From NCBI GenBank assembly GCA_963170185.1, contig CAUJGS010000024.1, forward strand, positions 1 through 34,382: a stretch of DNA of 34,382 nucleotides. The letters run 5' to 3'. Positions within the stretch are counted from its first letter, which is position 1; each line of letters starts with the position of its first letter. This document shows, one piece after another, positions 1 to 34,382 of the stretch. The notes below the pieces were generated by a model. That model saw only the letters and a list, made by a program, of their open reading frames with translations. It ran no database searches and was not told the origin of the DNA. This DNA comes from Bdellovibrionota bacterium (GTDB lineage: Bacteria; Bdellovibrionota; Bdellovibrionia; Bdellovibrionales; JAMPXM01). The position numbers and the translations under genes were made by a program.

Positions 1-1
1 G

Positions 2-2179
2 GCGCTTCGTGATGGTGAGGATGCCAAGGTCGACGATGTCATCATGGACGAGTTTCATTATTACTCGGATCGTGAGCGCGGTATGGCTTGGCAAGTGCCG
101 CTCTTGGAGCTTCGACGTGCGCGCTTTCTTCTGATGTCGGCAACCCTTGGCGACATGAGTCTCTTTGAAAAGGATTTGAAAAGTCGAACGGGGCGCGACG
201 TGCAACTTGTCACGGGACTAGAACGCCCGGTACCGCTTGAGTTTGAATACCGAGGCGAGACGCATCTGCACGAAACAATACAGGATCTCTTGAAGCTGGG
301 AAAAGCGCCGATTTATCTGGTGAACTTCACACAGAATTCGGCGGCGGAAGAGGCTCAAAACTTAATGAGCATCGATGTTCTAACGAAAGAGCAGAAGAAG
401 GCGGTTTTAGAGAAGCTTTCTGGCACGGCGTTTCGGTCGCCATACGGCCGCGAAATGGCGAAGTATTTGAAACATGGAATCGGCGTGCACCATGCTGGAC
501 TATTGCCGAAGTATCGCATCTTGGTAGAGAGGCTTGCGCAAGAAGGATTTTTGAAAGTCATCGCCGGCACAGATACGCTTGGAGTCGGCGTCAATATCCC
601 GATTCGCACGGTGTTGTTCACAAAGCTTTGCAAATTCGACGGAGAAAAGACTGCGATTTTGTCGAGCCGGGATTTTCATCAGGTTTCGGGAAGAGCGGGC
701 CGTAAAGGGTTCGATGATCGGGGTTTTGTCGTTGCGCAGGCGCCAGAACATGTCATTGAAAACGTGAAGCTCGAGCGAAAGGCGGCTTTGGACCCCAAAA
801 AAGCCAAGAAGATGGTGAAAGCAAAACCTCCCGAGCGAGGCTTCGTGCATTGGGACGAGTCGACGTTTCAGAAGCTTTCAAAGTCCACGCCGGAAGCTTT
901 ACAGTCTCGATTCCAGGTCAGCCATGAAGTCGTGCTCTCGGTGCTTTCGCGAAACGAAGATGGTTGCTCGGCACTTCGGCGTCTGATTCGGACTTCGCAT
1001 GAAACGGAAAACAACAAGCGAAAGCATCGAAAGCGCGCGTTTCAACTCTTCCGTTCTCTACTGGAAAGAAATCTCATCACGCTTTCTCCTTTAAAAGTAC
1101 ATGGCGATTTACAGACAGACTTTTCTCTGCACCAATCGCTTTCGCTTTGGATGATCGACACCCTTAGCGCTTTGGATCCGTTAAGCGAAACCTATGCCCT
1201 GGATGTCGTGACTCTTTGTGAGGCAATTGTCGAATCGCCGGACTTGATCATACGAAAGCAAACCGATCGCGCGCGCCAGGCGCTTTTCCATGAACTCAAA
1301 GCAGAAGGCGTCGAGTTTGAGGAGCGACAAGAACGATTGGAAGCGGTTGAGCATCCGAAACCGCTTCGCGATTTCATCTATCAGACATTTAACGACTGGT
1401 CGGAAAAACACCCTTGGGTGGGAGCTGAGAATATCCGTCCTAAGTCGATTGTTCGTGAAATTCTCGAAAAAGGCCTTAGCTTTGCTGACTATATTCGCGA
1501 ATACGATCTTCAGCGCGGTGAGGGAGTTTTGCTGCGCACGATCAATGACGTTTACAAAGTCTTGGTAAAGACCGTTCCGGTATCTTTTAAAAACGATGTG
1601 TTATTGGAGATTGAGACTGAATTGGCACTTATGATTCGTTCGGTGGATTCGTCTCTCTTGGACGAATGGACGAGACTAAAGAGTGATTTCGTCGAGCTTG
1701 GCGGTCAAGTGCGTGTCGCAGCTGGTGAGGCTAGCTCGATTGCCGCTAGTCAGGAGAATGAGGACAATATGTCCTCGGTTGGTTTTGACTTGCGAGCGGT
1801 TACAAGGCGGCTTCGAGTTGAGTTTCAACGACTTACCCGCGCATTGGCGGCTCAAGATGTCGAAGAAGCCGTCTTTCTTGTCAACGAATGGCAAGAGTGG
1901 GGAGAGCTGCGGCCTGCACGACTTTTAATCTCGGACGATGTGCTTGGTGAGCCGCTTGAAATCAAGAGTTTGCCGCCTAGTTTTTTTGGTGATGCGCTAC
2001 TTAAAATGAAGGCTCTTGGTTTTCGTGGACTTCGGACTGATCTTCCATCTCGTGCGCCGGAACTCTTGCAGGTTTCACGGCAGGGGAATGTCTTGAAGGT
2101 CGTGAATCGCCTCTTGGATCAAGCAGATCCAGAACTCTCGATTGATGTGATCGCGGAGTTTGAAGTTTTGAGGAGTTAA
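2..2179 (+). CDS. Ski2-like DEAD/DEAH-box helicase with DUF3516 C-terminus, 5' partial
   Basis: The reading frame is open from base 2, so the gene starts outside the window and 725 residues are visible. The first visible residues run into IMDEFHYY, the DExH (motif II) box, so the missing part is the first RecA core with the Walker A motif. LLMSATLGD is motif III. The second RecA domain follows with GVHHAGLLPKYR, GTDTLGVGVNIP (motif V) and QVSGRAGRKG (motif VI), the arrangement of superfamily 2 Ski2-like helicases. The long C-terminal part, about 450 residues and mostly helical, fits the DUF3516 extension found on bacterial members. The likely role is ATP-driven unwinding or remodelling of RNA in the cytoplasm; the real substrate is unknown. 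The next gene starts 5 bases after the stop, so the two are probably cotranscribed. Confidence 0.88.
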   Translation, partial: ALRDGEDAKVDDVIMDEFHYYSDRERGMAWQVPLLELRRARFLLMSATLGDMSLFEKDLKSRTGRDVQLVTGLERPVPLEFEYRGETHLHETIQDLLKLGKAPIYLVNFTQNSAAEEAQNLMSIDVLTKEQKKAVLEKLSGTAFRSPYGREMAKYLKHGIGVHHAGLLPKYRILVERLAQEGFLKVIAGTDTLGVGVNIPIRTVLFTKLCKFDGEKTAILSSRDFHQVSGRAGRKGFDDRGFVVAQAPEHVIENVKLERKAALDPKKAKKMVKAKPPERGFVHWDESTFQKLSKSTPEALQSRFQVSHEVVLSVLSRNEDGCSALRRLIRTSHETENNKRKHRKRAFQLFRSLLERNLITLSPLKVHGDLQTDFSLHQSLSLWMIDTLSALDPLSETYALDVVTLCEAIVESPDLIIRKQTDRARQALFHELKAEGVEFEERQERLEAVEHPKPLRDFIYQTFNDWSEKHPWVGAENIRPKSIVREILEKGLSFADYIREYDLQRGEGVLLRTINDVYKVLVKTVPVSFKNDVLLEIETELALMIRSVDSSLLDEWTRLKSDFVELGGQVRVAAGEASSIAASQENEDNMSSVGFDLRAVTRRLRVEFQRLTRALAAQDVEEAVFLVNEWQEWGELRPARLLISDDVLGEPLEIKSLPPSFFGDALLKMKALGFRGLRTDLPSRAPELLQVSRQGNVLKVVNRLLDQADPELSIDVIAEFEVLRS

Positions 2180-2184
2180 AAAGA

Positions 2185-3339
2185 ATGACCGGTGTTAAGA
2201 GTCAGCTCAGACAGTTTGTCGAAAAATACGAGACTCATCTTGAGGTCGGTTTTTTTATCGGCGGCTTTCTTCTCGACATATTCCTCTTGTCCCAACCTGA
2301 CGACCTGTTTGGTATTTTGCAGCAAGTTGTTTACTTTTTGATTCTCGGCTCACTCATTCACTACGAGATTTTGTTTCGCTTGCACAGGTTTCGTCCGAAA
2401 GGATTTATCAAAAAATTTTGGCCTTATCGGGGGCTTGCGCTTCACTTTGCATTTGGAAGCCTTTTAAACCTTTACTCGCTCTTTTATATTAAGAGCGCTT
2501 CGATCTTTAGCAGCTTTCTCTTCTTGTTGGTGATGCTCGGGCTGGTTCTTGCCAATGAGCTTCCGTTCGTGAAGAAAGCCAACGTCTCGGCTAAAGTGGC
2601 GATGTACGCGATTTGTGTTTTTTCTTTCTTCTCGATCCTAATGCCTATCCTTCTTGGGTTTGTCGGTGTCTTGCCGTTTTCTCTCGCGGTAGTTTGCACG
2701 GCGGTTGTTTTTTATGGCCATTTGAAGTGGCTCTACATGGCCTTCCCGCTGCCTCATTTAGGCGAAAGCGGAGCAACGTCGGAAGTCGGCGTCATTGTGA
2801 AGCGTAAACTTCTTGGTCGTGCACTTGTATTTCCTGGAGCAACGACAATTGCGACGTTTGTTCTGTTTTACTTTTTAGGTTGGATTCCACCGGTGCCTTT
2901 AAGCGTGGTTGAGCAGGGGATTTATCACAACATCGAAAAGCGGGAAGGGAAATACATTCTGACCTATGAAAAACCCTGGTGGAAATTCTGGGTCACGCAT
3001 GACTCTGTTTTTAAAGCTCGTCCAGGTGACCGCGTGTTCTTTTATGCGCAAATCTATTCGCCGACCAGAATCTCAGACTCTGTCACGATTCATTGGCTGA
3101 CGAAGAATAGTAAAGGCTCTTGGATCACTAGCGACAAGGTCCCCATGCGTATTCAGGGCGGGCGCGAGGCGGGATTTCGAGGATTCTCGTTTAAGAGCAA
3201 TTATTCGACTGGTCCGTCGCAGGTGAGAGTTGAAACTTCAGGCGGCATCGAGATTTCGAGACTTTATTTCGATGTCGAAAAACTCGAGGGAGAGTTACTT
3301 CCACCTCGAGCAGAAGACATCCACGTTCTCGAACGCTAG
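2185..3339 (+). CDS. Multi-pass membrane protein with C-terminal DUF2914 domain
   Basis: This 384-residue protein has an N-terminal half with about seven hydrophobic segments, for example around LEVGFFIGGFLLDIFLLS, FSSFLFLLVMLGLVLAN and ATTIATFVLFYFLGWIPP. A soluble C-terminal domain of about 140 residues follows. That domain contains YAQIYSP, VTIHWLTK, MRIQGGREAGFRGFSFK and QVRVETSGG, which match the DUF2914 pattern. The C-terminal domain would lie on one face of the inner membrane, probably periplasmic. No enzymatic residues are evident and the function is unknown. It starts 5 bases after the helicase stop and is probably in the same transcript. The family call is fairly firm; no role can be assigned. 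Confidence 0.8.
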   Translation: MTGVKSQLRQFVEKYETHLEVGFFIGGFLLDIFLLSQPDDLFGILQQVVYFLILGSLIHYEILFRLHRFRPKGFIKKFWPYRGLALHFAFGSLLNLYSLFYIKSASIFSSFLFLLVMLGLVLANELPFVKKANVSAKVAMYAICVFSFFSILMPILLGFVGVLPFSLAVVCTAVVFYGHLKWLYMAFPLPHLGESGATSEVGVIVKRKLLGRALVFPGATTIATFVLFYFLGWIPPVPLSVVEQGIYHNIEKREGKYILTYEKPWWKFWVTHDSVFKARPGDRVFFYAQIYSPTRISDSVTIHWLTKNSKGSWITSDKVPMRIQGGREAGFRGFSFKSNYSTGPSQVRVETSGGIEISRLYFDVEKLEGELLPPRAEDIHVLER

Positions 3340-3444
3340 TGTTTGGTAAATAGACAGCTGTCAAAAGACCGGCTCTCTCGCGAGCGCGGAGAATATGCTG
3401 GATGGGACTGCTTCTTGCTCCTTAGGCGATATATTGGGGGCAAG

Positions 3445-4035
3445 ATGTCCAGGTTTTCCTTCATCACTTTTTTCGTGAGTTGTGCCGCATTTGTGGGGTC
3501 TAGCGCTTTTGCCTCGGAACCCCTCGTTGTGAATTTAAATTGCGTAAAGGAACACTCCAAGATCCTCGCTAGCTGCAAGGGGGGTGACAATGTCGACAAG
3601 TTTATGGCGGCGTTGGGGTCTTGCAATGTGAATACTCCGAGATATGTTGTCGAATGGCGAAAAGCCTCCAGCAAGTGCTCTTATCTTTCGAAATATATGG
3701 GCGGACGTAGTCTTGCGACAAAACCAAGAGCAGCGAGTGAAAGAGAAGAGGAGCTTCATCCAGACTACTTCCTTCCTCGACAGCTGATGACAATCGCGAT
3801 AAGCCAGGAGCAAGCAGAGAATTTCGTCTACTCGCGATATATCGACGGTCTGTCGGATATTCCGGAGGTCGATAAACGGGCGGCTTCTGGCCTTCTTTAT
3901 CAACACCAAGTCGATCTCGAAGAAGTCGCAAAAAAGGACGGCCCATTCTCGGCCAACGAAGCCGGTCGAGTCAGCGAAAAGTTCTTTCTTGATCTCCGCG
4001 ATCTCGTTGGTCGTGATGACTTTCCTCGGTTGTGA
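3445..4035 (+). CDS. Small secreted protein of unknown function
   Basis: I chose the ATG at 3445 because it follows a purine-rich stretch (GGGGGCAAG) and gives a clear signal peptide, MSRFSFITFFVSCAAFVGSSAFA, with cleavage near residue 23. An earlier in-frame ATG at 3343 would put 34 charged residues in front of it. The mature protein of about 170 residues has four cysteines in its first third (NCVKEHSKILASCKGG, LGSCNVN and SKCSYLS), which could form disulfides in the periplasm. The rest is charged and probably helical. I do not recognise the family. It lies 105 bases after the DUF2914 gene, so it may have its own promoter. Its stop codon directly abuts the stop codon of the convergent permease fragment (TGATCA at 4033-4038), with no intergenic base. 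Confidence 0.75.
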   Translation: MSRFSFITFFVSCAAFVGSSAFASEPLVVNLNCVKEHSKILASCKGGDNVDKFMAALGSCNVNTPRYVVEWRKASSKCSYLSKYMGGRSLATKPRAASEREEELHPDYFLPRQLMTIAISQEQAENFVYSRYIDGLSDIPEVDKRAASGLLYQHQVDLEEVAKKDGPFSANEAGRVSEKFFLDLRDLVGRDDFPRL

Positions 4036-4647
4036 TCATCTCCAAACTTGAATCGAGAGGTAGCAGGTCACGACCGAAATTATAATCGTCAACGGCAGGC
4101 CAATGACAATGAAGTCTCGAAACTTGTAACCTCCCGGGCTTAAAATCAGTAGATTTCCATGGTGCCCAATAGGTGTAAGAAACGACGCGACAGCACCCGT
4201 GGTTACTGCGACAACGGCCGCTGTGATGGAAATTTGGCTTTGTGCCGCAATCGCGGCCGCGACGGGTGCGATCAACGCCGTGGTTGCGGCATCTGAAAGA
4301 ATCTGCGTGAGCAGTGCCGCGATCCAGAAAAAGAAGAGCAGGATGAATAGCGGGTTCCAGCCGCCGCTCCATTCGAGGAAGTTTTTGGCGAGCATTTGAT
4401 CGAGGCCAGTTTTGGACATCGCAATGCCAAGCGGGATGACCCCGGCAATCATGACGAAGATTTTGGTCTCGATGTTGTCATAAGCATTCTTCGTCGGTAC
4501 GCACCCGAATAAAACCATTGCTGTCGCACCGGCTAAGAAGGCCATTTTCGGTTCAAGCCAAGACATCGAGGCGGCGGCAACGGTAAGTAGCATTATGCTG
4601 GCGGCAAGTCCGCGTTTGGAGCGAAGTTTGGGACTCGCTTTCAGCCG
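4036..4647 (-). pseudogene. C-terminal remnant of an SLC13/DASS-family anion permease
   Basis: The frame is open from an in-frame TGA at 4648-4650 down to the stop at 4036-4038; the first ATG is at 4593. The translation is almost entirely membrane segments. It includes FVMIAGVIPLGIAMSKTGLD and LTQILSDAATTALIAPVAAA, the C-terminal-half version of the family's substrate motif (usually SNNAT), and ends with GHHGNLLILSPGGYKFRDF. Family-like sequence continues upstream of the ATG to the stop, as SKRGLAASIMLLTVAAAS. SLC13 permeases are normally about 400-600 residues built from two inverted halves, and only the second half is here. The 140 bases upstream cannot hold the rest. I infer a deletion remnant. 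A functional half-size transporter is possible but unlikely. Confidence 0.75.
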
Positions 4648-4791
4648 TCATGCCTGAATTTCGCATCGGTTAAGAACAAGAGCCACACAACGGCAAATTC
4701 TCAAACTCAATATGCTGCTTGATCAACGTGGCGTTCAGGTACCTTTCGCTCGGTAGCAAAATTCCTGGCAGGTCACCACATCGGCGAAGAA
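4648..4791. other. Intergenic region with no recognised gene
   Basis: This 144-base stretch separates the 3' end of the secreted-protein gene at 4792 from the permease remnant. On the minus strand one frame is open for about 50 codons (roughly 4665-4810), reading IAVILRRCGDLPGILLPSER and onwards. It lacks an ATG, GTG or TTG start and matches nothing I know. I see no terminator hairpin. It may be debris from the deletion that removed the permease N-terminal half. Confidence 0.4.
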
Positions 4792-6030
4792 TTACCGCGA
4801 TGTTTTTACGTCTTTGTCATTTTTAGTGGCGGTTCCGCTCGGGCCCATTATTTTCAAGCGCGCCTCGTCGAAGAGCATAGAGAAGCGCTTCAGAAGCCCC
4901 TGTTCCACGTTTCTCGCCTTCGCCAACAGCGCTGACCTAACGGCTTCCGCGCGTTCGACGTTGCACTCCGGTATCGATGAATAGTGCGGCTTCGGGAACA
5001 CTTCATTCAATACTTCTTTGGGAACACCTTTGATGCTCTTGAAGATAACACCTGGATCTCCCTCCGTGTTCAAGAAATTCGCTTGGTCCGGATACATGTC
5101 CGGGAAGAACACTCCAAGTGTCGACTCCGCACCATAGATAACAAGCGCTCCACAAGCTTGCGGCACTGGCATGAGCTTGCGTCCAGGCCTTTTTCCCCTG
5201 ACGTACCCATTCGCGACCATCGTCCGCGGGTCAAGCAGCTTAAGATCGAGGTCTTTGTAGAAATAGCCGCCACTCGAACACTCAATCTTGCCCTCGTTAA
5301 TCCATGTACGAAGCGGATGAAACATTGAACGAACTAAGCTCGCGTAGCCGCCCGTTGACGCCATAAGAGTCCCAAGCGGACAGCCAACAACCGTCATAAA
5401 TAAATTCAGACCGACGTCGGAAGCCAGGCTCAAAGCGGCCGAAGCGGCCGAAGCGGCATCCGCCCCCTCCTTTTCAAGGGGCTTTTCATACTCAGCCGCA
5501 AAAGCCGGAGCCGACATTCCGAGCATGGTCAAAGCGGTTTTTTCCGAGGGCCACATTCGCGCATTCGCGACTTTGAATTCGAGTTTCGCGATGGCATCTT
5601 CGAATGCTTCATAAAAGCGGCCCGTCGATTTCACATGAAGAACGACGCCACTTCGGTTCTTGAGTGAACCATCCCTGCGTCGCAGTATCTCGGTTTTTCC
5701 CCATGCTACTTTTGCTTCCATGATCTTAGCTTGTGGGAGCGCGGTCTCGTCCACGATTCCACGCGCTTGAAGTAATGTCCTGACGCGCGTGATATCGTCG
5801 GGCGTCGCGATACCGATGCCTTCATAGAAACTCAAGATCGCGCCGAAACTCTTAAACTGAGCGTGAAGCCTGGCTGAATCTTGAAGACGCTCAAACTCGG
5901 TCGGGACAAACGCCTTCGCGGCGTCACGTTTTTCCGACGCAAAAACCCGCGAGGGAGCGGCCATTGCCCCGCATGCGAAAGCTAAAGAAGTGATCCAAAC
6001 GACTGATCGGACTGAGTATGAGATTTTCAT
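4792..6030 (-). CDS. Secreted protein of unknown function
   Basis: The 412-residue product begins with a signal peptide, MKISYSVRSVVWITSLAFAC, continuing through GAMAAPSRVFA. The mature protein has no motif I recognise. Its middle carries a small-residue-rich hydrophobic stretch (ADAASAASAALSLASDVGLN, then LFMTVVGCPLGTLMASTGGY), which could be a membrane-interacting hairpin. The last third holds several cysteines (IECSSGGYF, PQACGALV and IPECNVER), consistent with periplasmic disulfides. The end is lysine-rich. No Shine-Dalgarno sequence is visible in front of the ATG, and a good sigma-70-type promoter lies so close that the message would be nearly leaderless. The gene stands alone behind 177 bases of non-coding DNA containing repeats. 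Confidence 0.75.
   Translation of the reverse strand: MKISYSVRSVVWITSLAFACGAMAAPSRVFASEKRDAAKAFVPTEFERLQDSARLHAQFKSFGAILSFYEGIGIATPDDITRVRTLLQARGIVDETALPQAKIMEAKVAWGKTEILRRRDGSLKNRSGVVLHVKSTGRFYEAFEDAIAKLEFKVANARMWPSEKTALTMLGMSAPAFAAEYEKPLEKEGADAASAASAALSLASDVGLNLFMTVVGCPLGTLMASTGGYASLVRSMFHPLRTWINEGKIECSSGGYFYKDLDLKLLDPRTMVANGYVRGKRPGRKLMPVPQACGALVIYGAESTLGVFFPDMYPDQANFLNTEGDPGVIFKSIKGVPKEVLNEVFPKPHYSSIPECNVERAEAVRSALLAKARNVEQGLLKRFSMLFDEARLKIMGPSGTATKNDKDVKTSR
5433..5456 (-). repeat. Short 9-base tandem repeat inside a coding region
   Basis: The unit AAGCGGCCG (plus strand) occurs about 2.7 times in tandem. It lies in frame in the secreted-protein gene and encodes repeated Ala-Ala-Ser. It could vary in copy number by slippage, but it is short. 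Confidence 0.6.
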
Positions 6031-6038
6031 AGATCTCA

Positions 6039-6067
6039 GTATTACAGAACGCGCATCGTGGCTTCAA
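6039..6067 (-). promoter_or_regulatory. Sigma-70-like promoter for the gene starting at 6030
   Basis: Read on the minus strand, TTGAAG (-35, at 6067-6062) is followed by exactly 17 bases and then TAATAC (-10, at 6044-6039). The ATG of the downstream gene begins 8 bases after the -10 box, so transcription would start within a few bases of the start codon. This is a pattern match only. Confidence 0.5.
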
Positions 6068-6082
6068 CTCGACGATTGGCCG

Positions 6083-6151
6083 ATTGTTGACTTAGAGGGC
6101 TCGCTTTGTAGTCGCACCCGTCGAACTACATCTGCACACATTGTTGACTTA
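6083..6151. repeat. Pair of 12-base direct repeats upstream of a promoter
   Basis: The sequence ATTGTTGACTTA occurs exactly at 6083-6094 and again at 6140-6151, in the same orientation and 57 bases apart. Both copies lie upstream of the -35 box of the minus-strand gene at 6030, where an activator or repressor could bind. Two exact 12-base matches in 177 bases of intergenic DNA are unlikely by chance. Confidence 0.6.
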
Positions 6152-6156
6152 AATTA

Positions 6157-6171
6157 TCACAAGATTTGTGA
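6157..6171. promoter_or_regulatory. Small palindrome, possible operator half-sites
   Basis: TCACAA-GAT-TTGTGA is a perfect inverted repeat with 6-base arms, lying 5 bases beyond the second direct repeat. It resembles an everted CRP/FNR-type site rather than the usual TGTGA-N6-TCACA order, so I do not assign a regulator. Confidence 0.4.
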
Positions 6172-6207
6172 CGATCAATCCTGGACAGTGCCCGGATAAG
6201 ACAGGAC

Positions 6208-7539
6208 TTAGAGCGTCAGCAAAAATGCCACGGCGATTTTCGTGAACATGGCGGAGTGGCGGAAGCTGGATTGGGCATTTACGACGTCGCGCTCAGTGTG
6301 AATCTGACTGTTCATACGGCGTTTTGTCGCCTCAAACGGCATGAGGGTCGGGAAGCCATTTTTGTACCAGCTGGCATGATCCGAACAACCGTATCCGCAT
6401 TTGTCTTCGATAATCGTTCCACCGAGTCCGTAGGTCGCATTGAGCTTCACCAAGTGATCGCGCATGGATTGCGAAGTGAAGTCTGTCATGCTGCCGATTT
6501 TGAATTCTCCATCGCCAGGGAAGAGCGTCATGTCCAGTTGCAAGACTCCGACGACGTTTTTACCTTTCTCCTTTGCGTCCGCCGCGATTTCCGCTGAACC
6601 CAAAAGCCCGCCTTCTTCTCCGGCGTACCAGTAAATCTCGACAGTTTTTGAAGGCTGCTGGTGGTGGACCAAGATACGCGCGGCTTCTAAAAGATTAGCC
6701 GAGCCAGAGGCATTGTCATCTGCACCCGGAGCTTTTTTTCCGCTTCCGAAGAACGACTGGGCGATCGAGTCGATATGACCACCGGCCACGACAATGTCGT
6801 TTGAGCCGGAACTACCTGGAATAGTGAGGCGTAAGCTATTCATCGGCGTGTTTCGATGCGAAATGAGATCAAGCTTCCAAGAGTTTTTGCCGCCGGTGAG
6901 AACTTTTTCGACTTCCGTTTTGAATGCCAACACGGCGTTTTGTCCGTCGCCGGTTTTATGGTTTCTCGACTGAAAGCCAGAGAGAAACTGAACGGTGGCT
7001 TTCAGGTTTTCTTCTTTGACTTCGCCAAGAGCGGCTTCGACGGTCGGATCTTTCGATGCGGATGGATCTTCTGGCAGGCCGATTCCGATGCTGCCGGATT
7101 TTCTTCGAGTCTTTTGATCTTCAAGAGCCTGTCGATCAAACGCCGCGAAAGTTTTTAGTGTCTCGCGTTTAGCCGAGCTTAGCGCAAGCGCAAAGGCCTT
7201 GCTCGACGGTGCATGTGTTTCTTCTCCCGCAAGTAGTTCGTATCCGCCGCAAGCTCCATTTTCTTCGTGAGCGATATGAGAAAGTTCGTTGCGTTGAGAC
7301 TCGGTGAGATGAAGCAGTACCGTACCGGTTTGGTCGTGTGTGAGAAGCGCGTCGGCGCGAAGCTCTTTGGCGTACTTTGCGTCGGTGAGAACAAATCGCT
7401 TTGGTCCGTCGGCTGTGGACATCGGTCTTGGTCCGCCGTGTGCTCCGTCATGCGCGAAAGCCTCGAGGCTAGAGAGCGATGTCAGGAGTGGTGCTACAGA
7501 AAAGGAAAAGAGAGCCAGAGCGTGCGATGGTTTTAACAT
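6208..7539 (-). CDS. Secreted M28-family zinc aminopeptidase
   Basis: This 443-residue precursor has a signal peptide (MLKPSHALALFSFSVAPLLT, then a small-residue stretch) and a long N-terminal propeptide of about 170 residues. The M28 catalytic domain follows. The two-zinc site is complete: His255 (GGHIDS), Asp274 (PGADDNASG), Glu308/Glu309 (AGEEGG, general base and ligand), Asp336 (QLDM) and His414 (IHTERD). CGYGCSDHASW at 381-391 matches the disulfide-containing loop of the Aeromonas proteolytica leucyl aminopeptidase. The enzyme should remove N-terminal amino acids from peptides outside the cytoplasm after propeptide cleavage. The gene is monocistronic, with a weak GGGAG about 14 bases before the ATG and a palindrome 41-59 bases upstream. 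Confidence 0.92.
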   Translation of the reverse strand: MLKPSHALALFSFSVAPLLTSLSSLEAFAHDGAHGGPRPMSTADGPKRFVLTDAKYAKELRADALLTHDQTGTVLLHLTESQRNELSHIAHEENGACGGYELLAGEETHAPSSKAFALALSSAKRETLKTFAAFDRQALEDQKTRRKSGSIGIGLPEDPSASKDPTVEAALGEVKEENLKATVQFLSGFQSRNHKTGDGQNAVLAFKTEVEKVLTGGKNSWKLDLISHRNTPMNSLRLTIPGSSGSNDIVVAGGHIDSIAQSFFGSGKKAPGADDNASGSANLLEAARILVHHQQPSKTVEIYWYAGEEGGLLGSAEIAADAKEKGKNVVGVLQLDMTLFPGDGEFKIGSMTDFTSQSMRDHLVKLNATYGLGGTIIEDKCGYGCSDHASWYKNGFPTLMPFEATKRRMNSQIHTERDVVNAQSSFRHSAMFTKIAVAFLLTL

Positions 7540-7579
7540 GCAAACAGGCTCGACTCCCGCAGATCAGGCTGTCGAGCGC

Positions 7580-7598
7580 TAGTTCCAAAGTGGAACTA
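7580..7598. promoter_or_regulatory. Perfect 19-base palindrome upstream of the aminopeptidase
   Basis: TAGTTCCA-AAG-TGGAACTA has 8-base perfect arms around a 3-base centre. It lies 41-59 bases before the aminopeptidase ATG, where an operator would act. No T-run follows on either strand, so it is not a terminator. Its core (GTTCCA-AAG-TGGAAC) resembles the inverted repeat at 27156. Confidence 0.55.
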
Positions 7599-7678
7599 AA
7601 ACGAGACGAAAGCTAGATGGCTTGCTTGGTCCAGCTCGACTCTTGTCTGGTTTAAATCGGAGCTTTAAGAGGTCTCGT

Positions 7679-8419
7679 TTAGAAATGAATCGGCGGAACA
7701 TCTTGGCAGAGGATCTGAACACCTTCTGCTTGCAAGGGGGCCGCAGTTGCATCGATCTCCGTCGCCGCAGGCAACATGTAGAGATGTGCCGAGATCATTC
7801 GATCGGAGAGTTTCAGAGGCGACGGTAGACCAAGTTTCCGCGCTTTGGCCGCGTGCTCAGGAGCGAGCTTCGCGATTCGCCCGAGTGACTCCATGAGGTG
7901 ACGGGTCATGCAATTGAAACGTGCGTCTGTCGCCTCGATTTCATGAATCACTTCGCGCGCGGTTTTCGTGAGTTCTTCGTAACCCTTTTTCTTTGCGCGC
8001 TTGATTCGACGGCCAAGTATGTAAGGGTCGATTTCTTGAAAACGGCGAAGGTCGGGATGTGGCAAAGGTGAAGCTGTTTGAAAGCCGGGAGTGAGTGCCA
8101 TTGGAACGTATTCGTCACAAACGATGTTGATGCCGTGCTTTTGATAAATCTCGGCGTCCTTGTCGAAGTTGTGGAAGATACGGCTTCCAAAAATCGCCAT
8201 GCGCTCGTGCCGAATGAGGCGTTCCGAGATCTCTACCGAGCGAGAGTTCGTCAGAGCGCTATAGAGGGGTTTTCTATGTTCATTGAGTTCAATTGCTTCT
8301 CGCAAATGATCGCGAAAACATTCCTCTTTGGCATGTGCCTCGTTGAGAAATCCGAAGCACACAGGTAGAACAAGTGCCAGCATGAACGGGATAACGGTCG
8401 GAACAGATTTTGGTCTCAT
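7679..8419 (-). CDS. Secreted protein of unknown function
   Basis: The 246-residue product starts with a signal peptide (MRPKSVPTVIPFMLALVLPV, cleavage after NEAHA). An internal ATG at 8383 would also leave a hydrophobic leader, but the Arg/Lys-containing start at 8419 fits better. The mature protein has four cysteines (KEECFRD, NIVCDEY, RFNCMTR and QILCQDV), spaced so that two disulfides are plausible, and is otherwise mainly helical with many Arg/Lys/His. I do not recognise the family. Its 5' end overlaps the 5' end of the divergent membrane-protein gene at 8382 by 38 bases, which is unusual. It lies 139 bases before the aminopeptidase gene on the same strand and may share regulation with it. 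Confidence 0.72.
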   Translation of the reverse strand: MRPKSVPTVIPFMLALVLPVCFGFLNEAHAKEECFRDHLREAIELNEHRKPLYSALTNSRSVEISERLIRHERMAIFGSRIFHNFDKDAEIYQKHGINIVCDEYVPMALTPGFQTASPLPHPDLRRFQEIDPYILGRRIKRAKKKGYEELTKTAREVIHEIEATDARFNCMTRHLMESLGRIAKLAPEHAAKARKLGLPSPLKLSDRMISAHLYMLPAATEIDATAAPLQAEGVQILCQDVPPIHF

Positions 8420-8792
8420 TTCGTACCTCGCGATCTTCGCCGTTCATTTCGTATGGGCGGCCTATGTTCACGCCCGGGGCCTTGTCGATCTCTCCGTAGG
8501 GCCGATCAAGGGAACAACAGCTATTTTTCTCGGCCTCGTTCTCTTAAATCTGCCATCGGCTTTGGTGTTTATCCCAGAAGCGGGGATGGCCTCCTCCACT
8601 TGGATCTACGGGCATTGTTTTTACCATGTTTTGCTGACTCTCGACGAGGTGGTGAGAGTGAAAAAGGCCCCGATTCGTGGTGTCTTCCTAGTGAATCACC
8701 TGTACTGGGCTCTGTTGCTTCTGGCGTATGCTTTGAGTGTCGCCAACCAAGAAGTTTTTTCTCATAGTGCGGCCATGCGGGGTGGATTGTGA
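8382..8792 (+). CDS. Small integral membrane protein, first gene of the lipid-type operon
   Basis: Starting from the ATG at 8382 gives 136 residues with about four hydrophobic segments: near FGLISYLAIFAVHFVWAAYV, GTTAIFLGLVLLNLPSALVF, TWIYGHCFYHVLLTLDEV and GVFLVNHLYWALLLLAYAL. Polar residues sit inside them, including His, Asp and Tyr (YGHCFYH, LTLDE, VNHLYW). I do not recognise the family. No GTG or TTG start exists between 8382 and the first membrane segment, so the start cannot be later; an upstream ATG at 8328 has no better ribosome site. The stop overlaps the GTG of the ligase by 4 bases (GTGA), so translation is likely coupled and the protein probably works with the downstream enzymes. 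Confidence 0.7.
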   Translation: MNGITVGTDFGLISYLAIFAVHFVWAAYVHARGLVDLSVGPIKGTTAIFLGLVLLNLPSALVFIPEAGMASSTWIYGHCFYHVLLTLDEVVRVKKAPIRGVFLVNHLYWALLLLAYALSVANQEVFSHSAAMRGGL

Positions 8793-10264
8793 GCCTAAAC
8801 GGGGTAACCCCAGTTCTTGAAGCCATCGGCAAGCACCCCAATCGGCCAGCGCTGATTTTTCCTCGCCGTGCGGTTATGAGCTTTGGAGAGCTTGAGCGAG
8901 AATCGAAACGCTATCAGCTGGCTTTGAAGTCGCTGGGTATCGGAAAGGGCGAAACTATTCTCTTGGGTGAAGCGCCCTGCCCGGAACTCTATGCCTTTGT
9001 GCTGGCGGCCTTGGCTCAAGGAACGGCGGTGGCGGTCATCGAGCCGTGGATGCCGCTTTCAAAAATTGAATCGGTGGTTGAAGGTTTAAGGCCGAGACTT
9101 TTTTTGACGGGGCCTTTGGGGCGCGCGTGGGGAATTCGGTCGCGAGCGATTCGAAATATCCCTAGTTGGATGAGTCTTTCCGGGCTTCGACGAGAGGCGG
9201 AGATGAAACCTGCCGACATTGCAGGTTCTTTAGATGTGAAGTCGCTTGCGGCGGACCATCTTGGGCTCGTGGCTTTCACCAGTGGCACGACGGGTCTTCC
9301 CAAGGGAGTGCCTCGGCGTCACGAATATCTCATTCATCAGCATCGCGTTTTAAAAGAAGCCCTTCATCACGAGCATCATGAAAAGCCAGAGCTTACGATT
9401 TTTACCAACTTCGTCTTTGCGAATCTTGCGAGCGCAAGAGGATCGGTCGTGATTCCTTCTTCTTGGAAAGCGCAAGACTTGCGTTGGGCTTCGGAGCTTC
9501 AGGGCGAGCTCGCGCCGGAGACGGGGACGATGGGGCCCGCATTTTTGCGCCGTCTAGTGGTGGAGTCCGGATTTCAGAATTTGCGTTCGCTTCACGTCGG
9601 CGGGGCATTGACCGACACGGCGATCTTTGAGTCCGCGTTTGGTCGCTTTCGGGAAACAGAGTTTCTTCATGTGTACGGAAGTTCAGAGGCCGAGCCCGTG
9701 GCGGTGATGGATGCGCGCGAAGCCGTGAATCTCAGTCGAGAAAGCGGCCGATTTCAGACATTGGCTCTTGGCAGACCGATCGAACAGATTCAGCTTAAAA
9801 CCGAACTTTCCACGACGTGGGTGAAGGGTCCGCACGTCTGCCCGATGTACATCGGGAAAGATGAAAATGTGGCCGAGGAGAATCGCCTGAATAAACGCAT
9901 CGATGCCGACGGCTCGATTTGGCACGCGATGGGTGATCGTGTGAGCTTAAAAAACGGCGTGCTCTGGTACGGCGGACGAAGTTCACAAAGCGAAACAGAT
10001 TTCGAGCGTGAACAGCAGCTGTACTCGGCACTCGATACAAGTAAGCTTTTTTTGCATAGAGAGCGAGATGGCTCGCTTCAGCTCTTTTGTGAGGGAGCAA
10101 AGGATAAACTCTCGCGAATCCAAAGCGAAATTCAGGACTGGAACGAGAGAGTTTCGATATATCAAACGGAAATTGTTCGAGATCGCCGTCATCGCGCGCG
10201 CATCGACCGCGTGAAGTCGCGAGAGAAGTCCTCGTTTTGTAGTGAGAAGATGGAGAAGACATGA
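8789..10264 (+). CDS. Acyl-adenylate-forming ligase, OleC-like AMP-binding protein
   Basis: This 491-residue member of the ANL (acyl/aryl-CoA ligase) superfamily shows FTSGTTGLPKGV (A3 phosphate loop), VYGSSEAEPVAV (A5) and AMGDRVSLKNGVLWYGGRSS (A7/A8). The sequence around A3, A5 and the MGDR region resembles OleC-type ligases of olefin synthesis more than ordinary fatty acyl-CoA synthetases. The segment where OleC has HNAKI (the A10 lysine) reads HRARIDRVKSRE here, so that lysine may be replaced by arginine. The expected reaction is activation of a carboxylate, probably a long acyl chain, with ATP. The start is GTG with GGGGTGGA in front. It overlaps the preceding gene by 4 bases (GTGA) and the UbiA gene by 4 bases (ATGA). 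Confidence 0.82.
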   Translation: MSLNGVTPVLEAIGKHPNRPALIFPRRAVMSFGELERESKRYQLALKSLGIGKGETILLGEAPCPELYAFVLAALAQGTAVAVIEPWMPLSKIESVVEGLRPRLFLTGPLGRAWGIRSRAIRNIPSWMSLSGLRREAEMKPADIAGSLDVKSLAADHLGLVAFTSGTTGLPKGVPRRHEYLIHQHRVLKEALHHEHHEKPELTIFTNFVFANLASARGSVVIPSSWKAQDLRWASELQGELAPETGTMGPAFLRRLVVESGFQNLRSLHVGGALTDTAIFESAFGRFRETEFLHVYGSSEAEPVAVMDAREAVNLSRESGRFQTLALGRPIEQIQLKTELSTTWVKGPHVCPMYIGKDENVAEENRLNKRIDADGSIWHAMGDRVSLKNGVLWYGGRSSQSETDFEREQQLYSALDTSKLFLHRERDGSLQLFCEGAKDKLSRIQSEIQDWNERVSIYQTEIVRDRRHRARIDRVKSREKSSFCSEKMEKT

Positions 10265-11172
10265 GTCAAAAAGCCATTGAGCCCAATAGCGTGAGCGCAT
10301 GGACGATTTATCTTAAAGAGCGTTTTCCGCTTCCGGTGTACTTTCTCTTAAGTGGCGGACTTGTGCTGTCGGGATCTGTTCTGGCCTATATGGAACCGTT
10401 CACGGTTCTCACGCTTTTGGCGTTCGCTTTTGCTATGTGGCTTTTTGCGACACTCCGTTTGATGGATGAGCTTAAGGACTATCAAAAAGACCTCGTCGCC
10501 CATCCCACACGCCCGTTGCCGCGTGGACTTATCAAGACGGATACCGTCAAGAGCTTGATTCGAGTTTCGATGCTCGTGGGCCTTGCGATTTCAGGGGGTA
10601 TGTATTGGGCGAATCCGGTCGCCGGTATCTTCGCCCTCATTTCCGCGGTCTGGCTTTGGTTGATGTACAAGGAATTTTACATCGGCGAGAGCTTGGCGAA
10701 GCGACCTCTTATTTATGCTGTCACACATCAGGTAATCCTCATTCCGTTTTGCCTAGCGCTTTCGATGCGACCGCAAGTTTATGGCTCGATGCTAAACCTC
10801 AAGATCCTAGTATGGGCGATTGGTGTTTTGGGTTCGTTTTTCACCTACGAAGTTTCCCGCAAACTTGATCCCAAAGCGCATCCGGTTTTGCAAACCTATC
10901 TCGAGGTGTACGGCAAAGGCGGGTCATTTGCGATCGTGCTCGGCCTTTTCCCGCTTTGTCTGGCGGCCGCTCTTATGAGTCATCTTGAGATCTGGCTGCT
11001 GCCATGGTCTGTGTTGACGCTGCTTTCGTACGGACTGCTTTGGCTAAGCGTTCCGAAAGGGAAGGTCGACAAGCGCCACAAACTCATCGAAGGGTTTGCG
11101 ACACTTTCTTTGTTCTTTCATATCTGGACACCGATTTTGAAGTACTGGCTTGCGATGCAGGTAGGAGAATAG
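10261..11172 (+). CDS. UbiA-family prenyltransferase
   Basis: The 303-residue protein is almost entirely membrane segments, about nine, as expected for UbiA-family intramembrane prenyltransferases. The first Asp-rich motif is present as LMDELKDYQKD, followed by HPTRPLPRGLI, the usual sequence after that motif. The second region reads YEVSRKLDPKAHPVLQTYLE, in which the family's second Asp-rich motif is reduced to one Asp plus Glu and Lys. The enzyme should use a prenyl (or similar) diphosphate and an acceptor in the inner membrane. The acceptor cannot be read from sequence and there is no sign of a quinone pathway nearby. It lies between the ligase (4-base overlap) and the dikinase-like gene (3-base gap), so it belongs to this pathway rather than to housekeeping metabolism. 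Confidence 0.85.
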   Translation: MSQKAIEPNSVSAWTIYLKERFPLPVYFLLSGGLVLSGSVLAYMEPFTVLTLLAFAFAMWLFATLRLMDELKDYQKDLVAHPTRPLPRGLIKTDTVKSLIRVSMLVGLAISGGMYWANPVAGIFALISAVWLWLMYKEFYIGESLAKRPLIYAVTHQVILIPFCLALSMRPQVYGSMLNLKILVWAIGVLGSFFTYEVSRKLDPKAHPVLQTYLEVYGKGGSFAIVLGLFPLCLAAALMSHLEIWLLPWSVLTLLSYGLLWLSVPKGKVDKRHKLIEGFATLSLFFHIWTPILKYWLAMQVGE

Positions 11173-11175
11173 CGG

Positions 11176-14028
11176 ATGGCGTATCTGATTTATCCCAAAG
11201 ACATTCGAAGCTTAAATCAAGAAGCACAAGAAAAGCTCTTGCGTGAAGAGGTCGGTGGCAAGGGGAAGAATCTCTTTCGCATGACGGTGCTTGATCTTCC
11301 TGTGCCACAGTGGTTCGTCGTCGGAGCTCCGGCATTCGCGAAGTTTCAGATCGAGTCCGGAATTCATGCGAAAATCGAAGCGGTTTTGGTGGCGATGAAA
11401 AACCGTCTGCAAGAAGCCGAAGCGGCAGCGGTACGTCCGGAGCCCGCGATATTTGACGAAGCGGCAAAAGCCATCGAGGAGATGATCGTTCACTCGGCGC
11501 TTCCAAATGAACTCGCGATCGAACTCAAGCTCGGTCTTGAGTCCACGGAACTCGCCAACGAGGAATGTGCGGTTCGGTCAAGTGGTCTGGATGAAGATTC
11601 GGCACAGAACTCCTTTGCCGGTCAGTTTTCGAGTTACCTGTTTCAAAAAGGTCTCGATGCGATTTCGGATTCGATAAAAAAATGCTGGGCCTCTGGTTTT
11701 TCGGCGCGGGCTCTGAGCTATCGTTATGAACGTGGGCTGGGACTTGAAGAGATCTCGATTGGTGTCGTGATTCAAAAGATGGTTCAGGCTGATCGAGCGG
11801 GTGTGGCGTTTAGTCGAAACCCGATTCGTGCTCTTGATCGCGACTCGCTTTTGATCGCATCGGTTTATGGTCTTGGCGAGGGCCTGGTGAGCGGATACCT
11901 TGAGTCGGATTCTTACGATGTTTCCAGATCTAAGCGGACCATCAAAGCAGACCTTGTGACGAAGGATCAGGCCTTTCGCCGATCGACGGAAGGTGGCCTT
12001 AAGATCGAGTCGGTTGATCAGGCCCTGCAAAAGGTCTCGTCGCTCTCGGATGAAGAGGTTTTGAAAGTCGCGGATCTTTGCATGGATCTTGAGAAAAAGC
12101 TCAAAGCGCCTCAAGACTGCGAGTGGGCGATTGAAGGCGGCAAGGTCTATCTTGTCCAAACCCGCCCGGTCACGAGTCTTCCTCCAGACACTTATTTCGA
12201 ATCTAGTAGTCGAGGCGTGTCTGCGACCCTGTGGGATAACTCGAACATCATCGAAAGCTACTCAGGCGTTACGACACCTTTGACGTTTAGCTTCGCGTCT
12301 CGCGTGTATCGCCAAGTGTACATCCAATTTTGCGAAGTCATGGGGATCCCAGAAGCCTGGATTATCGAGCGCGAAGATGTTTTTCGTAACATGCTTGGCT
12401 TGATTCGCGGGCGCATCTACTACAACTTGGTCAATTGGTACAAACTTGTTCTGCTGCTTCCTGGCTCCGCGAACAACAAAAGCTTCATGGAAACCATGAT
12501 GGGCGTGAAACAAGGCCTTAAGCCGGAAGTCGCAAAGCTTTTTGAATTCGTGAACAACCCACCCAAGTACAGTGTCTTGCAAAAGCTCACGCTTTTGGTT
12601 TCGACCTACTTACGTTTTAAGAAAATCGACACGCTTGTCGGCGAGTTCAATAAAAACTTTGTCGAAACCTACGAGGATGCAAGAAAACGTCCTTACCGAA
12701 CCTACAGCTTTGATCAGCTTGTGGATGAGTATCATCGCCTGGAGGATCGCTTCCTTAAGCGGTGGCAGGTTCCAATCATCAATGATTATCTCTGCATGAT
12801 CTTTTTCGGACTTCTTAAAAAGCTCACGGAAAAATGGGTGGCAAGCGGCGACGAAGGCGGATCGCTGCAAAACGATCTTCTTTGTGGTCAAGGCGACCTT
12901 GAGAGCACGGAGCCGACAAAGACCCTGATGCGTATTGCAAAGGTCATCGACAAGGGTGATCCGTCGTCGCGCGAGTGGTTCTTAAAAGGAAAGCCGGGAG
13001 AAGTTTGGGCTACTTTGGCGCAAGAAGCCGCTGGCCAAGTGACAAACCAGCGAAGCGAGATCTACCGACTCTTCGATAACTTCCTCGATCTCTACGGTTT
13101 TCGTTGTATCAACGAACTAAAACTTGAAGAAAAAGACTTGCACGACGACCCAAGTTTCGTCGTTGGTTCGGTGCAAAGCTACGTGCGCACGGGGTCTTAT
13201 GATATCGAAAAGATGGAAGCGCGCGAGCTTGAAATTCGCGGCAAAGCCGAAAAGATTCTGGAAGAAAAGGTCTCTGGTCCAAAGCTTGCGATTTATCGCT
13301 GGGTTTTAAACGAAACCCGTCGCGCCGTTCGAAATCGCGAAAATCTTCGTTTTGCGCGAACCAAAGTTTTCGGCGTTGCCAGAAAAATTATTCGGGCGAT
13401 GGGGTATTGTCTAAAGAACCTCGGGTTCTTGCGACAAGAGTCTGATGTGTTTTATCTCACGATCGAGGAGCTGATCGCCTTTAACGAAGGTCGAACAGTG
13501 ACTTTGGATCTTGCGACTCTCACGGAGCTTCGCAAGAAAGAGTTTTTGAGCTTCGACAAAACTCAGCCGCCACCAGATCGCTTTTTGTTGGAAGGCGCGG
13601 TTGGTGTGAGCCTCCCCTACGGGCAGGTGCTTGCTGAGCTAGATCTTCTTCGCTCGGAACGACCAAAATCCGATGATCCAAACGTATTGATAGGCACGCC
13701 TTGCTGCCCGGGCGTGGTGGAAGGCGTTGTTCGCGTCGTAAAAGAGATGAAAGACGCCGAAGGCATTGCCGGTGAGATTCTTGTGACTGAGCGCACGGAT
13801 CCGGGTTGGGTTCCGCTTTACCCCAGCTGTTCGGGGCTTTTGATCGAGCGTGGAAGTCTGCTTTCGCATTCGGCGGTTGTTGCGCGAGAACTTGGTCTTC
13901 CCACGATTGTCGGGATTTCGGGTGGTTTGATGAAAAAGCTAAAGACCGGCGACCGAGTGCGTGTCGACGGCGCTAAAGGTGAAGTGCGGATTCTCAAAGA
14001 CGAGACCGAGAAGGCAGTGGAGGCCTAA
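11176..14028 (+). CDS. PEP-synthase/rifampin-phosphotransferase-like dikinase
   Basis: This 950-residue protein has the ATP-grasp part of PEP synthase-like enzymes: GGKGKNLFRM, CAVRSSGLDEDSAQNSFAGQ, VIQKMVQADRAGVAFSRNP and DCEWAIEGGKVYLVQTRP. A long central region of about 470 residues, starting WDNSNIIESYSGVTTPLTF, takes the place of the usual substrate domain. The C-terminus is the swivelling phosphohistidine domain, TDPGWVPLYPSCSGLLIERG then SHSAVVARELGLP, with catalytic His898. There is no TIM-barrel PEP domain, so the layout matches rifampin phosphotransferases. Such enzymes split ATP to AMP and pass a phosphate from His to a substrate. The operon context argues for a biosynthetic substrate rather than an antibiotic. 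AGGAGAA lies 8 bases before the ATG. Confidence 0.85.
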   Translation: MAYLIYPKDIRSLNQEAQEKLLREEVGGKGKNLFRMTVLDLPVPQWFVVGAPAFAKFQIESGIHAKIEAVLVAMKNRLQEAEAAAVRPEPAIFDEAAKAIEEMIVHSALPNELAIELKLGLESTELANEECAVRSSGLDEDSAQNSFAGQFSSYLFQKGLDAISDSIKKCWASGFSARALSYRYERGLGLEEISIGVVIQKMVQADRAGVAFSRNPIRALDRDSLLIASVYGLGEGLVSGYLESDSYDVSRSKRTIKADLVTKDQAFRRSTEGGLKIESVDQALQKVSSLSDEEVLKVADLCMDLEKKLKAPQDCEWAIEGGKVYLVQTRPVTSLPPDTYFESSSRGVSATLWDNSNIIESYSGVTTPLTFSFASRVYRQVYIQFCEVMGIPEAWIIEREDVFRNMLGLIRGRIYYNLVNWYKLVLLLPGSANNKSFMETMMGVKQGLKPEVAKLFEFVNNPPKYSVLQKLTLLVSTYLRFKKIDTLVGEFNKNFVETYEDARKRPYRTYSFDQLVDEYHRLEDRFLKRWQVPIINDYLCMIFFGLLKKLTEKWVASGDEGGSLQNDLLCGQGDLESTEPTKTLMRIAKVIDKGDPSSREWFLKGKPGEVWATLAQEAAGQVTNQRSEIYRLFDNFLDLYGFRCINELKLEEKDLHDDPSFVVGSVQSYVRTGSYDIEKMEARELEIRGKAEKILEEKVSGPKLAIYRWVLNETRRAVRNRENLRFARTKVFGVARKIIRAMGYCLKNLGFLRQESDVFYLTIEELIAFNEGRTVTLDLATLTELRKKEFLSFDKTQPPPDRFLLEGAVGVSLPYGQVLAELDLLRSERPKSDDPNVLIGTPCCPGVVEGVVRVVKEMKDAEGIAGEILVTERTDPGWVPLYPSCSGLLIERGSLLSHSAVVARELGLPTIVGISGGLMKKLKTGDRVRVDGAKGEVRILKDETEKAVEA

Positions 14029-14031
14029 AAT

Positions 14032-15039
14032 ATGGGGTGGCTGATTCGCGATGTGACGGCACAAGAATTTGTGAGCTACTTTGGCGAGCCAAGCCGGGAC
14101 CCGCTGGCGAGATTTGTTTTGGCACCCGTGCCGTTTCCTCGACAGTTTGTGTTTGCGTATCGTGAAGGGGAGTCGAAACCCGCAGCTAGAATCTGCGGCT
14201 CGCAGTCGGTGGAAAAAGATCTGGCCATCGGTTTTTTTAGCGGGGAGCCTGACGCATTTCAGCCGATGAACCGTCATCTAGAAGCCTGGGCTATGCGACA
14301 GGGAGCCTCGCGTTTGATCGGCCCCATGATTTACAACACATGGTTTCCATATCGAGCAAGGCTCTTTGATGAAGAGCAATCGCGAATCGGAGCGGAAGGC
14401 TTTCAAGCGTTTTCTTGGGAACCGAATCAAAATCGCGGTGACGAGCGGCTTTGGGAGGATGCCGGGTATCAGGCGATCGAAAAGTATTCTTCTCGTGGCT
14501 ACAGCGATCTTCAGGGCTTTTATCAAAGATTGAAGCCGGCTCTCGATGCGGCTCTCGCGGATGGTTTTACGATTCACACGTTTCCAAGTCTGATGGTCGA
14601 TGAGGCTTCTCGTAGCCGTCTCCTCGATGATCTTTTCCAGCTCACTATGCAGAGCTTCAAGGACGCCTTCTTGTTTCAGCCGATTCCGCGCGAGTACTTT
14701 CATCAGCTCTATCTCGCTGGGTTTTCGGAGCTAAAGGATCTTTCTAGCTCATTCCTGATGCGTGATCGCAAAGGTCGTGCCGCCGCATTTAGTTTTGGAT
14801 TCCCGGATCGTGGTTACATGGTCTTTAAAACGTTAGCGGTAGGCACAGACTACCGAGGCAAAAAGCTCTCAAACGCCGTTATGGCGGCAAGTGCCGAGGT
14901 TGGAGTTCGTCAGGGTTTGGATAAGATGATTCACGCTCTTATGCGGCGCGGGAATTTGAGCGAGCATTTTGGTGGACGCTCGGAACTTCTCTTCGAGCAT
15001 AGCTATGGACTCTTTGCCAAACAGTTGGATTCGAAGTAG
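14032..15039 (+). CDS. GNAT-family acyltransferase
   Basis: The 335-residue protein starts 3 bases after the dikinase stop. The C-terminal part shows the GNAT acyl-CoA-binding region: MVFKTLAVGTDYRGKKLSNA followed by a helix, with a beta strand before it (AAAFSFGFPDRGY). The N-terminal half contains a second GNAT-like fold region ending in IGPMIYNTWFPYRARLF, so the protein may be a tandem or fused GNAT. No signal peptide or membrane segment is visible, so it acts in the cytoplasm or at the membrane face. It should move an acyl or acetyl group from CoA (or ACP) to an amine or hydroxyl of the pathway product. The substrate is unknown. Confidence 0.75.
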   Translation: MGWLIRDVTAQEFVSYFGEPSRDPLARFVLAPVPFPRQFVFAYREGESKPAARICGSQSVEKDLAIGFFSGEPDAFQPMNRHLEAWAMRQGASRLIGPMIYNTWFPYRARLFDEEQSRIGAEGFQAFSWEPNQNRGDERLWEDAGYQAIEKYSSRGYSDLQGFYQRLKPALDAALADGFTIHTFPSLMVDEASRSRLLDDLFQLTMQSFKDAFLFQPIPREYFHQLYLAGFSELKDLSSSFLMRDRKGRAAAFSFGFPDRGYMVFKTLAVGTDYRGKKLSNAVMAASAEVGVRQGLDKMIHALMRRGNLSEHFGGRSELLFEHSYGLFAKQLDSK

Positions 15040-15048
15040 CCATTTCTC

Positions 15049-16704
15049 ATGGCAAAATCATTTCGTTACCTTGTGTTCCTTGTTTCGCTTTCCCTAATGA
15101 CTCAGGCGCAAGCCCAGACGCAGACTTCGGCAAAACCGCTCTCGCTTGCCCGTTTTCTGACGAAACCAAAACTGGTCGTGGTTTTGGTCGTCGATCAATG
15201 TCGTTCGGATTTTCTCACACGTTTTCACAAACGGATGACGGAAAACCGGGTCGATGGTGGACTTCAGTATCTGATGTCGAAGGGGGCTTACTATCCGTTT
15301 GCCAAGTTCGACATTCTGCAAAGTATGACTTGCCCCGGACATGCCACGGTTCTTACGGGGGCTTATCCCAATCAAATGGGTATTCCTTTAAACGAATGGT
15401 ATGACACTACGAAAAAGACCGAGGTTTACTGCGCGACCGACGAAAGAAGCCCGATCGTGGGGCGTGAGGCTCCGGCTAGCGACGGAATGAGTCCACGTCG
15501 CCTTGTTGGGTCGACGGTCGGCGACGAACTGAAGATCGCGGGATACAAGTCGAAAGTCGTTTCGGTGGCACTGAAAGACCGATCGAGCATCATGATGGGC
15601 GGGCACTTAGGTGATCTTTCGATCTGGATCGAAGAAGGACGCTGGGTGACGTCGCAGTACTATGTCAAAGACGGCAAACTTCCTGGTTGGGTGCAAGAGC
15701 TGAACAAAGGGCTCTCTGAAGAAGAGGGAAAAACCTTTCGGGTCGAGATTCCTGGCAAGGCGACGGGGTTAACAGCGGCCACATCCGACAAACGAGCGGT
15801 GGAAGTTTTGGTCGACAAGAAGAAGGCGTTTGCGACCGAGTACGGCGTAAAGGTGACGACGGAGGCCGCGATAAAGGCCCTCGATTCGATGAAGCTTGGT
15901 CAGGGCGAACATCCGGATATCTTGGCGGTGAGCTATTCGTCGCACGACATGATGGGGCACGCAAAGGGACTTCAGAGCGCGGAGATGGAACATCTTACGG
16001 TGTACGAGGATGCCAGCATCGGTGAGTTGTTAAAGGCCATCGATAAAAAAGTGGGTTTAAGAAATGTGGTGTTTGCGATGACGGCTGATCATGGCGTTGC
16101 GCCACCGGTGGAACTCGCTAAGAACCTCGGGCTTGAGGCCGGTACGTTTGGCAAAGCCTTCGCCGCTGAGGCAGAAGCTCACTTGGTTCGTAAATTCGGA
16201 AAGGCGAAAAAAGGCGACTATATTCTCAAAATTCGTTCCTTTAACTTTTACCTGAATCCGGAAGTGATGACGGAAAAGAAGATTGCTCGCGAAAAGTTGG
16301 AAAACGAACTCAAAAACTTCATCGCGGCCCCGAAAGCCAACGGTGAGATCGGTCGCGAAGGGATCGCGAGTGTTTTTTCACGGAGTGACTACGAAGCTGG
16401 AAAACTTCCGGCTGGACGTTTCGAACGTCAGATTAAAAACACGTACGTGGTAGGAAAGTCCGGTGAAGTGGTCATGATCCCAAAGCCGTTTTGGGTGATC
16501 GAGAGCGGTTACGCGACCCATATCACGGGCTATGAGTATGATCGCACCGTGCCGCTTATGCTTGCAGGTGAACGGATTAAACCGGGTGTTTATGCAAATT
16601 CGGCGGAAGTCATCGATCTTGCTCCCACTTTGAGTTTTATTCTGGGTCTCATTGCGCCGTCGGGTTCGGATGGGCGCGTGTTGCATGAGGCGCTGGCGCC
16701 GTAA
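15049..16704 (+). CDS. PafA-type periplasmic alkaline phosphatase
   Basis: The 551-residue precursor has a signal peptide (MAKSFRYLVFLVSLSLMTQA, cleavage near QAQA). It belongs to the alkaline phosphatase superfamily. The metal-binding start is VVVLVVDQCRSDF (Asp49), the nucleophile is Thr94 in SMTCPGHATVLTG, and later ligands lie in YSSHDMMGHAKG and MTADHGVAPP. Asn115, 21 residues after the nucleophile, and LKDR (Lys176, Arg178) correspond in spacing to the Asn, Lys and Arg that mark the phosphate-monoesterase PafA rather than phosphodiesterases. It should dephosphorylate periplasmic monoesters. The gene follows the GNAT gene by 9 bases without a clear ribosome site, so it may depend on coupled translation. 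Within this operon it could remove a phosphate from a pathway intermediate, or it could scavenge phosphate. Confidence 0.85.
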   Translation: MAKSFRYLVFLVSLSLMTQAQAQTQTSAKPLSLARFLTKPKLVVVLVVDQCRSDFLTRFHKRMTENRVDGGLQYLMSKGAYYPFAKFDILQSMTCPGHATVLTGAYPNQMGIPLNEWYDTTKKTEVYCATDERSPIVGREAPASDGMSPRRLVGSTVGDELKIAGYKSKVVSVALKDRSSIMMGGHLGDLSIWIEEGRWVTSQYYVKDGKLPGWVQELNKGLSEEEGKTFRVEIPGKATGLTAATSDKRAVEVLVDKKKAFATEYGVKVTTEAAIKALDSMKLGQGEHPDILAVSYSSHDMMGHAKGLQSAEMEHLTVYEDASIGELLKAIDKKVGLRNVVFAMTADHGVAPPVELAKNLGLEAGTFGKAFAAEAEAHLVRKFGKAKKGDYILKIRSFNFYLNPEVMTEKKIAREKLENELKNFIAAPKANGEIGREGIASVFSRSDYEAGKLPAGRFERQIKNTYVVGKSGEVVMIPKPFWVIESGYATHITGYEYDRTVPLMLAGERIKPGVYANSAEVIDLAPTLSFILGLIAPSGSDGRVLHEALAP

Positions 16705-16815
16705 GGGCTTAAAGCGGTCTTGACCGAATCATGGCAGCATTGGGGCTTGAGTTTCTTTGGGGCCACGTGGTACCGAAAAACCTTCCGCGAGAAAGTCAGT
16801 TCATTGGGAGGGGAT

Positions 16816-17193
16816 ATGGCAACACGTTCGATGGGTCTTAAGTCTTTTGGGCGAGGTTTTGCCGCGGCTCGGGTGACGGCTCTGGCTGCGATTCTCACTT
16901 TTGGCGCGATTGGCCTAGTATCGACCGACGCTCACGCCGGCCGAATGAAAGACGTCCACTTTCTTCATCTCGAAGCGATTGCGGAATACCTTTACGGGAA
17001 CTCCGATACCGACGGCCTTCAGTACCGAAACTCGAGCTTTGTGCCAGCAGAGGCCGGATATCAGTTTGCCGTACGTAGCGAGATCCTCGTCTATTCGCCG
17101 GTGACAGACGGTTTTGATTGGATTCCTTGCACCACACAGCTTGTGGAGGCCGGTCCTCGCAGCTTCCGCGTCGCGAAGACCGTTTGTCAGTAA
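16816..17193 (+). CDS. Small secreted protein of unknown function
   Basis: The ATG at 16816 follows GGGAGGGG by about 2 bases and gives a signal peptide, with a basic start (MATRSMGLKSFGRGFAAAR), a hydrophobic core (ALAAILTFGAIGLVS) and likely cleavage after DAHA. The mature part is only about 80 residues, with two cysteines (WIPCTTQ and the penultimate residue) that may pair. Nothing in it is recognisable. It lies 111 bases after the phosphatase gene, so it could have its own promoter. It is the last plus-strand gene before the convergent operon, whose last gene ends 24 bases away. Confidence 0.65.
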   Translation: MATRSMGLKSFGRGFAAARVTALAAILTFGAIGLVSTDAHAGRMKDVHFLHLEAIAEYLYGNSDTDGLQYRNSSFVPAEAGYQFAVRSEILVYSPVTDGFDWIPCTTQLVEAGPRSFRVAKTVCQ

Positions 17194-17217
17194 CGAAGAG
17201 CCGGGGCTTAGGCCTGA

Positions 17218-17613
17218 TTAGACCTTGCGGAGCATGCGATCTAACGAGAAGCGACCGGCTCCTTGGAAAATCATCAGTGCGCAGATCGCGAGATAAATAA
17301 GCGAGAGCTCTTTTTTGCCGAATGGGTCGGCTGCGTGCGCACCAAACGCTGCAACGACCATGGTGAACCCTAAAAAGAGTGATGCATGTCTGGTGAAGAG
17401 TCCGACTGCGATCAAAAGCCCACCCAAAAATTCGGATAAACCAGCCGACCACGCGAACACGATAGGCAGGGGGAAGCCCATTTGGCCAACGGCATTGACG
17501 AAGCCATCAGCTGGAGGAAGCTTATTTAGCCCGTGTGCGAAGGCCATTGAGAGACCTGCGAACGCGCGCAAGATAAGAAGTCCAAGGTCAGGGTTGTGAA
17601 TGAGTCTTTTCAT
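17218..17613 (-). CDS. DoxX-family membrane protein
   Basis: The 131-residue protein has four hydrophobic segments and the typical DoxX look: GLLILRAFAGLSMAFAHGLN near the start, FAWSAGLSEFLGGLLIAVGL with the Glu-Gly pair, FTRHASLFLGFTMVVAAFGA and LSLIYLAICALMIFQGAGRF at the end. DoxX proteins sit in the inner membrane; some take part in quinol-linked redox reactions, others have no known role. GGAG lies about 9 bases before the ATG. It follows the BtaA-like gene by 33 bases and is probably the last gene of the long minus-strand operon. If it matters to the pathway, it could supply electrons, but that is speculation. Confidence 0.82.
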   Translation of the reverse strand: MKRLIHNPDLGLLILRAFAGLSMAFAHGLNKLPPADGFVNAVGQMGFPLPIVFAWSAGLSEFLGGLLIAVGLFTRHASLFLGFTMVVAAFGAHAADPFGKKELSLIYLAICALMIFQGAGRFSLDRMLRKV

Positions 17614-17646
17614 GTTGAATCTCCGCTGTCGGTGACGCTGTTTGCT

Positions 17647-18747
17647 TTAGCCCTTTTCGAAGATATCAAACTCATAGACGCCGGTTGTATCTAAATCTCG
17701 TGCCCAAGACTCTTCGATCGCGAGTTTTGTCCAGCCTGAACTCTCGATGCCCGGTGGTCGTCTGAGGAAGCTTCGAATTACCATGCGACTTCCTGACTTT
17801 GTTTCTTTGGGGAGGTTTTGAAGCAATAGTTTCGCCTCAAGTTCCGGCAAGTAAGAAATCGTGTCCGAAAGCGAGATGAAGTCGTAGGGCTTAGTTTTCA
17901 GAATTTCCAAGAGATTGGCCTGCCGGTATTGAACCTCGGTCGAGGAATCTTTGATGCTAAACAGGATGTCTTCTCGCGCTTCAAGTGGAAGTCCCTCTTC
18001 GTAGGCGACGCTTCCAAGAAATAGAACTTGCAGGAAGTAATTCTTTCGGATGAGCGTTCGAGTGAAGAGTCGTGTGAATTCTTCTTCTATGAAGGCCGCT
18101 GGCGTACGTGACTCGGTTCGACGGTCGCTTTGCCCCGAAAAGTGGCCTTTGTAGAGAAAGCGATTGAAGACAAACTCACTGGCGGCGATTCGCACGAACG
18201 CTTTGAAGACAAGGGGTTTAAAGTGTTTTTCAAAGAGTTTGTTCTGCTCTTCCAGCGAATGCGCCTCGAATATTGGACGCGTGTCGAGCCGTAAAACTTC
18301 GCGAAAGATTCGTCCCATTTTTTGAAAATGACCTTCCCAGCGTCCGAGGAGGATAAAACCTCTTGGAATCCAGGCATTTTTTCGTTCGAGCCAGAACCGA
18401 TAGGTGGGTTCGGCGAGGTGGGGTTTTAGATTTACAAAGAGTTCCATGCGATCGTCGTGGCTGGCGGAGTTGCCAGGAATGCCGCCGCGGTATCCTAAGA
18501 AAAATAGGAATTCGTCACGCGAGAGATGGCGTGCGGCCGCAAGACGTAGTTCGACGAGCGCGAGTTGTTCTTGAGACAGGTCGACGACATCCAGAGATTT
18601 TGGATCGCGAGCGATTAAGGGAAGCACGCGCGCCCCACTGCCGCCGATGCAGAAGACCGATTGAAGATCGGGTTTTTGAAGTGTCCACTCGATCCGTGTG
18701 TCTTCGTTGGAGAGAGTGTAATTGAGATTTTTAAAGTACTCGCTCAT
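17647..18747 (-). CDS. BtaA-like (DUF3419) 3-amino-3-carboxypropyl transferase
   Basis: The 366-residue protein matches the DUF3419/BtaA family. It starts with LNYTLSNEDTRIEWTL. An S-adenosylmethionine-binding Rossmann motif, VFCIGGSGARVLPLIA, is followed by LDVVDLSQEQLALVELRLAA. Further on are FWLERKNAWIPRGFILLGRW, the family's central block, and YDFISLSDTISYLP near the C-terminus. BtaA transfers the 3-amino-3-carboxypropyl group of S-adenosylmethionine to diacylglycerol, making diacylglyceryl-homoserine, the precursor of the betaine lipid DGTS. The methyltransferase BtaB, which would finish DGTS, is not in this window. The 4-base overlap (ATGA) with the upstream barrel gene ties it to the operon. 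The acceptor here may not be diacylglycerol. Confidence 0.8.
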   Translation of the reverse strand: MSEYFKNLNYTLSNEDTRIEWTLQKPDLQSVFCIGGSGARVLPLIARDPKSLDVVDLSQEQLALVELRLAAARHLSRDEFLFFLGYRGGIPGNSASHDDRMELFVNLKPHLAEPTYRFWLERKNAWIPRGFILLGRWEGHFQKMGRIFREVLRLDTRPIFEAHSLEEQNKLFEKHFKPLVFKAFVRIAASEFVFNRFLYKGHFSGQSDRRTESRTPAAFIEEEFTRLFTRTLIRKNYFLQVLFLGSVAYEEGLPLEAREDILFSIKDSSTEVQYRQANLLEILKTKPYDFISLSDTISYLPELEAKLLLQNLPKETKSGSRMVIRSFLRRPPGIESSGWTKLAIEESWARDLDTTGVYEFDIFEKG

Positions 18748-19883
18748 AAAACCAATCCTCCGGTAAATTCCAATCGAAGACCGTATATCGTTTCACCCAA
18801 AATCGACTTTGCCTGCCCGAGAAGGCGGCCAGCCTGTCCGTCGTAACGTTGTAGGCCGGCGGAAAGAAGAAGCCCTTCATAGAGTTCTCGGCCGATTCGC
18901 AGCGACAAAAAGCGATCGTCGGCGGCTGAAGGCTGTCCAAAACCAATCATGACGTCGGATTCAAGAGACCATCGTTCTTTGGTGTAGCGAATCGGAAGGT
19001 AAAATATAGCTTCGCCGTCGTTTTGCAAGGCTGGGTCTTTGAAGGTCGTAATCTGAGGTCCAATTAGCCATTCATCGAGAAACCAATCGGTTCCAAACAT
19101 CGCAAACATGGCATCGCGGTCCGAGTTGCCGGCTTCGAATTTGAGAACGACTTTTTCAAAAGCGTAGCTCGCAAGCAAGCCAGTTTGTAGATCTCTGGAA
19201 TTGGTACCCGCTATCTTTTTTGTCGAACCAATGGCGGCCACCTCAAGAAGACCAAGCTTAACGCCAAGCTTGGCGGCGGTTTCGCCAAGGTTTTCTCGGT
19301 CACGATTTGGTAAGGGTTCGGCGAAACGAAACGGTGCCGAGCGAAGTACTTGGGCCACGTCGAGATCCCAAGAGTTTCCCTGAATTGTTCCCGAATAGGT
19401 TAGGCGAATGGCATCGGGGTGCGTGAGTTGATCGATCAAGGGATCAAGAAAAAAGCGATTGAACCTGCGCCCGGTGAGGAGGTCAAGAGATGGCAGCGTC
19501 CAGCTTTGACTCCATCGAATCGGCTGCCGACCGATACGAAGGCCAAGACCATTGGTAAAACCAAGATCCAACCAGGCTTCATTGAGGTCGGATTCCTCGC
19601 GCGATTTTCTTAGATCTGGTTGGCCGAGCGGCTTTTTTTCCTGCTCGGCGAAGTCGCGCGTCACGAAGCCCTCTAGGCGCATACGGTAACTGGCGAGGCC
19701 GAAACTGTTGGCTGAGATGTTTCCCGACTTGTCGGCGGCCAGGCGCAGATAAAGCTCTTGCTTGGCCCCCTTTTCATAGAGATCGAGTCTGGGCACATAT
19801 TCGAGGCTGGTCTCGGCATTTGCGAGCCGAGGAAGTGCTGCGAGAGCGAGAAGGCCTGCGAGAATCGTGAACTTGAAAGACAT
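18744..19883 (-). CDS. Outer-membrane beta-barrel protein
   Basis: The 379-residue precursor has a signal peptide (MSFKFTILAGLLALAALPRL, cleavage after ANA). The mature protein is made of alternating polar/hydrophobic strands and ends in an aromatic-rich, strand-like stretch (ETIYGLRLEFTGGLVL), as beta-barrels do. The block EAWLDLGFTNGLGLRIGRQP is typical of porin-like or DUF1302-type barrels, which often travel with a LolA-like protein and an RND exporter. It overlaps the LolA-like gene by one base (TGATG) and the BtaA-like gene by four. In this operon it may receive or flip a lipid at the outer membrane. No transporter for the inner membrane is encoded alongside. Confidence 0.72.
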   Translation of the reverse strand: MSFKFTILAGLLALAALPRLANAETSLEYVPRLDLYEKGAKQELYLRLAADKSGNISANSFGLASYRMRLEGFVTRDFAEQEKKPLGQPDLRKSREESDLNEAWLDLGFTNGLGLRIGRQPIRWSQSWTLPSLDLLTGRRFNRFFLDPLIDQLTHPDAIRLTYSGTIQGNSWDLDVAQVLRSAPFRFAEPLPNRDRENLGETAAKLGVKLGLLEVAAIGSTKKIAGTNSRDLQTGLLASYAFEKVVLKFEAGNSDRDAMFAMFGTDWFLDEWLIGPQITTFKDPALQNDGEAIFYLPIRYTKERWSLESDVMIGFGQPSAADDRFLSLRIGRELYEGLLLSAGLQRYDGQAGRLLGQAKSILGETIYGLRLEFTGGLVL

Positions 19884-20650
19884 CAGCGTACCTTCTCAAG
19901 ATTCTGCAGGGTGAAAACGGAATCCGCCAGATCGGACTTTTCCATTTTCAAAATCGAGATGGTGGATGACTTCCCAGTGACGTCTTCGATAACAAGTGTC
20001 GTCGGGCGGAGGCTGCCGGCGATATTCTTGTATTCGGTGTAGCGCGCGCGCTTTAACACGGTTTTTCCATCGAGACCTAAAAACTCGGCACGACTCGGTC
20101 TTGCATTTTGCTTGTCCACCCAGAGTCGAATCTTTTGATAGGTGAGCATGGGTTTATTGCCTTCGAGGAACAGCACGGCATCTTTGTCGTCTTCTTTTTC
20201 CAAAGTCGCCGTGTAGTCGCCATGCCAGCGAGTGCGCGCTATATCGCCGTTTGAAACTTCGCCAGACATTTTTTGCGCAAGCGACAGCCGAACGGATTTT
20301 TTAAGGTTCGGAATATAAGCGTGAAAATCGCGATCCAGCATCAGCATGTTGCGGCCGCGATCTTTGGCCGGGCTCTTGACCACAACAAGGGTTTTTTCTT
20401 TTCCTTTAAGAAAAACGTCAAAGGTTTGGTCCGTCGACGAAGTCTTCACGCCAATCGTCATCGTATAGGTCTCGGCGGGATTTCGCACATCGTCGGCCAT
20501 TTTTAAGAGACGATCGGCCGAGATTTTTTCCGCAGCATAGGTATGCCGGACATGGCCCACGAGACAGCTAAAGAAGAGTGCTAACAAAAGGACCGGTGAA
20601 ATAACGGACGAGCGTCTGTTTAGTTTTAATGGAAAATGTTGAGTGATCAC
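19883..20650 (-). CDS. LolA-like outer-membrane lipoprotein-sorting-type protein
   Basis: This 255-residue precursor starts at GTG, overlapping the upstream gene by 4 bases (GTGA). A basic leader is followed by a hydrophobic core (SVISPVLLLALFFSCLVGHV, cleavage near TYAA). The mature protein has the half-barrel sequence pattern of the LolA-like domain: ADRLLKMADDVRNPAETYTM, FLKGKEKTLVVVKSPAKDRG and RTRWHGDYTATLEKEDDKDA, then KIRLWVDKQNARPSRAEFLG. Proteins of this type are periplasmic and bind a lipid-like ligand in a hydrophobic cavity. Here the partner is the next gene, an outer-membrane barrel, so I infer that the pair carries a lipid product from the inner to the outer membrane. Confidence 0.82.
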   Translation of the reverse strand: MITQHFPLKLNRRSSVISPVLLLALFFSCLVGHVRHTYAAEKISADRLLKMADDVRNPAETYTMTIGVKTSSTDQTFDVFLKGKEKTLVVVKSPAKDRGRNMLMLDRDFHAYIPNLKKSVRLSLAQKMSGEVSNGDIARTRWHGDYTATLEKEDDKDAVLFLEGNKPMLTYQKIRLWVDKQNARPSRAEFLGLDGKTVLKRARYTEYKNIAGSLRPTTLVIEDVTGKSSTISILKMEKSDLADSVFTLQNLEKVR

Positions 20651-21333
20651 GAGTGTTGCTCCTCGAATGCCAATTGGATGGCTTGGGCCGCGACGTCGCG
20701 GGCGTGAATCGGCTTGATGGATTTTGGAAGATTGATTCCGATTTTTTGAATGAAGTGAAAAACGCTTTCCGCCAAAGATTCGCCAAGGCGTTTTGTTTCT
20801 CGTTCCCCCAATAGGAGGGATGGACGAATGATTCGTATTTGCGAGAGATTGAGACTCAAAATCTCTTTTTCAAGCTGACCTTTGATGCGGGGGTAAAAAA
20901 ATAGCGAGTCCGAGTTGGCCCCCGAAGCCGAGATCAGAACCAATGTCGAACTGGCTTTTTTTAAAGCCGTCACCCGGGAAAACTCCTTGGCCGTTTCCAA
21001 TTGATAGGTGAAATCGACAAGGTACTGTTGAGATTTGCTTCCGGCCTGTTTCAGGGTTGTGCCAAGAGCGGAGAAGAGAACGCCGTGGTCGCCCGGCAGT
21101 AGGCTATCGAACCAATTCGTGGGTGGCTGAGAAAGAGCATCGAAGTCGACGACGAGCTCTTGAAGCTTGTGATCGGTAGGTTCAGAGTTTTTCAATTTCC
21201 CCGGACAACGTACGAAAGCCGTCACGGATGAGACATGGTCGACTTTCAAAAGGCTATCTACGATTTCACGACCAACAAGTCCTGTTGCTCCCAAAACGAA
21301 AGCTTTCGCAGAGCGACTTTTTGAAACTGTCAC
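20647..21333 (-). CDS. TIP30/NmrA-like NAD(P)-binding oxidoreductase
   Basis: The 228-residue protein is a short atypical SDR. GATGLVG near residue 14 binds NAD(P). FSALGTTLKQAGSKSQQYLV and VLISASGANSDSLFFYPRIK are characteristic of the HTATIP2 (TIP30)-like branch, and YPRIK supplies the catalytic Tyr-x-x-x-Lys pair. The start is GTG (21331-21333), overlapping the stop of the preceding gene as GTGA; the end overlaps the LolA-like gene the same way. The gene is therefore translationally coupled on both sides. The substrate is not predictable; in this operon a keto- or aldehyde-lipid intermediate is reasonable. Confidence 0.8.
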   Translation of the reverse strand: MTVSKSRSAKAFVLGATGLVGREIVDSLLKVDHVSSVTAFVRCPGKLKNSEPTDHKLQELVVDFDALSQPPTNWFDSLLPGDHGVLFSALGTTLKQAGSKSQQYLVDFTYQLETAKEFSRVTALKKASSTLVLISASGANSDSLFFYPRIKGQLEKEILSLNLSQIRIIRPSLLLGERETKRLGESLAESVFHFIQKIGINLPKSIKPIHARDVAAQAIQLAFEEQHS

Positions 21334-23465
21334 GAGAGACCTCGAGCACGAAGAGCTAGTTCACGACATAGCTGAATTTCTTTATCGGATATAATTCCGG
21401 CTGGGCCACGAATCATGGCGAGCTTCACTCCGTGGCGAACGGCCAGGCGGTAGATTTCTTTCACTTTTTGCCAATCAAGATCGCGCCCAAGAGTAAAAGA
21501 CTCGTAGCGCTCTTCCATGGCAAGCAGAGCCGTTTCACCTAGGCAGGCATAGACGACATTGTCTGGAAGGCCGATGTCGCAGTTTAGCTGGTTGTTCGCC
21601 CCAGGAAGAACGACTTCGCCGGATTCGATAAACAAAACGTCGGGTCGCTTCATGATATCTTCGGGTGTAAAGTCGAGCGGACGTGAGCAGTCGCATACGA
21701 CGCATCCGGGTTTTAACAACATGACATCGACGACTTTTTGATCAAACGCCGATGTCGCGGTCACGAGCACATCCGTGTGGGATGCAACGAAGTTGGCATC
21801 AGTGGCTAGTCGCACTTCGGTTTTTGGATTGAGCTCTGCGATTTCGTTTGCCAGTTCTTCGAGGCGCTCCATGCGAGGCGCCACTAAACAAACCCGCTCA
21901 AAGACCAGGGCCAAAAGCTTTGCGGAAACTTTCCCGATCGACCCTGTTGCTCCAATGATAGTCGCGGTTCCTTTGACAAGCCCGGTGTCGGAGTCGACTT
22001 TTAAGAGCCCCATCTTTTTTACCGCTTCGTGCACAGCCCAGAGCGTTGCCGAGGCGGAAAGGGAGTTTCCGGTCGTAACCGGAATGGGGCTCATGCGATT
22101 GATCGTGGCACCGGCATCTCCGACGATCTTCGTGTAAGCGCCGAGGCCGATGATACGCGCGCCTTGATTGGCGGCGTGATGGCAAAGCCGTTCGATTTTC
22201 TCGTAAGTCACTTCCGGTGATTCTTCTCGCATCACGCGCGGAGTTGCGAAGAGGCCGTAGACCACGCCGCCAACTTCTCGACCTGTTTTTTTGGAAACGA
22301 TTCCGGTCATGCTGCCGTAAACGATTCCCGGAAGTTTTGCGGCGGCGTTTTCGATGTACGGCTGAAAGTTTTTTGGAAGCTTTCGAGCTATCTGAAGTCC
22401 AGGTACACGCGTCAGGTCGCGAAAGCTAAGGCTATGAACGACAAACGCGAAGTCAGGTTGTTTGGTGGCTTCTTTTCTATGCGAGGCTAGAATTCGCGAT
22501 TTCACTAGGCGCGTTTGAATGGATGGTCTTGCGGCTGTGACATAGCGCCGGGTTTCGTGGGTGATCTCGGTTTCGCTTTCCAGAATTTCTTGCCAGTCCT
22601 CAAGCGAAAGTGAAGTGGTTTTGCCTTTTGAGATCCGCAAGACCGCGTCGATCGCGGAGTGGCTAAGTTTGGTATCCCAGGACTCAAATCGTTCGGGCAT
22701 GAGGCGGTGAACCTTGGCTGCGCCCAGTCGTTCGAACTCTCGGATTAAACGAGGGTCAGAAGTCGTGGAGATGATTTCGCGCCCACGTAGGATTTCGGTG
22801 TCTCTTGCAAAGAGATGAATCAGATAGGGGTCTCCGAAGACATACCGATAGGCGCCTAGTTCACGTGTCAATGAGGCAAGCGACTTTTCGCGTTTCACAT
22901 TGGAGGCGCGTGGGGCCAGATCGCCCATGTCGCGAAACTGTGAGACGGCGATTCCAAGTTTGGTGAGTTCTAAAAGGATCGGCCACGGTTTGGCGACGAT
23001 AGGAAGGCCAAGTCCGGCGTAGAGGTCCCCAAATCCGATTCGCGCGCCGTATTTTTCGTGCACGGTCGAGAGCGCTTCCATGTGAAGCAAACCTACGGGA
23101 AAAAAGATGCCGTCTCGCGGTTCGATGACGCCTTCGCGCGCGAGTCTAGCGATGCCGTCGATTTCGGCCAGTTCGCGCAAGCGTTCGCCGTTGCAAAGGG
23201 GAACCGAAACCGGTGTCGACATCACCTCCAGGGCTTGTCGATGGGTGTACACGCGATCGCGAAAGCGAATTTCCGTGGGGAAGCTTGTGATAGCGAAGGC
23301 ATCGACTTGCGAGCGCAGGCGCTCGATCATGGTTTTTAGGCTTTCGACGCTGTACTCGACGCCGATTCTTTGGATTTCAAAGCTATGGTCTCCAACTTGA
23401 AATTTGGAGGAGTAGTTCCATCGACTGGAGCCGAAGCTGAGTTCAGCGATTCTGTGCGTAGCCAT
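21330..23465 (-). CDS. Acyl-ACP-reductase-like protein with a large unknown N-terminal domain
   Basis: I chose the ATG at 23465 because GGAGAGG lies 5 bases ahead; an in-frame ATG at 23498 has no such site. The 711-residue product is two-part. Residues about 336-711 resemble cyanobacterial long-chain acyl-ACP reductase (AAR): FAFVVHSLSFRDL at its start, GARIIGLGAYTKIVGDAGAT, TGNSLSASATLWAVHEAV, the nucleotide-binding GATGSIG (505-511), and VVYACLGETALLAMEE. In the last, Cys641 aligns with the cysteine that carries the acyl group in AAR. The distance from GATG to Cys (136) also fits. Residues 1-335 are an alpha/beta-looking domain I do not recognise, containing FFPVGLLHMEALSTVHEKYG and VFGDPYLIHLF. 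Expected chemistry is reduction of an acyl thioester to an aldehyde with NADPH. Confidence 0.78.
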   Translation of the reverse strand: MATHRIAELSFGSSRWNYSSKFQVGDHSFEIQRIGVEYSVESLKTMIERLRSQVDAFAITSFPTEIRFRDRVYTHRQALEVMSTPVSVPLCNGERLRELAEIDGIARLAREGVIEPRDGIFFPVGLLHMEALSTVHEKYGARIGFGDLYAGLGLPIVAKPWPILLELTKLGIAVSQFRDMGDLAPRASNVKREKSLASLTRELGAYRYVFGDPYLIHLFARDTEILRGREIISTTSDPRLIREFERLGAAKVHRLMPERFESWDTKLSHSAIDAVLRISKGKTTSLSLEDWQEILESETEITHETRRYVTAARPSIQTRLVKSRILASHRKEATKQPDFAFVVHSLSFRDLTRVPGLQIARKLPKNFQPYIENAAAKLPGIVYGSMTGIVSKKTGREVGGVVYGLFATPRVMREESPEVTYEKIERLCHHAANQGARIIGLGAYTKIVGDAGATINRMSPIPVTTGNSLSASATLWAVHEAVKKMGLLKVDSDTGLVKGTATIIGATGSIGKVSAKLLALVFERVCLVAPRMERLEELANEIAELNPKTEVRLATDANFVASHTDVLVTATSAFDQKVVDVMLLKPGCVVCDCSRPLDFTPEDIMKRPDVLFIESGEVVLPGANNQLNCDIGLPDNVVYACLGETALLAMEERYESFTLGRDLDWQKVKEIYRLAVRHGVKLAMIRGPAGIISDKEIQLCRELALRARGLS

Positions 23466-24561
23466 CAAAGCCTCTCCACAGAGTATTTTCAAGGACACTA
23501 AAGGACGGATAAAAGTCGTTTCCTAATGTGTCGTCAGAAGATTGAAAGTCGAGCTCGGGAAGGTTGATCACGTACTCAAGTTCTTCGCGTGGGAGGCGAG
23601 CGATCCATTCGGCAACGGGCTTCACGATAGAGTCGGGTATGCTGCTCGTGATTTTCACGTCGCTATCGAGACCGAGATGACGAAGTGCCGAGGTGTAAAG
23701 CTCGCGCGCTGTTGGTCCGTTTGAGGGTGCAACATAATAGCTCTTGGTCAAATCCTCTGATGCAAAAAAATCTCCGATGAGTTTTGTTATCGCTTGGGCC
23801 GCTAAGTCTACGGGTACAAGCGGGATTCGTCGATCCGAATGCCCAGGCAAAAACAGCGGTCCATGCCAGGCGTCGAGGACTTTTCTTAGGCGTCGGAATG
23901 CATCGACGGCATGGTAGGGGCCGTCGATACGTAAGATGCGTCCATCTTTCGAGTCACCGACAACGATACCTGGTCGGAGAATCAGTTTTCGTTTGGGAAA
24001 TTCGCCCGACCAGTTTCGCACAAGCTTCTCGGCTTCCGCTTTTGTTGTGGCGTAGTGATCTGGAAATGGACCGCGAACCTCTTGATCGGGCGCAATCGGC
24101 CGTTTGCCGTCTGTTTCGGTCGGTTTGCCGTGAAACTCGGGGCGGCGAATACTGGCGTCGGCTGTGCGAACGTCGATTGTGTGCCCGTGGCCCATAGTCA
24201 CTGCGACCGTCGAGATATGAGTGAATACCGGAATTTTTAGAAGCTCACTTAGGTGAAGCGCGTTGTGCGTGCCGTAGACGTTGTGAAGGAACGCATCCTC
24301 CAAGCTCACTCGGAGGTCGTAAAGACCGGCCATGTGAAGAAGCAGATCAAACTTCTCGCTTTTCAACTGTTCAATAGCGGTCTCATCAAGACCGGCATCC
24401 CACTTTGAAAGATCGGCATGCAGGACGCGGTCCGCGGCCTCTTGTTTCTTGGCTTGTCTTGAGAGCGTGACGATCTGAAGCTTTGGATAAGCGGATTTTA
24501 GCGCCCGCAGCACCCAGTGGCCGAGAAAGCCGCTTGCGCCCGTGACGAGGACCTTTTTCAT
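23443..24561 (-). CDS. Extended SDR, fatty-acyl-reductase (FAR)-like
   Basis: The 372-residue protein has the N-terminal NAD(P) motif VTGASGFLGHWVL, a Ser/Thr in THISTVAV, and the catalytic pair in DHYATTKAEAEKL (YxxxK). RPGIVVGDSKDGRILRIDGP is the signature seen in fatty-acyl-CoA reductases and related thioester reductases, more than in sugar epimerases. The C-terminal 90 residues probably form the substrate-binding lid. It should reduce an acyl thioester, aldehyde or ketone. It starts 4 bases inside the end of the lipid-kinase gene (ATGA) with GGAGG in front, and its end overlaps the AAR-like gene by 23 bases. Two different acyl-reductase types side by side suggest sequential steps. Confidence 0.78.
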   Translation of the reverse strand: MKKVLVTGASGFLGHWVLRALKSAYPKLQIVTLSRQAKKQEAADRVLHADLSKWDAGLDETAIEQLKSEKFDLLLHMAGLYDLRVSLEDAFLHNVYGTHNALHLSELLKIPVFTHISTVAVTMGHGHTIDVRTADASIRRPEFHGKPTETDGKRPIAPDQEVRGPFPDHYATTKAEAEKLVRNWSGEFPKRKLILRPGIVVGDSKDGRILRIDGPYHAVDAFRRLRKVLDAWHGPLFLPGHSDRRIPLVPVDLAAQAITKLIGDFFASEDLTKSYYVAPSNGPTARELYTSALRHLGLDSDVKITSSIPDSIVKPVAEWIARLPREELEYVINLPELDFQSSDDTLGNDFYPSFSVLENTLWRGFDGYAQNR

Positions 24562-25556
24562 TCGGCCTCCGCTGAACCGGAAAACACCGGAAGAGCATGC
24601 TTAAGACAAGTCACTTCAATTTCTCGAACCCCGCGCTGAAGGATCTCGCCGTCGCCAAAGAAGGTCAGGTTTCTGGCCGAGCCCTTTGAGCGGAAAACGG
24701 CATGCGAGGTTTCGATACGGGGACAAACGGACTCATCCGGCAAAAGTCCTTTGCGGATTTTCATCAACGATCGCGCGATTCCGGCAAGGCTGCTGGATTC
24801 CACCAAGAGGATATTGAATGTGCCGTCGGTGTTGGAAGTTAAAGGAGCCGGGATGTATTTGCCACCCAAGCCAGGTTGATTGTTCACCATGATAAACGGC
24901 GCGCTTGTCTCTCGCTTCTGACCATTTCCTAGTTCAATCGAGACACACCAGCCGCGAAGCCATTCGCGCGATCGACCTGTGAGAAGTTGGCCCGCCAGGA
25001 GGAGTTCATAAATCTGAGACCCAACAAGACGGACCGCGTGACGAAGCGGGTTGGATTGCCGAAGCTCAGAACGAACCTGATTGGCCAGATCCGCCGTCTC
25101 GGCGGCGATACCGAGTCCGCCGTTTGTGAGCATGTAGACGGTGCGCTCGTCAGATTTGACCTCGATGACATCAATGGCGTGGGGCTCTGTTTCTAGCACA
25201 CGTCGGGCGGTGCGCTCTAGTCGGCGACTCAAGCCAAGTTCCGACGCGAGATCGTTGGCTGTTCCGACGGGGAGCGGAAGAATGGGAGGAATTTTGAAAG
25301 CGGTATCGTTTGCTTTCTGAGACTGCAGGCGTGCCATCAGCGGCTGAATAGCCGTATTCAACGTGCCGTCGCCGCCGCAGATGATGAGCGCATCGGAGGT
25401 TTTAGAAAGTTCTAAAACAAGGTTTTGGAGATCGGTCGGCGATTGGGGTGTGAAGTACTCCCGCTCTGTTCGAAAGAGCGCGCGATCACAGGCGGAGCGG
25501 ATGGCGTCTATGGACGCGTTCCCAGCTTGACCGTTGATCAGAACTGAGACCTTCAT
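24558..25556 (-). CDS. Diacylglycerol-kinase-family lipid kinase
   Basis: The 332-residue protein shows the DAGK catalytic domain signatures: INGQAGN at the start, ICGGDGTLNTAI (the nucleotide-binding GGDGT), LPLPVGTANDLASELG (the family's LPLGTxNDFA block), TNGGLGIAAETA, and FFGDGE near the C-terminus. It therefore belongs with DgkB, YegS and sphingosine-kinase-like enzymes. It transfers phosphate from ATP to the hydroxyl of a lipid, perhaps diacylglycerol or a long-chain alcohol made by this operon. There is no signal peptide; it acts at the cytoplasmic face of the membrane. GAAGGA precedes the ATG and the upstream gene ends 10 bases away. Confidence 0.88.
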   Translation of the reverse strand: MKVSVLINGQAGNASIDAIRSACDRALFRTEREYFTPQSPTDLQNLVLELSKTSDALIICGGDGTLNTAIQPLMARLQSQKANDTAFKIPPILPLPVGTANDLASELGLSRRLERTARRVLETEPHAIDVIEVKSDERTVYMLTNGGLGIAAETADLANQVRSELRQSNPLRHAVRLVGSQIYELLLAGQLLTGRSREWLRGWCVSIELGNGQKRETSAPFIMVNNQPGLGGKYIPAPLTSNTDGTFNILLVESSSLAGIARSLMKIRKGLLPDESVCPRIETSHAVFRSKGSARNLTFFGDGEILQRGVREIEVTCLKHALPVFSGSAEAE

Positions 25557-25566
25557 CGGCGGTCCT

Positions 25567-27039
25567 TCATCGATTGTCCTTCTTCGATTGAAGCTTGTCT
25601 TTCACACGTGAAGACATACGCACACCAATATTGAGCGCCGACTTCGTAACTTCAATCGTTTTTCCAGCGCCACCTAAAATAGCGCCGGCTGGAGGAAGAA
25701 ACAGTGAGACTTTGAATTCTTTGTCGGCTTTGGTGAGATCCTGATAGCGAGGGGATGTTGTTTCTTCCGCCCCGGTTTCGTGCTCCAGTACGGCGAGAAA
25801 GCGATGAAACGCATGATCGCGCTCGAGTTTTGTTTCAAGTACGGCGGCACCGCCCGCCGCAGCGCCGAAGCTCGCGCCGACGATCCAAGGTGTGAAGAAA
25901 GGAAGTGCAATCGCGGCGGCCGTAATTGGAATTCCAAGCGCCAGCTGATTTCCTAGCTTGCGATTGTCTTTGGTGAGGACGAGTGACGTCGCAAGACCGC
26001 AATACTTGGGGTTTTCCAAAAGAAGTCTTTCCAGCTGGGGCGTGAAATCCAAGAGCGCAAGCGCATCGGTCGGAGTGGGTAGCGATTTGATGCCGACTTT
26101 GACGCCGGACCGCCCATAGACGGGAGCCGTTGTTTTCCCAAGAAGTTCGAGTTTTTCTTTTGCCATCGTGGTGTCTTGATTTAGGTGTCCACGAAGGATT
26201 TTGACGGCCCCAAGCAGTTCGGTTCGATTGAGGGGAGAGGTCGTGATGTATTGCAAAATGGGATGTGTCGAAATCACTTTGGCATAGCTAGCCCAGTTTT
26301 TTAAGCGCGCGCCCAAAATCGCGTCACTGACGAATCGGTTGTAAGACTCGCTTCCCGGTTTGTGACCACGCTTTTGTGCCTCTGAGGCGGCTTCGGTTTT
26401 GTATTCTTCGAGAATTTTTTTAGTGAGATCGGATTCCGCCTTGTCGAGCGGTTTCCAGTCTTCCTTTTTTAAGGTGCCGTGGGGATCGAGCGCAAGGTTG
26501 GCGCTAATATGGCCAGATTTTTTTATCAGCGTATCGTACTGATTGGCGTTGATCGAAAGTGCCAGATCAATTCTCGCGCCACGAACGGTTTCGGCGAGGC
26601 TTGATTCCCATTCGAACACGACACCGCACACGTCGGAGTCTTTTTTCTCTTTACCGGTGAGACAGCCCTCGATCGCATCCAGGAAACTGGTTTCACCTTC
26701 GAGATCGGAGATGGCCGATAGCGCCAGTTCTTTTAAAAAAGCGCGACTCGAATTTCCTTTCGCGTCGGTTTCGGGAAGTGCACGACGAAATAAACCAGTT
26801 TCGGGGCGTCCCTTTAAAAGACCGGGCGGTTCGTGACAGGCTTTCGCAAATGGCGCGACCTCGGCTTCTTCGATCGCTTCGGAAATCTGTTTCAGCCGAC
26901 TCATTTCATACGGCGAAAGAAGCTCTTCGGGAACGGGTTCGCAGGCCGGAGTGAATTCGGCGTTTGCGGGGCTCAGTCGAAAAAGCAAAACGACTGCGGC
27001 GAGGGTTGAAATAAGAAGGCGAGACTTGGCGAATAACAC
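25567..27039 (-). CDS. Large secreted protein of unknown function, first gene of the minus-strand operon
   Basis: The 490-residue product starts at GTG; no ATG, GTG or TTG occurs upstream before an in-frame stop, and no Shine-Dalgarno sequence is visible. The signal peptide is MLFAKSRLLISTLAAVVLLF with cleavage after PANA. The mature protein is mostly charged helix, with five cysteines in the first 150 residues and one near the middle. A long hydrophobic hairpin (ALGIPITAAAIALPFFTPWI plus GASFGAAAGGAAVLE) lies around residues 365-400, and a second small-residue stretch (FLPPAGAILGGAG) follows it. Such hairpins suggest membrane insertion. I do not recognise the family. It precedes the lipid-kinase gene by 10 bases and so is probably the first gene of the operon. 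Confidence 0.75.
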   Translation of the reverse strand: MLFAKSRLLISTLAAVVLLFRLSPANAEFTPACEPVPEELLSPYEMSRLKQISEAIEEAEVAPFAKACHEPPGLLKGRPETGLFRRALPETDAKGNSSRAFLKELALSAISDLEGETSFLDAIEGCLTGKEKKDSDVCGVVFEWESSLAETVRGARIDLALSINANQYDTLIKKSGHISANLALDPHGTLKKEDWKPLDKAESDLTKKILEEYKTEAASEAQKRGHKPGSESYNRFVSDAILGARLKNWASYAKVISTHPILQYITTSPLNRTELLGAVKILRGHLNQDTTMAKEKLELLGKTTAPVYGRSGVKVGIKSLPTPTDALALLDFTPQLERLLLENPKYCGLATSLVLTKDNRKLGNQLALGIPITAAAIALPFFTPWIVGASFGAAAGGAAVLETKLERDHAFHRFLAVLEHETGAEETTSPRYQDLTKADKEFKVSLFLPPAGAILGGAGKTIEVTKSALNIGVRMSSRVKDKLQSKKDNR

Positions 27040-27155
27040 GTTGTTATATCGGGATTTTTGGCTTCTTAAGCGAGGCCGGAATCTCTTGGTTTCCCTTTAG
27101 AAACCATCGTTTTTTTGATCACAGGCCGTCGGGAAATGTCATCGAGACTTCAGGT

Positions 27156-27190
27156 GCTTCAGAGTGTTTCAAAATGAAACACTATGAAGC
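27156..27190. promoter_or_regulatory. Large inverted repeat between divergent genes, candidate operator
   Basis: GCTTCAGAGTGTTTCA, three A residues, then TGAAACACTATGAAGC form an inverted repeat with 16-base arms and a single mismatch. It lies in the 267 bases between the divergent starts at 27039 (-) and 27307 (+). No T-run follows on either side, so it is not a usual terminator. The position is right for a dimeric repressor controlling both directions, including the whole minus-strand operon. Confidence 0.6.
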
Positions 27191-27306
27191 CGTTTGAAGC
27201 GATCAGGCGGACCGCAGTGTGGTTTGAATTTTGAATTCTCCTAGTTCGAGAATCGGCGTGGCCGTGTCTTAGGGCGCGGCAAACTATTTACCCCAGGAGG
27301 GGTTTT

Positions 27307-28272
27307 ATGAAGATCGCTTTTTCGAAGACGACGTTTGCCGCTTTTGTTTTTGTAAACGCCATTGCGGTGCCGTTTGCCGCAGAGGTGTTCGCGCAAGCAA
27401 GTCTCGCCGAGCGTGCGTTTGACGAACGCCACGAATTAAACTGTCAAGACAGCATGGACTGTAAAACCGCTGGCGTGGCTGCCGCCGCGACAGGGGTCTC
27501 AACGACGATGGCAGTTAAAAAGTACGCGCAAGCAAGAAAGCTTGAGGCCGTGCATTCGAAGACATTGCTTGAGGCGAGTGGAGGAACGCAGCCAGACTCT
27601 TTTCGTGCGGTCTCGCTGATGAACACCGTTCAAGACGGCGACAAAGTCGTGGTTCATTACCAGCTGAGCTTTCAGGAAAATCGCGCATTCCACATCGACA
27701 AATACGAAAAGATGGCCGATCACGCGGATTCGATGGCGGACTTCCATGCGACCCAAGCCGTATCAGCTGCGATTCCAAAGGCGGTTACACATGTGGATGA
27801 AGTCAAAGACGCGAGCGGCAACGTGATCTCGCGAAACGTGCGAGTGACGTATGAGGCGGATCATGCAGGTGTTGCGCATCACACGGCTCAAGCGGCCATG
27901 CAGCGCTCGCATTCTCGCGACTATCGACGAGAGGCCAACGCAGTTCGTAGCGGCCAGAAACAAGCGCCGATCTATGATTTCGATGAAGAGATTAAGGACT
28001 CGGCGGGAAATCGTCAGCGTGCGATTGGATTCGTCAACGAGCGGGTGGCGAGAGACGGCAAAATCATGAAAGTGACAAGGCTTCCAGCCGAGATCTTCAC
28101 GCAGGTGAGGAAAGCCGTTCGCGTCGCGCGTGGCGGCGTTGTCGGTGCTGCGCTTATGGGCGCGGTCGCAGCCGAAGAGGCCGTGATCGGAGCGGGAGCT
28201 AAGATGATTGAAGAGTCTCGCGGGAGCGGTGGTTGGACGCCGTCGTCTCGCAACCGAGCGACGGCTAGGTAG
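27307..28272 (+). CDS. Secreted protein of unknown function
   Basis: The 321-residue product has a strong ribosome site (AGGAGGGG, 5 bases before the ATG) and a signal peptide (MKIAFSKTTFAAFVFVNAIA, cleavage near VFAQA). The mature protein begins with two cysteines (ELNCQDSMDCK) followed by a small-residue helix (AGVAAAATGVSTTMAV). The centre is rich in His, Asp and Ala (HIDKYEKMADHADSMADFHA and EADHAGVAHHTAQAAMQRSH), which could bind metal, though the spacing fits no motif I know. Near the C-terminus is a hydrophobic stretch, GGVVGAALMGAVAAEEAVIG. The family is unknown. It is transcribed away from the lipid operon across the shared intergenic region with the inverted repeat. Confidence 0.75.
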   Translation: MKIAFSKTTFAAFVFVNAIAVPFAAEVFAQASLAERAFDERHELNCQDSMDCKTAGVAAAATGVSTTMAVKKYAQARKLEAVHSKTLLEASGGTQPDSFRAVSLMNTVQDGDKVVVHYQLSFQENRAFHIDKYEKMADHADSMADFHATQAVSAAIPKAVTHVDEVKDASGNVISRNVRVTYEADHAGVAHHTAQAAMQRSHSRDYRREANAVRSGQKQAPIYDFDEEIKDSAGNRQRAIGFVNERVARDGKIMKVTRLPAEIFTQVRKAVRVARGGVVGAALMGAVAAEEAVIGAGAKMIEESRGSGGWTPSSRNRATAR

Positions 28273-28296
28273 TCAATTTAACTTTTGCTTCAGCAG

Positions 28297-28932
28297 CTAC
28301 TTCAATTCCGAGCGTGAAGAGATGATCTTCGAAACCAGGCCGAATTCTTTGGCTTGGTCAGGATTGAGCCAGGTGTCGCGATCCAGCGCTTTTTTAACGT
28401 CGTCAAACGTGCGACCACATTCTTTGGCGTAGAGATCGATGATCTTGTTTTTCGTTTCGATCAAATCACGCGCGTGAATTGCGATGTCAGTTGCTGAACC
28501 AGCAAGGCCGCCGCTCATCAGTGGTTGGTGCACAAGGAACTTGGAATTTGGAAACGCATAGCGATCTTCGGGTTTCGCGCAAAGCGAGATGATCGAACCC
28601 ATGCTGGCAGCAAGGCCGGTGACGACCGTGACCACGCGAGGGCGAATGAATCTTGCCGTGTCGAATATCGAGAAGCCCGAATAAACTTCTCCACCAGGGC
28701 AGTTGATAAAGAGATACACGGGTGCTTCGGCGTCCGCTCTTTCCAGAGCGAGAAGCTTGGCGCAGACCGCGTGTGCGAGTCTTGAGTCGACCGGTGCAGA
28801 GATCATGACAATACGAGCGGAAAAAAGCTCGGCTTCGACAGGATTAGGAAGTCCCTTCTCACCCTTTTTTTCGGTTTTTTCTTGCTCTTCTTGTCCATGC
28901 TTTTCCGGCATGTGGATCTCTGTACCAGACAT
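28297..28932 (-). CDS. clpP: ATP-dependent Clp protease proteolytic subunit
   Basis: I chose the ATG at 28932 because GAGGTGAT, complementary to the 16S rRNA tail, lies 7 bases before it; the ATG at 28941 is inside that site. The 211-residue protein has the full ClpP triad: Ser110 in GLAASMGS, His135 in KFLVHQPL and Asp184 in KALDRD, with the same spacing (25 and 49) as in E. coli ClpP. LFINCPGGEVYSG is the conserved oxyanion region (usually INSPGG; Cys replaces Ser here). The N-terminal 30 residues are unusually charged (EKHGQEEQEKTEKKGEKG) in place of a short propeptide. It forms the barrel protease that works with ClpX or ClpA in the cytoplasm; neither partner gene is adjacent, so this may be a second ClpP paralogue. 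Confidence 0.92.
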   Translation of the reverse strand: MSGTEIHMPEKHGQEEQEKTEKKGEKGLPNPVEAELFSARIVMISAPVDSRLAHAVCAKLLALERADAEAPVYLFINCPGGEVYSGFSIFDTARFIRPRVVTVVTGLAASMGSIISLCAKPEDRYAFPNSKFLVHQPLMSGGLAGSATDIAIHARDLIETKNKIIDLYAKECGRTFDDVKKALDRDTWLNPDQAKEFGLVSKIISSRSELK

Positions 28933-28961
28933 ACTTTTCATCACCTCGGCACCCGTGTGTC

Positions 28962-28982
28962 GCAAACTGAAATTCAGTTTGC
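28962..28982. promoter_or_regulatory. Perfect 21-base palindrome upstream of clpP
   Basis: GCAAACTGAA, a central A, and TTCAGTTTGC form perfect 10-base arms. The palindrome lies 30-50 bases before the clpP start codon. It matches neither the CIRCE/HrcA nor the LexA consensus I know. It may be an operator or a 5' leader hairpin. Confidence 0.55.
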
Positions 28983-28984
28983 CG

Positions 28985-29013
28985 AATTCTCGCTTCGTAG
29001 GCACTTGAGAATT
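28985..29013. repeat. Second inverted repeat upstream of clpP
   Basis: AATTCTC at 28985-28991 and GAGAATT at 29007-29013 are 7-base perfect arms around 15 bases. They lie directly beside the 21-base palindrome on the clpP-distal side and could be part of the same control region. The arms are short and chance is possible. Confidence 0.35.
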
Positions 29014-29079
29014 TTGTAAAGGTCTAGGGCGTGCCAACAATTTTGCCGCCGACCTTGCCTCGACTTATTTTCGCGAGAG

Positions 29080-29913
29080 CTACTCTTGGAAGAACTGCAT
29101 CAAAGTTGGAATGCCCCAGACTGTCGCAACGACCAGGCCGACCCAGAACACGACATTGACGACAACCATCGCCGACGTGATGAAAAACAGCCGACGGCTA
29201 CCGAACAAGACGGTGAGTGAGGCAAAAAGGCAGGCCCAGGCCGGAAGGGCGTTTGAAAACGGAATCGGAAGTGGAAGTGCTAGTAGCACGCCGTGGATGG
29301 CGATCCATGCGCCAAGCAGGCGACGAAGGCTGTCTTGTGGAGCGATGCGAAGTTTGGCGAGTGAGCCATTGTTAATGTAGGGCTTTAGCTTTGCTTCGAA
29401 CTCTAAAAGAAGTTTTACCGTTTTTCGAACAGTCTCGGCGCGAATGCGCAAGTTCGCGATCTGCTTGGGGAGCCAGATTGGTTTACCGAGCATCAGAGCC
29501 ACGCCGGAAAGTCCGATCGTGAGACCGGCTGGTGCGGAGAGACCAAACAGTGGGACAGGTTGAAGAAATGGAATCGTGAGAAGAGAAGCGGCGATTGTCG
29601 GCCCGGCTTTGTCGACCGAGCCGATCAGTTGTGCCATCGTCAGACTAGCGGGTTGGTCGCCCGGCTTCTGCTCGATAGTATCAAGAGCCTTTTCAAGACT
29701 TTGTAGGGCTTCCTTTAACTGATTTGGACCGTGGTAAACCGATGCGTTTTCGCCATGGTCGTCGCTAGAGCGCGGCGCGTCGTTAGACTTGAGAGATGTA
29801 TCGTGGTTCGTCGTAGGTCGCATCACATTAGATTGCACGGAAAGCGTTCCTCTCTCACGTCTTTTTAAAGCGTATTTCGCCGGAAAACGATTCGCGTTCA
29901 GATTCGCGTTCAT
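29080..29913 (-). CDS. ExoD-family membrane protein
   Basis: The protein matches the ExoD family (exopolysaccharide synthesis, ExoD): SLTMAQLIGSVDKAGPTIAA, LLTIPFLQPVPLFGLSAPAG, LMLGKPIWLPKQIANLRI and the C-terminal membrane segments FSNALPAWACLFASLTVLFG and VVVNVVFWVGLVVATVWGIP. Four to five membrane segments are expected in the inner membrane. ExoD was linked to exopolysaccharide and alkaline tolerance in rhizobia; the molecular role is unclear. The start is uncertain. The ATG at 29913 lacks a ribosome site and has TATTAA just ahead, like a -10 box. A GTG at 29838 follows AGAGAGGA by 9 bases, and another ATG lies at 29823. The first 45 residues are basic and poorly conserved in appearance. 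Confidence 0.82.
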   Translation of the reverse strand: MNANLNANRFPAKYALKRRERGTLSVQSNVMRPTTNHDTSLKSNDAPRSSDDHGENASVYHGPNQLKEALQSLEKALDTIEQKPGDQPASLTMAQLIGSVDKAGPTIAASLLTIPFLQPVPLFGLSAPAGLTIGLSGVALMLGKPIWLPKQIANLRIRAETVRKTVKLLLEFEAKLKPYINNGSLAKLRIAPQDSLRRLLGAWIAIHGVLLALPLPIPFSNALPAWACLFASLTVLFGSRRLFFITSAMVVVNVVFWVGLVVATVWGIPTLMQFFQE

Positions 29914-30010
29914 TTTAATAGAAATTCAACAGTTTAACATCCGTTTCTTGGCCTGAAGGCAATTAGCAGGTAAGTCCAAAGGCGCTTGCATGAATAGCTC
30001 GGGGGGGTAC

Positions 30011-31582
30011 ATGAAGGCGCTTGTCGCAAAGTGGCGTGCTTGTCTCACGTTTGTTTTCTGCATCGGTTTGGTCTGGACTATGGCGGCTTGTTCGCAAGCG
30101 GCGGATGTTCAGTTGCGCGGTCCGGAGAAACCAAAAAATCCTGTCGGAGACACGGTTGGGCCTGCGGAAACTCCGACACCTGCGCCTGGTGGACCGACAC
30201 CCGACGAACCGACTGACCCCAGCACGGAAACTCCTGTTGGTGAAAATGGTGAACCGGTCCCCGGTACACCTGTTCCGACACCGCCAAGCTATCGTCTGTT
30301 TTGTCACGATCGGTACCCGAGCTATCTCACAGTCGTGTCGTCGAAGGCTTCGCCAACAGGATTTGGGTCGGATCTCGATATTCAGGTGTTCCCTGAGTCT
30401 CGACCGCTTCCCATTGCCGGGGGTTTTGCTAGCGAAGATCGAACTCTTGAGTTTCACATGTTTGCCCAACCTCTTGAGATTCATCGTGATCCGGTAAAGG
30501 GAACGCAAACTCGAATGGTGTTTTCGGCGCGGCCGCTTGATCGCAGTCACTCGATTTGGGTTCAACGAAACATCTATGTTTCAGATGTGGCCTTGGTGGA
30601 TCGCATAGGGCGTGCGACGCTTTTGGGTCCTGAGATGAAGCCAAGTTCCTACGTCGAAGCGCTGAGTGATCAAGAGGGTGCCGCTGCGAAGACCTTTGGT
30701 GTGAGTGACGGCGGTAAATACATTCTCGTGCTTGGAGCTAAAGGTGTTTCGCTTTATGAATCCAAGACCTTGCGCGGCTTAGGTGAAGTAAGCTGGAAGC
30801 TCTCGTCGGGGCGTCAATATGGTGAGTACTTTGCGCCCACGCTTCGTGAGTCTGATATGGCGCTCTCGGTATCGCACGTGGACTCGAAGCTTTCGGTCAC
30901 AACCGAAGTCTTTCAGTTGAGCTTGAACTCGCGAGGAGAAGCTCAGCTGGGTTCACGTATTCTGGAAGTTTCAAAGCTTCGTCGTCCTTTGGTTTCCGTC
31001 GCGGAAAGTGCGGCTAGCGCGGAGCGCTCGTTCTATGGGCTCACTGGCGGAAAGTCCGAGCCCGCGACGGCGGAGATCGTCTTTGCTGAACCGGCGAAGC
31101 TTGCGGGTTCTCGTGTGGTGGACGCGGCCAAGGTACGAAGTTTCCGTGTCGAAAAGCTTCCAAAGAAAGGTCGAGTGCCTTCGGCGATGGTCTTGTGGAA
31201 AGACACATCGGGAGAAATCTTGGCGCTTCTTGGCTTTGAGGACTTTGAGCGTGTCGCCGGTGGAATTTTTGGAACGCGCTATAAAATTGAAGAGGCTTCG
31301 ATGCGCACGATGGTCCTTGATGAAGGTCTTGGCGTTGCGAGTCCGATCTCGGCGGCCGCAGCGACGGAGTATCCGCAAGAGGTTCGTTCGGAGATCGAGG
31401 CCGGCACGGTTTCCAATCGTGTCATGGGTCTTAAGGAGATGCATTTTTCGCCAGATCGCAAAGCGATCTTCGCGCTCTTCCCTGGCTCGCTTTCGTATCA
31501 GATCTATCGTTTTACCGCGACAGGCGCAGATCGCGTTTCGCAAGAAGAGTGCTCGAGCCTTTCGATTGGAGTGGAGAAATGA
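30011..31582 (+). CDS. Lipoprotein of unknown function with proline-rich linker
   Basis: The ATG at 30011 follows a G-run (GGGGGGG) and starts a lipoprotein signal peptide ending in WTMAAC, so the acyl-bearing Cys is about residue 27. About 50 residues of proline/threonine/glutamate-rich linker follow (AETPTPAPGGPTPDEPTDPS and PGTPVPTPP). The remaining roughly 440 residues are rich in beta strands. Short motifs such as LVLGAKGVSLYESK and HFSPDRKAIFALFPGS look like beta-propeller blades, but I cannot count blades confidently. The protein probably stands on a stalk from the membrane and reaches into the periplasm or outside. The next gene overlaps by 4 bases (ATGA) and encodes an outer-membrane-type protein, so the two probably act together. 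I do not recognise the family. Confidence 0.75.
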   Translation: MKALVAKWRACLTFVFCIGLVWTMAACSQAADVQLRGPEKPKNPVGDTVGPAETPTPAPGGPTPDEPTDPSTETPVGENGEPVPGTPVPTPPSYRLFCHDRYPSYLTVVSSKASPTGFGSDLDIQVFPESRPLPIAGGFASEDRTLEFHMFAQPLEIHRDPVKGTQTRMVFSARPLDRSHSIWVQRNIYVSDVALVDRIGRATLLGPEMKPSSYVEALSDQEGAAAKTFGVSDGGKYILVLGAKGVSLYESKTLRGLGEVSWKLSSGRQYGEYFAPTLRESDMALSVSHVDSKLSVTTEVFQLSLNSRGEAQLGSRILEVSKLRRPLVSVAESAASAERSFYGLTGGKSEPATAEIVFAEPAKLAGSRVVDAAKVRSFRVEKLPKKGRVPSAMVLWKDTSGEILALLGFEDFERVAGGIFGTRYKIEEASMRTMVLDEGLGVASPISAAAATEYPQEVRSEIEAGTVSNRVMGLKEMHFSPDRKAIFALFPGSLSYQIYRFTATGADRVSQEECSSLSIGVEK

Positions 31583-32436
31583 TGAAACGTGTTTGCAGTC
31601 TGATAGTGAGTTTCGCACTGGTTGGTTTCGCGTTTGCGGCGTTTTCGTCGTTTGGCCAAGAAGCATTGGCGCAAACCGGATTGAATACACGTTTGCCAGC
31701 GAAAAAATCGAAATCCGGAAAACCAGTTGAACCCATTGACTGGAGTCAGCGAGCCAATGAGGAGCTGGCGAACTCCGGAAGATCCACGGGGCTAGGTGAA
31801 GGCGGAGGACTGCCGACGCCAGCCACGGTCGTGGTGGTCGCGGACCCACACAAGAGCCTGATCGAAAAAACAGCACTTCGTGTGGGGTTGGGATTCGAAC
31901 CCTATCAGCCGCGTGGTCTTGGAACTTTTGGGGTCGATGAAACTCTTCAGTACGACACGCTGCCCGGTTCGGTGATGGGAAGTGTTGATCTTCGTTGGTT
32001 GCCGTTTGAGTTAGGCGGTGAAAACGGAGTCGCGGGCGGGAGCTTTCTTCTCGGTGGATACTTGGGGTTTGGGTACTCGCGACAAGCGGTGCCGCTTGTG
32101 ACCCAGACGGGGTTTCGCTACGAAGATGTGGCTTTAAACTCGATGCGCGTTGAAACGGGTGCCGCCCTTGGATACGGGTTTTCTAGTCGGTGGAATCTTG
32201 AGGCCCGACTTGGTGTCGGTCGTCATATGTTGGTTCAGACGTCGCGTTATGCGGAAGTTGTTGGAAACTTCGATCGCAGTTTCGTGGTCGGAGCTTTGGA
32301 TGTTCAGTACTACGTGTTGCCAAAACTCGCTTTGATGGCGTCGGCGGCGCATAGAAACCCGATTTCGGGCGGCACAGGATCAATCGGATTTGATCCGTTC
32401 ACGGTTTCGGGAGGAATCCTTGTTCAAGTTCGCTAA
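31579..32436 (+). CDS. Probable outer-membrane beta-barrel protein
   Basis: Two starts are adjacent, ATG at 31579 and ATG at 31582, with GGAGTGGAGAA in front. The signal peptide is MKRVCSLIVSFALVGFAFAA with cleavage near LAQT. A linker of about 80 residues precedes a C-terminal domain of repeated amphipathic strands (GSVDLRWLPFEL, GGSFLLGGYLGFGYSR, MRVETGAALGYGFSSRWNLE and VVGALDVQYYVLPKLALMAS). It ends in FDPFTVSGGILVQVR, which is consistent with an eight-strand-sized barrel. The function is unknown. Its coding end overlaps the TolC-like gene by 17 bases, so expression of the four envelope genes is coupled. Confidence 0.68.
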   Translation: MMKRVCSLIVSFALVGFAFAAFSSFGQEALAQTGLNTRLPAKKSKSGKPVEPIDWSQRANEELANSGRSTGLGEGGGLPTPATVVVVADPHKSLIEKTALRVGLGFEPYQPRGLGTFGVDETLQYDTLPGSVMGSVDLRWLPFELGGENGVAGGSFLLGGYLGFGYSRQAVPLVTQTGFRYEDVALNSMRVETGAALGYGFSSRWNLEARLGVGRHMLVQTSRYAEVVGNFDRSFVVGALDVQYYVLPKLALMASAAHRNPISGGTGSIGFDPFTVSGGILVQVR

Positions 32437-33892
32437 GTTCCAGTTTGTTAAACGTGGTTTTTTGTTTATCGGTGCTGCGCAGGTTTTTGGCTCGCTGGAG
32501 GCTCATGCTGTCGCGTTGGCTCCGCAAGATGTCGTCGACCTAGCTTTGAAGCAGGCTCCGGCCGTTCAGCAAGCGGAGCTCTCCGCACAGGCTGAAGAGG
32601 GAGCTGCTGAGAAAGCCTTGGGCAGTTATGATCTGATTTGGAAACTGAATCCGACATACACCTATAGCGAAGCGCAGAACCTGACGGGAACTTCGAACCC
32701 TGTCGATAAGACGTTGGCGATTGACACCTCAATCGCCAAAGCCTTTTCGACGGGCACGACGCTGGGTCTTGAGTTCAATCGTATTTCGCAAGAGTCGGAG
32801 TTGAGCACGTTCACGTCCAATCTTCGTCGCCCGACGGCGGCGTCAGATGTTTTGTCGCTCTCGATTCGCCAGGCACTTTGGAGAAATATTCTCGGTGCCG
32901 GAGATCGCGCCGCGATTTCGCGGGCAGATGCGAAGATTGAAATCGCCAGAATGAATCGTCAGGAGCTGCTCGAGGCGGCGATTCTTGATTCGTTGTCGGT
33001 GTATTGGAATGCCTACGTGGCGGAGACGCAGCTTCGTGAAAACTCGGCGGCCCGTCAGAAGTACGAAGAACTCGTAAAGGCGGTTCGTCGTAAGGCTGGC
33101 TTTAATCTTTCAAGTCCAGGCGAACTTCCGCGCTTGGAGGCGGAGTTTGAAGCGGCGGACAGTCGAGTGAAGATTTCCTCCAAAGATTTTTTGGCGGCGC
33201 TGGATAAGCTTCGTACCAATCTTCAGATTGGCAAAGACGAGGCGATCACTTTCAAAGCGACGGCAACTGAGACGAAGGATATTCCGGACTTCCCGAAACT
33301 CAAGTCGGTCGATATCGAGAGTCTTCGACCGATGGTCATTGCGAAGCTGACGATGGAGAATGCGGAACGCGATCGTACTGTTGCGATGCAGTCGGCTCGG
33401 CCGAAACTGGATCTCGTGGCGCGCGCCGCGAGCACGGGTGTCGACGCTCAGTCAGATGGTGCGTTTTCGAAGATGTCTTCGGGAACAAGTCCGACTTACA
33501 TGGTGGGGGTTGAACTTGAGGTGCCGCTGGATTCCTCGCTTTTCCGCGGAACCCGAGCGGAGGCCAGTGCGCGTTATCGAATCGCGGAGATCGACTTTAA
33601 GTTAGCAAAGGATCGCCTTCGCGATTCGCTGATCGACGCCGAGCGCAGTGCTCAGGCTCTTCGCGACAACGCGCTTTCTTCGATTGAGATCGTTACAAAA
33701 CGTTCGCGTGTCGTTCGTGAGTTTGAAGCGAGCTATCGCCAAGGTCGAACTCCGCTTGTGGAGTTGATCCGTGCATTCAACGAGCTCTTTGATGCTCAGT
33801 TGAACCGCGCACGCTCTGTCGGGAACTACATGATTGCATTGAATCAATGGGCGGCCATTCGTGATGAATTGGTCAAAGGAGAAAAACAATGA
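32420..33892 (+). CDS. TolC-family outer-membrane channel protein
   Basis: The start is best placed at TTG 32420: GGGAGGA lies 5 bases ahead, whereas the ATG at 32390 has none and adds ten residues before the signal peptide. From the TTG the signal peptide runs through KRGFLFIGAAQVFGSLEAHA. The mature protein of about 460 residues has two similar halves, as in TolC-type channels. The first has VDLALKQAPAVQQAELSAQA; the second, with long helices, ends in ASYRQGRTPLVELIRAFNEL and FDAQLNRARSVGNYMIALNQ. It would form a trimeric channel through the outer membrane and periplasm. The usual partners, a membrane-fusion protein and an inner-membrane pump, are not in the window but may follow. It overlaps the next gene by 4 bases. 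Confidence 0.87.
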   Translation: MFKFAKFQFVKRGFLFIGAAQVFGSLEAHAVALAPQDVVDLALKQAPAVQQAELSAQAEEGAAEKALGSYDLIWKLNPTYTYSEAQNLTGTSNPVDKTLAIDTSIAKAFSTGTTLGLEFNRISQESELSTFTSNLRRPTAASDVLSLSIRQALWRNILGAGDRAAISRADAKIEIARMNRQELLEAAILDSLSVYWNAYVAETQLRENSAARQKYEELVKAVRRKAGFNLSSPGELPRLEAEFEAADSRVKISSKDFLAALDKLRTNLQIGKDEAITFKATATETKDIPDFPKLKSVDIESLRPMVIAKLTMENAERDRTVAMQSARPKLDLVARAASTGVDAQSDGAFSKMSSGTSPTYMVGVELEVPLDSSLFRGTRAEASARYRIAEIDFKLAKDRLRDSLIDAERSAQALRDNALSSIEIVTKRSRVVREFEASYRQGRTPLVELIRAFNELFDAQLNRARSVGNYMIALNQWAAIRDELVKGEKQ

Positions 33893-34382
33893 AGACATCG
33901 GCTTTGAAGATCCTCACGGGCGTACTAGGCCTGGTGATGTCGAGTTCTGTTCTTGTCGGCTGTGCGGACGGTGCGGATTTCACGGATGCGCGTGCGATTC
34001 AGGCGCGTGATGCAAAGGCGCTTGAAGATCTCTATTCAGGGGTTCAGGGCACGTGGGAAGGCACGGTTTCGAATCCTGCGACAGGTCTTAAGGCGTTTCA
34101 CGGTGAGCTCAAGCTTTACGTGATCTACGTTCAAGACGGCGTGAATGCGGACGGAAGTGCAAAGCTTCGTCCGACACTTCGTGGTCGCTTTCAGCCGCGG
34201 GACTTTGATACCGAAACAGACTCGATGGAGCTTGGCGGGGACTTCGATCGCACAGGTCGTCTGCTTTTGGTCGCGCAAAAGTCGTTGATCACGGGTGGTG
34301 ACGTTCGAACACTTGTGGTTCGTGGGTCGATCCAGTCGGGGGTTGCGACTCTCGAGCTGACTCGCCAAGGTGGCGTGTGGGG
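33889..34382 (+). CDS. Lipoprotein of unknown function, 3' partial
   Basis: The ATG at 33889 overlaps the TolC-like stop by 4 bases (ATGA), with AAAGGAG 7 bases ahead. The frame stays open to the window end, giving 164 visible residues. The leader MKTSALKILTGVLGLVMSSS ends in VLVGC, a good lipobox with Cys at residue 25. The mature part reads YSGVQGTWEGTVSNPATG, YVIYVQDG and DFDRTGRLLLVAQ, a strand-rich pattern that could be a small beta-barrel or lipocalin-like fold. I do not recognise the family. As part of this operon it may sit beside the channel protein in the outer membrane. Confidence 0.75.
   Translation, partial: MKTSALKILTGVLGLVMSSSVLVGCADGADFTDARAIQARDAKALEDLYSGVQGTWEGTVSNPATGLKAFHGELKLYVIYVQDGVNADGSAKLRPTLRGRFQPRDFDTETDSMELGGDFDRTGRLLLVAQKSLITGGDVRTLVVRGSIQSGVATLELTRQGGVW

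Follow-up and report, generated by a model that had tools for sequence, protein, structure and literature searches.

Bdellovibrio is a model bacterial predator with an unusual envelope. In a metabolic model of Bdellovibrio, lipid and envelope synthesis is listed as incomplete (PMC7529429). The stretch of DNA analysed here (the window, 34,382 nt of a Bdellovibrionales genome) raises the question of whether two convergent gene runs at positions 8382-27039 act together in building and exporting an unusual lipid, as a first-pass annotation had proposed. The evidence set out below makes it fairly probable that the two operons jointly encode a single pathway by which Bdellovibrionota make and export a specialised lipid, or lipid-like metabolite, of amphiphilic character.

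Gene calls were checked by open reading frame (ORF) calling combined with Pfam and NCBIfam profile searches, which recovered the gene families of both strands and upheld the first-pass assignments, with the reservation that the barrel protein has no Pfam match and is a putative assignment. The tight packing described earlier was also borne out by the ORF coordinates, with 7 of about 12 junctions overlapping by 1-4 bases and three showing gaps of 3-9 bases. The longest overlap, 56 nt between the genes for the two reductases (AAR and FAR types), would be smaller if a conserved ATG near 23465 is the true start. As the last plus-strand gene (orf16720) stops at 17193 and the DoxX gene starts at 17218, the two runs are separated by 24 bases, in agreement with the original description.

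The plus-strand run opens with a small membrane protein (8382..8792) confined to the genus level, with a relative only in G004, followed by the first core gene, an OleC-like AMP-ligase (8789..10264; PF00501, 108 bits; PRK09274, 138 bits) predicted to activate an acyl substrate. This ligase scores 70 and 62 bits against OleC equivalog models with cut-offs of 900 or 850. The core UbiA-superfamily prenyltransferase (10261..11172; PF01040, 41 bits, cut-off 34) adjoins the ligase in 37 loci with a median overlap of 4 nt, and in two loci (L082 and L117) the AMP-binding and UbiA domains reside within a single ORF. Reference members of this superfamily carry the motifs NDxxDxxxD and DxxxD; across 18 aligned sequences the first Asp motif is kept as an invariant DExKDxxxD, and the second is replaced by E..RK in all 18. 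Because the second Asp motif is lost, prenyl transfer by this protein is not certain. Its best PDB sequence match is the DGGGP synthase 6m31 (E 1.5e-6), covering the N-terminal part only.

The third core gene of this run encodes a 950-aa PEP-synthase-like phosphohistidine phosphotransferase/ligase, hereafter PPS (11176..14028), with PPDK_N and PEP-utilizers domains and a phosphohistidine region (LSHSA..ARE) that is invariant across 23 sequences. Its nearest named NCBIfam families are PRK06241.2-2 (873 bits), RedH (359 bits, cut-off 1350) and PigC (338 bits, cut-off 1300). Its Pfam matches were limited to PPDK_N and the mobile His domain, and profile alignments with PPDK and PEP synthase span no more than this region; lacking the C-terminal PEP/pyruvate-binding domain (PEP-utilizers_C), it does not belong with either of those enzymes. 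Selenocysteine was considered for internal stops in some PPS genes and rejected, as these were judged to be terminal stops overrun by the alignment; in G072 the whole protein already lies within a plain ORF. A predicted GNAT N-acyltransferase follows (14032..15039), assigned from an aligned family with weak PF00583/PF13480 matches below the Pfam cut-off; no strong structure or PDB sequence match was found for it. The run closes with a PafA-like phosphodiesterase/phosphatase (15049..16704; PF01663, 101 bits; NCBIfam PafA, 359 bits, cut-off 650) and a small putative exported protein (orf16720, 16720..17193), again confined to the genus level with a relative only in G004.

On the minus strand, a DoxX/HvfX-like membrane protein (17218..17613; PF07681, 64 bits) precedes a core BtaA-like protein (17647..18747), which matches the DUF3419 family of DGTS synthesis over its full length (PF11899, 180 bits, cut-off 28), has invariant NED, GSGxR and GKWE blocks and is a predicted SAM 3-amino-3-carboxypropyl transferase. 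The product of 18744..19883 gave no Pfam, NCBIfam, PDB or structure match; from its signal peptide, strand-rich sequence and conserved GRQ.xRWSxSW...PSLD motif we infer an outer-membrane beta-barrel. Beside it lies a LolA-like periplasmic carrier (19883..20650; PF17131, 124 bits) and then a TIP30-like SDR (20647..21333; PF13460). In relatives, the position of this SDR is occupied by ABC exporter genes.

The core reductase at 21330..23498 is a two-part protein of 722 aa (PigE, 162 bits). Its C-terminal half is AAR/PigE-N-like and takes the AAR fold (Z 32, rmsd ~3 over 328 residues), with an invariant C652 aligning with the catalytic Cys294 of AAR, features that place it in the AAR/PigE-N superfamily of acyl-thioester reductases; against the cyanobacterial AAR equivalog TIGR04058 it scores 46.4 bits, the cut-off being 449.7. 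Thioester reduction has been demonstrated for the PigE N-domain (PMC8341465). No aminotransferase Pfam match, such as a fused class-III aminotransferase would give, occurs along the 722 aa. The N-terminal half, with no Pfam or NCBIfam match, was rejected as a separate known enzyme; as it resembles AAR itself by fold alone (Z 10.9), it is tentatively read as a degenerate AAR-like duplicate. Two further core genes are an SDR of the FAR/thioester-reductase type (23443..24561; PF07993, 109 bits; S, YxxxK and GxxGFLG conserved) and a DGK/YegS-type lipid kinase (24558..25556; PF00781, 64 bits, and PF19279; GGDGT conserved). The outermost gene encodes a secreted protein of 490 aa (25567..27039).

The core set (DGK, FAR-type SDR, two-part AAR-type reductase, BtaA-like, OleC-like, UbiA, PPS and GNAT) recurs in about 85 neighbourhoods of Bdellovibrio, Bacteriovorax/Halobacteriovorax and Oligoflexia, including cultivated Bdellovibrio bacteriovorus and Bacteriovorax. 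Over these loci AAR was counted 85 times, FAR 78, DGK 77, BtaA 62, OleC 48, PPS 45 and UbiA 44. Orientation and gene order vary, and in L136 both halves form a one-strand operon, DGK-FAR-AAR-BtaA-Fmt-ABH-OleC-UbiA-PPS-ABC-ABC-LolA-OM, which L109 and L126 share minus LolA and OM. In a set of 291 genomes from the phylum, AAR of the minus half and PPS of the plus half occur together in 80, singly in 7 and 9 and not at all in 195 (phi 0.87; Fisher values uncorrected for phylogeny), and BtaA is present in 89 of 89 PPS genomes, with 7 having BtaA but no PPS and 195 neither. Two controls, the unrelated patchy gene ExoD and PafA, gave phi 0.09 and 0.04. Both halves are retained though unlinked in three genomes (G031, G043 and G066), and both are missing from the near-complete close relatives G003 and G034. 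It is therefore well supported that the two operons are two halves of one pathway, co-inherited as a set: the co-occurrence, the kept gene sets, the single-operon versions and the fusions within the plus half all bear out the earlier claim of one pathway spanning both strands, and halves distributed independently of each other were not seen.

Partial versions of the set exist. The f21 genomes have BtaA-OleC-UbiA-PPS without AAR or FAR and G173 has the same part without AAR, meaning that the reductive branch is optional; AAR and BtaA without PPS are found in a few genomes. The set also comes in two variants, with GNAT in 20 loci (variant A), a formyltransferase (Fmt) in its stead in 30 (variant B) and both in none. 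A P450 accompanies 10 of the 20 GNAT loci. In variant B an alpha/beta hydrolase is fused to the ligase in the order OleB-OleC, and this ligase scores 220 and 209 bits against the OleC equivalogs, again below their cut-offs. Active sites are intact in the thioester reductase, the SDR, the kinase, the phosphohistidine protein and the variant-B formyltransferase.

The membership first assigned to the region stood for the core lipid genes and the export module and was revised for PafA, DoxX and TIP30. PafA adjoins the pathway only in G000 and G004, is present in the cluster-free G003, lies mostly on other contigs and shows no association with the pathway reductase (the phi of 0.04 given above); we regard it as a local passenger. 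Among relatives, G004 alone has DoxX next to the pathway, and relatives of TIP30 (G004 and G001, a genus-level distribution) and of the 490-aa secreted protein (G004 and G012) are likewise confined to near genomes; these three were rejected as members and are local extras.

Export genes accompany the core. An ABC permease/ATPase and a LolA-like carrier recur beside pathway loci (the carrier in 21 of 85), the barrel gene adjoins LolA in most carriers, and exporters vary among ABC/LolA/barrel, paired FtsX (MacB/FtsX types) and MMPL. In this genome the ABC permease of the system lies on another contig (G000:C26, 66%); no ATPase partner was seen where that contig ends. That the export machinery belongs with the pathway is well supported, and the gene content suggests that the product is probably delivered to the outer membrane.

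In the route that we propose, the OleC-like ligase would adenylate a fatty or hydroxy-fatty acid for UbiA, which would attach a mevalonate-derived prenyl group. The AAR-type reductase would convert an acyl thioester to an aldehyde, which the SDR would reduce towards an alcohol- or ether-type chain. The BtaA-like enzyme would transfer a 3-amino-3-carboxypropyl group from SAM, the amine of which would be acylated by GNAT or, in variant B, formylated. Through its phosphohistidine, PPS might activate the assembled intermediate and join it, or else phosphorylate it; the DGK-type kinase might phosphorylate a hydroxyl of this intermediate or provide a phosphorylated precursor. The LolCD-like ABC pump, LolA-like carrier and barrel would then pass the product to the outer membrane. 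HMG-CoA reductase was found in 11 of 11 carriers searched and also beside a divergent cluster in L132. GGGP synthase (PcrB, PF01884) was found in none of the same number, with archaeal controls positive; archaeal-type ether lipid synthesis was rejected on this absence.

The pathway thus probably builds an unusual fatty molecule that is then moved to the outer membrane. The product is most likely an exported amphiphile with a capped-amine, SAM-derived aminocarboxypropyl group, a chain derived from a fatty aldehyde or alcohol and a prenyl group, a structure deduced from gene content. Substrate predictions are weak because most of the enzymes fall under curated equivalog cut-offs, and the labels "ether-type" and "aminoacyl-type" first attached to the product are guesses. 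More tentatively, the loci might define a new class of lipids specific to the phylum: prenylated aminolipids that bear an aminocarboxypropyl group from SAM, acyl- or formyl-capped in two evolutionary variants, joined by a phosphohistidine ligase and given a dedicated Lol-like route to the outer membrane, possibly important to the predatory envelope.

Some of the same evidence could point to a small natural product, secreted or bound to the membrane, in the style of prodiginines or tambjamines, made from a fatty aldehyde and a nucleophile by a RedH/PigC/TamQ-like ligase, and not to a structural lipid. Among characterised families PPS is nearest RedH/PigC and the AAR-type domain nearest PigE-N; the P450 genes, the MacB/FtsX and MMPL exporter types and a separate TamH-like and PPS-like pair in G059 fit as well. 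We nevertheless consider this unlikely, as the loci have no recurrent aminotransferase or pyrrole-forming genes, PPS scores far under the RedH and PigC cut-offs, and the genes that do recur include those for a lipid kinase, BtaA-like enzyme and LolA-like carrier. That the reductase/kinase/BtaA and ligase/prenyltransferase/PPS genes are functionally separate modules, side by side for historical reasons, would account for the varying order and orientation, the three unlinked genomes and the f21 genomes lacking reductases, but is improbable given an association between halves far above the controls, the presence of the minus-half BtaA in every PPS genome and single operons that mix the two.

A DGTS-type betaine/homoserine glycerolipid pathway built on BtaA chemistry with accessory genes would explain the full-length DUF3419 match, the lipid kinase and the export genes; we hold it to be very improbable, as no BtaB-type N-methyltransferase was found among the window genes or recurring neighbours and OleC, UbiA and PPS are left unexplained. 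Hardly probable at all is an OleABCD-like hydrocarbon or beta-lactone pathway, which the OleC-like ligase, the SDR and the hydrolase-ligase fusion with its higher OleC scores would favour, but no OleA-type thiolase occurs among families recurring in at least 4 loci, the window ligase reaches less than a tenth of the OleC cut-off, and the SDR is closer to thioester reductases than to OleD. A single pathway for an exported amphiphile is the reading that we retain.

This undescribed pathway is distributed as one unit over the Bdellovibrionota, a phylum of predatory bacteria, and is present in Bdellovibrio itself. A literature search covering few subscription journals yielded nothing on the gene set, on Bdellovibrio betaine lipids or on predator-specific lipid genes, and no product, mutant or expression evidence for the set. 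About ten co-inherited biosynthetic genes and an exporter offer a concrete way, open to testing, towards an unknown lipid that is either secreted or placed in the outer membrane. They also put a PigC/RedH-like ligase and a BtaA-like enzyme into a chemical context that is new.

Compared with known systems, the reductase shares the fold and Cys294 equivalent of cyanobacterial AAR, but has a degenerate AAR-like second domain fused to it, and an aldehyde-deformylating oxygenase was not seen. OleABCD offers a similar ligase, hydrolase-ligase fusion (variant B) and SDR, whereas the present loci have no OleA, a ligase below the OleC models and an apparently exported product. LolCDE-LolA sorts lipoproteins, and LolA-like/MMPL exporters serve aryl-polyene or flexirubin clusters; like these, the loci place an FtsX/MacB-type permease and ATPase, a LolA-like carrier and a barrel beside biosynthetic genes, but with a single MacB-like permease, a barrel without Pfam match and no ketosynthases. 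With BtaA/BtaB they share a DUF3419 protein and the predicted aminocarboxypropyl transfer from SAM; in place of BtaB they have an amine-capping GNAT or formyltransferase, plus the ligase, UbiA and PPS. Finally, PigE/TamH and PigC/RedH/TamQ, which jointly make and use an aldehyde, likewise pair a catalytic-Cys reductase domain with a PPDK_N and PEP-utilizers ligase devoid of the PEP-binding domain. In contrast to prodiginine and tambjamine clusters, the pair is found here without aminotransferase or pyrrole genes and far under the equivalog cut-offs, and is combined with BtaA, UbiA, DGK and LolA-type genes.

The first-pass annotation had proposed that the two convergent gene runs at 8382-27039 together build and export an unusual lipid. 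Co-occurrence of the two halves was measured in a sample of 291 genomes from the phylum Bdellovibrionota, using the 722-aa two-part acyl-thioester reductase (AAR, scored by strong matches) for the minus strand and the PEP-synthase-like phosphohistidine protein (PPS) for the plus strand. Both were present in 80 genomes, AAR alone in 7, PPS alone in 9 and neither in 195 (phi 0.87), and the BtaA-like DUF3419 protein was found in 89 of 89 PPS genomes. P-values for this association ignore phylogeny, and controls provide the better yardstick: in the same test a phi of 0.09 was obtained for ExoD, an unrelated patchy gene that in the window's family lies next to the cluster, and 0.04 for PafA. The halves thus do travel together, as the annotation would have it. 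Where AAR and PPS share a contig, the median distance between them is 8.3 kb, and three genomes (G031, G043, G066) hold both halves far apart or on separate contigs. Both genes are missing from G003, a 98% complete member of the window's genus, and from G034, of the genus of the 3.8-Mb Bdellovibrio genomes. A complete single-contig genome of 2.7 Mb (G020), in the family of the Bdellovibrio-like genomes, lacks AAR, PPS and BtaA, although larger Bdellovibrio-like genomes do have them; presence of the set may track predation style.

Relatives were found at 80 loci in named records, which agree with the order assigned to the window and are nearly all from Bdellovibrionota, including Bdellovibrio bacteriovorus strain kdesi, Bacteriovorax sp. 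BSW11_IV and Halobacteriovorax MAGs; relatives of the same order as the window genome include closed genomes of 3.6-4.0 Mb. The ORFs of 88 neighbourhoods built around the 722-aa protein were all clustered. The resulting counts, which are lower bounds since many of the contigs stop short and flanks did not exceed 10 kb, are AAR 85, FAR-type SDR 78, DGK/YegS-type lipid kinase 77, BtaA 62, OleC 48, PPS 45, UbiA 44, formyltransferase 30, ABC permease 28, ABC ATPase 25, LolA 21, GNAT 20, putative beta-barrel 16 plus 6, and P450 12. The gene set persists while flanking genes (ClpP, ExoD, OEP) differ from family to family. The arrangement varies, and may be convergent (the window), divergent (Bacteriovorax) or on a single strand, as in L136, which reads DGK-FAR-AAR-BtaA-formyltransferase-hydrolase-OleC-UbiA-PPS-ABC ATPase-ABC permease-LolA-barrel. 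Adjacent genes on the same strand typically overlap by 4 bases, and OleC and UbiA form a single ORF in L082 and L117 (Pfam) and apparently also in L061, L068, L069 and L107 (tblastn and ORF length).

The window makes up contig C24 of a draft genome of 3.54 Mb, and ORF calls and domain searches bore out the genes assigned to it. The plus run encodes an OleC-like AMP-ligase, UbiA, PPS, GNAT and a PafA-like phosphatase, with one small protein at either flank; the minus run encodes DGK, the FAR-type SDR, AAR, a TIP30-like SDR, a LolA-like protein, the putative barrel, BtaA and DoxX. Overlaps of 1-4 bases occur at 7 of about 12 junctions, and the two runs face each other across a gap of 24 bases. 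Outside the runs, a 185-aa ORF (4036-4593, minus strand) matches citrate/sulfate transporters at their C-terminal part only (PF03600 207-335 of 336) and is probably a gene remnant. At 29990-34380 (plus strand), two genes with no Pfam match are followed by an outer-membrane efflux protein and another ORF, a block kept beside ClpP and ExoD in G004, G012 and partly G006.

The 722-aa protein carries the AAR fold in its C-terminal half (Z 32), where the invariant C652 aligns with AAR Cys294; a related PigE domain reduces thioesters to aldehydes (PMC8341465). The N-terminal half (22464-23498, minus strand) has no family match in Pfam or NCBIfam. Its predicted fold (pLDDT 86) resembles that of AAR itself most (Z 10.9, with the next fold at 8.8), suggesting that this half is a degenerate duplicate. 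The FAR-type SDR keeps its Ser and YxxxK, and DGK its GGDGT. PPS, which has no PEP-binding domain, keeps its phosphohistidine region in 23 of 23 sequences, and its nearest characterised families are the RedH/PigC ligases. In G059 (L038:9898-15639), a TamH-like class-III aminotransferase/AAR-like reductase fusion adjoins a PPS-like protein and a methyltransferase; this is a separate, tambjamine- or prodiginine-like pair.

UbiA keeps its first Asp motif, with the second replaced by E..RK; among PDB sequences it matches DGGGP synthase, an enzyme of archaeal ether-lipid synthesis, best (E 1.5e-6 over 91 positions). GGGP synthase was absent from all 11 carriers searched. HMG-CoA reductase was present in every one of these 11, and mevalonate-derived prenyl diphosphates are therefore likely available. 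In G098 (L132:3009-5354), a fusion of HMG-CoA reductase with an APH/EcKL kinase-like region lies next to a divergent form of the set that has PPS, BtaA, UbiA and GNAT genes. BtaA is established to transfer aminocarboxypropyl from SAM, and the same activity is predicted for the present branch.

GNAT (20 loci) and formyltransferase (30 loci) never share a locus. An alpha/beta hydrolase, separate or ligase-fused, accompanies formyltransferase in nearly all loci with a visible ligase end; no separate hydrolase is seen in the GNAT variant, and P450 accompanies GNAT only. Formyltransferase keeps its N.H...D triad. The simplest reading is of two different enzymes capping the same amine. The reductive branch is semi-core, because genomes of family f21 and G173 carry BtaA-OleC-UbiA-PPS-GNAT without AAR; G173 retains FAR and DGK. 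Exporters in these genomes are of other kinds, with either two FtsX domains or MMPL.

That the two halves form one pathway is well supported. None of the known pathways considered in membership tests accounts for the gene set, and no paper on such a pathway was found in an open-access collection with few subscription journals. PafA, DoxX and TIP30, which the annotation had included, are left out of the pathway, as are neighbouring small or secreted proteins. The product is likely an exported amphiphile, whose structure and assembly scheme are predicted from protein families. In relatives, a MacB/FtsX permease and ATPase lie between AAR and LolA or nearby; TIP30 occupies this place in the window, and the permease of the window's genome is at the end of contig C26 (66% identity). 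The barrel is a candidate on the basis of its signal peptide and strand-rich conserved sequence. Together, the permease/ATPase, LolA-like carrier and putative barrel resemble a private Lol route.

Follow-up and report, generated by a model that had tools for sequence, protein, structure and literature searches.

A gene for a two-domain protein of 711 aa was located on the minus strand at positions 21330..23465 of the window, that is, the entire 34,382-nucleotide stretch of Bdellovibrionota DNA that was analyzed. Its likely start was the ATG at 23465, because a GGAGAGG lies upstream (23477-23471) and matches to homologs begin at most four residues from this codon; the plus strand across the region was crowded with stops. 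Full-length homologs were present in 22 of 98 genomes (the window's own genome counted) and, of 368 genomes from the phylum, 84 contained a match to the N-terminal domain, so the reading frame is not a chance one, and the preliminary description, which had reported it with its GATGSIG motif and Cys641 but had given no strand, was borne out. The N-terminal domain (residues 1-335) is encoded at 22461..23465 and the C-terminal domain (residues 336-711) at 21330..22460, with the GATGSIG dinucleotide-binding motif (residues 505-511) at 21933..21953 and the codon of Cys641 at 21543..21545, all on the minus strand.

Multiple genes flanked this fusion on the same strand. Specifically, an SDR of the NAD_binding_4/thioester-reductase-like type (SDR1; 23443..24561; Pfam E 2.3e-31), with an intact YxxxK (YATTK), overlapped the fusion gene and was in turn preceded by a YegS/DAGK-type lipid kinase (24558..25556; Pfam DAGK_cat E 1.6e-17) with an intact GGDGT. 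On the other side was a second SDR (SDR2, Pfam NAD_binding_10; 20647..21333), which adjoins the fusion only in the window and in two related loci (L027 and L028), and a LolA_like periplasmic carrier (19883..20650; Pfam E 8.1e-36; 21/34 relatives). Next came a protein conserved beside LolA_like (18744..19883; 19/34 relatives), without a Pfam or NCBIfam match and probably an outer-membrane barrel, and a DUF3419 protein (17647..18747; Pfam E 1.2e-52; 23/34 relatives), which we take to be a BtaA-like aminocarboxypropyl transferase. The plus strand carried an AMP-binding acyl ligase with OleC-like matches (8789..10264; this ligase class in 15/34 relatives), a UbiA-family membrane transferase (10261..11172; Pfam E 1.4e-10; 18/34), a PEP-synthase-like or PigC-like ATP-dependent enzyme (PPDK; 11176..14028; 16/34), and a GNAT-like acyltransferase (14032..15039; 6/34) with a weak match (Pfam E 0.0012) below the cut-off.

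The C-terminal domain belonged to the AAR/thioester-reductase superfamily and retained its catalytic cysteine. It matched positions 2-338 of the 837-position PigE model NF053554 (162 bits; E 2e-47 in one search, 3.9e-48 in another) and the AAR model TIGR04058 (E 3e-12 and 5.6e-13, respectively). Both matches were below the curated cut-offs, at 162 of 850 bits for NF053554, whose aminotransferase domain is absent from the fusion protein, and at 46.4-48.9 of 449.7 bits for the AAR equivalog TIGR04058. AAR structures matched the domain at Z 29.7-31.6, the best being 6jzq (Z 31.6 over 325 residues), and both the two-domain fold and the profile match are common to this half and the AAR/PigE/TamH thioester-reductase superfamily; all 18 members of one alignment (A5) matched both models at E up to 0.001. 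Moreover, Cys641 aligned with the cysteine column of cyanobacterial AAR (Cys294; the title of PDB 6jzz names AAR-C294S), and GATGSIG and Cys641 were invariant across a 20-protein alignment. Among 55 fusions, GATGSIG (AAR form GATGxIG) was kept in every one and the pattern [YF]AC.[AG]E in 54, while the last (L090) reads WACLAE, with the cysteine retained. The earlier naming of this half as AAR-like thus stood at the level of the superfamily, and in the profile search it stayed within the AAR/PigE-type family with its cysteine conserved, but its closest characterized relative proved to be the PigE thioester-reductase domain (162 bits) and not cyanobacterial AAR (46 bits).

In alkane synthesis, AAR is known to act as a single protein. 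A cyanobacteria-like route, in which deformylation turns the aldehyde into an alkane, would suit a reductase domain homologous to AAR, but the aldehyde-deformylating oxygenase (ADO; PF11266) had no match in the whole genome (assembly 95.7% complete), while Synechococcus elongatus was positive in the same search; with ADO absent genome-wide, alkane synthesis is ruled out for all practical purposes. The preliminary description had reported no ADO and had concluded that the aldehyde would have another fate. The first point was extended here to the whole genome; as for the second, the fate is most likely a lipid pathway, as judged only from the neighboring genes.

Searches with the N-terminal ~335 aa, using 30 diverse members and also 18 Bacillota members, produced no Pfam or NCBIfam match, and no sequence relatives of the domain were found in the PDB. 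Scattered matches at E 0.005-1, to one or two members each, were taken as chance. No match to shikimate/quinate 5-dehydrogenase (PF01488) occurred among the 30 N-terminal domains or the 18 Bacillota proteins; the weak PF01488 match in the 722-aa ORF, at residues 509-585, falls within its C-terminal half. By profile comparison, the domain is homologous to a family of stand-alone proteins of ~300 aa that is common among Bacillota (alignment A4), to which its near homologs (A2) aligned at E 5.1e-17 over 285 columns and its wider family (A3) at E 1e-38 over 299 columns, with 20-22% identity. The domain that the preliminary description could not name has a place in a Bacillota partner family, usually encoded directly beside an AAR-like gene.

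In 50 of 80 Bacillota loci, the partner gene immediately preceded a stand-alone AAR-like gene, with a median gap of 19 bp. Both genes were present in 131 of 199 sampled genomes, while two had AAR only, 23 the partner only and 43 neither. Since 131 of the 133 AAR-bearing genomes in this one sample have the partner, an AAR of this kind may not work when expressed by itself; conversely, AAR was present in 131 of the 154 partner-bearing genomes, and the 23 genomes with the partner alone mean that it may have its own job. In the window gene, this two-gene pair is fused into one, and the fusions formed a single clade (24/24, SH-aLRT 100) in a quick tree, indicating one origin. The strict cysteine pattern was missed by 10 of 50 Bacillota AAR proteins of the pair, six of which were read: five keep the cysteine with a different neighbor and one (L150) does not. 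The glycine pattern was missed by four of 50. Outliers in length among these 50 ORFs were L183 (505 aa), L152 (840 aa) and L146 (911 aa) at the long end and L166 (291 aa) at the short end, and L152 grouped with aminotransferase fusions on the tree. No lipid genes were present around the pair in the Bacillota loci, where its neighbors are presumably coaX-, dusB-, HTH-, greA- and lysS-like genes.

We take the stand-alone partner family to be annotated as 'quinate 5-dehydrogenase'. A part of PMC9425974 mentions, for Deinococcus-Thermus, a family that bears the annotation quinate 5-dehydrogenase and occurs in Thermus as well as in other bacteria; our guess is that the two are the same. Going by titles and the opening of abstracts, none of the papers listed on quinate 5-dehydrogenase, on AAR, fatty aldehyde or aminolipids in Bdellovibrio, or on DUF3419 with diacylglycerol kinase and AAR described the fusion, the pair or the locus. 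The fusion query (P0001) matched 16 plasmid records, in all 16 from residue 339 or further on, inside the reductase half, and never over 80% of its length; the N-terminal domain of the homolog L077 had no match among plasmids.

A structural model of L077 had a pLDDT of 91.3. In the structural comparison of the N-terminal domain, AAR/TAD structures occupied ranks 1-9 (Z 10.6-11.7), with malic enzyme (Z 10.3) and glutamate dehydrogenase (GDH; Z 10.1) within about 1.5 Z of AAR. The modeled fold thus appears closest to AAR itself, without the canonical glycine loop or a conserved cysteine: GATGx[IV]G was found in none of 66 N-domain/partner alignment rows (A2, A3 and A4, some proteins being in two alignments), GxGxxG/A in 0/18, 0/30 and 1/18 rows, respectively, and no cysteine column was common to the three. 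Comparisons with AAR by hhalign, comprising two profile comparisons and one larger profile pair with five unrelated families as decoys, gave probabilities of 0.2-2.2%, nothing significant, although the construction of the larger profile was poor (639 match columns), making it weak evidence either way. With no homology to AAR seen at the sequence level, and with malic enzyme and GDH scoring so near, a reading of the domain as a degenerate AAR would draw on structure only. The aligned stretches were in plausible register, which was not counted as support.

With its two-domain, dehydrogenase-like fold, the N-terminal half could instead be a second active dehydrogenase with an odd nucleotide site that converts the aldehyde received from the C-terminal half to an alcohol, the whole protein being a bifunctional thioester-to-alcohol reductase. 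The second Rossmann strand ends with Asp145, a residue strictly conserved in the fusion domains and in the Bacillota family, and nucleotide binding may be retained; a DRFGM loop is conserved in the Bacillota partners, and the partner-only genomes also point this way. However, that loop is not kept in the fusions, the near absence of GxGxxG/A argues against a second active site, and the adjoining SDR could itself perform the alcohol step. We consider a second dehydrogenase unlikely and favor a non-catalytic partner domain.

The order lipid kinase, SDR1, fusion was conserved in all 31 relatives with room to test, with SDR1 directly upstream of the fusion and the kinase next but one. LolCE was present in 22 and LolD in 21 of the 34 fusion loci of relatives, and in one locus (L041) the whole neighbor set was in a row on one strand. 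Export genes were missing from some fusion loci, and the best LolCE-like gene of the window genome was on another contig. The conserved cluster looks like a pathway that builds and exports an outer-membrane lipid. An anti-phage role was rejected, as PADLOC gave no match. A small secondary metabolite is a more doubtful product, made in a prodiginine- or tambjamine-like manner with the reductase supplying an aldehyde and the PigC-like enzyme joining units. PigE is the nearest characterized reductase, the PPDK protein scored 359.5 bits to RedH and 338.3 bits to PigC, and PigE-like and PigC-like genes occur together in L046 and on plasmids. Nevertheless, the best match of the PPDK protein was to a generic PEP-synthase model (NF004881, 873.5 bits), the aminotransferase domain is absent, and the lipid kinase, DUF3419 and Lol-like export genes are conserved, rendering such a metabolite improbable.

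The domains and their conserved motifs, the relation of the gene pair to the fusion, the co-occurrence of the two genes and the gene order are observed; from these we infer, with slightly more confidence than doubt, that the fusion is a two-component acyl-thioester reductase in one chain that feeds an outer-membrane lipid pathway. An acyl group would be transferred from a carrier (ACP or CoA) to Cys641, where NAD(P)H bound at GATGSIG would reduce it, releasing a fatty aldehyde. According to a portion of PMC8341465, PigE reduces a thioester by experiment, and a portion of PMC9594044 reports that the TamH TR domain converted C12-ACP to the aldehyde with NADH, while the CoA ester gave no product. 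The N-terminal half, descended from the separate Bacillota protein that AAR-like enzymes there almost always have, would most likely be non-catalytic and either control the reductase or serve as a docking site, for the substrate carrier or for the enzyme that acts next. The aldehyde would then be consumed by the SDR, lipid kinase and aminocarboxypropyl-transferase-like enzyme of the operon, together with the AMP-ligase/UbiA/PigC-like set, to form a lipid that a LolCDE-LolA-like set would move to the outer membrane. A broader reading, held more tentatively and at somewhat less than even chances, is that, outside cyanobacteria, the AAR-type reductase of many anaerobic Bacillota consists of two subunits and needs an AAR-fold partner that had gone unrecognized, and that one phylum fused the pair once, at the center of a conserved, undescribed pathway building and exporting an aldehyde-derived outer-membrane lipid. 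The nearly obligate partner family has no Pfam or NCBIfam name, the fusion offers a ready test protein for its role, and the gene set kept across the phylum predicts an undescribed outer-membrane lipid.

Among known systems, PigE of prodigiosin synthesis (PDB 4ppm) shares its N-terminal thioester-reductase domain of ~340 residues and the cysteine with the C-terminal half of the window protein, and a PigC-like gene is nearby in both cases, but PigE carries a class III aminotransferase where the window protein has the partner domain. Cyanobacterial AAR (PDB 6jzq, 6jzy and 6jzz) has the same fold, GATGxIG and catalytic cysteine position, but stands alone at ~340 aa and works with ADO. TamH of tambjamine YP1 synthesis, as described in part of PMC9594044, also has its AAR-type domain in a natural fusion and acts on acyl-ACP, although its partner is a transaminase. 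The TAD domain of the carmabin pathway (PDB 9e4s-9e56), for which one title names a disulfide at Cys2238, has an AAR-type fold like that of the window protein but was deposited within an amino acid adenylation domain protein. Finally, although it is a separate gene whose neighbors are not lipid genes, the Bacillota partner matches the N-terminal domain along its full length and adjoins an AAR-like gene.

The fusion seen in the preliminary description was confirmed as a minus-strand gene (23465 to 21330) of 711 residues, comprising an N-terminal partner domain (residues 1-335) and an AAR/PigE-type thioester reductase half (336-711). In NCBIfam, residues ~350-696 of the 722-aa ORF scored 162 bits (E 2.2e-47) against the N-terminal section of PigE, and residues 405-692 scored 46 bits (E 3.2e-12) against AAR, with both scores under the curated cut-offs. 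A PDB sequence search gave a PigE entry at E 8.5e-23 and AAR at E 3.6e-10. The full-length model (mean pLDDT 77.8) matched AAR 6jzq at Z 31.6 (325 residues) and TAD 9e4s, a carmabin-pathway domain of AAR-type fold, at Z 30.7. In a profile of 18 reductase domains, YACLAE of the fusion aligned onto FACFAEA of AAR (PDB 6jzz is AAR-C294S), such that the proposed catalytic cysteine was correctly placed, and it was kept in all 55 fusions (54 by pattern, and L090 by reading its sequence), as was GATGSIG. The AAR assignment thus held for the superfamily and failed for the AAR equivalog, because the curated score was not reached and no aldehyde deformylating oxygenase (ADO) partner was found in the genome, and the fusion was filed in the AAR/PigE thioester-reductase superfamily, apart from AAR equivalogs. 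PigE is reported to reduce a thioester intermediate (PMC8341465), and TamH to convert C12-ACP to the aldehyde and then the amine with NADH, while a CoA ester gave no product with TamH (PMC9594044); because of these TamH results, acyl-ACP would by analogy be the better guess for the fusion's substrate.

The fusion gene appeared to sit within an operon. Its ATG at 23465 was preceded, at five bases, by GGAGAGG (23477-23471), its first bases overlapped the 3' end of SDR1, the SDR gene upstream, which in turn overlapped a lipid-kinase gene, and four downstream genes overlapped successively by 1 to 4 bases. Because overlaps run through the block, the lipid kinase, SDR1, fusion and four downstream genes read as one predicted operon; a scan returned no sigma-70-like promoters in the region, which says little given that 4.9 were expected by chance. 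Near the contig edge, 44-2179 encoded DUF3516 and helicase C-terminal domains, its N-terminus probably being cut.

Relatives held the fusion at 34 of 39 loci, the other five being three stand-alone partners and two contigs that ended before it. An SDR was next upstream and a lipid kinase next but one in all 31 loci with >2.2 kb upstream. Other neighbours among the 34 loci, counted as lower bounds since many contigs were short, were DUF3419 (23), LolCE-like (22), LolA_like (21), LolD-like (21), barrel-like protein (19), UbiA (18), PPDK (16), AMP-ligase (15), GNAT (6) and a downstream SDR, SDR2 (2). At L041 they lay in a row on one strand: AMP-ligase, UbiA, PPDK, kinase, SDR, fusion, LolD, LolCE, LolA-like, barrel-like and DUF3419. 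The best LolCE-like gene of the window genome was on a different contig (59% identity). Alpha/beta-hydrolase and AMP-ligase fusions resembling OleB-OleC were located beside UbiA/PPDK genes (L043:83-2485 and L041:16709-19126).

The fusion was matched in 25 of 98 genomes, at full length in 22, including the window genome. Searched alone, as the preliminary description had proposed, the N-domain matched 84 of 368 genomes of the phylum, presumably Bdellovibrionota; ~50 of these matches were distant and nearly all of the distant ones in one other family. The 38 proteins read from this second set were, by length and N-domain match, 35 fusions and three stand-alone copies of 318 aa from three genomes of one genus (L082:8387-9343, L083:3069-4025, L084:2995-3951); these copies had an unrelated neighbourhood in common, and each genome also had a second, longer ORF carrying the partner domain. 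When 62 reductase domains were placed in a quickly built tree, with long branches and no bootstrap, all 24 fusions formed one group (SH-aLRT 100) with a tentative sister group, pointing to one fusion event.

The domain that the preliminary description could not name found no convincing Pfam/NCBIfam match across 30 diverse N-domains, but it could be linked to a partner family that is widespread. It was likened to a Firmicutes family annotated as 'quinate 5-dehydrogenase'. A GTDB genome scan with a query sequence for this family found 442 relatives, and so the Bacillota family is real; viral contigs gave no matches to that query. In one profile comparison each, the diverse N-domain set matched this family at E 1e-38 (299 columns) and the near set, window included, at E 5.1e-17 (285 columns), both alignments spanning nearly the full N-domain. 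Among the best 80 of the 442 relatives, an AAR-like gene directly followed the partner in 50 loci (49 within -120 to 400 bp, plus the overlapping L183; median gap 19 bp). Two Bacillota AAR partners had eroded glycine motifs (L150:9440-10567 and L185:9395-10450), the former also missing the cysteine at its place, and these reductases are possibly decaying beside intact partners, judging by their motifs.

In a less selected sample of 199 genomes, drawn evenly across the phylum of one Bacillota-family organism, the partner (E up to 1e-3) was present in 154 and AAR (E up to 1e-30) in 133; 131 had both, 23 the partner only, two AAR only and 43 neither (Fisher 3e-24, shared descent ignored). The AAR-only ORFs, of 917 and 873 aa, are probably aminotransferase fusions. 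Among the first 25 AAR matches listed, 21 adjoined the partner on the same strand. Because AAR was near the partner in none of the 13 partner-only neighbourhoods retrieved (13 of 23), and a conserved HTH gene was kept in eight, the partner may also serve an independent function. This HTH cluster, exemplified by a 173-aa protein encoded immediately before the partner (L177:159-680), was present in 50 of the 80 Bacillota loci.

The structure prediction proposed for the N-domain was made on a diverged homologue, L077 (300 aa, pLDDT 91.3). Structural matches placed AAR/TAD at ranks 1-9 (Z 10.6-11.7), followed by malic enzyme (Z 10.3) and glutamate dehydrogenase (Z 10.1); Foldseek placed TAD first and AAR third (query TM-scores near 0.5), with sugar-binding proteins between and below them. 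The partner is thus modelled as a two-domain dehydrogenase-like fold nearest AAR, by a small margin. No link was found between N-domain and AAR sequence profiles, GxGxxG/A was present in 0 of 18, 0 of 30 and 1 of 18 rows of the three partner alignments, and these had no common cysteine column; Cys91 was invariant within the near N-domain set. The partner may yet bind a nucleotide, because an acidic residue past the second Rossmann strand (Asp145, L077 numbering) was invariant in both families.

In the pathway that we infer, acyl-ACP would dock on the fusion protein, perhaps charged with the AMP-ligase's help, and Cys641 would take the acyl group for reduction by NAD(P)H, the aldehyde being handed on. 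The N-domain would most likely be a non-catalytic partner, and a separate subunit in Bacillota. SDR1 and the lipid kinase, whose motifs were intact (YATTK and GGDGT, respectively), would take over from there. An aminocarboxypropyl group would be attached by DUF3419, a BtaA-like activity, and delivery of the product to the outer membrane would fall to the Lol-like set.

Some AAR match was present elsewhere in the genome for 25 of the 30 Bacillota loci without an adjacent AAR. Nine of these matches were strong ones to stand-alone genes not linked to the partner, and many lay in long ORFs of ~850-930 aa. All three long ORFs read fully or largely (L206, L208, L209) contained a class III aminotransferase, as identified by inspection of the sequence and from the PigE and TamH papers. 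At these loci and L203, an AAR-type domain was beside or fused to the aminotransferase, suggesting candidate aldehyde-to-amine pathways. In genome G058, which belongs to the taxonomic order of the window genome, an 858-aa protein joining an aminotransferase to an AAR-type domain adjoined a PigC-like gene (L046:9563-14639), a possible prodiginine/tambjamine-type locus in which the domain order of the 858-aa protein was like that of TamH.
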